This document shows positions 1-39,504 of a stretch of DNA of 39,504 nucleotides, one piece after another. The stretch's first letter is position 1. The number at the start of each line of letters is the position of its first letter. A program made the translations under genes and the position numbers. This DNA comes from Gammaproteobacteria bacterium. GTDB taxonomy: Bacteria > Pseudomonadota > Gammaproteobacteria > Steroidobacterales > Steroidobacteraceae. Under the pieces are notes generated by a model. The model was not told where the DNA came from. It saw nothing but the letters and a program-made list of their open reading frames with translations, and made no database searches. The stretch is from positions 1 through 39,504 of the forward strand of contig JAATEY010000116.1 in assembly GCA_015655465.1 (NCBI GenBank), read 5' to 3'.

Positions 1-1
1 C

Positions 2-1159
2 GACATCACCTACAGCAGCCAGTCTGCCGCCGGCCGCTTCCGCAGTTTCTATGCAGACAATGGCCTGGGTGGCAGCGTTGAGGCTGGAGCCAGCCTGCTT
101 GCGGGCAGCACCACGCGGGCAGCGTTCCACTGGCGCCGCGACCGGCACAGCGAATACAACTTCAACCGGCCCACCAGTACTGTTGCGGGGCAGGCGATGA
201 CCGAGCCGAAGCAGCACAACGAGGAACGCACCTGGTCATTGGCCGTCGAGCATGACTGGGCGGCGACCGACGTGCTGGATCTGGTCGCAGGCGTAAGTTA
301 CGACCACAACGAACGCACACGGGCCGAAGAGTACGGTGCAACGATTCCGGCCCTGCCGGCCGGCATGACTTGCGTCCCCGCGGGGGCGCCGCCCTGCGTG
401 TATGGGCAACCACTCGGCGATGACAGCGCCTTCAACTGGCAGACGGCTCTGCAGTGGCACTACGCCGGCAACGCGCAGCTCGGCGCCAGTGTGTCGTCGC
501 GCTCGCGTTTTCCCAACAACTTCGAGCGTTACAGCACACGCTTCGGCACCGCGCGGCCGAACCCGGACCTCGGCTCCGAGCGGGCGATCAACTACGAGCT
601 CAACTGGAAGGTCGCTCCGGCAGAAGGCGCGGAGCTTTCGGCGGCGGTGTTCTATGCCGACGTGCAGAACATGATCCAGACGGTAATCGTGCAGGTCTCG
701 CCGCAGCAGACCCAGACACAGAACGTCGGCGATGGTCGCAATTACGGGCTGGAACTGGCAGCAGACTGGAAGGTGCTGCCGGAATTGCGGGTTGGTGCGA
801 ACTACAGCCGCCTGCACCGCAAGGTCGATGATCCCGTGCCGGCAAACCTGAAGCCTACCGGCGTGCCGGATCACCTGGGTTTCGCGTATGTCGCCTGGCA
901 GCCGGTGGCCGCGGTCATCGTGCAGCCCAGCGTCGAATTTGCCGGCAATCGCTGGACCGATCTGAATGGCAACGCCACCGCGGCCTACCAGCGGATCGGA
1001 CGGTACACGCTTGCCAACCTGCAGGTGACCTGGCGGCCGCTGGCCAATGTCGAGGCGGTGCTGGGCGCACGCAACCTGTTCGACAAGGAGTTCCAGCTTG
1101 CTTCCGGCTTCCCCGAGCCGGGCCGCTCGCTGTTCACGAAGGTACGCGTGACCTTCTAG
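2..1159 (+). CDS. TonB-dependent outer-membrane receptor, C-terminal part (5' end outside window)
   Basis: The reading frame is open from base 2, so the gene enters from the left and the listed ATG at 197 is internal. The visible 385 residues are the beta-barrel half of a TonB-dependent receptor. They show alternating hydrophobic/polar strands, the receptor-like segments NFERYSTRFG and NPDLGSERAINYELN, a late GARNLFDKEFQ strand, and the typical terminal aromatic strand ending VRVTF with a final Phe. That last strand is the expected signal for BAM-dependent insertion. The plug domain and TonB box are not in the window, so the ligand cannot be assigned. The gene converges on a leftward operon and ends just before a strong hairpin. 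Family assignment is confident. The substrate is unknown; a metal or siderophore would be only a guess from the family. Confidence 0.9.
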   Translation, partial: DITYSSQSAAGRFRSFYADNGLGGSVEAGASLLAGSTTRAAFHWRRDRHSEYNFNRPTSTVAGQAMTEPKQHNEERTWSLAVEHDWAATDVLDLVAGVSYDHNERTRAEEYGATIPALPAGMTCVPAGAPPCVYGQPLGDDSAFNWQTALQWHYAGNAQLGASVSSRSRFPNNFERYSTRFGTARPNPDLGSERAINYELNWKVAPAEGAELSAAVFYADVQNMIQTVIVQVSPQQTQTQNVGDGRNYGLELAADWKVLPELRVGANYSRLHRKVDDPVPANLKPTGVPDHLGFAYVAWQPVAAVIVQPSVEFAGNRWTDLNGNATAAYQRIGRYTLANLQVTWRPLANVEAVLGARNLFDKEFQLASGFPEPGRSLFTKVRVTF

Positions 1160-1166
1160 GCCATGG

Positions 1167-1212
1167 CTGCTCCAATGGGTGGGATCTACAGTGATCCCAT
1201 CCATTGGAGCAG
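1167..1212. terminator. Strong inverted repeat between convergent genes, likely bidirectional terminator
   Basis: Two 20-base arms, CTGCTCCAATGGGTGGGATC and GATCCCATCCATTGGAGCAG, pair at 19 of 20 positions (one G-T) around a 6-base loop. The hairpin begins 7 bases after the receptor stop codon. The stop codon and last codons of the leftward DUF1111 gene lie inside it. There is no T-run, so it would act as a stable bidirectional barrier or 3'-end stabiliser rather than a textbook intrinsic terminator. Confidence 0.7.
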
Positions 1213-2520
1213 CAGTTGTCGCTGCTCCGCGGGCATCGCAAGGAACGCGCGACGCGCAGCTTCCGCCTGGCCGCCGTGCCACAGGATTGCCTCTTCCAGG
1301 CTGGCCGCGCGGCCATCGTGCAGCAGTGCCACCGCCTCGTTCTTCAGGGCGTGGGCGAGTCCCCACAGTGGGGCCGTGCGCCAGCGACTCGCGACGCTGC
1401 GGCCGGACTGGGTGCGGTCGGCCAGCAATGGCCCCAGATCATGCAGCAGCAGATCGGTGTAGGGGTCGATCATGCCTGGGCCGGATGCGGTTCCCGCGGG
1501 CAGGCGACTTACGTGGCAGGCCGCACAGCCGGTGTCTGCAAAGAGCCTGCTGCCCGCAGCTTCCTCGCCCGGCGGCAGTGTTGAGCGGGCAGGCACCGCA
1601 AGCTCGCGCTGGAAGGTCACCACGGCATCCAGGAATTCGTCCGACACCTCCGGTGTGCCGCCATTCGGCGCGTTGCGGCAGGCAACCTGGGTTGGGCTGC
1701 AGTCGTCTGCCAGGCGCAGCCGCGAAGTCACGCCAATCTCCCGCGCAAACGCGCGGGTGGTCTGGTCTTCGATGTCGCGTGCCTCGGCCTGCCAGCCGAA
1801 GCTGCCAGCCGGCAGTTCACCCCGCATCGAGGCTGCCTGGTGCCGGCGGATATCGCGCAACGCCTTCCTGGGCACGGATTCAAGCAACCCCGCGCCGAAC
1901 AGGGGTGGCGCGATGCGTGGGCGCAGCACTGCGTCAGGTGGCGGCGGACCGTAGATGAGTTTGCGCAGCGCATACTGCGGCTGGCGCAGCGTCCAGCGGG
2001 TGCCGTCCGCGTACTGGCCTTGAAGCGCGGTCCAGCTGACTTCGATCTGCCCTTCGGCATTGTGGTCGGGCACGGCGGCAGGGTTGAGCACTGCACCGTA
2101 GATCGGCGCGGCACCTTCCAGCTGCATCACGAACGAGTTCGACAATCCGTCGGCACGCGCTGGTGCGCGGCCCCTTGCGCCGTTGTTGTGGCAGGCATCG
2201 CAGCTGGCGCTGACGAACAACGGGCCGAGGCCATCGCGCCTGCCGGCATTGGGCGTGCCGGCGGCGACCCACGGTGTGTTGAAGACCAGCAGCCCGAGAT
2301 CGAAGGTTTGCCTTGGCGCCGCTCCGAGCACTCTGCGCGCGGGAGGATCACGGCGATCGACGAATTCAGCCCGGCCGATGACCGGTGCGGCCGGCGGTTC
2401 CCCGGCTGCCTTGCCTGCGGCCAGCGCGGCGAGCAGCGCGAGAATCAGCGCTGCCGGATCAGGGCGCGGGCATGGCAACTGGCGTAACCGCAAGCCTGGC
2501 CTGCGCGGAAGACGCGGCAC
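1186..2520 (-). CDS. Di-heme c-type cytochrome oxidoreductase, DUF1111 (DHOR) family
   Basis: This 444-residue exported protein carries two heme-c sites, CDACH at residues 107-111 and CAACH at 332-336, spaced as in the DUF1111/COG3488 'di-heme oxidoreductase' family. A hydrophobic stretch (ALILALLAALAAG, about 24-36) is the signal-peptide core, so it acts in the periplasm. The family is uncharacterised in detail; some members lie beside metal or sulfur redox genes. The listed start overlaps the upstream gene by 62 bases. A TTG at 2478 would leave a shorter overlap and a more compact signal peptide, so the start is uncertain. The gene is the last of a modA-led operon. The C-terminus runs into the 1167-1212 hairpin. 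Confidence 0.85.
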   Translation of the reverse strand: MPRLPRRPGLRLRQLPCPRPDPAALILALLAALAAGKAAGEPPAAPVIGRAEFVDRRDPPARRVLGAAPRQTFDLGLLVFNTPWVAAGTPNAGRRDGLGPLFVSASCDACHNNGARGRAPARADGLSNSFVMQLEGAAPIYGAVLNPAAVPDHNAEGQIEVSWTALQGQYADGTRWTLRQPQYALRKLIYGPPPPDAVLRPRIAPPLFGAGLLESVPRKALRDIRRHQAASMRGELPAGSFGWQAEARDIEDQTTRAFAREIGVTSRLRLADDCSPTQVACRNAPNGGTPEVSDEFLDAVVTFQRELAVPARSTLPPGEEAAGSRLFADTGCAACHVSRLPAGTASGPGMIDPYTDLLLHDLGPLLADRTQSGRSVASRWRTAPLWGLAHALKNEAVALLHDGRAASLEEAILWHGGQAEAARRAFLAMPAEQRQLLLQWMGSL

Positions 2521-3001
2521 TCAGCTGCACGGTCAGTTCCGCACCAGCGGGCAACTCGTAAACGACAATCTTGCGTGGGCCATCGCAGCTCGAGCTGCCG
2601 TTGAAGTCGAGTGTCGCCAGTTGCTTGCCCTCGTGCACCACATCGAGCCAGTAGCCCGAGTCGATGGCCAGCCGGTACGGACCTGCGCGATCCACCCGCA
2701 GCTTCAGCACGCCGCCGAAGGCGCCGTCCGCCAGCATCTTCTTGCCGGGCGGCAGCAGGTAGCGGACTTTTTCCTGTGGCTGCAGCGCCAGCGCATAGAG
2801 CCGGCCGGCAACGATGGATGGTGCTGCGGCTGCTTCACTGCCCGCATTGACCGCGGTGGGAGTGGTCCGGTACAGCTGCACTTCACGCGTCACATCCCAT
2901 TTGAAGGCGCTGCAGCCATCGGCAGCCTGCATGGTGGTGCTTGCCAGCAAGGCAAGGCTTGCAGCGGCGGCGCAGCGCCAGATGTCATGCATGGTTTTCA
3001 C
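2459..3001 (-). CDS. Uncharacterised periplasmic protein
   Basis: I do not recognise the family. The 180-residue product begins with a signal peptide (core AAAASLALLASTTMQA, cleavage probably before ADGCSAF), so it is predicted to be periplasmic. The rest is beta-rich, with repeated statements of 'DRAGPYRLAIDSGYWLDV' type that suggest a small beta-sandwich. Two cysteines remain (GCSAF and SSCDGP), which could form a disulfide. The start is a GTG that overlaps the modA stop by 4 bases (GTGA); a second in-frame ATG lies 9 bases later. The tight coupling to modA and to the di-heme oxidoreductase suggests a joint role. The role itself cannot be read from the sequence. Confidence 0.7.
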   Translation of the reverse strand: MKTMHDIWRCAAAASLALLASTTMQAADGCSAFKWDVTREVQLYRTTPTAVNAGSEAAAAPSIVAGRLYALALQPQEKVRYLLPPGKKMLADGAFGGVLKLRVDRAGPYRLAIDSGYWLDVVHEGKQLATLDFNGSSSCDGPRKIVVYELPAGAELTVQLSAASSAQARLAVTPVAMPAP

Positions 3002-3753
3002 GGTTTGCCGAACCCCGCGTTGTCGAAGATGGCCCGCGCCGCATCGCTGCCCAGGAACTTCACGAAGCTCTGCGCATCCGCGCCTGCGCTGGTCGTGGCT
3101 GCTGCCGGGTAGCTGATGGGTTCATGGGTGGAGGCCGGGAAGGTATCGACCACCCGCACCTTGCTGTTGCCACGCGCATCGGTGGCATAGACGATGCCCA
3201 GCGGCGCCTCGCCCAGTGCGACGAAGTTCAGCGCGGTGCGGACATTGTCGGCGGGAATGATGCGGTCCTTGACCTCGTTCCAGACGCCGAGCCTGGTCAA
3301 GGCCGCGCTGGCATATTTGCCGACCGGCACGCTGGCCGGATCCCCGGTGGCCAGGCGGCCGTTCCTGCCCAGTGCCGCCACCAGTCCAAATCCGGGCGCG
3401 ATGCGCAGGCTGACCTTGCTGTCTGCCGGTGCCACCAGCACCAGGGAGTTCGAGACGATGTTGCTGCGTGTCGCGGGCTTGATGAGGTTGCGGCTCGCCA
3501 GGTAGTCCATCCATTCCTGGTCGGCGGAGACAAAGACGTCTGCTGGCGAGCCGGATTCGATCTGGCGTGCCAGGGCGGAACTGGCGGCGAAGGAGAATCG
3601 CACCGGGACCTGCGTGGCGCCCGTATACGCCTTGCCAATGTCTTCCAGCACATTCGTGAGCGAAGCTGCTGCAAACACCGTGACGATCCGTTCGGCAGCG
3701 TGGCCGGCGGTGGCGGTGAGCAGCAGCAGGGTCAGCAGCGATCTTCGGAGCAT
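2998..3753 (-). CDS. modA: Molybdate-type ABC transporter periplasmic binding protein
   Basis: The 251-residue product has a signal peptide (MLRRSLLTLLLLTATAGHA) and then the ModA hallmark start of the mature protein, VFAAASLTNVLEDIGKAY. It continues with the SSALARQIESGSPADVFVSAD segment and SNSLVLVAP. These are typical of class II oxyanion-binding proteins that deliver molybdate or tungstate to ModBC. The length matches the family. The permease and ATPase genes are not adjacent: the next genes are an unknown periplasmic protein and a di-heme DUF1111 cytochrome. The transporter core is therefore elsewhere, or the protein works as a stand-alone sensor. A ModE-like regulator is transcribed divergently, which supports a molybdenum link. 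Confidence 0.93.
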   Translation of the reverse strand: MLRRSLLTLLLLTATAGHAAERIVTVFAAASLTNVLEDIGKAYTGATQVPVRFSFAASSALARQIESGSPADVFVSADQEWMDYLASRNLIKPATRSNIVSNSLVLVAPADSKVSLRIAPGFGLVAALGRNGRLATGDPASVPVGKYASAALTRLGVWNEVKDRIIPADNVRTALNFVALGEAPLGIVYATDARGNSKVRVVDTFPASTHEPISYPAAATTSAGADAQSFVKFLGSDAARAIFDNAGFGKP

Positions 3754-3785
3754 GATGGCGTAAGCGTACAGGGGTGACGGATGCC

Positions 3786-3799
3786 ATTATACGCAGTAT
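3786..3799 (-). promoter_or_regulatory. modA promoter -10 with overlapping operator-like inverted repeat
   Basis: On the minus strand the hexamer TATAAT (3791-3786) is a perfect sigma70 -10, placed about 33 bases upstream of the modA ATG. No good -35 is visible 16-18 bases away, which fits an activator- or repressor-tuned promoter. The inverted repeat ATAC-GCA-GTAT (3789-3799) overlaps the -10. It is a plausible half-site pair for the divergently encoded ModE-like protein, although it does not match the full E. coli ModE box. Confidence 0.45.
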
Positions 3800-3864
3800 T
3801 TACCCTGATACAGCGAACGCGGCATGGCCGGGCCTGCCGGCTTGGGGCTAAACTTGCGACCATC

Positions 3865-4269
3865 ATGCTCAAACCGCAAACCCACATCCGCATCGACTTC
3901 TCCGGCAGCTGCTCCCTTGGCCCGGGCAAGGTCAGCCTGCTGGAGGGCATCGAGCGCACCGGCTCCCTGTCGGCCGCTGCCCGCGTACTGGGCATGAGCT
4001 ACCGACGCGGCTGGTTGCTGCTGCACAGCACAAATGAAGGCTTCAGCCAGCCGGTGGCAGAGCTCAGCGTGGGTGGGAAGGATGGTGGCGGTGCGCGCCT
4101 CACCGATTTCGGCAGGCAGCTGATTGCCGACTACCGCAGTTTTGAAGCGGCGGTGGATGCCCTTGCCGTGAAGACATTTGCCGCCGTTCGTGCCAGCGGC
4201 AAGGCGGTCGAGAACGCGGCCCCGCGTCGCCCCATCAAGCGCTCGGTTACGGGCAGTGCCAGGAAATGA
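3865..4269 (+). CDS. ModE-type winged-helix transcriptional regulator, DNA-binding domain only
   Basis: The ORF track starts at 3781, but the family begins at ATG 3865 (MLKPQTHIRIDFSGSCSLGP), giving 134 residues. The sequence matches the N-terminal LysR-like winged helix of ModE: KVSLLEGIERTGSLSAAARVLGMSYRRGW, then a wing ending in GGARLTDFGRQLI and a helix YRSFEAAVDAL for dimerisation. E. coli ModE has about 262 residues with two C-terminal TOBE/Mop domains. Those are absent, so molybdate sensing must differ or be indirect. A TAAACT sequence at 3849 could be its -10. It is divergent from modA and probably regulates it. DNA-binding assignment is confident; ligand response is inference. Confidence 0.88.
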   Translation: MLKPQTHIRIDFSGSCSLGPGKVSLLEGIERTGSLSAAARVLGMSYRRGWLLLHSTNEGFSQPVAELSVGGKDGGGARLTDFGRQLIADYRSFEAAVDALAVKTFAAVRASGKAVENAAPRRPIKRSVTGSARK

Positions 4270-4283
4270 CCGCTGCGCAGCGG
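4270..4283. terminator. Short GC palindrome between convergent genes
   Basis: CCGCTGCGCAGCGG is a perfect 14-base palindrome. It sits immediately after the modE-like stop and 4 bases before the end of the leftward DUF3570 gene. It could form a small stem in both transcripts. It has no T-run, so terminator function is weakly supported. Confidence 0.3.
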
Positions 4284-4287
4284 GCGG

Positions 4288-5436
4288 CTAGAACCAGAAC
4301 GAAACGAAGAACTGGATGATGCTGGCGTCGAGCGAATACAGCGGCTCGGTGCCCGGGTTGGGGGCGGACTGCGGGTAGTTGGTCAGGTCGCGGAACTTCG
4401 AATAGTCCACCATCATGCGGGTGAAATGCAGGTTCGCCGTGCCTTTCTTCAGCCAGGAGGCCCAGGCCACCGGGAACTGGTAGGACGCGCCCAGCCCAAG
4501 CGTGTGGCTGTGCAGGGCCGATGTTTCCTTGTCGCGTGCCATGAAGTTCTGCGCATCGACATAGGGAAACAGGTCGCTGAAGAAAACCGCGCTGTTCTGC
4601 GTGTAGAAGCGGTAGGAGCCCGACAGCACCCAGCGACCGCCGCGCAGCGGGTGGGTGTATTCAACGCCGGCAGTGTGGGCGTAGATGCCCCAGGTGTCGG
4701 TGTAGAAGCGATACTGGCTTTCGAGCGCGGCGCGCCAGGGCAGGTAGTACTTCAGGCGCGCCGAAACGGCGTTGCCGGTGCGGGTACCCGGAAACTTTTC
4801 CGACTTCCGGATATAGCCGCCCAGCGGGTTCACATAGCGCATGAAGCGATAGGGGTTCTGCAGATAGCCCTGTTCCGCCACTGTTTCGAAATTCAGCGAC
4901 AGCAGCATGTTGCGCGTGAGTACCTGCGTCACACCCAGCCTGTAGTCGCGGCGCTTGACCTGCTCCGCGAAGCCCGGGTCCACCGCGCTGCCGACCTTGT
5001 CGAGGCCCTGCGAGTAGCCGAAGCTCACCGTGGTCAGGTCGCCGAACATGTCCTGGCTGACGCCCAGCGACCAGGTGCTGGCCTTGTAGTCGTTTTCGGC
5101 GCTGTTGACGTAGCTCAGGGAGTAGGTCGACTTGCCGCGCAGGTAGTCCAGCGACAGGCTCTTCTGCTCGCGCCGCTCGCGGTACTCGCTGGCACCGGAC
5201 ACCACCACGTCGATGGACGCGCTGGTGATGTTGTCCACGTAATAGTTGGCAGTGGCCGAGAACGACTCGCCGAAGCCCTTGCGCACCAGTACGGATGGTC
5301 CATCCACGGTGATGCCGCCGCCGGAATAGCGGTGATACATGATGTCGGCGCGATCTTCGGGCAGCACGCCGGCATGGGCCGCGGCGGCAGCCAGCAGCAG
5401 TGCCGCCAGAGCCGGAAGTCGCGGGCAACGCAGCAT
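4288..5436 (-). CDS. DUF3570 outer-membrane beta-barrel protein
   Basis: The product is 382 residues from ATG 5436. The track start at 5451 is an upstream TTG. That ATG overlaps the TGA of the upstream DUF4266 gene as TGATG, a classic re-initiation arrangement that decides the start. A signal peptide (LPALAALLLAAAAAHA) precedes VLPEDRADIMYHRYSGGGITVDGPS, a recognisable DUF3570 opening. The remainder is a series of amphipathic strands that ends in an aromatic FFVSFWF strand with terminal Phe, as expected for an outer-membrane barrel. DUF3570 genes commonly travel with DUF4266, a thioredoxin and a flavin transferase (ApbE). The first two are here; ApbE is not in the window. Function is unknown. 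Confidence 0.88.
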   Translation of the reverse strand: MLRCPRLPALAALLLAAAAAHAGVLPEDRADIMYHRYSGGGITVDGPSVLVRKGFGESFSATANYYVDNITSASIDVVVSGASEYRERREQKSLSLDYLRGKSTYSLSYVNSAENDYKASTWSLGVSQDMFGDLTTVSFGYSQGLDKVGSAVDPGFAEQVKRRDYRLGVTQVLTRNMLLSLNFETVAEQGYLQNPYRFMRYVNPLGGYIRKSEKFPGTRTGNAVSARLKYYLPWRAALESQYRFYTDTWGIYAHTAGVEYTHPLRGGRWVLSGSYRFYTQNSAVFFSDLFPYVDAQNFMARDKETSALHSHTLGLGASYQFPVAWASWLKKGTANLHFTRMMVDYSKFRDLTNYPQSAPNPGTEPLYSLDASIIQFFVSFWF

Positions 5437-5663
5437 CAGGAGCAGCCGCAACCGCCGCCGCCGGCCCCGGTTGCACCCTTGGCGCCTTCGCGGACTTCGA
5501 AGACGTGATCCATGTATGACGACGACACCGGATCAGGATCGATCGCCATGATGGGATCGGCGAGGTGTTCGCGCTCGTAGGGTTTGACCCAGGGCTCAAG
5601 CGGCGCGCAGGCCGAGGCCGCCAGCAGGGCGCCCAGGCCTATGAACATCAACCGCTTGCGCAT
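5436..5663 (-). CDS. DUF4266 small lipoprotein with Gly/Cys C-terminal tail
   Basis: The 75-residue product has an n-region MRKRLM and a lipobox around AASAC at residue 18, so it is a predicted lipoprotein. It then shows the DUF4266 signature WVKPYEREHLADPIM and a segment ending DHVFEVREGAKG. The last eight residues are GGGGCGCS. A glycine-rich tail with two cysteines at the very C-terminus resembles a metal-ligating or post-translationally modified tail. That reading is inference. The ATG has a GGAAG ribosome site close upstream. It sits 8 bases after the thioredoxin gene and is coupled to DUF3570 by TGATG. Confidence 0.85.
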   Translation of the reverse strand: MRKRLMFIGLGALLAASACAPLEPWVKPYEREHLADPIMAIDPDPVSSSYMDHVFEVREGAKGATGAGGGGCGCS

Positions 5664-5671
5664 CGATCTTC

Positions 5672-6166
5672 CTATTCGCGCACCAGGGCGCGGATCTGGT
5701 TCAGGTACTCGTTCTCGTCGCCGTCCTTGTAGCCGCGATGCAGCCAGCGCAGGTTGCCCTTGCGGTCGATGATGACCGTGCTGGGCATGCCGGCAACCGC
5801 ATACAGCTTACTGACTTCGCTCTTCGTGTCGAACAGTATCGGAAAGGTGACAGGTGTGCTCTTCAGCCAGTTGGCGGCCAGGCTGGAATCCGGCTCCACG
5901 TTCACGCCGATCATGGTGAAGCCCATCGGCTTGTACTTGGTGTGCAGCTTCTCGAGGATGGGCATCTCGGTGCGGCAGGGGCCGCACCAGCTGGCCCAGA
6001 AGTTGATCATGACCACCTGGCCCTTGTACTGGTCGAGGCTGACCGGCTTGCCGGCCATGCTGTCGAGCTTGAACTGTGGGGCGGGGCCGGCGGGCGCCAC
6101 GGCGAGCGCAGGCGCAGCCAGCAGTGCCGCCAGCAGCAATGTACGCAGGGAGTGCATCTTGTTCAT
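5672..6166 (-). CDS. TlpA/ResA-like periplasmic thioredoxin (CGPC)
   Basis: The chosen ATG 6166 (MNKMHSLRTLLL) is preceded by GGAGC; the track's 6172 start is a TTG. The 164-residue product has a signal peptide and then an AhpC/TlpA-type thioredoxin fold. It shows APQFKLDSMAGKPVSLDQYKGQVVMINFWASWCGPCRTEMPIL with redox cysteines in WCGPC, and a cis-Pro region at GMPSTVIID. It is expected to reduce disulfides or apocytochrome/lipoprotein cysteines in the periplasm. The adjacent DUF4266 tail with CGC is an obvious candidate substrate, as is heme ligation of the nearby cytochromes; both are inference. It lies in the middle of the six-gene leftward operon. Confidence 0.9.
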   Translation of the reverse strand: MNKMHSLRTLLLAALLAAPALAVAPAGPAPQFKLDSMAGKPVSLDQYKGQVVMINFWASWCGPCRTEMPILEKLHTKYKPMGFTMIGVNVEPDSSLAANWLKSTPVTFPILFDTKSEVSKLYAVAGMPSTVIIDRKGNLRWLHRGYKDGDENEYLNQIRALVRE

Positions 6167-6186
6167 AACCAACCAGCTCCTGGAAA

Positions 6187-6894
6187 TCAGAAGAAAGCGG
6201 TCGCTCCGATGAACGCGCCGATGTTGTTGGTGAGCTTGTCCACACCGAGCAGATCCGACTGGAAAACGTGATCCTGCACGTCGATATGAATCGCCAGCCA
6301 GTCTGTCGGCAACACCCGGTAGCCGGCGCCGAAGTTCACGGTGAAACGCTGGTCACCGGCAAACTTCGCGCTGCCGATACCACCCAACAGGTACAGCGCG
6401 CTGTTCATGGCGAGATTGCGACCGATATACACCTCGCCAGGCAGCAAGTTGTAGCCCAGGGACAGGCTGTAATACGTGAAGCGTCTCTCACTGGGAGTAA
6501 GCAGCTGCACGTTGCCTCCCAGGGTCTCGAAACTGGTACGCCCGGCCTTCGACCGGCCGAACTGGGCTTCGAAGAACAGGTCTTCTGTCACATGGAAGGC
6601 GGCGCGGATGCCGGTCACGGGGTTGGTGCCGAAGTCCTCGATCGACAGGGCGCCGTAGTAACCGCCGAGCTCGACGTTTTCCGTATCGATCCTGTTGACC
6701 TTGATCTTGCGCCGCTCGACCTCGGGTTCGATGACCTTCGGCGGTGCCGCGCTGGTGGTTGCCTCGTCTTCCGCCACGGGCTCCTCTGCGGCCGCGCGGT
6801 CACGGTCGCGCGACCAGGGCCAGTGCAGCGAGGCGCAGCCGGTCAGCGGCAGCAGCAGCGCCGTCAGAAGAAGAATGCGAGCCCGAGTTTCCAT
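6187..6894 (-). CDS. Outer-membrane beta-barrel lipoprotein
   Basis: The 235-residue product begins METRARILLLTALLLPLTGCASL, with lipobox LTGC (Cys20), then a charged linker (RDRDRAAAEEPVAEDE). From about residue 65 there is an eight-strand-like barrel with RIDTENVELGGYYGALSIEDFG and a terminal IGAFIGATAFF. It resembles the 'outer membrane beta-barrel domain' family that occurs in Myxococcales and a subset of proteobacteria, often in pairs. Here its pair is the next gene upstream, which also ends in a Phe-rich strand. The ATG has GAGGAG at good spacing, and the gene overlaps its upstream neighbour by 31 bases, which implies translational coupling. Specific function is unknown. Confidence 0.8.
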   Translation of the reverse strand: METRARILLLTALLLPLTGCASLHWPWSRDRDRAAAEEPVAEDEATTSAAPPKVIEPEVERRKIKVNRIDTENVELGGYYGALSIEDFGTNPVTGIRAAFHVTEDLFFEAQFGRSKAGRTSFETLGGNVQLLTPSERRFTYYSLSLGYNLLPGEVYIGRNLAMNSALYLLGGIGSAKFAGDQRFTVNFGAGYRVLPTDWLAIHIDVQDHVFQSDLLGVDKLTNNIGAFIGATAFF

Positions 6895-7667
6895 TCGTTG
6901 ATCTCCTCATTCTCGTTGCGCGTGGTGAACACCATGTGGTGCCGATACTCGGCGCGCACGAAGAATCGTCTGGTCACGTAAAAGCGCAGGCCGGCACCCG
7001 CATAAGCGGTCTGGTCATTGCGGTCGCCGGGCAGCACCAGGGTTGATTTCGGTTGAATCCAGATCATGCCGCTGCCCAGCGTCAGCAGCGGCGACAGGCG
7101 CCAGTCCGGGCGATATACGTGCACCAGGCCCACTTCAGCCGTATAGCCGTTCGAAGCGTTGCCGAGAAACTGGGAGCCGGTGAATTCAACCGCCAGCTGC
7201 TCGTTGAACGAGCGCGACAGGAAACCCGACACCAGCGTGGCGCCACCGTAGTCGCCGGCCATGAAGCCCAGTTCCCAGCGGTGCGAAGTGAAGCCGGTGC
7301 GATTGCCCAGGTCGAAGCTGAAGGCCGAGCCGTCGGCGAGCAGCGTCTTCAGCATGTCGCGCTGGTGTGCCCAGCCTTCGATACCGCGCTTTGTGCGCAC
7401 GCGGAACCACTCGGTGCGGCGATACAGCACGTCGATGGCATCGCCCCGCGGCACCACCTGCGTGACCGCATAGCCGCGACCGGGGCCCTCATGCAGTTCG
7501 AGATAGGCCTCCGCGACGAACAGCTGCTGCAGCTTGTCCTGCCGGTCGGCAGCCGCGCTCGCACCAGAGAACAGCGTCGCCAGTGTCAGCAGTGCCGCGT
7601 GGAGCAGCGGCCTAATTGAGGAATCCGGCCGGCAGGCCAATCGGATTGTTGTAGTACTGCGCGCCAA
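6864..7667 (-). CDS. SH3-domain plus outer-membrane beta-barrel protein
   Basis: The product (up to 267 residues) has a signal peptide (LLHAALLTLATLFSGASA). It is followed by a bacterial SH3 module, AEAYLELHEGPGRGYAVTQVVPRGDAIDVLYRRTEWFRVRTKRG.EGWAH (about 50-105), normally a peptidoglycan- or peptide-binding fold. From about residue 120 it is a beta-barrel ending EINEWKLGLAFFF. The two domains suggest an outer-membrane protein tied to the cell wall. The 7667 start is a TTG overlapping the HzsA-related gene by 56 bases. A second TTG about 27 bases later is equally possible. No ATG precedes the signal peptide, so the start is uncertain. The 3' end overlaps the next barrel gene by 31 bases. Confidence 0.78.
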   Translation of the reverse strand: MARSTTTIRLACRPDSSIRPLLHAALLTLATLFSGASAAADRQDKLQQLFVAEAYLELHEGPGRGYAVTQVVPRGDAIDVLYRRTEWFRVRTKRGIEGWAHQRDMLKTLLADGSAFSFDLGNRTGFTSHRWELGFMAGDYGGATLVSGFLSRSFNEQLAVEFTGSQFLGNASNGYTAEVGLVHVYRPDWRLSPLLTLGSGMIWIQPKSTLVLPGDRNDQTAYAGAGLRFYVTRRFFVRAEYRHHMVFTTRNENEEINEWKLGLAFFF

Positions 7668-10278
7668 TGTCGACCCATTCGGAAATCAGACGCAGCTCGG
7701 CTGACGTCAGGAAGGGCCTATGATCAACCCCGCTGCCTGCAACCGCAAATTTGTTGAAGAATCGTGTGGACCCGAGCGCATTTGTGGGTACGAGTGAGCG
7801 CTGGACCGGCACCGGCACCATCGTCGGCAGTCCCGTATCCGGGTCATTCGGACCGGGCACAAGTCTAACCTGCAAGGCTCCACCGACAACCTCCCGTTCA
7901 ACATCATTGAACAGCAATTCGCGGTAGGCCGTCATGTGCAACTGTTGCTCAGCCGATGGTGTGCCGGAAAGATCCAGATGTCCGGCGGGTTCACGTGCCG
8001 CGCCCATGGCGTCGGCCGGCGTGTGGCAGTTGATGCAGGTGTTGGCGCCACGATCCAGCGACCAAAGCGGGTGGATGTGCTGCTCGTAGTTGACGATGGT
8101 GCGGCAGGTGCTGCTCCAGGTGCCCATGCAGCTGGTGCGTACCGGTGGCGGTGTGTTGAAGCCGCCGGCCGTGCCATAGGTGTAGCTGAGTGAATCATCC
8201 GCCGGACGATTCGCACCCGCGGGAGTGGGATCGGTCCACACGTCGTCATATAACAGGTTCACGCTGGGCTGTTGCGAGCACAAGCTGCCGCTGACACAGG
8301 TAGTGCGTGCGCGGGCCTGGGCCATCGTGTCGCCGATCTCGGCACCGGCGGCCGTGGCGGCAAGTGTGGCCGGAAAGCGCACACCGGAGGCGGCGGCACC
8401 TGACCAGGGCACCGGCATGTGCGCACCGTCCCGGCCGTGCGAGCGATCCATCGCGCCGCCGGTTGCATTCTGGTGGCAGCCATTGCAGCGACGGATCTCA
8501 CCGGGCCGGATCTGCAGCCAGCTGCGATGCGCCTGGAACAGGCGGCGGCCATTCTGGTCGAGCACCGAGATGACAAAGGCGACATCCGCCGGCACGCGCA
8601 CCGACACCGAACCATCCGGCTCGATGGGCGCGTAGCCCAGTATTTCACGCATGTATCCGACGCCACTGCCGACCGCGATGTTGAACTTGATATCGGGGAA
8701 GTTCAGGTCCTTGTCGCCGATCGACACCGCCTTTTCGATGCGCAGGAAGCGTGCCGGCCGCCGCGCGGCAGTGCGCAGCGACGGGTTGGCAATGGTCGCG
8801 ATGTCGGCGGTTCCCGGCCCGGCATTGAGTACCGCGCCGTCGAAGTCATAGACGCTGCGGATCTCCAGCAAGCCGACGCCTTCACCGATCAGCGCCGGGT
8901 CAAAGTCCGCGCCAGCCAGCGTGTGGTCGAGCCGCACAGCGGGTGGTATGCGCGGCTGGGCCGCCACCAGATCCGTGATCATCACGCCTTCGACCGGCTG
9001 GAACAGCGGCTTGAAGGTGTTGTCTGCCGGGTCGAATACGAACGCGCTGTACAGCGACGGCGCAGGCTGCGCGTTTGGATCTGCCAGCCGCTGTGGCGTG
9101 CACGGAACGATGGTGGCTGGCGTAACCGTGCTGTCCAGCAGGCGGCACTGCGACCAGCTGACCAGGATGCGGTTGCTGCCATCCCACAGCGGGAATGCAG
9201 AGCGGAAGCGGCCGCCCACGGAAGGTCCCGCGACAGTCGAGACCTGGTTCGGAGTGGCGCGCGTCTGCGCAGGCCCGGGCAGGCCGGCACTGGCCGCCAT
9301 CGGCTGCGTGTTCTCGACGTAGGTGCTGGTGTCGATCACCACCAGGTCGCCACCAAAGTCCGAGTCCCTGAAGGGGCGCACCAGCGTCAGCACGCGGCCG
9401 TTCTGCATCTCGCGCGGACGGGTGAACTGGATGGTGGTCGGGCCGTTGGCATCGGGCGTGCCGGTCTGGTGACTGCGCGCGCCGTAGAGCAGCTGCAGGT
9501 CGGTGCCATCGGGATTGGCGGTGTACAGGTGCATGCCACGGCCACCGTTGGCCCCGTCCCAGCGCGTGAACAGCACCCGTCCATCGGTCAGCACCGACGG
9601 CCACAGGTCATGGCTCTGGTTGAAGGTGATCTGATGAATGTTGCTGCCGTCGCCATCCATCACGTGCAGCACGAAGGCGCTCTCGCTGCGATTGTCGGTC
9701 TGCGCCTCGAATCCCGCCTTGCTTTCGTCCAGCAGTATGGCCTTCGACTGACGCTGGCGGGTGGAGGTAAACAGGATGCGACCGTCCGGCAGATACTGCG
9801 GACCGATGTCATTGCCCTCCGAGGCGATGGTGTTCGAAGGAATCACACGATGCAGGATGTCGGTGGGAATGTCGTATTCCCAGATCTGCCAGCTCGGCTG
9901 CTTTTCCTCATCCTGGTTGGCTCCCAGCGGGCCGCGCATCGCAAACACGATCTTGCGGCCATTGGCCGAGACATCGACATCCTTGATGTCGTAGCGGTCG
10001 CTGCCGGTGACGCGTTCGGTGATGTTGCGTTCGACGGAGGAGGGCGAAGCGCGGTCACGAAAGAAAAGATCTGCATCGGGAGCGGTATCGCGCTGCTGGC
10101 GCAGGTCGTCCGCATCCTCGGGAATGGTGCGCTTCACATAGGCGATCGGAAAGTCGACCGTGCCGGGATCGGCACCCTGGCCGTTGCCGATACTGACGCT
10201 GCCGCCGCCGCTGCAGCCGGCCAGCAGCACGAATGCTGCTGTGCCGGCGGCACGACACAACCCTGAGATCCTGTTCAC
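7612..10278 (-). CDS. HzsA-related di-heme c-type cytochrome lipoprotein
   Basis: The track ORF extends to 11187, but the upstream part is a shadow of the opposite gene. GTG 10278 (VNRISGLCRAAGTAAFVLLAGCSGG) gives 888 residues with lipobox LAGC and an AGGGA site upstream. The N-terminal half has WD40-like PD40 repeats (DGRILFTSTR, DGRVLFTRWDGANGG). The second half has the segment VGYMREILGYAPIEPDGSV typical of the middle domain of hydrazine-synthase alpha-like proteins. Heme sites are CNGCH (598-602) and CINCH (748-752). True HzsA belongs to the anammox HzsABC complex. HzsB/C partners are absent here, so hydrazine synthesis is not implied. It leads the leftward operon and is divergent from another heme gene cluster. 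Confidence 0.85.
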   Translation of the reverse strand: MNRISGLCRAAGTAAFVLLAGCSGGGSVSIGNGQGADPGTVDFPIAYVKRTIPEDADDLRQQRDTAPDADLFFRDRASPSSVERNITERVTGSDRYDIKDVDVSANGRKIVFAMRGPLGANQDEEKQPSWQIWEYDIPTDILHRVIPSNTIASEGNDIGPQYLPDGRILFTSTRQRQSKAILLDESKAGFEAQTDNRSESAFVLHVMDGDGSNIHQITFNQSHDLWPSVLTDGRVLFTRWDGANGGRGMHLYTANPDGTDLQLLYGARSHQTGTPDANGPTTIQFTRPREMQNGRVLTLVRPFRDSDFGGDLVVIDTSTYVENTQPMAASAGLPGPAQTRATPNQVSTVAGPSVGGRFRSAFPLWDGSNRILVSWSQCRLLDSTVTPATIVPCTPQRLADPNAQPAPSLYSAFVFDPADNTFKPLFQPVEGVMITDLVAAQPRIPPAVRLDHTLAGADFDPALIGEGVGLLEIRSVYDFDGAVLNAGPGTADIATIANPSLRTAARRPARFLRIEKAVSIGDKDLNFPDIKFNIAVGSGVGYMREILGYAPIEPDGSVSVRVPADVAFVISVLDQNGRRLFQAHRSWLQIRPGEIRRCNGCHQNATGGAMDRSHGRDGAHMPVPWSGAAASGVRFPATLAATAAGAEIGDTMAQARARTTCVSGSLCSQQPSVNLLYDDVWTDPTPAGANRPADDSLSYTYGTAGGFNTPPPVRTSCMGTWSSTCRTIVNYEQHIHPLWSLDRGANTCINCHTPADAMGAAREPAGHLDLSGTPSAEQQLHMTAYRELLFNDVEREVVGGALQVRLVPGPNDPDTGLPTMVPVPVQRSLVPTNALGSTRFFNKFAVAGSGVDHRPFLTSAELRLISEWVDIGAQYYNNPIGLPAGFLN

Positions 10279-10521
10279 AATTGGTTTCCCTGTGCCCGCG
10301 ATGCGGGCCCGTGTGAGGTAATTAGTGCCTGCAGGCTGCATATGGCTGTGACCGAGGTCCCACATTGCAGAGCAAATCATATCCTTGCGGCGCAAAACAG
10401 TGTGCTGTCTGTATGCGGCGACGTCTGTCGTTTGAGACATTACCGCAGGCTCCACAGGGCAGATACATTCGTCGCCCATGGAACAGGGCGCGGCATTCCG
10501 CGACAGGTAAGGACGGGTCTC
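10279..10521. promoter_or_regulatory. Divergent intergenic region between two heme-protein operons
   Basis: This 243-bp spacer must hold the promoters for the HzsA-related leftward operon and the long rightward operon. I see no convincing -35/-10 pair. It contains a 6-bp stem hairpin GCCCGC-GAT-GCGGGC (10294-10308) in the leftward leader, 16 bases from the GTG start. It also has a GCCTGCAGGC palindrome near 10330 and a short ACAG-TGTG-CTGT inverted repeat at 10397-10408. The shared spacer suggests co-regulation of both sides. AAGGA lies 8 bases before the rightward ATG. Confidence 0.4.
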
Positions 10522-11703
10522 ATGAAACGATTCCACAATGTTCAGAGTGTCATCGCCGCAGCGCTGGCTGTCACGCTGTCGGTGTGTGCTGCCACCGCTC
10601 TGGCCGGCCCGGTACAACGGGCGCAGGCCAAGCGCATCCATGACCGCATTGCGGGCGTGCCGCCGGACGCGGTGGTGCTGAATCAGATGGAAGCACTCAT
10701 TGTCGCGAATCCGACAACCGGTCCCGTCGCAGCTGCCCGCATTGCGATGCAGGCGCCGAGCTTCTACACCACTGTTCTCAAGAACTGGGTCACGCCATGG
10801 ACCAACCGCGACCAGACGGCGTTCGCGCCGCTGAACGACTACACGGCAACGGTCATCGGGATGGTCCGCGACGACATCGATTTCCGCCAGGTGCTGAGCG
10901 GTGACATCCTCTACACAGGGGGTCCGGGTCTGCCTGCGTATTCGCCAGCCAACAACAACCTCTATCAGCAGATGGAGGACGACGATGTCGATCTGGGCAA
11001 GGACACCGTGCTGGTGAAAGGAACCCAGTCCGCGTATACCGGCCTGCCGTCGGCCGCCACTGCCGGCGTGATCACCACCCGCGCGGCAGCCCAGGCGTTC
11101 TTCATCGCCGGCACCAATCGCGCAATGTTCCGATTCACGATGATCAACCACATGTGCAAGGACATGGAGCAGGTCCACGACGTGCACCTGCCCAATGATC
11201 GTATCCGGCAGGACGTGAGCCGCTCACCCGGTGGCGACAGCCGGCTGTTCCTCAACAACTGCATCGGCTGTCACAACGGCATGGATCCGCTGGCGCAGGC
11301 CTTCGCCTACTACAACTTCAATGAGACCACCGGCCGCATCGAATACACCGACGGTCAGGTGCAGCCGAAGTACCTCATCAACATGGACAACTTCAAGCCG
11401 GGCTACATCACCCGCAATGACGGCTGGAACAACTACTGGCGCCAGGGCGCCAACACGGTGCTGGGCTTCAGCAGCCAGTTGCCGGGCAGTGGCAGTGGCG
11501 CGAAGTCGATGGGCCAGGAACTGGCCAACAGCGACCAGTTCGCCCGCTGCCAGGTCGAGAAGGTGTTCAGGACCGTATGCCTGAGGCCGCCGGTCAACGA
11601 TGCCGACCGCACTGAAGTCAACCGCATCATTGGTGTGTTCCGCAACTGCGGTTACAAGGTCAAGGACGTGTTTGCCGAGACCGCCGCAGTCTGCAAGGGG
11701 TGA
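10522..11703 (+). CDS. Mono-heme periplasmic protein of the DUF1592/DUF1588-like type
   Basis: ATG 10522 has an AAGGA site 8 bases upstream; the track start at 10342 lies in the promoter region. The 393-residue product has a signal peptide (VIAAALAVTLSVCAATALA). Its one heme-c site, CIGCH at 247-251, is followed by NGMDPLAQAFAYYNFNETTG. That sequence resembles the CxxCH..mDPlg.af..fd..G pattern of DUF1588 in planctomycete-type cytochrome proteins. The preceding RAAAQAFFIAGTNRAMFRF region looks like the DUF1592 portion. It is probably exported and may work with the DUF1501-like protein two genes downstream, as such pairs do in Planctomycetes. The substrate is unknown. It is the first gene of the rightward operon. 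Confidence 0.78.
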   Translation: MKRFHNVQSVIAAALAVTLSVCAATALAGPVQRAQAKRIHDRIAGVPPDAVVLNQMEALIVANPTTGPVAAARIAMQAPSFYTTVLKNWVTPWTNRDQTAFAPLNDYTATVIGMVRDDIDFRQVLSGDILYTGGPGLPAYSPANNNLYQQMEDDDVDLGKDTVLVKGTQSAYTGLPSAATAGVITTRAAAQAFFIAGTNRAMFRFTMINHMCKDMEQVHDVHLPNDRIRQDVSRSPGGDSRLFLNNCIGCHNGMDPLAQAFAYYNFNETTGRIEYTDGQVQPKYLINMDNFKPGYITRNDGWNNYWRQGANTVLGFSSQLPGSGSGAKSMGQELANSDQFARCQVEKVFRTVCLRPPVNDADRTEVNRIIGVFRNCGYKVKDVFAETAAVCKG

Positions 11704-11713
11704 GTAGATAACC

Positions 11714-14158
11714 ATGAACACATTGCGCTACCTTTCCGTGGTCGTGTCTGTCGCCCTGCTGGCTGCCTGCAGCGGCGGTGCACCTACCACCAGCAACCCC
11801 AACACCGCTCCGCCCACGGTTTCCGCCTATTCGGGTCCGGCGCCGCAGAGCGCGGCCGTGCAGTCGTTCCGTGTCAGCTTCTGGGAAAACATCAAGGCCA
11901 ACAACCGTTGCGGTGGCTGCCACAACGCCACCGGCCAGTCGCCGCGGTTTGCTCGCAACGACGACATCAATCTCGCGTATGCGGATGGCACCAGCCTCGT
12001 GAACCTGACGGAGCCGGACCAGTCAAAGCTGGTGTTGAAAGTGGGCGGCGGCCACAACTGCTGGCTGTCGAGCAATTCGGCCTGCGCCGACATCCTCACC
12101 ACCTGGATTCGCAACTGGGCGGGTGCGGCCGCAGGTGGCGGTGGCACGCAGATCCCGCTGAAGGTACCGGTCGATGTATCGGTGGGTCAGAGCAAGACCT
12201 TCCCCGATTCGGCGGCGGGATTCCAGTCGACCATCTGGCAGCTGGTGCGCGACCCCGCGCGCGGCAACTGCCTGCGCTGCCATGCACCCACTGCAGCGAC
12301 CCCGCAGTCGCCGTTCTTTGCCAGCGCCGATGTCAACGAGGCCTACGCCGCAGCACGTGCCAAGATCGATCTCGACAATCCGGCGCGCTCGCGCCTGGTG
12401 GTGCGCCTGCGTGAGGAATCGCACAACTGCTGGACATCCAGCTGCACTGCCGACGCCACCGCGATGCAGAACCAGATCGAGGCATTCGCCAACGGCATCA
12501 GCCTGACGCCGGTCGACGCGAACCTGAAGATCAGCAAGGCGCTGACACTCTACGACGGCACGGTCGCGGCCGGTGGCAACCGCTACGAAGCGAATACCAT
12601 CGCCAAGTACGAGTTCAAGACCGGCACCGGCAGCACCATATTCGACACCAGTGGTGTCGAGCCGGCGCTGAACCTCGGCATGTCCGGTGACATCACCTGG
12701 ATGGGTGGCTGGGGCGTCAACATCAAGGCGGGCGGCAAGGCACAGGGCACTACCACCGGCAGCCGCAAGCTGGCAGATCGACTCAAGGCCACCGGCGAGT
12801 TCGCCATCGAGTTGTGGGCCGCACCGGCCAACGTCACCCAGGAAGACGCCTACATCCTCAGCTATTCCGGTGGCGTGATGTCGCGCAACGTGACGCTGGC
12901 GCAGCGTGCCTACCAGTACGAGGCGCTGACCCGTTCCAGCACCACCGGCGCCAATGGCGCGCCGGCACTGCTGACGCGCGATGCAGATCGCGACGCGCAG
13001 GCTTCGCTGCAGCATGTCGTGCTCAACTATGACCCGGTCAACGGGCGCCGGCTCTATGTGAACGGCAATTTCACCGGTGACCAGGATCCGCGCGCCGGCG
13101 GCGCGCTGGGCGACTGGGACGACACCTTCGCCCTGGTGCTCGGCAACGAAACCTCCAACAACCGGCAGTGGCAGGGCGTCATCCGCTTCGCCGCGATCCA
13201 CAGCCGCACGCTGACTCTCGAGCAGATCCAGCAGAACTTTGCTGCCGGTGTCGGTGAGCGCTATTTCCTGCTGTTCAACGTCACGGCCCTGACCGGCATG
13301 CCGCAGAGCTACGTCATGCTCGAGGCCAGCGAATACGACAGCTACGGCTACCTGTTCACCAAGCCGACGTTCATCAGTCTCGACCCGGCTGCGCGTCCTG
13401 GCTCGATTCCGGTCGAAGGTATCCGTATCGGCATCAACGGTTCCGAAGCGCCGGTGGGCCAGGCCTATGCCAATGTTGCGCTTGCCATCACCGACGCGAA
13501 CTACGCAACGGGCACCGGCCAGTTGCTGTCCGAGGTCGGCACGATCATCGGCCGGCAGAAGGGGCCGGCTGCCGACCAGTTCTTCCTCAGCTTCGACCGC
13601 ATCGGCACCAATACCTACGTGCGTACGCCCGTCACCGGCATCACGCAGGCCCCGGTCGACCTGCCCGCGAAGTCGGACATCGGTGTGCGCACCTTCGAAC
13701 AGCTCAACCAGAGCATGTCGCGCATCACGGGTGTGGCCACTACCAACAGCGGCGTGCGCAGCACCTACCTGCAGGTGCAGCAGCAGCTGCCGCCGGTGGC
13801 GAGCATCGAGGCCTTCCTGGCGTCGCATCAGACAGGCGTGGCGCAGCTGGCGATCAAGTACTGCTCGGTGATGGTGGACAATCCCGCGACGCGTTTGGCG
13901 TTCTTCCCGGCCCTGGATATCGCGACTGCGCCCGCGGTGCAGTTCGCCGATGCCAACGGCAAGGACATCCTCGCCACGCCGCTGCTGCAGAAGGTCGTGG
14001 GTGCGAACCTGGCAAGCCAGCCGTCCGACGCGGCCGTGCGCAATGAGCTGCATGCGCTGATCGGCAAGCTGGCCGCGAAACCCGGTGCCAGCAGCGCCAC
14101 AGTGGCCAAGGCAGCTTGCGCGGCGGCGCTGGGCAGCGGCGTGTTGTCGATCCTCTAA
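11714..14158 (+). CDS. Di-heme lipoprotein with duplicated heme module and LamG-like domain
   Basis: The 814-residue product is a lipoprotein (signal ending LLAACSGG). Two consecutive heme modules follow: CGGCH at 66-70 and CLRCH at 186-190. Each is trailed by a matching pattern (QSP.F, a D.N.AY segment, S.LV, then HNCW.SS), so one is a duplicate of the other. From about residue 270 to 500 there is a LamG/concanavalin-like fold (FAIELWAAPANVTQEDAYILSY; RRLYVNGNF). The C-terminal 300 residues are of unknown fold and have one more Cys pair. The protein is expected to sit at the outer membrane or periplasmic face and bind a ligand such as a glycan or polymer next to hemes. Ligand identity is not visible. 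The gap to the previous gene is 10 bases. Confidence 0.82.
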   Translation: MNTLRYLSVVVSVALLAACSGGAPTTSNPNTAPPTVSAYSGPAPQSAAVQSFRVSFWENIKANNRCGGCHNATGQSPRFARNDDINLAYADGTSLVNLTEPDQSKLVLKVGGGHNCWLSSNSACADILTTWIRNWAGAAAGGGGTQIPLKVPVDVSVGQSKTFPDSAAGFQSTIWQLVRDPARGNCLRCHAPTAATPQSPFFASADVNEAYAAARAKIDLDNPARSRLVVRLREESHNCWTSSCTADATAMQNQIEAFANGISLTPVDANLKISKALTLYDGTVAAGGNRYEANTIAKYEFKTGTGSTIFDTSGVEPALNLGMSGDITWMGGWGVNIKAGGKAQGTTTGSRKLADRLKATGEFAIELWAAPANVTQEDAYILSYSGGVMSRNVTLAQRAYQYEALTRSSTTGANGAPALLTRDADRDAQASLQHVVLNYDPVNGRRLYVNGNFTGDQDPRAGGALGDWDDTFALVLGNETSNNRQWQGVIRFAAIHSRTLTLEQIQQNFAAGVGERYFLLFNVTALTGMPQSYVMLEASEYDSYGYLFTKPTFISLDPAARPGSIPVEGIRIGINGSEAPVGQAYANVALAITDANYATGTGQLLSEVGTIIGRQKGPAADQFFLSFDRIGTNTYVRTPVTGITQAPVDLPAKSDIGVRTFEQLNQSMSRITGVATTNSGVRSTYLQVQQQLPPVASIEAFLASHQTGVAQLAIKYCSVMVDNPATRLAFFPALDIATAPAVQFADANGKDILATPLLQKVVGANLASQPSDAAVRNELHALIGKLAAKPGASSATVAKAACAAALGSGVLSIL

Positions 14159-14193
14159 GGCAGACGGACTCTCAAGGAAAGGACCAGAAGACC

Positions 14194-15750
14194 ATGCGCT
14201 ACATCCGCAAGATCCCGAAGGGCCGGGGACTGAACGAACCGGTGCTGCACGCCGACCACCAGCGTCCGGTTTCGCGCCGCGATTTTCTTTCCGCGGGACT
14301 GGTCACCGGCACGGCCACCGTGGTGGTGCCCACCGCGATGAGCCTGCTCGCCGCGCAAGCGGCCCGCGCCGACGTCAGGGGCGACCTGAACTACCTCGGG
14401 CTCACCAACTGCGGCCTGGAAGGCGGTGCCGGCAGGATCCCGTTCATCTGCTTCGACCTTTCCGGCGGCGCCAACATCGCGGGCTCGAACGTGTTGATCG
14501 GCAAGCAGGGGGGGCAGCTCGATTTCCTCACGACGGCGGGTTATTCCAAGCTCGGCCTTCCCGGCAACATGACGCCGAATCTGCCCACTTTCACCGACTC
14601 CACTTTCGGTCTCGCCTTCCATTCCGACAGTGCATTCCTGCGTGGCATGAAGATGCGTGCCACGGCCGGAACCGCTGCCAGCACCAATGGCACGATCATC
14701 GCGGCACGTTCGGAGAACGATACCGCCAACAATCCACACAATCCCATGTATGGCATTGCCCGCATCGGCGCGAAGGGCCAGCTGCTGACGCTCATTGGCT
14801 CGGTCAGTTCGGATTCCGGCGGCAACTCCACGGCGCCCATCGCGATGATGGATCCCAAGGTGCGCCCCACGAAGGTGGATCGCGCCAGCGATGTCACGGG
14901 CCTGGTCGATACCGGTGAGCTGGGCACCCTGTTCCCGGATCCAAATGATGCCGTTGCGGTGATGGAGTCGATGGCGGTGCTGACGAACAGCAAGCATGGC
15001 GCGGTCACCACCGGCCTTGCCAACGATGCGGCATTGAAAGACTTCAACAAGTGCGGCTATGTGAAGTCGGCCTATCTGGCCGAGCAGTTCAATAGTCCCG
15101 CTGCGCTCGATCCGGGTCGTGATACGCGGGTGGTTGGTGCAGGTGGCATCTTCACCCAGGCGGAATACAACGGCGACAGCGAGTTCCGCAAGACCGCCGC
15201 CGTCATGAAGATGGTGATCGACGGCAATGCCGGTGCGGGCACCATCCAGATGGGTGGTTTCGACTATCACACCGGCGAGCGTGCCACCGGCGAGATGCGC
15301 GACCTGCGCGCCGGCCAGTGCATCGGCGCCTGCCTGGAGTACGCTGCGCGCGCCAATCGTCCACTCATGCTCTACGTATTCAGCGACGGTTCGCTGTCGT
15401 CCAGCGGCATGATCGACAATTCGGTCAATGGCCGGGGCAAGGGTGTGTGGACGGGTGACAACCAGGCTACGGCGTCGGCGTTCTTCCTGGTGTTCCGCCC
15501 CGGCCAGCGGCCGGTGCTGCGCGCCCCGACCCTGAACCAGATCGGCTGGTTCAGCGGCGATGGCTCGGTGGTGACTTCGTCGCACCCGGGCGCCAATGCA
15601 GTCAACCTGCTGGTCGAACTGGTATTGCTGAACTACATGGGCCTGCATGGGCAGGAAGGCCAGTTCGCGTCGGCGGGGCTCTTCCCGGGCCAGGGCCTGG
15701 GCGGCACCACCCAGCGCGACGCGCTTACCGCTTTTGCGCCGATCGTGTGA
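14194..15750 (+). CDS. Tat-exported DUF1501-like protein
   Basis: ATG 14194 follows AAGGAAAGGA and gives 518 residues; the earlier ORF start overlaps the upstream gene and is not used. A twin-arginine signal, SRRDFLSAGLVTG, at about residues 28-40 is followed by a hydrophobic stretch and AQAARA, so the folded protein is exported through Tat. The core has GGFDYHTGERATGEMRDL and LMLYVFSDGSLSS. These align in style with the 'GGwDtH...' and 'mSEfGR' motifs of DUF1501 proteins, which have an alkaline-phosphatase-like fold. Some database entries may call such proteins 'general secretion pathway protein', which I find unsupported. Tat export suggests cofactor or metal insertion in the cytoplasm. Neighbouring heme proteins are likely partners. 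Confidence 0.75.
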   Translation: MRYIRKIPKGRGLNEPVLHADHQRPVSRRDFLSAGLVTGTATVVVPTAMSLLAAQAARADVRGDLNYLGLTNCGLEGGAGRIPFICFDLSGGANIAGSNVLIGKQGGQLDFLTTAGYSKLGLPGNMTPNLPTFTDSTFGLAFHSDSAFLRGMKMRATAGTAASTNGTIIAARSENDTANNPHNPMYGIARIGAKGQLLTLIGSVSSDSGGNSTAPIAMMDPKVRPTKVDRASDVTGLVDTGELGTLFPDPNDAVAVMESMAVLTNSKHGAVTTGLANDAALKDFNKCGYVKSAYLAEQFNSPAALDPGRDTRVVGAGGIFTQAEYNGDSEFRKTAAVMKMVIDGNAGAGTIQMGGFDYHTGERATGEMRDLRAGQCIGACLEYAARANRPLMLYVFSDGSLSSSGMIDNSVNGRGKGVWTGDNQATASAFFLVFRPGQRPVLRAPTLNQIGWFSGDGSVVTSSHPGANAVNLLVELVLLNYMGLHGQEGQFASAGLFPGQGLGGTTQRDALTAFAPIV

Positions 15751-15759
15751 ACGGAATCA

Positions 15760-15787
15760 TTGTCACGCGGCACCAGCGCGCTATCCT
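15760..15787 (+). promoter_or_regulatory. Possible sigma70 promoter before the TlpA-like gene
   Basis: TTGTCA (15760-15765) and TATCCT (15782-15787) are separated by 16 bases and would start transcription about 15-20 bases before the GTG chosen for the TlpA-like gene. This would allow internal expression of the downstream motor/TPR genes. The match is only partial. Confidence 0.25.
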
Positions 15788-15811
15788 TGGCGCATACTGT
15801 TAAATAGTCGC

Positions 15812-16339
15812 GTGGTGCTTGCTGCTGTGCGGAATCGATCCAACTCCTTTTTTCTGCTGGCAGCAGTGCTGCTGGGCGCAGGCCTGTGCAGCGCCGCCGA
15901 ACTGCGCTATGGCCTGCAGGGGCAGGCGGCTCCCGACTTCGCCCTGCGTGCCACCTCGGGTACCAATTTCCGGCTGTCGGAGCATCGTGGCGATGTGACG
16001 CTGCTGGTGTTCTGGGGCAGTCGCTGCGGCCAGTGCGGTGCGCAGCTGGCAATGCTCAGCCGCATGGTGGACACCTACCGTTCGGCGGGGCTCGCGGCGC
16101 TGGCCGTGAACGTCGATGACGATCAGGTGGCCGCGGCGGAGTTTGCCATGGCGCATCCGGTGAGCTTTCCGGTGCTGCTCGATCCCGCCAAGACCGTCGC
16201 CAGGCAATATCGGGTGGACAACCTGCCCATGCTGCTGCTGGTCGATCGCGCGGGCGTCATCCGCCATGTGCATCGCGACTATCGCAGCGGCAGCGACGCC
16301 CGGTACCTGGACCAGATCAAAGTTCTTCTCGACGAGTAG
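15812..16339 (+). CDS. TlpA-like periplasmic thioredoxin (CGQC)
   Basis: The true start must lie well downstream of the track's 15647, which overlaps the DUF1501-like gene. GTG 15812 gives 175 residues (15815 and 15827 are alternative GTGs). A signal peptide (NSFFLLAAVLLGAGLCSA) precedes a TlpA/AhpC-type thioredoxin domain: APDFALRATSGTNFRLSEH, then LVFWGSRCGQCGAQL with active-site CGQC in place of the usual CGPC. A cis-Pro segment NLPMLLLVD closes the domain. The Gln between the cysteines shifts the redox potential in thioredoxins, so its role may differ from the CGPC protein at 5672. It could maintain heme-site cysteines of the surrounding cytochromes (inference). Confidence 0.82.
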   Translation: MVLAAVRNRSNSFFLLAAVLLGAGLCSAAELRYGLQGQAAPDFALRATSGTNFRLSEHRGDVTLLVFWGSRCGQCGAQLAMLSRMVDTYRSAGLAALAVNVDDDQVAAAEFAMAHPVSFPVLLDPAKTVARQYRVDNLPMLLLVDRAGVIRHVHRDYRSGSDARYLDQIKVLLDE

Positions 16340-16359
16340 CGCAAGGCTCAAGGGGCATC

Positions 16360-16920
16360 ATGAAGCGTTCGTTCCATCAGGCATCCATACTGCTCGCGCT
16401 GCTTGCCGTCACGGGATTCGCCGCTGCGGCCGAAGTGCCCGCACCCGCCGCCGCACCCGCTGCTGCTCCCGACACCCGCGCGCTGGATGAAGAAATCCAG
16501 TCGATCAAGAAGGATGTGGTCGACCTGAACCGCGACCTGTTCGTGCTGGAGGAGGAACTGCTGTTCCCCGCCAACACCCAGGTGGCCGTGTTCCTGTCCA
16601 TGGATGTGGGTGATTTCTTCGCCCTCGATACCGTCGAACTGCGGGTCGACGACAAGCAGGTGGCGAAATACCTCTACACGCCGCGCGAAGCCGAAGCGCT
16701 GCTGAAGGGCGGCGTGCAGCGGCTGTATCTCGGCAATCTGCGCGTGGGCAATCACGAGCTGGTGGCGCTGTTCACCGGCAAGGGGCCAAACGGCCAGGAC
16801 TACTCGCGCGGCGCGCAGCTGAAGTTCGAGAAGTCCGTGGGCGCAAAGTATCTGGAACTGAAGATCGCGGACCGGCAGCGCAAGCGCCAGCCCGAGTTCG
16901 AAATCAAGGACTGGGAATAA
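16360..16920 (+). CDS. Uncharacterised secreted coiled-coil/beta protein of the motor cluster
   Basis: I do not recognise a named domain. The 186-residue product has a signal peptide (ILLALLAVTGFAAA) and an Ala/Pro-rich linker. A predicted coiled coil follows (ALDEEIQSIKKDVVDLNRDLFVLEEELL, about 48-70). The C-terminal beta-rich domain contains VAVFLSMDVGDFFALDTVELRVDDKQV and ends in a basic helix. The pattern 'ligand-binding Ig-like domain after a coiled coil' suits a periplasmic adaptor. It is 8 bases from the first TPR gene and 20 bases after the TlpA-like gene, so it belongs to the same transcription unit. I infer a structural role with the TPR and TolQR-type proteins. Confidence 0.65.
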   Translation: MKRSFHQASILLALLAVTGFAAAAEVPAPAAAPAAAPDTRALDEEIQSIKKDVVDLNRDLFVLEEELLFPANTQVAVFLSMDVGDFFALDTVELRVDDKQVAKYLYTPREAEALLKGGVQRLYLGNLRVGNHELVALFTGKGPNGQDYSRGAQLKFEKSVGAKYLELKIADRQRKRQPEFEIKDWE

Positions 16921-16927
16921 CGCGCGC

Positions 16928-18832
16928 ATGCTGCGCAAGGCCTTCATCGTCTGCCTGCTTGCTGCAACGTCTGGCATGACGTCGCTGCCGGCAGCGGCTG
17001 CGCGCAAGAAGGCGGACAGGATTCCTGCTACCCGCGTGCAGGATCTGCACTACGGCGATGTGCTGTTCCAGACCTTCATCGGCGAGGATTTCGAAGCCCT
17101 TACACGTCTGGAAGCCTATTCCCTGTGGCAGCAGATGCCGCATCACAAGGGCGAGGCGGACCTGCTGGCCGGGGGGCTGTACCTGCAGCTTGGCATGCAC
17201 AATGAAGCGGGGCGGCGCTTCGAGACACTGCTGGGCCCGGAGATTCCGGCCAGTGTGAAGGCGCGCGCCTGGTTCTATCTCGCCAAGGTCTGGTATGTGC
17301 GCGGCTACTACGATCGCACCATCGACTCGCTGGGCAGGATAGAAGGCAAGCTGGAACCTGCGCAGGAAGCCGAGCGGGTGCACCTTGCGGCCAACGCGCT
17401 GATGCATCTGGAACGTTACGACGATGCCATCGCATTGCTCAGTGGCTGGACCAGCCGCAGCACCTGGATGCAGTACGCGCGCTTCAATCTCGGGGTGGCG
17501 CTGTTGCGCAGCAATCGCCTCGCCGACGGCGCGCAGTTCCTCGATGCCGTAGGTGCCCAGCACAGCCGCGACGAAGAAATGCTGGCGTTGCAGGACAAGG
17601 CCAATCTCGCGCTGGGTTTTGCCTACATGCAGGCCAATGACCCTGCAAAGGCCATGCAGAGCCTCGAGCGTGTGCGGCTGGATGGGCCGCAGTCCAGCCG
17701 CGCGTTGCTGGGGCTGGGCTGGGCCAATGCGGCGCTTGAAAAATACGACGACGCGTTGACTCCCTGGCTTGCGCTGCGCGAGCGCAACCTGCTGGATGCT
17801 GCCGTGCAGGAAGCCTGGCTCGCCGTCCCCTATGCCTTTTCCAGGCTGGGCGCCAATGCCCAGGCCGCCGAGTACTACGAGCAGGCGCTCACTTCCTTCG
17901 GCAGTGAGCAGGGGCGCATCGATGCCTCCATCGCCCGTATCCGCGAGGGCGGCCTGCTGAACAACCTGCTGGGCGCAGACGATGCCAACTCCCCGCAGCG
18001 CGGCTGGTTCTGGCAGCTGCAGGAACTGCCGGATGCGCCCGAGTCGCGCTACCTGTTCCCGGTGCTGGCCAGCAATGACTTCCAGGAAGGCCTGAAGAAC
18101 TTCCGCGACCTTGCCTATCTCGGGTCGACGTTGTCGCGCTGGGACGAAAACATGGTGGTCTACGCCAACATGATCGAGACGCGCGAGAAGGCCTATGCCG
18201 AGCGCATCCCGCGCGCGGACGCACTGCTCGCCGGCGGCGCAACCGAGGCGCTGGCCTCACGTCGCAAGGCAGTGGAAGGGCGCTTCAACGACATCATCAT
18301 CATGGAAGACGTGGCCGCCCTGGGTACGGCGGAGCAGCGTGCGCAGTGGCAGCGTATTGCCGGGATCGAGGCCGGGTTGGCGGCAGAGCCCGACAGTGAG
18401 GAAACCACCGCGAAGCGCGACCGGCTGCGCCTGGTGAAGGGCGTGCTGTACTGGGATCTGCGCCAGAGTTATCGCGAGCGGCTGAATCGGCAGCGTGGGG
18501 AGTTGAAGTCCCTGGACGCCGCGCTGGCCGAGGCCAATCGGCGCTGGCTGCGGGTCGAGCAGGCGCGCAGGACGGCGCCGAGCACCACCGGCGACTTTGC
18601 AGCGCGGATCGATGCACTGCAGGCGCGCATGACATCGCTGCGTGCCAAGCTGCGCGATGCAGCGAAGGCGCAGAGTGACCTGCTCGCCGATATCGCCGTG
18701 GCGGAACTCGAGACGCAGAAGCAGCGCATCGCCGACTACGAGCTCCAGGCCCGCTTCGCGCTCGCAACCATTTATGACCGCGCGGCAGAATCGCCGCGGC
18801 CCGCACCCGCACCCGGCGCAGGTACGCCATGA
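16928..18832 (+). CDS. Large secreted TPR protein of the motor cluster
   Basis: The 634-residue product starts with a signal peptide (KAFIVCLLAATSGMTSLPAAA), so it is periplasmic or outer-membrane associated. Most of it is helical TPR-like repeats, for example LLAGGLYLQLGMHNEAGRRFETLL, RVHLAANALMHLERYDDAIALL and ARFNLGVALLRSNRLADGAQFL. A C-terminal coiled-coil region (LDAALAEANRRWLRVEQAR, DALQARMTSLRAKLRDAAKAQ, about 520-610) and a Pro/Ala tail follow. TPR arrays act as protein-protein scaffolds. The stop overlaps the next gene's start as ATGA, which implies coupled translation with an even larger TPR protein. A similar arrangement of periplasmic TPR proteins next to TolQR-like motors is known in the Myxococcus gliding complexes (e.g. 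GltE). Homology to those exact proteins is not shown. Confidence 0.78.
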   Translation: MLRKAFIVCLLAATSGMTSLPAAAARKKADRIPATRVQDLHYGDVLFQTFIGEDFEALTRLEAYSLWQQMPHHKGEADLLAGGLYLQLGMHNEAGRRFETLLGPEIPASVKARAWFYLAKVWYVRGYYDRTIDSLGRIEGKLEPAQEAERVHLAANALMHLERYDDAIALLSGWTSRSTWMQYARFNLGVALLRSNRLADGAQFLDAVGAQHSRDEEMLALQDKANLALGFAYMQANDPAKAMQSLERVRLDGPQSSRALLGLGWANAALEKYDDALTPWLALRERNLLDAAVQEAWLAVPYAFSRLGANAQAAEYYEQALTSFGSEQGRIDASIARIREGGLLNNLLGADDANSPQRGWFWQLQELPDAPESRYLFPVLASNDFQEGLKNFRDLAYLGSTLSRWDENMVVYANMIETREKAYAERIPRADALLAGGATEALASRRKAVEGRFNDIIIMEDVAALGTAEQRAQWQRIAGIEAGLAAEPDSEETTAKRDRLRLVKGVLYWDLRQSYRERLNRQRGELKSLDAALAEANRRWLRVEQARRTAPSTTGDFAARIDALQARMTSLRAKLRDAAKAQSDLLADIAVAELETQKQRIADYELQARFALATIYDRAAESPRPAPAPGAGTP

Positions 18833-21800
18833 AGCTGCGGCGCACAGTGTGGATGGCCGCAGCAGCAGTGGCGATCAGCAGCGCCGCTTTCGGCGCGGCC
18901 AGATCGCAGCCGGCGCCGACACTCAAGGATCTGCCCCGGCGCCAGGTCGAGATCCGCAAGGATGCACCGACGGACAACAATGCCGCCAAGGCGATGGACA
19001 ACTACCGGAAATTCCTGGAACTGCAGAAAACCGACCCGGCCCTGCGTGCCGAGGCGCTGCGGCGGCTCGGCGACCTGTCGCTGGAAAATGGCGAGCTGGA
19101 ACGCATGGAGACCGAAGTCACGCGAGTGGATCTCGGCGGCGCGGAAGCGATCCGGCTTTACACGCTGCTGCTGAAGGCGCATCCGGACTACCCGCGCAAT
19201 GACCAGGTGCTCTACCAGCTGGCACGCGCCTACGAAACCACCGGTCAGCCCGACAAGGCGCTGGCGACCCTGGACGACATCGTGCGCCGCTATCCCGCGT
19301 CGCGTGACCTTGCCGAGTTGCATTTCCGTCGTGGCGAGCTGCTGTTCTCGGCGCAGAAATACCGCGATGCGGAAGCGGCCTATGCGGAGGTCACCCGCCG
19401 CGGTGCCGGAGCTTTCTACCAGCAGGGTCTGTACAAGCAGGGTTGGGCGCTGTTCAAGCAGAACCTGAACGAGGAAAGCCTGCCGGTGTTTGCGCGCCTG
19501 CTCGACGTCAAGCTGCGCGATGCCTCTGCCGCGCGTGGCTTCCGGCCGCTCGAATCCCTGCCGCGCGCCGATCGTGAGATCGTGGACGACACGCTGCGCG
19601 TGATGAGCGTGACGTTCTCGTATGCAGAGAGCATCGAACCGCTCAACCGCTTCGTCGACAGCATCGGCAAACCTCCGTATGCCGCATTGCTGTATGCGCG
19701 CCTCGGCGACCTCTATGTCGACAAGCAGCGCTACCAGGACGGTGCCGCGGCCTATCGCGCCTTCGTGGTGCGGGAACCGGACAACGAGTTCTCGCCCGGC
19801 CTTTCGACGCAGACCATCGAGGCCTACCGCAAGGGCGGGTTCGCCCAGCTGGTGCTCCAGGGCAAGCGCGAGTACGTCGAGAACTACAATCTCGGCACCA
19901 GCTTCTGGCAGGGCCGCGACCGCGCCAACTATCCGCAGGTGATCGCCGAGATCAAGGCGCACCTCGCCGATCTGGCTGCCTACCACCATGCAGCGGCGCA
20001 GAAGAGCAGGCATGCGGACGATTTCGCCCAGGCTGCACGCTGGTATCGCCTGCAGTTGCAGTCCTTTCCCCAGGATCCGGAATCCGCGCAGGTCAATTTC
20101 CGCCTGGCTGACGTGCTCTACGAAGGTGGCCAGTTTGCTGCCGCGGTCGATGAATTCGAACGCTCCGCCTACGCCTATCCGGTGGGTCCGGATTCCGCCA
20201 AGGCCGCCTATGCGGCGCTCGGTGCCTACCAGAAGCAGCAGCCGCTGCTCGCGGAAGGCGAGCGCGCGGCCTGGAAACTGCGCTCCATCGAATCGGGTGT
20301 GAAATTTGCGCAGGCCTTTCCTGAGCATCCAGACGGATCCGGTGTGCTGGCCCGCGCCGCCCAGGATCTGTACGCCGCGAAGAATCTGCCGCGTGCCATC
20401 GAAGTGGCGGCTCTGGTGGTCAACCGGAATCCTGCGGCCAGTACCGCGCAGCAGCGCATCGCGCATGGCGTGGTGGGTCAGGCGCGCTTTGACCAGGGCG
20501 AGTTCCAGGCCGCTGAACAGTCGTGGTTGCGGGCGCGTGAACTCGCCGCCGACGATCCCGCGCTGCAGAAGAGCCTCACCGAGCAATTGTCGGTGGCGGT
20601 GTATCGCCAGGCCGAGGCCAGGCGTGCCGCAGGCGATACGGCGGGCGCGGCCGATGATTTTCTGCGTGTGGCAAGCGTGGCGCCGGGCACGGCAGCAGTG
20701 GAAACAGCCCGGTACGACGCCGCCGCCGAACTGATCAAGGCCAGGGACTGGCCGCGCGCCATCGGTGTACTGGAGGCATTCCGGCGCGACTACCCGAAGA
20801 GCAGGCAGCAGCCTGATGTCACGCAGAAGCTGGCGGTGGCCTACATGGAGGGCGGTCGCGCGGATGCCGCAGCTGCGGAGTTCGAGCGCATTGCAGACGC
20901 CAGGGACCAGGCGCCGGCATTGCGGCTCGAAGCGCTTGGAATCGCTGCGGATCAATACGAAAAAAGCGGCAACGACGCGAAGACCATCGCATTGCTGGAA
21001 CGCCTGGTTGCCGGGTTTCCGGCGCCCGTGGCGGAGCGGATCGAGACCCGCCAGCGTCTGGCGGACTTTGCGGCCAGGGCCGGCAACAACGAACGGGTCG
21101 CCTACTGGCAGCGTGAAATCGTGAAGGCCGATGCCAGCGCGGCAGCAGCCCGCAGTGATCGCACGCGTTACCTGGCTGCCAGGGCCAGTCTGGCGCTGGC
21201 AGCGCCGGCGCGCGACAGCTTCCGCGCCCTGAAGCTCGGCTCGCCGCTGCAGCGTTCCCTGGCGGTCAAGCGCCGCGCGCTCGAAACCGCGCTCGCGGGC
21301 TACAAGGCCGCCGCCGCGTACAACATTGCCGAAGTGACCACGCAGGCCAGCTTCGAGATCGCCGAGCTCTACGGTCAGCTCGGCGCAGACCTGATCGCGT
21401 CGGAGCGGCCGAAGAAGCAGTCCGCCGAGGTGCGCGAGCAGTACGACCTGATGCTGGAAGAGCTGGCGACACCGATCGAGGAACAGGCCATCGCCCTGCA
21501 TGAGGCCAACGTGGCGCATGCCCGCGACGGCATTTTCGACGCCGGCGTGAAGGCGAGCTACGCTGCTCTCGCCAGGCTGCTGCCGGCCCGCTATGGCAAG
21601 ACCGAGTTGCCGGGCAACTACCATGATTCGCTGGTACTGCCGGTGGGCATGCAGCCGGTGGCGGAGGCTGGCGCGGGTGGCGCGGGAGTTGCGCCACGGG
21701 CCGCTGCTCCACAGCCTTCGGGGCGACTGGTGGCACAGCACGAGCGCGCGCTGGCGCAGGCCAATGCGGGCCAGGCAGCGGATGCCGAGCTCGAATTCAG

Positions 21801-22233
21801 GCGGCTGATGGAGGCCACGCCGGAATTCGGTGGTGCGGCCTACAACCTCGGTGTGTTGCTGTTCGGCCTGCAGCGGCTGGACGAGGCTGAAGCTGCCCTG
21901 CTCGAAGCCGCGCGCCGCGCGCCGCGCAGTGACGTGGCACTGACCGAACTCGGACTGGTGCAGCGGCAGCTCGGCAAGTTTGCCGCCGCCGCCGCTTCCT
22001 ACGAGAGGGCACTGCAGGCCAATCCGGAGCATGCTCCGGCATGGCGCAATCTCGGTGTCGTACGCGATATGTATCTTGGCGATCCCGCAGCCGCGGTGGA
22101 GCCATTCGAGCGTTACAAGGCGCTCACCGGTGAGGACCGGCCCATTACCAGCTGGATTGCAGATGTGAAGCAACGTGCCGGCAGGCGCGATGCCGCAATA
22201 TCCACGCCGGAAGCAAAGGCGGAGGTCCGATGA
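18829..22233 (+). CDS. Very large secreted TPR protein of the motor cluster
   Basis: At 1134 residues this is the largest gene of the cluster. A signal peptide (VWMAAAAVAISSAAFGAA) is followed by many TPR or half-TPR units throughout. Examples are NDQVLYQLARAYETTGQPDKALATLDDIV, LHFRRGELLFSAQKYRDAEAAYAEV, and close to the C-terminus AAYNLGVLLFGLQRLDEAEAALLEA and PAWRNLGVVRDMYLGDPAAAVEPFERYK. The repeats near the N-terminus resemble YbgF/CpoB-type units, which in E. coli couple the Tol system to cell-wall synthesis. No catalytic motif is seen. It overlaps both neighbours by 4 bases (ATGA junctions). It likely spans the periplasm as a scaffold for the ExbBD-type motor (inference). Confidence 0.8.
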   Translation: MKLRRTVWMAAAAVAISSAAFGAARSQPAPTLKDLPRRQVEIRKDAPTDNNAAKAMDNYRKFLELQKTDPALRAEALRRLGDLSLENGELERMETEVTRVDLGGAEAIRLYTLLLKAHPDYPRNDQVLYQLARAYETTGQPDKALATLDDIVRRYPASRDLAELHFRRGELLFSAQKYRDAEAAYAEVTRRGAGAFYQQGLYKQGWALFKQNLNEESLPVFARLLDVKLRDASAARGFRPLESLPRADREIVDDTLRVMSVTFSYAESIEPLNRFVDSIGKPPYAALLYARLGDLYVDKQRYQDGAAAYRAFVVREPDNEFSPGLSTQTIEAYRKGGFAQLVLQGKREYVENYNLGTSFWQGRDRANYPQVIAEIKAHLADLAAYHHAAAQKSRHADDFAQAARWYRLQLQSFPQDPESAQVNFRLADVLYEGGQFAAAVDEFERSAYAYPVGPDSAKAAYAALGAYQKQQPLLAEGERAAWKLRSIESGVKFAQAFPEHPDGSGVLARAAQDLYAAKNLPRAIEVAALVVNRNPAASTAQQRIAHGVVGQARFDQGEFQAAEQSWLRARELAADDPALQKSLTEQLSVAVYRQAEARRAAGDTAGAADDFLRVASVAPGTAAVETARYDAAAELIKARDWPRAIGVLEAFRRDYPKSRQQPDVTQKLAVAYMEGGRADAAAAEFERIADARDQAPALRLEALGIAADQYEKSGNDAKTIALLERLVAGFPAPVAERIETRQRLADFAARAGNNERVAYWQREIVKADASAAAARSDRTRYLAARASLALAAPARDSFRALKLGSPLQRSLAVKRRALETALAGYKAAAAYNIAEVTTQASFEIAELYGQLGADLIASERPKKQSAEVREQYDLMLEELATPIEEQAIALHEANVAHARDGIFDAGVKASYAALARLLPARYGKTELPGNYHDSLVLPVGMQPVAEAGAGGAGVAPRAAAPQPSGRLVAQHERALAQANAGQAADAELEFRRLMEATPEFGGAAYNLGVLLFGLQRLDEAEAALLEAARRAPRSDVALTELGLVQRQLGKFAAAAASYERALQANPEHAPAWRNLGVVRDMYLGDPAAAVEPFERYKALTGEDRPITSWIADVKQRAGRRDAAISTPEAKAEVR

Positions 22234-22679
22234 GGCATGCAATACTGAAATGGTCGCTGCTGATGCTGGTTGCGCCGGCATGGGCCATGGAGCCTGTTCC
22301 CGCCGCCACCGCGGCGCCAGCGCCTGCCGTTCCGCCAGCGTCGACCGTCAAACCTGCAGCAGCTGCACAGGCATCCCGTTCACTCGAACCCGCGGTGCGG
22401 ACAACACCGCCCGCAGTGGCAAAGCCGGCACAGGACCGGCTCGAACTTGACGCGACCCAGATCACGGGCAACCGTGAGTTGCCGCGGGTGCTCTACGTGG
22501 TTCCCTGGAAGCACCCTGATCTGGGGGATCTGTCCGGCAAGCCGGCCAACAGCCTGCTGGATGAAGTTCTGGCACCGGTGGATCGTGACGTCTTTCGGCG
22601 ACAGAACCGCTACTACCAGGCCCTGAAGCCGGACTCGGCCGGCGCGGGCAAGGCCACTGGCACAGAGGGTGAGAAATAG
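22230..22679 (+). CDS. Small secreted Ala/Pro-rich protein of the motor cluster
   Basis: The 149-residue product has a signal peptide (ILKWSLLMLVAPAWA) and then a 45-residue Ala/Pro/Thr linker. A conserved-looking C-terminal block follows: RELPRVLYVVPWKHPDLGDLSGKP, then VDRDVFRRQNRYYQAL. I do not know the family. The compact block after a flexible linker suggests a docking peptide or short domain presented in the periplasm. Its start overlaps the stop of the giant TPR gene (ATGA), so it is co-translated. A 70-base gap follows before the ExbB-type gene, the largest gap between the coiled-coil gene and the end of the cluster. Confidence 0.68.
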   Translation: MRHAILKWSLLMLVAPAWAMEPVPAATAAPAPAVPPASTVKPAAAAQASRSLEPAVRTTPPAVAKPAQDRLELDATQITGNRELPRVLYVVPWKHPDLGDLSGKPANSLLDEVLAPVDRDVFRRQNRYYQALKPDSAGAGKATGTEGEK

Positions 22680-22749
22680 GTCGCAGCAATTTCGCTGCAT
22701 AGGTTTCAAGGTGCGCAGGAGTCTTGCGCACCAGCAAGGGAGTCTCCAG

Positions 22750-23406
22750 ATGGATGTCTTTTCGACGATTGCCCGCTTCTTCCAGAACGGTGGGCACTTC
22801 ATGTATCCAATCGCGGTGGTGCTGGTCATCGGCCTCGCGATTGCCCTTGAGCGCTATGTGTATCTGACGGTTACACGCAGCCGCAACCGCGCCACGTGGC
22901 AGCAGGTCGAGCCGCTGCTCGGGCAGGGCGATTTCCGCCAGGCGGCACAGGTCGCATCGCAGTCGGAATCCGCGGTGGGACAGATCCTCACCTACGGCCT
23001 GACGCGCATCCAGAACGCCAAGCGCCGTGACGACATCGAGAAGGCCATGGAAGAAAGCCTGATGGGTATCGTGCCGAAGCTTGAAAAGCGTACCCACTAC
23101 CTCGCGACTTTCGCGAACCTGGCAACCCTGCTGGGTCTGCTCGGCACCGTGATGGGCCTGATCAGCGCGTTCAGCGCCGTGGCCACGGTGAATCCGGCCG
23201 AAAAGGCGAACCTGCTGTCCGCCAGTATCTCGGTGGCGATGAACTGCACGGCCTTCGGTCTGATGACTGCAGTGCCGTTGCTGGTCATCCATGCCGTCAT
23301 CCAGACCAAGACCACCGAACTGATCGACAGCCTGGAGATGGCCTCGGTGAAGTTCCTGAACTCCATCGTGGAGCGCCGTACGGAAGCAGCCCAGGCCAGC
23401 GCCTGA
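22750..23406 (+). CDS. MotA/TolQ/ExbB-family proton channel protein
   Basis: The 218-residue product starts at ATG 22750, which has AAGGGAG 7 bases upstream; the track start lies earlier, in the leader. It shows the TolQ/ExbB layout. There is one N-terminal membrane helix (MYPIAVVLVIGLAIALERYVYL) and a cytoplasmic region with RIQNAKRRDDIEKAMEES. The two pore helices then follow, LATFANLATLLGLLGTVMGLISAFSAVA and SISVAMNCTAFGLMTAVPLLVIHAVIQ. The TLLGLLGTVMG motif and the conserved Thr in the last helix are family hallmarks. It works with ExbD-type stators to couple the proton motive force to a periplasm-spanning arm. The two following genes supply two ExbDs. It is not necessarily the TonB-dedicated ExbB. 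Confidence 0.93.
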   Translation: MDVFSTIARFFQNGGHFMYPIAVVLVIGLAIALERYVYLTVTRSRNRATWQQVEPLLGQGDFRQAAQVASQSESAVGQILTYGLTRIQNAKRRDDIEKAMEESLMGIVPKLEKRTHYLATFANLATLLGLLGTVMGLISAFSAVATVNPAEKANLLSASISVAMNCTAFGLMTAVPLLVIHAVIQTKTTELIDSLEMASVKFLNSIVERRTEAAQASA

Positions 23407-23447
23407 AGTACCGGTGCAAGTCCAGCCGACTGTAAGGATTCGTTCCG

Positions 23448-23978
23448 ATGCGTCGTAACTACGCCATGCGCAAGCTTGAGCGGCGGCACCGCAAACCCGC
23501 GGAGCTGCTGCTCGTGCCCATGATCGACATCTTCACGGTGCTGGTCACTTTCCTGCTGATGACGGCGGTGTTCTCGCGCACCGTGATCCTGGAGCTGAAA
23601 CTCCCCAGCCAGAGCGCGGATTCGGTTCCACTGCCACCCGGCCTGAGGCTGGAAGTGCTGCTGCGCCAGAACATGGTGCAGGTGGCCGACAGCAACTCGG
23701 GCCCGCTCAAGACTTTTCCGCGCAAGGACCGCAGTCAGCCCTACGACCTCGCAGGACTTGCCGCATTTCTCCAGGAGGTCAAGGCGAAGTATCCCGACAT
23801 GACCGACGCAACGCTGTTGCTGGAGAAGGATATTCCCTACGACTCGCTGGTGCAGGTGATGGATGCCATGCGCCTGGTCGAGCAGCGCCAGGGCACCCAG
23901 CTGGTGCAGGCCGAGCTGTTCCCCAATGTGTCCATTGGCGATGCGCCCGAGATCGATGCGCCGGGAGCAAGGCCATGA
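23448..23978 (+). CDS. ExbD/TolR-family biopolymer transport protein (first copy)
   Basis: The 176-residue product has a basic cytoplasmic N-terminus (RRNYAMRKLERRHRKPAE). A single membrane helix, LLLVPMIDIFTVLVTFLLMTAVF, carries the conserved Asp in PMID needed for proton coupling. A periplasmic domain (RLEVLLRQNMVQVADS, LLEKDIPYDSLVQVMDAMRLVEQRQ) ends the protein. It is longer than typical ExbD (about 140). The stop overlaps the second ExbD start as ATGA. Two dissimilar ExbD-type subunits with one TolQ-type subunit is an arrangement seen in Agl-type motors. AAGGA precedes the ATG. Confidence 0.92.
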   Translation: MRRNYAMRKLERRHRKPAELLLVPMIDIFTVLVTFLLMTAVFSRTVILELKLPSQSADSVPLPPGLRLEVLLRQNMVQVADSNSGPLKTFPRKDRSQPYDLAGLAAFLQEVKAKYPDMTDATLLLEKDIPYDSLVQVMDAMRLVEQRQGTQLVQAELFPNVSIGDAPEIDAPGARP

Positions 23979-24496
23979 TGTCCAGCCGCGCGCGTCGCAT
24001 GATGATGCACCACCTGCGCAACCGGAACGAATCCGAGCTGAACCTGATCCCGATGATCGACATCCTGTCGGTGCTGGTGTCGTTCCTGCTGGTTTATTCC
24101 ACCGAAGTCGAGGTGGTGCAGAACAGCAAGGGCATCGAGATTCCCGAATCGATCGTGACTGCCAAGCCGCGCGAGACGGTGGTGGTCATGCTGACGAAAG
24201 ACGAGCTGTTCGTGCAGGGCGAGCGCGTGGCATCCATCGCCGAAGTGCAGGCCATCGATGGGCTGATCATCGCGCCGCTGCGCGAAGCCCTGCTGCGCCC
24301 GCGCATCATCGGCAAGGCCATGGCCGAGCGCGAGCTGGCTGACCGCGAAGTGACCGTCATGGCCGACAAGACATTGCCTTACGAGGTTCTGAAAAAGGTG
24401 ATGAGCACCTGCACGGACGCCGATTTCGGCAAGATCTCGTTTGCCACCATGCAGAAGGACAAGGCGCTGGCTCCCGGCGCCTTCCAGCCGAAGTAA
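23975..24496 (+). CDS. ExbD/TolR-family biopolymer transport protein (second copy)
   Basis: The 173-residue product has an Arg/Met/His-rich N-terminus (SSRARRMMMHHLRNRNESELNLIP). The membrane helix IPMIDILSVLVSFLLVYSTEVE again carries the PMID aspartate. A periplasmic portion follows, with ESIVTAKPRETVVVMLTKDELFVQGERVASIAEV and VTVMADKTLPYEVLKKVMSTC, the usual TolR 'DK..py..v..vm' pattern. It differs from the first ExbD outside the helix, so the pair is not a recent duplication and probably forms a heterodimer. It is coupled to the previous gene by ATGA and is 12 bases from the TonB-like gene. Confidence 0.92.
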   Translation: MMSSRARRMMMHHLRNRNESELNLIPMIDILSVLVSFLLVYSTEVEVVQNSKGIEIPESIVTAKPRETVVVMLTKDELFVQGERVASIAEVQAIDGLIIAPLREALLRPRIIGKAMAERELADREVTVMADKTLPYEVLKKVMSTCTDADFGKISFATMQKDKALAPGAFQPK

Positions 24497-24508
24497 CGCG
24501 GAGCCATC

Positions 24509-25435
24509 GTGGTACTTGCACCTTATTACCGTAGCTACGATCTTCCCTGGGAGGGCGATCCGGACTCGGGCCGGCGCTTCCGTCGCCTGCTGGTCATCGG
24601 CCTCACGCTGTTCGTGGTGCTGGGCATTCTGGTGCCGGTGCTGCATCTGCCGCGGCCGAAGGAAGCCGCTGCAGAAGCAGTGCCGGAGCGCCTTGCCCGA
24701 TTGATGGTGGAGGAGAAGCCCCAACCGCCGCCTCCTCCTCCTCCCCCCCCGGCGCCAGCCGAGCGGCCAAAGCCCGAGAGCAAACCGGAGCCCAGGCCAG
24801 TACCCCAGCCGGTGGATCGCACCGCCGAGGCGCGCAAGCAGGCCGAGCAGTCGCTGAAACGGGTACGCGATGAACTGGAGGATCTGCGCCGCGATCTGAC
24901 CAGGGATCTGCCGAGCCAGACCCGCAATCTCACCGGCGCCGTCGGCGCCGAGAGCAAGGCGGAGCGTTCGCTCATTACATCGAAGGCCGGCGCGGGCAGT
25001 GCCGGCGTGCAATCGACCAACAGCAGCCGTGGCTTCGGTTCCGGCGCCGGTTCGCTGACCGGCCACTCCGCCACCTCGGTCAATTCGCGCGTGGCAGCCA
25101 TCGGTGCGGAGAACAAGGCCATCCGCACCGGCAGCAGTGGCAAGGCCGCCCGCGGCCAGGAGGAAATCGAGCTGGAGTTCGATCGCAACAAGGGCGCGAT
25201 CTATGCGCTGTACAGCCGCGCGCTGCGCGACCGGGCGGACCTGCAGGGCAAGATGGTGCTGGAATTCACCATCGCGCCTTCCGGAGAAGTTACCGCCTGC
25301 CGTGTAGTGTCCAGCGAACTCAATGACCCCGAGCTGGAGCGCAAGATCATTGCGCGTGTGCGCCTGATCCGCTTCACCGCGCGTGATGTGGAAAGCATCA
25401 CCACCACCAAGCCGATCGAGTTCTTCCCGGGCTGA
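24509..25435 (+). CDS. TonB-like AgmX/PglI C-terminal-domain protein
   Basis: The GTG start at 24509 gives 308 residues. A cytoplasmic N-terminus (LAPYYRSYDLPWEGDPDSGRRFRR) precedes one membrane helix (LLVIGLTLFVVLGILVPVL, about 28-47). A proline stretch (PPPPPPPPPAPAERPKPESKPEP) follows, like the rigid arm of TonB. Next come a charged coiled coil (KQAEQSLKRVRDELEDLRRDL) and a Gly/Ser/Asn-rich linker. The C-terminal 90 residues begin IELEFDRNKGAIYALYSRALRDRADLQGKMVLEFTIAPSGEV; they match the AgmX/PglI C-terminal domain, which has a TonB-like fold. It probably transmits ExbBD energy to the periplasmic or outer-membrane partners. It is the last gene of the cluster. Confidence 0.88.
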   Translation: MVLAPYYRSYDLPWEGDPDSGRRFRRLLVIGLTLFVVLGILVPVLHLPRPKEAAAEAVPERLARLMVEEKPQPPPPPPPPPAPAERPKPESKPEPRPVPQPVDRTAEARKQAEQSLKRVRDELEDLRRDLTRDLPSQTRNLTGAVGAESKAERSLITSKAGAGSAGVQSTNSSRGFGSGAGSLTGHSATSVNSRVAAIGAENKAIRTGSSGKAARGQEEIELEFDRNKGAIYALYSRALRDRADLQGKMVLEFTIAPSGEVTACRVVSSELNDPELERKIIARVRLIRFTARDVESITTTKPIEFFPG

Positions 25436-25478
25436 GACTACCTGTCGACCGGGGAAGGCTTCGGCTATCCTCCGGTGA

Positions 25479-27467
25479 ATGTTGCATGATCCGCTGACCC
25501 AGGTTCTCGCCCTGCTGCTCGTTTCCGTGCTGGTGGTAACACTGGCGCGGCGTGTCGGCATGCCGCCGGTGCTCGGCTATCTGGTGGTCGGTGTGCTGGT
25601 GGGTCCATTTACCTTCGGCCTCGTTCCGGAGTCCAACCAGACGCATCTGCTCGCCGAGATCGGCGTCGTGTTCCTGCTGTTCACGCTGGGCCTGGAGTTC
25701 TCCTGGCCGCGCATGGTCGCCATGCGCCGCGAGGTGTTCGGGCTCGGGTTGCTGCAGGTGGTGGGCACCACCACATTGTTCGTGGCGATCGGCAGGATGC
25801 TGGGGCTGCCGTGGCTGACTGCCATTGTCGTGGGCGGCGCACTGTCGATGTCGTCCACGGCCATCGTGATCCGCCAGCTCACCGAACAGGCGGAGATCAA
25901 CCGCACCCACGGGCGCCTGACGCTTGCCATCCTGCTGTTCCAGGATCTGGCCTTTGTGCCGCTGCTGGCCCTGGCCACGGCCATGTCCGAGGGCGCCCCG
26001 GCGCGTTTCAGCTTTGCCGGCATAGCACAGACCCTCGCCAGTGGTGTTGCCGCACTGCTGGTGGTGATGGCGGCAGGGCGCTGGCTGCTGCGGCCGCTGT
26101 TCGTGGAAATCGCGCACAGCCGGCTGAAGGAGCTGTTCACCCTGACGGTGCTGTTCGTGGTGCTGGCAGCGGCATGGGTCACCGAGCACGCCGGGCTGTC
26201 GCTGGCGCTCGGTGGCTTCCTGGCTGGAATGATGCTCGCCGAGACCGAGTACCGGCATCAGGTGGAAGCGGTGATCCGGCCGTTCCGCGAGCTGCTGCTG
26301 GGCCTGTTCTTCATCTCCGTGGGCATGCTGCTCGACCTGCGCCTGATCTACGACCAGTTCCTGCTGGTGTCGGTGATGGTGGTGGCGATCGTGGTGATCA
26401 AGGTGTTTGCCGGCACGGTCGCCGTGCGGGGCTTCGTCAGCACGCATTTCAAGGCACTGCGCACCGGCATGTTGCTGGGCGGCGGTGGCGAATTCGGCGT
26501 GGCGCTGCTGACGCTGCTGCTCCAGGCCCCCGAGATGCCTGAGACAGTTGCGGTATTCATCCAGCCGCTGCTGCTGGCGCTGGTGGTCACCATGCTGGGT
26601 GCGCCCTTCGGCATCCGCTACAACAAGACCTTTGCCCGGCTCATGCTGCGCGAGAAGGGACCGCCGCAACGCGCCATCGAGCGCGAGGATGCGGCCACCG
26701 GCGAAGTCGCAAAACGCGAGCATGTCGTGCTCTGCGGCTTCGGCAGGGTGGGCCAGAACATAGCCAGGGTGCTGGAGTCGCAGGGATTCGAATACATCGC
26801 GGTCGACCTGGATCCGGCACGGGTGCGGCCGGCGCGGCAGGCGGGATACCCGGTAATCTTCGGTGATTCCACCGATGAGGATGTGCTGGTGGCCTGCGGG
26901 CTTGCCAATGCCAGCGCCGTGGTGGTGAGCTTCGCGAACCCCGCGGTTTCGGTGGGCATCGTGCGCGCGGTGCGTGAGCAGCGCAGCGATGTGCCGGTGC
27001 TGGTGCGCACGGCCGATGACCTGGGGATCGCGGAGCTGACTGCCGCCGGCGCAACCGAAGTAGTGCCCGAAACCTTCGAGGCCAGCCTCATGCTGGTGTC
27101 GCAGGTGCTGATGCTGCTCAATGTGCCGGTGACGCGCGTGGTGCGCACGGTGGGCGAGATCCGCCGTGCCCGCTACGTGACGCTGCGCGGTGTGGTGCCG
27201 GCCGACTCCGGTGCCGGCGATGTGCTGGATGAGCCCTTCGAAGGCATTGCAACGATCGTCATCCCGCCGCGCGCCTGGGCAGTGGGTCGGGCGCTGGCCG
27301 AGGTGCGCGCGCGCGGCGCAGAAGTCGCGTTCACGGCGCTGCGCCGGCAGGGTATTACCGGCCGCGAACCCGCCGATACCACCACGCTGCGTGGTGGCGA
27401 TGTACTGGTGGTCTACGGCATGCCGGAGGCCATCGAGCATGCCGAGGCCATTCTGCTGACTGGCTGA
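25479..27467 (+). CDS. CPA2-family K+/H+ antiporter, KefB/KefC type, with TrkA domains
   Basis: The 662-residue protein has about 12 membrane helices in its first 385 residues, with signature segments MPPVLGYLVVGVLVGP, VFLLFTLGLEFSW and GGFLAGMMLAE. The motif LGLFFISVGMLLDL is typical of KefB/C and YbaL. A Rossmann-type TrkA-N domain follows (EHVVLCGFGRVGQNIARVLE, from about 410), then a TrkA-C domain. It lacks the obvious KefC-type partner gene kefF next door. It should export K+ in exchange for H+ under electrophile or pH stress. The ATG at 25479 is only 7 bases after a TATCCT hexamer, so the mRNA leader could be extremely short. Confidence 0.9.
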   Translation: MLHDPLTQVLALLLVSVLVVTLARRVGMPPVLGYLVVGVLVGPFTFGLVPESNQTHLLAEIGVVFLLFTLGLEFSWPRMVAMRREVFGLGLLQVVGTTTLFVAIGRMLGLPWLTAIVVGGALSMSSTAIVIRQLTEQAEINRTHGRLTLAILLFQDLAFVPLLALATAMSEGAPARFSFAGIAQTLASGVAALLVVMAAGRWLLRPLFVEIAHSRLKELFTLTVLFVVLAAAWVTEHAGLSLALGGFLAGMMLAETEYRHQVEAVIRPFRELLLGLFFISVGMLLDLRLIYDQFLLVSVMVVAIVVIKVFAGTVAVRGFVSTHFKALRTGMLLGGGGEFGVALLTLLLQAPEMPETVAVFIQPLLLALVVTMLGAPFGIRYNKTFARLMLREKGPPQRAIEREDAATGEVAKREHVVLCGFGRVGQNIARVLESQGFEYIAVDLDPARVRPARQAGYPVIFGDSTDEDVLVACGLANASAVVVSFANPAVSVGIVRAVREQRSDVPVLVRTADDLGIAELTAAGATEVVPETFEASLMLVSQVLMLLNVPVTRVVRTVGEIRRARYVTLRGVVPADSGAGDVLDEPFEGIATIVIPPRAWAVGRALAEVRARGAEVAFTALRRQGITGREPADTTTLRGGDVLVVYGMPEAIEHAEAILLTG

Positions 27468-27516
27468 GCGGGAGTCGCGCGGGAACTTGCAATCTGGCTG
27501 ACGTGTCAATATTCAT

Positions 27517-28881
27517 ATGAAATGCAGGCTCAGGGCTCTGCTGCCGATGCTGGCCTGCGGCGGACTGTGGTCGGCTGCCGCAGGCGCCGATACCGACCGG
27601 CTGCTGGTGAATGCGGCTCGTTACGATCAGGAATACCCGGTCATCGCCTATTCCGGGCCTGCCACGCACAATCGCGTCTGGCGGCTGAAGCAGCAGCTCG
27701 AAAGCGGTCAGCTTGCGCTGGCGTGGGAGCCGAAGTGGGGCTATCTGCGCTCCCTGCTGCAGGCGCTGCAGATCAATATCGATTCGCAGATCCTGGTGTT
27801 CTCCAGGACCAGCCTGCAGACCAGCTTCATCAACGACAGGACGCCACGCGCCATCTACTTCAATGACGACACCTATGTCGCCTGGGTACAGGGCAGTCCG
27901 CTGCTCGAGTTCACGGCGATCGATGCCGAAGCGGGCGTGGTGTTTTTCGGCGTGGACAACCGCCGTGAGGCCGCCGTGCAATTCGAGCGTGAGGGCGGGC
28001 GCTGCCTGACCTGCCACGATACCTATTCGATGATGGGCGGCGGTGTGCCGCGAATACTGGTGATGTCATCGCCGGTCGACGATCCGGTCGATACCCGGAC
28101 CTACACCAGCGCTTCGGATGTGGATGACCGTACCCCCATCGCACAGCGGTGGGGCGGCTGGTATGTCACCGGGCATGCGGGCAAGCAGACACATTTCGGC
28201 AATATGCCGCTGCGCGAAGAGCGCGGTGGCGAGCAGTTGCGCAGACTGCTGTCGACGCGCGCCAATCGTCAGACGCTGGAAGGCTATTTCGATACCACGG
28301 CCTATTTCACCGACAAGAGCGATATCGCCGCCTTGCTGGTGCTCGAACACCAGTCGTTTGTCCAGAACCTGATCACCCGCGCAAACTTCAAGGTGCGCAC
28401 CGTGATGTCACGCGAGGGGCACGACACGGTCGGCGTGCCGCGCACCTGGGCCGAAATGGGTTCGCATGACCAGTCGCTGGTGCGCGTGATGATAGAGCCG
28501 CTGGTGCGGGCGATGTTCTTCGCGGATGCAGTGACGCCAGTCGATCGCATCGAGAGCAGCAGCGGTTTTGCCGCGCGGTTCGCGAAGGCAGCGCCGCTGG
28601 ATTCGAAGGGCCGCAGCCTGCGCGAACTCGACCTCAACAAGCGCCTGTTCCGCTATCCGCTGAGCTACCTGGTGTACTCGGAGCATTTCGACGCACTGCC
28701 GCCGTATGTGCTGGACTACATCGACTCGCGTATCGCCGAGGTGCTGCAGGGCCGGGACACCACCGGCCTGTCGGCGCGCATCGACCCTGCGGACCGTGCT
28801 GCCATCATCCAGATCCTGATGGACACCAGGCCGCGCCTGGCCAGCCGCCTGCGGAAAGCCCCGGTCGCCGCGCACCAGTAG
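27517..28881 (+). CDS. Mono-heme c-type cytochrome protein, uncharacterised
   Basis: The 454-residue product has a signal peptide (RALLPMLACGGLWSAAAGA) and one heme-c site, CLTCH at 163-167, followed by DTYSMMGGGVPRI. Upstream of the heme is a region with YDQEYPVIAYSGPATHNRVWRL and YIDSDTYVAWVQ-like strands. Downstream are helical segments with HQSFVQNLITRANF. The protein looks like the uncharacterised heme proteins of Acidobacteria/Planctomycetes and some gammaproteobacteria. Its function is unknown; it may be an electron carrier or sensor for the cytochrome system about 12 kb upstream. No ribosome site is visible before the ATG, although TATTCA touches it. Confidence 0.75.
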   Translation: MKCRLRALLPMLACGGLWSAAAGADTDRLLVNAARYDQEYPVIAYSGPATHNRVWRLKQQLESGQLALAWEPKWGYLRSLLQALQINIDSQILVFSRTSLQTSFINDRTPRAIYFNDDTYVAWVQGSPLLEFTAIDAEAGVVFFGVDNRREAAVQFEREGGRCLTCHDTYSMMGGGVPRILVMSSPVDDPVDTRTYTSASDVDDRTPIAQRWGGWYVTGHAGKQTHFGNMPLREERGGEQLRRLLSTRANRQTLEGYFDTTAYFTDKSDIAALLVLEHQSFVQNLITRANFKVRTVMSREGHDTVGVPRTWAEMGSHDQSLVRVMIEPLVRAMFFADAVTPVDRIESSSGFAARFAKAAPLDSKGRSLRELDLNKRLFRYPLSYLVYSEHFDALPPYVLDYIDSRIAEVLQGRDTTGLSARIDPADRAAIIQILMDTRPRLASRLRKAPVAAHQ

Positions 28882-28907
28882 CCGTGGATGGGTAGAATCC
28901 CAGCCCC

Positions 28908-31643
28908 GTGGACCGTCATCAGATCCAGTTTCCGCCCAAGCACCTGGCCCTGCGCGAGGATGTGCACCAGTTGGGCGTGCTGGTGGGCGAAATGCTGCGG
29001 GAGCAGGGTGGCGACGAGCTCTACACCCTGGTCGAGGCAGATCGATGCGCGGCAATCGAGCGACGCGATGGCGCCGAAGGCTCCACCAGCGTGCTTGCGC
29101 AGCGCGTCGCCGGGCGGCCGCCTGCCATCGCCCGCGATCTGGTGCGTGCCTTCTCGACCTGGTTCCAGGCGGTAAATCTCGCCGAGAAAGTGCATCGCAT
29201 CCGGCGTCGGCGCGAGTATTTTCTTGCCGATGGCGGCCGGCCGCAGCCCGGTGGCATCGAAGATGCGCTGGCGCAGATCAAGGCGCAGGGCCTGTCACTG
29301 GAGGAAATACTGCAGCTGTTGTCCAGCCTGCGCATACAGCCCATTCTGGTCGCGCACCCCACCGAGTCGCCGCGCCGCACGCAGCTGCGCCGCTGGCAGC
29401 GCATGGCCGGCGCATTGCTCGACCGGCTGAATCCGAACCTCGACCCGCAGGAGCAACGCCATGTCTGGGCGCGCCTGCGCACGGAGATCACCACCGGCTG
29501 GCAGACCGAAGAACATCCGCGGCAGCGCCTGACCATTGCCGATGAGCGCGAGTTCGCGATGTTTCATTTTGCCGAAGTGCTCTACCGGATCGTGCCGACG
29601 TTCTACGAGGAGATCGGTACTGCACTCGAGAACCTCTATGGCGTGAACTTGTCGACTGTCGACCCGCCCACCGTGCTCAGTTTCGGCACCTGGGTCGGTG
29701 GCGACATGGAAGGCACGCCCGATGTGCACGCCAAGACCATTCGTGAAACGCTGGCCCGCCAGCAGCAGGTGGTGGTGCAGGAGTACTTCCGCGAGTGCCA
29801 GCATTTGTCACAGCTGCTGTCGCAAAGCTCCAGTCGTGTGCCGGTCTCCGCTGAACTGCGGCGCCGCATCGATGAATACGCGATGCTGCTGCCGGGTGCG
29901 CGCCTGATTGCGCCGTCGCGGCACGACCAGATGCCCTATCGCGTGTTCTTCGCACAGGTGGGCGAGCGCCTGCGCCAGACCTACGAATTGCAGGGGAATC
30001 GCTACGAGCGCGTGGAGCAGTTCCGTGCCGACCTGATGCTTGCCGCGCAGAGCCTGCAGGCAAATCGCGGTACCAGCGCCGGCTATCAACTGGTGCGCCG
30101 GCTGTTGCTGCGGGTCGACACCTTCGGCTTCCACCTTGCCACGCTCGATCTGAAGCAGCGCGCCGAAGTGCATCACCGCGTGATCGCGCAGGGCATGGAC
30201 GATCCGGAATGGCTGCGACGCAGCCGCAGCGAGCGGATGAGCCGCCTGGCGGATATCCTGAAGCGCGATGTCGGACCGGTAGCGCCGCTGGATGCATTGA
30301 GCCGGCGCACCCTGGCGGTGTTTGAAGCCGCCATGCAGTGTCGCGCACGATTCGGGGCGCGCGCGATCGGCAGCTATGTAGTGGCTGCCACCGAAGGTCC
30401 GGACGACATCCAGGCGCCGCTGGTGCTGGCACGCTGGGCTGGAGTGGATGACCGGCGCTCGGGTGCGGTGGGCATGGATTTCGCACCGTTGTTCGAGTCC
30501 GGCGACAGCCTGCGGGCCGCGGGCAGCGTCATGCGCGAAGTGCTGTCCAATGCAGATTATCGCGACCATCTGGCCGCGCGCGCCGTGCCGCAGCCGCTGC
30601 TGATCGGCTATTCGGAGGCGGGGCGCGATGGTGGCTATCTCGCCATGCGCATGGCCGCATATGATGCGCAGCGCAGTCTGGCCCAGACCTTCGCCGACGC
30701 GAAACAGCCGGCGTCGATCCGGCATGCGCGGGGCGGCAGCACGGCGCGCGGTGGCTCCAGACTGGACGCCATGATCCGCACCGCTCCCCCCGAGACCGTC
30801 GATGGCACGCTGCACATCACCGAGCAGGGCGAAATCATCAGCCAGAACTATGGCCTGAACTCGAATGCGCTGCGCTCGCTCGAGCGCGCCTTCGGCGTGC
30901 TGGGCATGGCGACCCTGGCCCGCCGCCGCGGCAGCGTCCGTGTGGAACGGCCTGAGCACTACGCACTGGTGGGCAGCCTGGCCGCGCACAGCCGCAATGT
31001 ATGGCGCGCGCTGTTCATCGATGATCACGAATTCAACGATTTTTTCCGCGCCGCAACGCCGATCGACGTCATCGAAAAAATGCAGATCGGATCGCGCTCG
31101 ATCTGGGAGTGCGCAAATTCCGGCAGTGGCGTGCTTTCCATCCGTTCCACGCCCTGGGTGTTCGCCTGGTCGCAGGCGCGCTATTTCCTGCCCGGCTGGT
31201 ATGGCGCCGGTTCGGCACTGCAAGGCAGCCTGGCCGCCCAGGGCCTGCCGCAGCTGCGCGAGGTCTATCGCGACTGGCCATTTTTCGCGCTGGTGATCGA
31301 CGACATCGAAGCGCAGCTGGCGCGCACGGACCTTGCGATTGCCGAGCGCTATGGGGAACTGGCTTCGCCGGGCCTGCGCCACTACATGGCTGTGCTGCGC
31401 GAGGAATTCCAGCGCACGCGGGAAGCCGTGCTGGCAGTCAAGGACGAGTCCGACCTGCTGGATGGAGACCGCACCCAGCAGCGCGCCATCCAGCTGCGCA
31501 ACCCGTATGTAGACCCCATGAACCTGATGCAGGTGGACCTGCTGCGCCGCTGGCGTGCCACCGCCCGCGAGGACGAGGACCTGTTCCGCGCGTTGCTTGC
31601 CAGCGTCAGCGGTATAGCGCAAGGGCTCCAGACGACCGGCTGA
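28908..31643 (+). CDS. ppc: Phosphoenolpyruvate carboxylase with altered active-site motifs
   Basis: The 911-residue product is recognisably PEP carboxylase, which fixes bicarbonate onto PEP to give oxaloacetate. The catalytic His segment VAHPTESPRRTQLRR (His150) is intact. So are the TEQGE segment and the C-terminal RNPYVDPMNLMQVDLLRR and a final TTG. Several loops depart from consensus. GGDRDGNP reads GGDMEGTP. GYSDSxKDxG reads GYSEAGRDGG, replacing the metal-binding Asp (E. coli D543) by Glu570 and the Lys (K546) by Arg573. FHGRGG reads RHARGG, with Ala for Gly beside Arg608. A second metal ligand (PLFES) is kept. It starts with GTG close after a TAGAAT box. Probably functional but divergent. 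Confidence 0.9.
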   Translation: MDRHQIQFPPKHLALREDVHQLGVLVGEMLREQGGDELYTLVEADRCAAIERRDGAEGSTSVLAQRVAGRPPAIARDLVRAFSTWFQAVNLAEKVHRIRRRREYFLADGGRPQPGGIEDALAQIKAQGLSLEEILQLLSSLRIQPILVAHPTESPRRTQLRRWQRMAGALLDRLNPNLDPQEQRHVWARLRTEITTGWQTEEHPRQRLTIADEREFAMFHFAEVLYRIVPTFYEEIGTALENLYGVNLSTVDPPTVLSFGTWVGGDMEGTPDVHAKTIRETLARQQQVVVQEYFRECQHLSQLLSQSSSRVPVSAELRRRIDEYAMLLPGARLIAPSRHDQMPYRVFFAQVGERLRQTYELQGNRYERVEQFRADLMLAAQSLQANRGTSAGYQLVRRLLLRVDTFGFHLATLDLKQRAEVHHRVIAQGMDDPEWLRRSRSERMSRLADILKRDVGPVAPLDALSRRTLAVFEAAMQCRARFGARAIGSYVVAATEGPDDIQAPLVLARWAGVDDRRSGAVGMDFAPLFESGDSLRAAGSVMREVLSNADYRDHLAARAVPQPLLIGYSEAGRDGGYLAMRMAAYDAQRSLAQTFADAKQPASIRHARGGSTARGGSRLDAMIRTAPPETVDGTLHITEQGEIISQNYGLNSNALRSLERAFGVLGMATLARRRGSVRVERPEHYALVGSLAAHSRNVWRALFIDDHEFNDFFRAATPIDVIEKMQIGSRSIWECANSGSGVLSIRSTPWVFAWSQARYFLPGWYGAGSALQGSLAAQGLPQLREVYRDWPFFALVIDDIEAQLARTDLAIAERYGELASPGLRHYMAVLREEFQRTREAVLAVKDESDLLDGDRTQQRAIQLRNPYVDPMNLMQVDLLRRWRATAREDEDLFRALLASVSGIAQGLQTTG

Positions 31644-31669
31644 CATATAACGCCGGCGCAGGTCAAAAT

Positions 31670-31686
31670 GCGCCGCCCAGCGGCGC
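31670..31686. terminator. GC-rich hairpin after ppc
   Basis: GCGCCGC-CCA-GCGGCGC forms a 7-bp perfect stem with a 3-base loop, 26 bases after the ppc stop codon. It is followed by TTCC rather than a T-run, so it could attenuate or stabilise the transcript rather than end it. It lies upstream of the reductase promoter-like box. Confidence 0.4.
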
Positions 31687-31705
31687 TTCCGCCCGCCATT
31701 TGGAA

Positions 31706-31711
31706 TAAAAT
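31706..31711 (+). promoter_or_regulatory. -10-like box very close to the reductase start
   Basis: TAAAAT (5 of 6 to consensus) is 6 bases before the GTG start of the sulfite/nitrite reductase. A transcript from it would begin at or next to the start codon, and no ribosome binding site is visible. No good -35 is seen. This suggests a leaderless transcript but does not prove one. Confidence 0.35.
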
Positions 31712-31717
31712 CCGCCC

Positions 31718-33364
31718 GTGTACCGCTATGACGAAATCGACGCGACACTCGTAGCCGAGCGGGTCGCCCAGTTCCGCGACCAGACGCGGCGTTTCCTCGA
31801 CGGCAAGCTGCCGGAGGACGAGTTCCGTCCGCTGCGCCTGCGCAACGGGCTCTACATCCAGAAGCATGCACCCATGCTGCGGGTGGCGATTCCCTACGGG
31901 CTGCTGTCCACCCGGCAGCTGCGCATGCTCGGCCATCTGGCGCGCAAGTACGACCGCGATTACGCGCACTTCACCACCCGCCAGAACATCCAGTACAACT
32001 GGCCGAAGCTCGAAGACGTGCCCGACATGCTGGCGGACCTCGCCTCGGTCGAGATGCACGCCATCCAGACCAGCGGCAACTGCATCCGCAACACCACCGC
32101 CGATCATTTCGCCGGCATCGCGCCCGACGAGATCGACGATCCGCGACCATATTGCGAAATCATCCGCCAGTGGTCGACGCTGCATCCTGAATTCACCTAT
32201 CTGCCGCGCAAATTCAAGATCGCGGTGACCGGCTCGCCGGCCGATCGCGCCGCTTCCGAAGTGCATGACATCGGCCTGCATATGCGGCGCGACGCCAACG
32301 GGCAGGTGGGTTTCGAAGTGCTGGTCGGTGGCGGCCTCGGCCGCACACCCATCCTCGGCAAGGTCATCTGCGATTTCCTGCCGCGCGAACACCTGCTGTC
32401 GTACCTGGAAGCCATCCTGCGGGTCTACAACCAGGAAGGCCGGCGCGACAACATCTACAAGGCGCGCATCAAGATCCTGGTGAAGGCCAAGGGCATCGAT
32501 GCGTTCCGTACGGCCGTGGAAGCCGAGTGGGCACTGATTCGCGACTCGGCGCTCAGGCTCGATGTCGCCGAGATCGACCGGGTGCGGGCGTTCTTCAGGC
32601 CGTTACCCTACGAAAAGCTCGCGGACATCAACGTTACGCAGGGCCAGTCAGCCGATTTCCAGGCCTGGTATCGCTACAACACCCGCCCGCACAAGGTTCC
32701 CGGCTACCGCGCCGTGATCGTGTCGTTGAAGGCGCACGGCGAAGCACCCGGCGACATCACTGCAGACCAGATGGATCGCGTTGCCGATCTCGCCGACCGG
32801 GTATCCAGCGGCGAACTGCGCGCCACGCATGACCAGAACCTGGTGCTCGGCGAAGTGCGGCAGATCGATCTGCTGGAAACCTGGCAGACGCTGAAGGCAT
32901 TGAACCTGGCGACGCCGAACATCGGCACGCTCACCGACATGATCTGCTGCCCGGGTCTGGATTTCTGCAGCCTGGCCAACGCCGGTTCCATCGGCATCGC
33001 CAAGCAGATCCACGAACGCTTCAATGACTTCGACTATCTCTACGACCTCGGCCACGTCGAGATCAAGATGTCCGGCTGCATGAATGCCTGCGGGCATCAC
33101 CATGTCGGCCACATCGGCATCCTCGGCGTCGACAAGCGTGGCGAGGAGTGGTACCAGATCACGCTCGGCGGTTCTGCCAGTGGCAAGAGCTCGCTGGGTG
33201 AAGTCATCGGTCCCTCGGTTGCCAAGGATGCAGTGGCCGAAACCATCGCGCGCATCCTGGACGTCTACGTGGCCAGGCGCGAAGACGGCGAGGAATTTCT
33301 CGAAACCGTGCGCCGTATCGGCGTCGATCCCTTCAGTGAGCGCGTGTATGCCGCAGCTCATTAA
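31718..33364 (+). CDS. cysI: Sulfite/nitrite reductase hemoprotein (siroheme-[4Fe-4S])
   Basis: The 548-residue product has the two-repeat architecture of the siroheme reductase family. It shows HFTTRQNIQYNW and TSGNCIRNTT in the first half. The cluster/siroheme cysteines are C411-X5-C417 (CPGLDFC) and C454-X3-C458 (CMNAC), followed by GHHHVGHIGILG. It transfers six electrons to sulfite (or nitrite). The following DUF934 gene is typical of assimilatory sulfite reduction in proteobacteria, so sulfite is the likelier substrate. cysH, a frequent third member, is absent. The GTG start lacks a ribosome site. The symbol cysI is used for the role; nirA-like annotation is possible. Confidence 0.88.
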   Translation: MYRYDEIDATLVAERVAQFRDQTRRFLDGKLPEDEFRPLRLRNGLYIQKHAPMLRVAIPYGLLSTRQLRMLGHLARKYDRDYAHFTTRQNIQYNWPKLEDVPDMLADLASVEMHAIQTSGNCIRNTTADHFAGIAPDEIDDPRPYCEIIRQWSTLHPEFTYLPRKFKIAVTGSPADRAASEVHDIGLHMRRDANGQVGFEVLVGGGLGRTPILGKVICDFLPREHLLSYLEAILRVYNQEGRRDNIYKARIKILVKAKGIDAFRTAVEAEWALIRDSALRLDVAEIDRVRAFFRPLPYEKLADINVTQGQSADFQAWYRYNTRPHKVPGYRAVIVSLKAHGEAPGDITADQMDRVADLADRVSSGELRATHDQNLVLGEVRQIDLLETWQTLKALNLATPNIGTLTDMICCPGLDFCSLANAGSIGIAKQIHERFNDFDYLYDLGHVEIKMSGCMNACGHHHVGHIGILGVDKRGEEWYQITLGGSASGKSSLGEVIGPSVAKDAVAETIARILDVYVARREDGEEFLETVRRIGVDPFSERVYAAAH

Positions 33365-33842
33365 GAATCGTGCGCTCTGCAACAACGAGTGGGTGGTTGC
33401 CGGCAGCGAAGCGGCAGGGTCCGCTACGCGCCTGCTGCTGCCGCTGGCCGATTACATCGCGGCAATCGCAGCTGGCGAACCGGCGGATTCCCGTGCGGTG
33501 CTGCTGAAGCCCGAAGTCCATGACCTGACGCCTCTTCTGCCTCACCTGCAACATCTGCCGCTGATTGCCGTGCAATTCGGCACTACGGGTGAGGGACGTG
33601 GCTATACGCAGGCCCGCCTGCTGCGCGAGCGACATGGCTACAAGGGTGAGTTGCGTGCGATCGGCGCGGTGCGCACCGACCAGGTCTACTTCCTGGCACG
33701 CTGCGGCTTCGATGCTTTTGACCTCGTCGACGGCGATGATGCAGCGGTTGCCATCTCGCAGCTCGACCGTTTCAGCGTGGCCTACCAGACCAGTGCGGGA
33801 AACCTGACGCACACGCGCATGCGTTACGGACACCAGGGCTAG
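33348..33842 (+). CDS. DUF934 protein linked to sulfite reductase
   Basis: The family start is ATG 33348 (MPQLIKNRALCNNEW), not the track's 33084. It gives 164 residues and overlaps the reductase stop by 17 bases, so the genes are coupled. Recognisable DUF934 pieces are PLIAVQFGTTGEGRGYTQARLLRERHGYKGELRAIGAVRTDQVYFLARCGFDAFDL and the C-terminal FSVAYQTSAG. DUF934 proteins are small cytoplasmic proteins that nearly always sit beside cysI in sulfate-assimilation operons. They may assist electron delivery, but the function is not proven. There is one conserved-looking Cys in ARCGFDAF. Confidence 0.88.
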   Translation: MPQLIKNRALCNNEWVVAGSEAAGSATRLLLPLADYIAAIAAGEPADSRAVLLKPEVHDLTPLLPHLQHLPLIAVQFGTTGEGRGYTQARLLRERHGYKGELRAIGAVRTDQVYFLARCGFDAFDLVDGDDAAVAISQLDRFSVAYQTSAGNLTHTRMRYGHQG

Positions 33843-33914
33843 CAGTACCTGGAGTACTTGCTGGCAATAGGACTAGAAAGGATGCGCGTAAAGCACGAGA
33901 GGCATGCGATACCC

Positions 33915-35180
33915 TCAGCCTTGCAAGGCAACACGCAATTGCGTCGCCAGCTGCGCCACATGCGTGCTGTTGTGTGCTGCCGATAGAAAGCCGACTTCGA
34001 AGGCGCTTGGCGCCAGATAGATGCCTGCTTCCAGCAGCCGGTGAAACACCGGCCCGAATGGCGTGGCAGGTTTCGATTTCAGATCAGCCAGGCTGCGCAG
34101 CGGTGCGGCGTCGGCCGCCAGGTATGGCCAGAACACCGACCCCAGGCGCTGCACGGTAACTCCCGGGATCGCATTGAGCTGCTGCTCCAGCTGCGCGCCC
34201 AGCGCCTCCAGCTGCGCGTACAGTCGCCCATCAGCCAGCTGCTCGAGCGTGGCAAGGCCCGCACACATGGCCACAGGATTCGCGCTCAGTGTGCCGGCCT
34301 GATACACCGGCCCCACTGGTGCTACCAGCTCCATGTATTGCCGCTTGCCGCCATAGGCGCCAACCGGGAAGCCGCCGCCGATGACCTTGCCATAGGTCAC
34401 AAGGTCCGGCTCGATGCCGAACAGGCCGGCGCAACCCTGAAAGCCGACACGAAAGCCGCTGATCACTTCGTCCAGCAACAGCAGCGCGCCGTGCTTGCGG
34501 CACAGACGCTCAAGCAGCTGCAGATATTCAAGACGCTGCGGCAGCAGGCCATAGTTGGCAGGCAGCGGTTCGATGATGGCGCAGGCGATTTCGGCGCCGT
34601 GCCGCGCGAAGACCTGTTCCAGTGCAGCCTCGTCGTTCAGCGGTGCGACCAGGGTTCCGCCCAGCGTTGCCTTGTTCAGGCCCGCGCTGTCCGGTTCCGT
34701 AGCTTCGGCGAGGCCGGAGCCGGAACGGATCAGCATCGCGTCCGTGTGGCCGTGATAGCAGCCGTCGAACTTGAGGATGCGGTCGCGACCGGTGGCGCCG
34801 CGTGCCACCCGCAGCGCCGACATCACGGCTTCGGTGCCGGAGTTCACGAAGCGGATGCTCTCCACCCAGGGAATGCGGCTGGTGATGAACTCGGCCAGCG
34901 CCAGCGAATAGGGCTCGCAGGTGCCCAGGCTCCAGCCCTTGTCGATGGCGCCCACGGCAGCATCGCGCACGGTCTTGTTGCCATGCCCGAGGATCAGCGG
35001 GCCGAAGGCCATGCAGAAATCCAGGATCTCGCGACCATCCACATCGCGGATGTGCGCGCCAGCGCCACCCGTCATGAATCGCGGCGTGCCACCCACGCCC
35101 TTGAACGCGCGCACGGGCGAATGCACGCCACCCGGAGAAACCAGCTTCGAACGTGCGAACAGCGAATCCGAGGTACTCAT
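33915..35180 (-). CDS. hemL: Glutamate-1-semialdehyde 2,1-aminomutase-like protein (class III PLP enzyme)
   Basis: The track start at 35192 is four codons too long: ATG 35180 overlaps the hemB stop as ATGA. The 421-residue product opens SDSLFARSKLVSPGGVHSPVRAFKGVGGTPRF, contains FVNSGTEAVMSALRVARG and GCYHGH, and has the PLP-lysine segment TYGKVIGGGFPVGAYGG. These fit HemL, which makes 5-aminolevulinate. Two segments differ from typical HemL: EPLPANYGLLPQ in place of EPVAGNMGVVPP, and TYGK where TLGK is usual. It could therefore be a GSA-aminotransferase-like paralogue. The hemB-hemL operon argues for the heme pathway. Confidence 0.85.
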   Translation of the reverse strand: MSTSDSLFARSKLVSPGGVHSPVRAFKGVGGTPRFMTGGAGAHIRDVDGREILDFCMAFGPLILGHGNKTVRDAAVGAIDKGWSLGTCEPYSLALAEFITSRIPWVESIRFVNSGTEAVMSALRVARGATGRDRILKFDGCYHGHTDAMLIRSGSGLAEATEPDSAGLNKATLGGTLVAPLNDEAALEQVFARHGAEIACAIIEPLPANYGLLPQRLEYLQLLERLCRKHGALLLLDEVISGFRVGFQGCAGLFGIEPDLVTYGKVIGGGFPVGAYGGKRQYMELVAPVGPVYQAGTLSANPVAMCAGLATLEQLADGRLYAQLEALGAQLEQQLNAIPGVTVQRLGSVFWPYLAADAAPLRSLADLKSKPATPFGPVFHRLLEAGIYLAPSAFEVGFLSAAHNSTHVAQLATQLRVALQG

Positions 35181-36154
35181 GAAGCCAGCCATTCCTTTGC
35201 ATGGCGGGCGCCATAGCTGATGATCATCGAAGCGCCCGCGCGCACGAACCCGGTCCAGGCTTCGCGGTGGGCATTGATGCGGTTCGCCAGTCCCTGGTCG
35301 GCCAGCAGTTCGATGCCGGCGTATTCGCCGCTCACCTCATACACGGCCCATGGATGCGCGAACTGGCGCGACAGGTCGGCCAGAATGTCGAGATAGGGCA
35401 TGCCCGGCTTCACCATCAGGATGTCGGCGCCTTCGGCCACATCGCGCTCCACCGACAGCAGCGCATCACCGGCGCGTGACGGGTCGATCTGGTACGAAGC
35501 GCGATCGGTGAGGCCGCTGGCAGTCTTCGGTGCGGAGTCCGCGGCCACACGGAAGGGGCCATAGAAACTGGAATGAAACTTCGCCGCATAACTCATGAGC
35601 ACGGTGCGTTCGAGCCCGTTGTCATCCAGCGCGGCGCGAATGGCGCCGATGCGGCCATCCATCATGTCGCTGGGCGCCACGCAGTCGGCACCAGCTTTGG
35701 CATAGGCGAGGGCGGCCGCGGCCAGCTCCTTCACGCTGGCAGCATTGTCCAGGTGATCGGCCGAATCGTTGAGCACGCCGCAGTGGCCATGCGGCGTGGC
35801 GGAGCACAGACATACATCCACCGCCAGCCATAGATCCTTGCCGAATTTCTTCTTTACCGCAGCGATCTGGCCGGCCGTGAAGGACCAGTCGATGTCATGC
35901 GTTGCGTGGCTCGCCGGCACGCCGAACAGCAGGAATTTGTTCACTCCGCGCGCGAGGTCGGATTCGATCTGCGTCAGCAGTGAAGCAGGCGTCTCGCGAT
36001 ATACACCGGTCAGCCCCGGAATGGTTTCGCGCTGCGCGATGCCCTCGACCACAAACAGGGGCTGGATGAACTGCTCGGGATGCGGACGCGCGCCGCGCGT
36101 CAGGGCGCGCACATGCGGATCCTGCCGCAGGCGCCGGAGGCTGATTTGGGTCAT
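35177..36154 (-). CDS. hemB: Delta-aminolevulinic acid dehydratase (porphobilinogen synthase)
   Basis: The 325-residue product condenses two 5-aminolevulinate molecules to porphobilinogen. It contains the zinc cysteine cluster DVCLCSATPHGHCG (Zn-type rather than Mg-type). The two active-site lysine segments MSYAAKFHSSFYGPFR and ILMVKPGMPYLDI are present, as is WAVYEVSGEYAGI near the end. The length is standard. It is the first gene of a hemB-hemL pair that makes and uses ALA. A divergent TPR gene shares its 205-bp promoter region, which holds an 8-bp inverted repeat. Confidence 0.96.
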   Translation of the reverse strand: MTQISLRRLRQDPHVRALTRGARPHPEQFIQPLFVVEGIAQRETIPGLTGVYRETPASLLTQIESDLARGVNKFLLFGVPASHATHDIDWSFTAGQIAAVKKKFGKDLWLAVDVCLCSATPHGHCGVLNDSADHLDNAASVKELAAAALAYAKAGADCVAPSDMMDGRIGAIRAALDDNGLERTVLMSYAAKFHSSFYGPFRVAADSAPKTASGLTDRASYQIDPSRAGDALLSVERDVAEGADILMVKPGMPYLDILADLSRQFAHPWAVYEVSGEYAGIELLADQGLANRINAHREAWTGFVRAGASMIISYGARHAKEWLAS

Positions 36155-36164
36155 GGGAGTACTC

Positions 36165-36205
36165 TATGATGCTGCGGCGCGACAATGTGTCATGGCTGCA
36201 TCATA
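36165..36205. promoter_or_regulatory. Inverted repeat in the hemB / TPR-protein divergent promoter region
   Basis: TATGATGC (36165-36172) and GCATCATA (36198-36205) are perfect 8-bp inverted arms with a 25-base spacer that itself contains GACA-ATG-TGTC. On the minus strand the right arm contains TATGAT, a good -10 hexamer for hemB. An operator overlapping the hemB promoter is plausible. No regulator is known from the sequence. Confidence 0.4.
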
Positions 36206-36301
36206 TTCTTCCGTGAAGGGAATCGGCAGCCCGGGGCGACCCTGGCTACCTCGTGCCGCCGGGCGGAACAAAGGAAGTTCACCGGGCATTCGTCCGACAA
36301 C

Positions 36302-36330
36302 TTGACAGCCTGAAGGGCGTTACGGATCGT
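36302..36330 (+). promoter_or_regulatory. Candidate promoter for the secreted TPR protein
   Basis: TTGACA (36302-36307) is a perfect -35; the 17-base spaced hexamer GATCGT (36325-36330) is a poor -10. It would give a leader of about 23 bases carrying the strong GGGAGGG ribosome site before ATG 36360. Confidence 0.4.
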
Positions 36331-36359
36331 TGTCCGAAAGAATGAAGGGAGGGAAACCC

Positions 36360-37568
36360 ATGTGGAACGACCTTTCGAACCCCGCGCGCAGCTGGGCAGG
36401 TCTTGTTGCCGTCATCTGTCTGGGCACGGTGCTGAATGCAGGTGCCGCGGAAAACCCTGTCATGGACGAAGCTGCAACAGCCAGGGTGCTGTTTGAAAAC
36501 GGCAATGCCGTGGCTGCTTTGCCCTACTACGAACGTCTCGCCCAGAACGAACCGCAGAACCCCCTGTATGCCGAAAGGCATGCGTTTGCGATGCTGACAC
36601 TACTCAATGGGATGCCCGCAGGCGAAAAGCGCACCGCAATAGTGGGGCAGATCAGGACGGAAGCATTGCGGGCGAAGGCACTGGGTGACAACAGCAATCT
36701 GCTGGCCACATTGCTCGACTCCCTGGACAATATGGCCGCCTTCGAGCCGAGCAAGGAAACCCAGGAATTGGCCGCCGCAGAAGCCGCGTTCCAGCGTGGC
36801 GATTACGACAAGGCGCTCGCAGGCTATGAAGCCGTGGCGGCGGCGAATCCGCTGTCGTACGGCGCGCGGCTGTTTGCAGGTGACGTTCATTTCATCAAGG
36901 GCAATGTGGACGCGGCTGCAAAGTGGTTCCAGGCTGCCATCGACCTGAACCCCAATGTCGAAACGGCGCATCGCTACTGGGGTGATGCGCTGGCGAAGGC
37001 GAAGCGGGAGGACGAGGCGCTCGCGCACTACATCGATGCCTTCGTGGCCGAACCCTACAATCGCACCGCGCGGACGGGCCTGCAGCAATGGGCGGACCGC
37101 AATGGTGTCAAGTTGCGCAAGCCCAGTGTTCCCGTGCCGCCAGCGCCCACCGTCACCGTACAGGAGAACGCGAAACCAACGGTGGCCATCAACCTTGGCC
37201 CGGATACACTGAAGAATCCCCGCACGAGAGTGGCCTGGCTTGTCTATGCCACGATGCGCGGCAGCTGGATGGCCAGCGAATTCGCCAAGCAGTACCCGCA
37301 GGAGCAGAAGTACCGGCATTCATTGATGGAGGAAGCCGACTCACTGAAAATCGCATTGGCCTCACTGAAGGTGGATCAGCTCGATCTGGAGGGCGCCGAC
37401 GCGGACGTGCGGGATCTGGTGATGCTGGGCAGGGCGAAGATGATCGATGCGTACATCCTGCTGCAGGCGGCGGATGAGGGTATCGCCCAGGATTACAACG
37501 CTTATCGCGTCACCAACCGGGCCAAGCTGGCGGCATATTTCCGTCAGTTCGTCATTCCGTCGAACTGA
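36360..37568 (+). CDS. Secreted TPR protein
   Basis: ATG 36360 is preceded by GGGAGGG with 7 bases spacing, so the upstream track start (36330) is rejected. The 402-residue product has a membrane/signal segment (WAGLVAVICLGTVLNAGAAE) and about four TPR units, e.g. ARVLFENGNAVAALPYYERLAQNEP, AAFQRGDYDKALAGYEAVAAANP and AGDVHFIKGNVDAAAKWFQAAIDLNP. A Pro/Val linker then leads to a C-terminal helical domain (RVAWLVYATMRGSWMASEFAKQYP) of unknown fold. It is monocistronic with its own terminator. It is probably a periplasmic scaffold; the binding partner cannot be inferred. Confidence 0.78.
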   Translation: MWNDLSNPARSWAGLVAVICLGTVLNAGAAENPVMDEAATARVLFENGNAVAALPYYERLAQNEPQNPLYAERHAFAMLTLLNGMPAGEKRTAIVGQIRTEALRAKALGDNSNLLATLLDSLDNMAAFEPSKETQELAAAEAAFQRGDYDKALAGYEAVAAANPLSYGARLFAGDVHFIKGNVDAAAKWFQAAIDLNPNVETAHRYWGDALAKAKREDEALAHYIDAFVAEPYNRTARTGLQQWADRNGVKLRKPSVPVPPAPTVTVQENAKPTVAINLGPDTLKNPRTRVAWLVYATMRGSWMASEFAKQYPQEQKYRHSLMEEADSLKIALASLKVDQLDLEGADADVRDLVMLGRAKMIDAYILLQAADEGIAQDYNAYRVTNRAKLAAYFRQFVIPSN

Positions 37569-37569
37569 C

Positions 37570-37600
37570 GGGGCAGGGGGTTGCCGGCTGCCCCATTTAA
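37570..37600 (+). terminator. Terminator hairpin of the TPR gene
   Basis: GGGGCAG (37570-37576) pairs with CTGCCCC (37588-37594) across an 11-base loop, starting one base after the TPR stop codon, and is followed by ATTTAA. The position and A/T-rich tail suit an intrinsic terminator, although the T-run is short. Confidence 0.6.
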
Positions 37601-37625
37601 CAATAACCTAGCGGCGCCATTTTGC

Positions 37626-37680
37626 GTGTTGAGGCACAGCAAGCCCCGCCGGGCAGCTTGTAACTTTGTGCCATCAACAC
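37626..37680. repeat. Large structured inverted repeat upstream of the 86-residue secreted protein
   Basis: GTGTTGA (37626-37632) pairs with TCAACAC (37674-37680). GGCACA (37633-37638) pairs with TGTGCC (37667-37672) after a single bulged A. Inside, CAAGC (37640-37644) pairs with GCTTG (37656-37660) around a CCC/GGG tip. The whole forms a 55-base imperfect hairpin 22 bases before the ATG at 37703. It could be an mRNA leader structure, a second terminator or a mobile-element end. Confidence 0.55.
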
Positions 37681-37702
37681 TCACTCTCTTCGGAGCAGGT
37701 TC

Positions 37703-37963
37703 ATGCAGCGCAGCAAGCGATTGATTGTTTCGCGTGTCGCCATCGCCGCGGTGATCGTGTCGGTCTGCCAGGGCGCCATGGCTGACGAAGTGCCAATTAC
37801 CAAGGAAATCCAGAACCTCATCGACTTCCAGTGCAATGCCGCCAAGACGCTGAAACAGGCCGAGGCAAACTACGCCAACATGGCTCGTGGTTACACGGAC
37901 CAGCATCCGGTCATTATCTGTTTGAAAAAGAAGATCGAGGAATTGAAGGCGGCCGGGAAGTAG
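37703..37963 (+). CDS. Small secreted protein, unknown function
   Basis: I do not recognise this 86-residue protein. It has a signal peptide (RVAIAAVIVSVCQGAMA) followed by a helical mature part with two cysteines (DFQCNAAKTLKQAEANY and HPVIICLKKKIEELKAAG) that could form a disulfide-held helical hairpin. A GGAG site precedes the ATG at 8 bases. It stands alone between a structured inverted repeat and a transposase remnant, in an accessory patch next to a probable peptidoglycan amidase effector. A small periplasmic protein of this kind could be an immunity or inhibitor protein. That is inference; known Tai1/Tsi1 immunity proteins are larger and usually directly adjacent to the effector. Confidence 0.65.
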   Translation: MQRSKRLIVSRVAIAAVIVSVCQGAMADEVPITKEIQNLIDFQCNAAKTLKQAEANYANMARGYTDQHPVIICLKKKIEELKAAGK

Positions 37964-38009
37964 GCGGAATCTCGTGTGGTGATAGCATAGACCGCTCTCG
38001 AAGAGCACA

Positions 38010-38195
38010 CAGGCGCCGCGCCCAGCTCATCGCCACATGTTTTGGCTGCGGCGCCTTCTCGTCGGTCGGACCCGGTTCGCTTGCCTGCTGTCGGCTACTC
38101 CCGCCGTGATGCGCTGGCGTCACTGCCCGCGGCCGGCTGTGCGGGGCGAACACGCCGTGATACCGCGTCAGGTGCATCGGGCGAAGGCTCTGCAG
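38010..38195 (-). pseudogene. Remnant of an IS91-type (Y2) transposase
   Basis: On the minus strand, the open frame in the track's 37914-38366 ORF contains LRPMHLTRYHGVFAPHSRPRAVTP and later KHVAMSWARRL. This order matches the conserved C-terminal region of IS91-family putative transposases (HLxRYHGVfAPhxxxRaxVxP ... MxWAqRL). Only about 60 residues match; the catalytic part upstream and the zinc-binding tail downstream are absent. It is a decayed fragment, which marks past insertion in this patch. Confidence 0.6.
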
Positions 38196-38551
38196 TTGGG
38201 GATTGATCTCGATCAATAGGCGCAGATACGACACGAATTTCCCGTTCTTCGGCGTCGCATTTTCGACAGTATCGTCGAATGACGCATGGTCCGTCGTTGA
38301 TGGCGTGCCGACGGGCAGCGGTCTTCCAGCGCTTTCCGGTGCAAACGGTTCTTGGCGCAATCGCACTTGATATTCAGTTACAGCGTTGTGTCACGTTGGT
38401 ACAGCATCCGTTGTTCCCAGTTACTTTCGGAGATGGCGACATTGTTTGCTGCCAACGCAGGGCTTCGCACGCTCGCCGTGGATTGTCGAGTATCGGAGGC
38501 GCATGATTAAGAACTGATCAGATTTGCCACCTGCTCACTAGGAGAAGCGAA
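38196..38551. other. Non-coding stretch before the effector gene
   Basis: I find no supported gene in these 356 bases. The small ORFs here look like chance frames, perhaps decayed mobile DNA contiguous with the transposase remnant. The last 12 bases contain AGGAG, the ribosome site of the effector. A weak TTGTCG (38483-38488) with a poor -10 near 38506 is the only promoter-like signal. Confidence 0.4.
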
Positions 38552-39340
38552 ATGGCCGGATTCAGACTGGCGGAACCTCTTTGCCGATTCGGGACGCTAT
38601 ATCGGAACGCGTCGTCAACGTCCAGCGCAACGCGCATCGACTTCGGGACGCTATTTCGGAGCGCCACGTCAATACCAAGCATGACGGGCATCGATTTCGC
38701 GACCCTACTTCAGAGCACGGCATCATTACCAGGCGTGACAGGCATCGGCTTCGGAAACCTACGTGGGAGTACACCATCAATACCAAGCGTGGCAGACTTT
38801 CAACCTCCTGCGGTTAGGCTGAACAAGAGCCCGCTCATCCGAGACGTCTGCGAGAAGATGTGGGAAGCTAATAAGACCAGCTGCAACGGCTTTGTCTGTG
38901 CTGTAGCAAAATATCTGGGAGTTCCACTGCCAAGCGGCAAACCACCAAGCGATCTCCCCGGCGCTAGCGCTATCGTCGAGGCATTGACGGCTGAAAAATA
39001 CGGTTGGGAGTATCTTGGCAACGACGCTGCAGCTAAGAATAGCACCGATGCTGCTGCAGCAAAGAAAGCCGTTGAAGCTGCAGCCAGTAATTACTTGGTC
39101 ATCGGTGGACTGACCAAAGATCAATTGAATGACCGCGACAATGGCCACGTGGTTGTAGTTGTTCCCGGTAGTCCCAAACTCAGTATCGACGGGATACATT
39201 GGTTTCCGAAAGCATGGTGGGGCAGCATAGAGCGTGGTAAATGGGACAATGATGAATTCGTCGACGGTGCTTTTGCGGTTCCTTACTGCAGGAGGGTGGA
39301 GTATGCCCGGCACGCCCTACCTAGTCTTACTGTGTCATAA
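38552..39340 (+). CDS. Probable Tae1/Tse1-type peptidoglycan amidase effector with N-terminal repeats
   Basis: ATG 38552 follows AGGAG by 7 bases and gives 262 residues. From about residue 92 the protein resembles the type VI amidase effector Tae1 (Pseudomonas Tse1). TSCNGFVCAVAKYLGVPLPSGK contains the candidate catalytic Cys111 (Tse1 has NCSGFVQSVAAELGVP). LVIGGLTKDQLNDRDNGHVVVVVPG contains His199 (Tse1 has LVIAGL...GHVAVV). WWGSI matches the later WCGSI. Such NlpC/P60-like enzymes cut D-iGlu-mDAP cross-links. No Sec signal is present, as expected for T6SS cargo. Residues 13-82 are four 18-residue repeats with no counterpart in Tse1. Lower GC than the rest suggests transfer. No T6SS gene or immunity gene is visible. 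Confidence 0.75.
   Translation: MAGFRLAEPLCRFGTLYRNASSTSSATRIDFGTLFRSATSIPSMTGIDFATLLQSTASLPGVTGIGFGNLRGSTPSIPSVADFQPPAVRLNKSPLIRDVCEKMWEANKTSCNGFVCAVAKYLGVPLPSGKPPSDLPGASAIVEALTAEKYGWEYLGNDAAAKNSTDAAAAKKAVEAAASNYLVIGGLTKDQLNDRDNGHVVVVVPGSPKLSIDGIHWFPKAWWGSIERGKWDNDEFVDGAFAVPYCRRVEYARHALPSLTVS
38588..38797 (+). repeat. Four tandem 54-bp repeats inside the effector gene
   Basis: Units start at 38588, 38642, 38696 and 38750, each opening TTCGG/CRAMCYT-like and encoding FGTLYRNASSTSSATRID, FGTLFRSATSIPSMTGID, FATLLQSTASLPGVTGIG and FGNLRGSTPSIPSVAD. The fourth unit is 48 bases and incomplete. DNA similarity between units is clear, so they arose by in-frame duplication. They may be a trafficking or docking module. 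Confidence 0.8.
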
Positions 39341-39386
39341 AGATCAAGGTATTATAGGAGCTCCTTCCTGACAAGGATGAGGCGTG

Positions 39387-39504
39387 ATGACCGGACGCAG
39401 TCGGTTCGATCAGTACCTGGAGCATTTGTCGCTGAGCTTGGGCCACGCAGATCGAGTGGCTGGCCTGAAGGGCTACTGCACGGGACTTATGATGCCACTG
39501 GAAC
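39387..39504 (+). mobile_element. IS701-type transposase, N-terminal fragment at window edge
   Basis: ATG 39387 with AAGGATGAGG just upstream opens a frame that runs off the window. The 39 visible residues include QYLEHLSLSLGHADRVAGLKGYC, a typical start of IS701-family DDE transposases (YxExLxxxLGhadRxxgLxgYctGLmLP). An inverted palindrome AGGAGCTCCT lies at 39356-39365 between the effector stop and this start. The terminal inverted repeat of the element cannot be defined without the other end. The element begins within 46 bases of the effector gene. Confidence 0.75.

What the first reader, a model, noticed from the sequence alone, without database searches (positions are those of the whole stretch)
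4288..25435. Candidate undescribed envelope system: multiheme/HzsA-related proteins with a TPR-ExbBD-AgmX motor in two divergent directons
A leftward six-gene set and a rightward twelve-gene set share one 243-bp spacer. They bring together an HzsA-related di-heme lipoprotein, a DUF1588-like heme protein, a LamG di-heme lipoprotein, a Tat DUF1501-like protein and two thioredoxins. To these they add three outer-membrane barrels, two giant TPR proteins, a TolQ-type channel with two ExbD stators and a TonB-like AgmX protein. Rightward genes have gaps of at most 70 bases and several ATGA overlaps, so they are probably co-expressed. Proton-motive-force coupling, periplasmic scaffold, outer-membrane barrels and surface heme/ligand proteins would fit an energised uptake, secretion or surface-redox machine.
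Basis: partly seen in the sequence, partly recalled or inferred. Interest (0 to 1): 0.88.

Follow-up and report, generated by a model that had tools for sequence, protein, structure and literature searches.

The report
Motor-linked flavin-heme outer-membrane redox machine
Hundreds of gammaproteobacteria share a roughly 19-gene set that joins a flavin- and heme-carrying outer-membrane redox complex to a proton-driven motor of the kind that powers gliding in Myxococcus, which suggests a job for a motor whose role outside Myxococcus has been unknown since 2011.

Summary
In detail: six leftward and twelve rightward genes flank a 243-bp spacer. The set is no chance neighbourhood. The nine genes next to the spacer keep one order in 20/20 loci of the order and in 64/64 uncut loci among the best 80 of at least 586 encoding stretches in gammaproteobacterial genomes. 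The motor marker (186-aa protein) occurs in 37 of 39 genomes with the redox marker in a 276-genome class sample (p = 1e-27), in 32 of 32 among the window genome and relatives, and in 26 of 26 named genomes. In Marinobacter and Alteromonas the motor follows DUF3570 directly; in the window it follows the DUF1501-like gene; in a third layout HzsA-to-motor is one directon. The motor half resembles the stand-alone Agl-Glt 'core complex' (Luciano 2011), of unknown function. Best reading: a proton-driven trans-envelope machine ending in a covalent-flavin/multiheme redox complex. One functional system: about 0.9. Motor displays or moves the heme lipoproteins: about 0.45. Not a hydrazine synthase or TonB-dependent receptor system. 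No paper describing it was found.

The parts
4288..5436 (-). DUF3570 protein, predicted outer-membrane barrel with two flavinylation-type sites (D73-x-x-[ST]-x-A-S79 and A87-S88)
   Evidence: PF12094 E 1.6e-38; D73, A78, S79, D81 and S88 invariant in 66/66 rows; ATG at 5436 overlaps the DUF4266 stop
5436..5663 (-). DUF4266 small lipoprotein ending CGCS (CXC motif)
   Evidence: PF14086 E 2.1e-22; sequence; homologues end CGC plus one residue
5672..6172 (-). TlpA1, periplasmic thioredoxin-like protein with a WCGPC active site
   Evidence: Redoxin/AhpC-TSA; sequence
6187..6894 (-). Outer-membrane beta-barrel protein with lipobox and C-terminal Phe
   Evidence: TIGR04565 150.6 bits, cut-off 60; C-terminal F in 84/84 homologues
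6864..7604 (-). SH3-domain protein with a C-terminal outer-membrane barrel
   Evidence: SH3_3 E 5.5e-10, OMP_b-brl E 2e-5; TIGR04565 35.6 bits, below cut-off
7612..10278 (-). HzsA-related two-heme beta-propeller lipoprotein
   Evidence: HZS_alpha E 3.1e-17 and PD40; PDB 5c2v_A E 2.4e-16; both CXXCH motifs conserved
10279..10521 (.). Spacer between the two directons (243 bp)
   Evidence: divergent layout kept in 20/20 loci of the order
10522..11703 (+). PSD2/DUF1585-like exported protein with one CXXCH
   Evidence: PSD2 E 7.7e-5, 16/21 homologues match; heme motif invariant
11714..14158 (+). LamG-domain lipoprotein with two CXXCH motifs
   Evidence: Laminin_G_3 E 8.4e-16; both motifs invariant in 21 sequences
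14194..15750 (+). Tat-exported DUF1501-like protein, alkaline-phosphatase/sulfatase superfamily fold
   Evidence: Alignment A1; VIA Z about 11 to ENPP/sulfatase chains; no Pfam family match
15812..16339 (+). TlpA2, second thioredoxin-like protein
   Evidence: AhpC-TSA E 3.1e-24
16360..16920 (+). 186-aa exported protein: helix plus transthyretin-like beta-sandwich; marker of the motor
   Evidence: 61% mean column identity; model and VIA Z up to 9.8
16928..18832 (+). TPR1, exported TPR protein (634 aa)
   Evidence: TPR models
18829..22233 (+). TPR2, exported TPR protein (1134 aa)
   Evidence: TPR models; GltE model 33 bits, far below its cut-off of 225
22230..22679 (+). 149-aa exported protein, conserved position between TPR2 and ExbB
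   Evidence: No family; found in the same position in relatives
22750..23406 (+). ExbB/TolQ-type proton channel subunit
   Evidence: MotA_ExbB E 4.4e-28
23448..23978 (+). ExbD1 stator subunit; membrane Asp not conserved in relatives
   Evidence: ExbD E 3e-17; Asp27 in 8/25
23975..24496 (+). ExbD2 stator subunit; Asp29 invariant
   Evidence: ExbD E 3.2e-17; Asp29 in 25/25
24509..25435 (+). TonB-like force transducer with AgmX/PglI C-terminal domain
   Evidence: NF033768 62 bits, cut-off 40; TonB_C E 3.9e-6

Best explanation
The two directons encode one machine that spans the envelope. An ExbB-ExbD1/ExbD2 motor in the inner membrane uses the proton gradient (through the ExbD2 Asp) to pull on the AgmX-type protein. 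This passes force through the periplasmic TPR1/TPR2/186-aa/149-aa scaffold to the outer-membrane barrels. The outer-membrane end is a redox complex: thioredoxins TlpA1/TlpA2 reduce the CXC tail of DUF4266, electrons pass to FMN that ApbE attaches to DUF3570, and on to the hemes of the HzsA-related, PSD-like and LamG proteins. The motor most likely surface-displays, positions or moves this heme/LamG complex, as the Agl motor moves Glt and Nfs cargo. Shown here: gene content, conserved cofactor motifs, co-inheritance, repeated linkage, apbE linkage. Inferred: flavin attachment in these proteins, electron path and direction, force coupling, display as the output. The substrate is unknown.
For: Nine-gene redox set in fixed divergent order in 20/20 loci of the order (TlpA1 missing in two) and in 64/64 uncut loci of the best 80 named ones. 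Motor marker in 32/32 redox-bearing genomes among the window genome and its relatives, in 37/39 of a class sample (Fisher 1e-27) and in 26/26 named genomes. Both halves are absent together from some members of three genera. Layouts: motor behind DUF1501 (window; 35 of 80 named loci), motor directly behind DUF3570 (13 named genomes including Marinobacter, Alteromonas, Paraglaciecola; G128, G321, G090), and one directon apbE-HzsA-...-DUF3570-motor (G045, G058). apbE lies beside DUF3570, beside the motor, or between them in Microbulbifer. DUF3570, DUF4266, thioredoxin and ApbE are a described redox set with DUF3570 flavinylation shown (PMC8238504). All CXXCH motifs conserved. Motor modularity and PMF-driven surface transport are shown for Agl-Glt/Nfs (PMC3858216).
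Against: No expression, protein or mutant data. Motor and 186-aa genes also occur without this redox set (23 of 60 class genomes), and a paralogous motor clade sits beside giant secreted proteins instead, so the motor is not specific to redox cargo. In 11 of 24 named genomes tested the motor was not shown to lie on the redox contig. G089 keeps HzsA-PSD-LamG-DUF1501 without motor or barrels. Flavinylation sites mostly have S or A where the published motif has G. Electron direction and surface exposure are untested.
Confidence: 0.45

Rival explanations
1. Energised uptake: the AgmX-type protein acts like TonB and opens a barrel, while the flavin and hemes reduce and release a bound metal or ligand captured by the LamG and propeller lipoproteins.
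For: AgmX-type C-terminus is TonB-like; some DUF3570 clusters hold a ferrous iron transporter (PMC8238504).
Against: None of the three barrels matches a TonB-dependent receptor model; no inner-membrane transporter gene belongs to the conserved set; one ExbB with two ExbD types plus TPR scaffold is Agl-like rather than TonB-like.
Confidence: 0.2
2. Secretion or polymer export: the motor drives export of a protein or glycan and the redox part folds or modifies it (thioredoxins, AP-superfamily enzyme).
For: Paralogous motors sit beside giant secreted proteins; Agl-Nfs carries spore-coat glycan (PMC3858216); DUF1501-like model resembles enzymes that include sulfatases and phosphoethanolamine transferases.
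Against: No glycan synthesis or secreted substrate gene is conserved in the set; five conserved CXXCH sites and apbE point to electron transfer as the core task.
Confidence: 0.2
3. Two separate systems that are merely co-inherited in the same kind of organism.
For: Motor without redox set in many genomes; not linked in part of the genomes.
Against: Nested co-occurrence, joint absences within genera, at least three linkage layouts including single directons, and apbE tied to either half.
Confidence: 0.08
4. A gliding-motility apparatus.
For: Motor parts resemble Agl-Glt.
Against: The core complex alone did not suffice for gliding and most bacteria that carry it are not known to glide (PMC3169522); Glt equivalog models score far below cut-off.
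Confidence: 0.04
5. A hydrazine synthase or other anammox-type enzyme.
For: HzsA homology with both heme sites.
Against: 55 bits against an equivalog cut-off of 800; the residue four after the first CXXCH is mostly Ser, not the Tyr recalled for the real enzyme.
Confidence: 0.02

Closest known systems
Agl-Glt / Agl-Nfs machinery of Myxococcus xanthus and its stand-alone 'core complex' in Gammaproteobacteria (Luciano 2011 PMC3169522; Wartel 2013 PMC3858216)
   Same: One TolQ/ExbB-type and two ExbD-type motor subunits, a TonB-like protein with AgmX/PglI C-terminus, exported TPR proteins, clustered in gammaproteobacteria, plus an extra gene
   Different: Here tied to a flavin/heme redox set not mentioned in the parts of those papers read; scores for GltE and GltG equivalog models are far below cut-off; Myxococcus sequences could not be compared directly
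DUF3570-DUF4266-thioredoxin-ApbE flavinylation clusters (Meheust 2021, PMC8238504)
   Same: All four gene types, CXC tail, conserved flavinylation-like sites
   Different: The passages read do not describe HzsA-related, LamG, PSD or motor genes; here G of the motif is often S or A, and apbE is not adjacent in the window itself
Hydrazine synthase alpha subunit HzsA (PDB 5c2v)
   Same: Middle domain and both heme sites align; propeller
   Different: 55 bits versus cut-off 800; Tyr after first heme motif absent; lipoprotein
DUF1501 / PSD heme proteins of planctomycetes
   Same: PSD2 (DUF1585) C-terminus; AP-superfamily fold in the Tat protein
   Different: No Pfam DUF1501 match; different partners
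TonB-ExbBD and Tol-Pal
   Same: PMF motor with a TonB-like transducer
   Different: Two ExbD types, TPR scaffold, no receptor plug domain, TolB or Pal in the set

Membership tests
Agl-Glt-type core complex | One TolQ/ExbB-type and two ExbD-type genes together with a TonB-like AgmX/PglI C-terminal protein | tested here: met
   MotA_ExbB 98 bits, ExbD 63 bits twice, NF033768 62 bits (cut-off 40)
Agl-Glt-type core complex | Exported TPR proteins homologous to GltC/GltD/GltE in the same cluster | tested here: inconclusive
   TPR proteins present but GltE model 33 bits, cut-off 225; no Myxococcus sequences at hand
Agl-Glt-type core complex | Equivalog-level GltG/GltJ | tested here: not met
   37.5 of 650 and 15.7 of 450 bits; so not filed as Glt, only as Glt-like
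DUF3570 flavinylation module | DUF3570, DUF4266 with CXC tail and thioredoxin-like gene adjacent | tested here: met
   PF12094, PF14086, Redoxin in a row
DUF3570 flavinylation module | ApbE encoded in the cluster | tested here: inconclusive
   Adjacent in many relatives; in the window's own genome only on other contigs (C386 and others)
DUF3570 flavinylation module | [S/T]GA[S/T] sites | tested here: inconclusive
   Second site SGAS in the window; acceptor Ser invariant at both sites but G mostly replaced in the family
DUF3570 flavinylation module | Covalent FMN on DUF3570 | not testable with these tools
   Needs protein; shown for Chlorobium luteolum DUF3570 in PMC8238504
Hydrazine synthase alpha | Equivalog score | tested here: not met
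   55 bits, cut-off 800
Hydrazine synthase alpha | Both c-type heme sites | tested here: met
Hydrazine synthase alpha | Tyr four residues after the first CXXCH His (heme ligand, recalled from the 2015 structure) | tested here: not met
   Mostly Ser in 86 rows
DUF1501 | Match to the Pfam family | tested here: not met
   0 of 13 members
Alkaline phosphatase/sulfatase superfamily | Fold | tested here: inconclusive
   VIA Z about 11 over 220 residues, but Foldseek E above 0.02 and model pLDDT 65
TonB-dependent receptor system | Barrel with receptor/plug domains | tested here: not met
   None of the three barrels matches
Anti-phage Zorya | ZorA/ZorB plus effectors | tested here: not met
   Only a marginal ZorA hit, 16.5 bits

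The most novel reading that the evidence does not exclude
A new class of trans-envelope machine in which a proton-driven motor mechanically works a covalent-flavin and multiheme outer-membrane complex, so that proton-motive force controls surface electron transfer, and which gives the orphan gammaproteobacterial Agl-Glt core complex its function.
Probability: 0.35. Interest if true: 0.92.

Novelty: new variant of a known kind. Interest (0 to 1): 0.76.

Why it matters
The stand-alone Agl-Glt-like core complex of gammaproteobacteria has had no known function since 2011, and the output of the DUF3570 flavin systems was uncertain in the 2021 survey. Linking the two gives both a testable partner set in culturable genera such as Marinobacter, Microbulbifer, Alteromonas and Povalibacter. 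If the motor works on a redox complex, it would be, as far as the papers found here show, the first case of mechanical force from the proton gradient acting on outer-membrane electron carriers.

Tried and rejected
Paper searches for the combined system found nothing; the library holds open-licence papers only. at first suggested that Marinobacter and Alteromonas lack a linked motor; this was an artefact of the 10-kb flank, since the motor starts just beyond it. Promoter and terminator scans gave no more sites than shuffles. PDB searches with the DUF1501-like, PSD-like and LamG profiles gave nothing useful. Foldseek for the DUF1501-like model was not significant. 186-aa fold matches (Z up to 9.8) fit a common beta-sandwich and say little. 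A TonB-style TM His in the AgmX-type protein is not conserved (2/16). A phylum sample gave matches only in the same class. Defence-system reading rejected. The ACP86_00815-00830 operon of Marinobacter atlanticus (PMC8233155) may be this motor or its paralogue; Marinobacter genomes often carry two copies of the marker, so it was not used.
Full report
WHAT IS THERE. The window is a whole 39.5-kb contig of an incomplete 3.68-Mb genome whose relatives are Gammaproteobacteria. Leftward from the spacer: HzsA-related two-heme lipoprotein, SH3-barrel protein, TIGR04565 barrel, thioredoxin TlpA1, DUF4266, DUF3570. Rightward: PSD2-like one-heme protein, LamG two-heme lipoprotein, Tat DUF1501-like protein, TlpA2, a 186-aa protein, TPR1, TPR2, a 149-aa protein, ExbB, ExbD1, ExbD2 and an AgmX-type TonB-like protein. 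Gaps are 70 bp or less with three ATGA overlaps, and DUF4266 and DUF3570 overlap as TGATG. Small gaps continue into KefB, a one-heme protein and PEPC, but those genes are not part of the conserved set.

CONSERVATION OF THE REDOX HALF. In 20 of 20 relatives of the same order the genes DUF3570 to DUF1501-like keep the same divergent order (TlpA1 is missing between OMP and DUF4266 in two). A scan of named genomes with alignment A1 found at least 586 encoding stretches. Among the best 80 loci all 64 that are not cut by a contig end keep all nine genes in order: Marinobacter, Microbulbifer, Alteromonas, Paraglaciecola, Peristeroidobacter, Povalibacter, Kangiella, Sedimenticola, Thiodiazotropha and others. 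More distant members split the PSD-LamG-DUF1501 trio from the HzsA-to-DUF3570 group (G144, G321, G098). A phylum sample gave matches only inside the class.

CO-OCCURRENCE OF THE MOTOR HALF. Markers were the DUF1501-like protein (redox) and the 186-aa protein (motor). Among the window genome and its relatives 32 carry the redox marker and all 32 carry the motor marker; 39 carry the motor marker in all. Several members of the window's own genus, and one of two genomes in each of two other genera, lack both. In a class sample of 276 genomes 39 carry the redox marker, 60 the motor marker and 37 both, Fisher p 1.2e-27, not corrected for phylogeny. The two exceptions are a contig-end fragment (G060) and G089, where only a shortened HzsA stretch, PSD, LamG and DUF1501 remain and the barrels and motor are gone, which looks like decay. 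In 26 of 26 named genomes tested, 24 of them chosen because no motor was seen in the flank, the motor marker is present.

LINKAGE. In the class sample the two markers lie within 25 kb in 20 of 36 genomes, on either side of the redox set. Layout 1, as in the window: DUF1501-like then motor, in 35 of 80 named loci. Layout 3: apbE-HzsA(three CXXCH, 35% identity)-173aa-SH3OMP-OMP-TlpA1-DUF4266-DUF3570-motor as one directon in G045 and G058, with G059 similar. Layout 4: motor elsewhere, preceded by apbE and/or a thioredoxin gene in most cases. A TPR1 tree mixes linked and unlinked motors (14 label changes among groups, shuffled mean 26.6) and sets the paralogous motors apart (100/100), so unlinked motors in redox-bearing genomes are mostly the same lineage.

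THE MISSING PART: ApbE AND FLAVIN. DUF3570 is flavinylated by ApbE, and DUF3570, DUF4266 (CXC tail) and a thioredoxin-like protein are a recurring set (PMC8238504). In this family D73, A78, S79 and S88 are invariant, though the motif's G is mostly S or A. apbE lies next to DUF3570 in G005, G007, G031, G040 and G050, directly upstream of the motor in G037, G042, G044, G052, G056 and G057, and between DUF1501-like and 186aa in Microbulbifer. In the window's own genome apbE is on other contigs.

RESIDUES AND FOLDS. All five CXXCH motifs of the three heme proteins are conserved. HzsA-related: the profile finds PDB 5c2v_A at 2.4e-16 with both heme regions aligned, but the score is 55 of 800 for the real enzyme and the Tyr expected four residues after the first heme motif (recalled from the hydrazine synthase structure) is absent. 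ExbD2 Asp29 is invariant while ExbD1 Asp27 is not (25/25 and 8/25), so one of the two stator proteins probably does not carry protons. The DUF1501-like model fits the alkaline-phosphatase/sulfatase superfamily (Z about 11, modest confidence). The 186-aa protein is a helix plus a transthyretin-like sandwich.

MECHANISM. See best explanation. Steps shown: gene content, motifs, co-inheritance, linkage. Steps inferred: flavin attachment here, electron path from thioredoxins over DUF4266 and FMN to hemes, force transmission from ExbB/ExbD via AgmX-type protein and TPR scaffold to the barrels, and display or movement of the heme complex as output. The Agl motor's modular use with different cargo (PMC3858216) is the precedent. 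Paralogous motors beside giant secreted proteins suggest the same motor frame serves several cargoes.

WHAT IS KNOWN. Luciano 2011 (PMC3169522) described a gammaproteobacterial core complex of AglRQS-like and GltC/D/E/G-like genes with one extra gene and unknown function; the motor half fits it, but direct comparison with Myxococcus proteins was not possible and equivalog scores are low. No paper found joins it to heme or flavin genes.

VERDICT. Observation confirmed; one-system reading strongly supported; biochemical output open. New variant of a known kind, with a credible route to something categorically new.

Noticed in passing
L175-L178 (G046, G051, second copies in G042 and G056): A paralogous 186aa-TPR-ExbBD-AgmX motor cluster without redox genes; in at least G051 and G042 a secreted protein of more than 1400 aa follows it.
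   Followed up: partly
L191-L192 (G089): A complete genome keeps PSD, LamG, DUF1501-like and a shortened HzsA stretch but lacks barrels, DUF3570 and motor: apparently a decaying copy.
   Followed up: partly
window 27517-28881: 454-aa exported protein with one CXXCH motif, no Pfam or NCBIfam match, in the same directon after KefB; not conserved with the system.
   Followed up: no
window 1186-2520: Minus-strand di-heme oxidoreductase (DHOR, putative peroxidase) and, at 2998-3753, a solute-binding protein next to a ModE-like regulator at 3781-4269 (the last from sequence look only).
   Followed up: partly
window 197-1159: C-terminal part of a TonB-dependent receptor, near the contig start.
   Followed up: no
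window 38552-39340: Protein with repeated FGTLxxSxxSxPSxTGIDF-like units at its N-terminus, no family match.
   Followed up: no
L182 11709-14723, L183 12415-15489, L184 3337-6348: HzsA-related variant with three CXXCH motifs, followed in L182 and L183 by a small lipoprotein with a CX4CH motif, in place of PSD-LamG-DUF1501.
   Followed up: partly
window 23448-23978: ExbD1 has lost its membrane Asp in most relatives (Ser or Asn), unlike ExbD2.
   Followed up: yes
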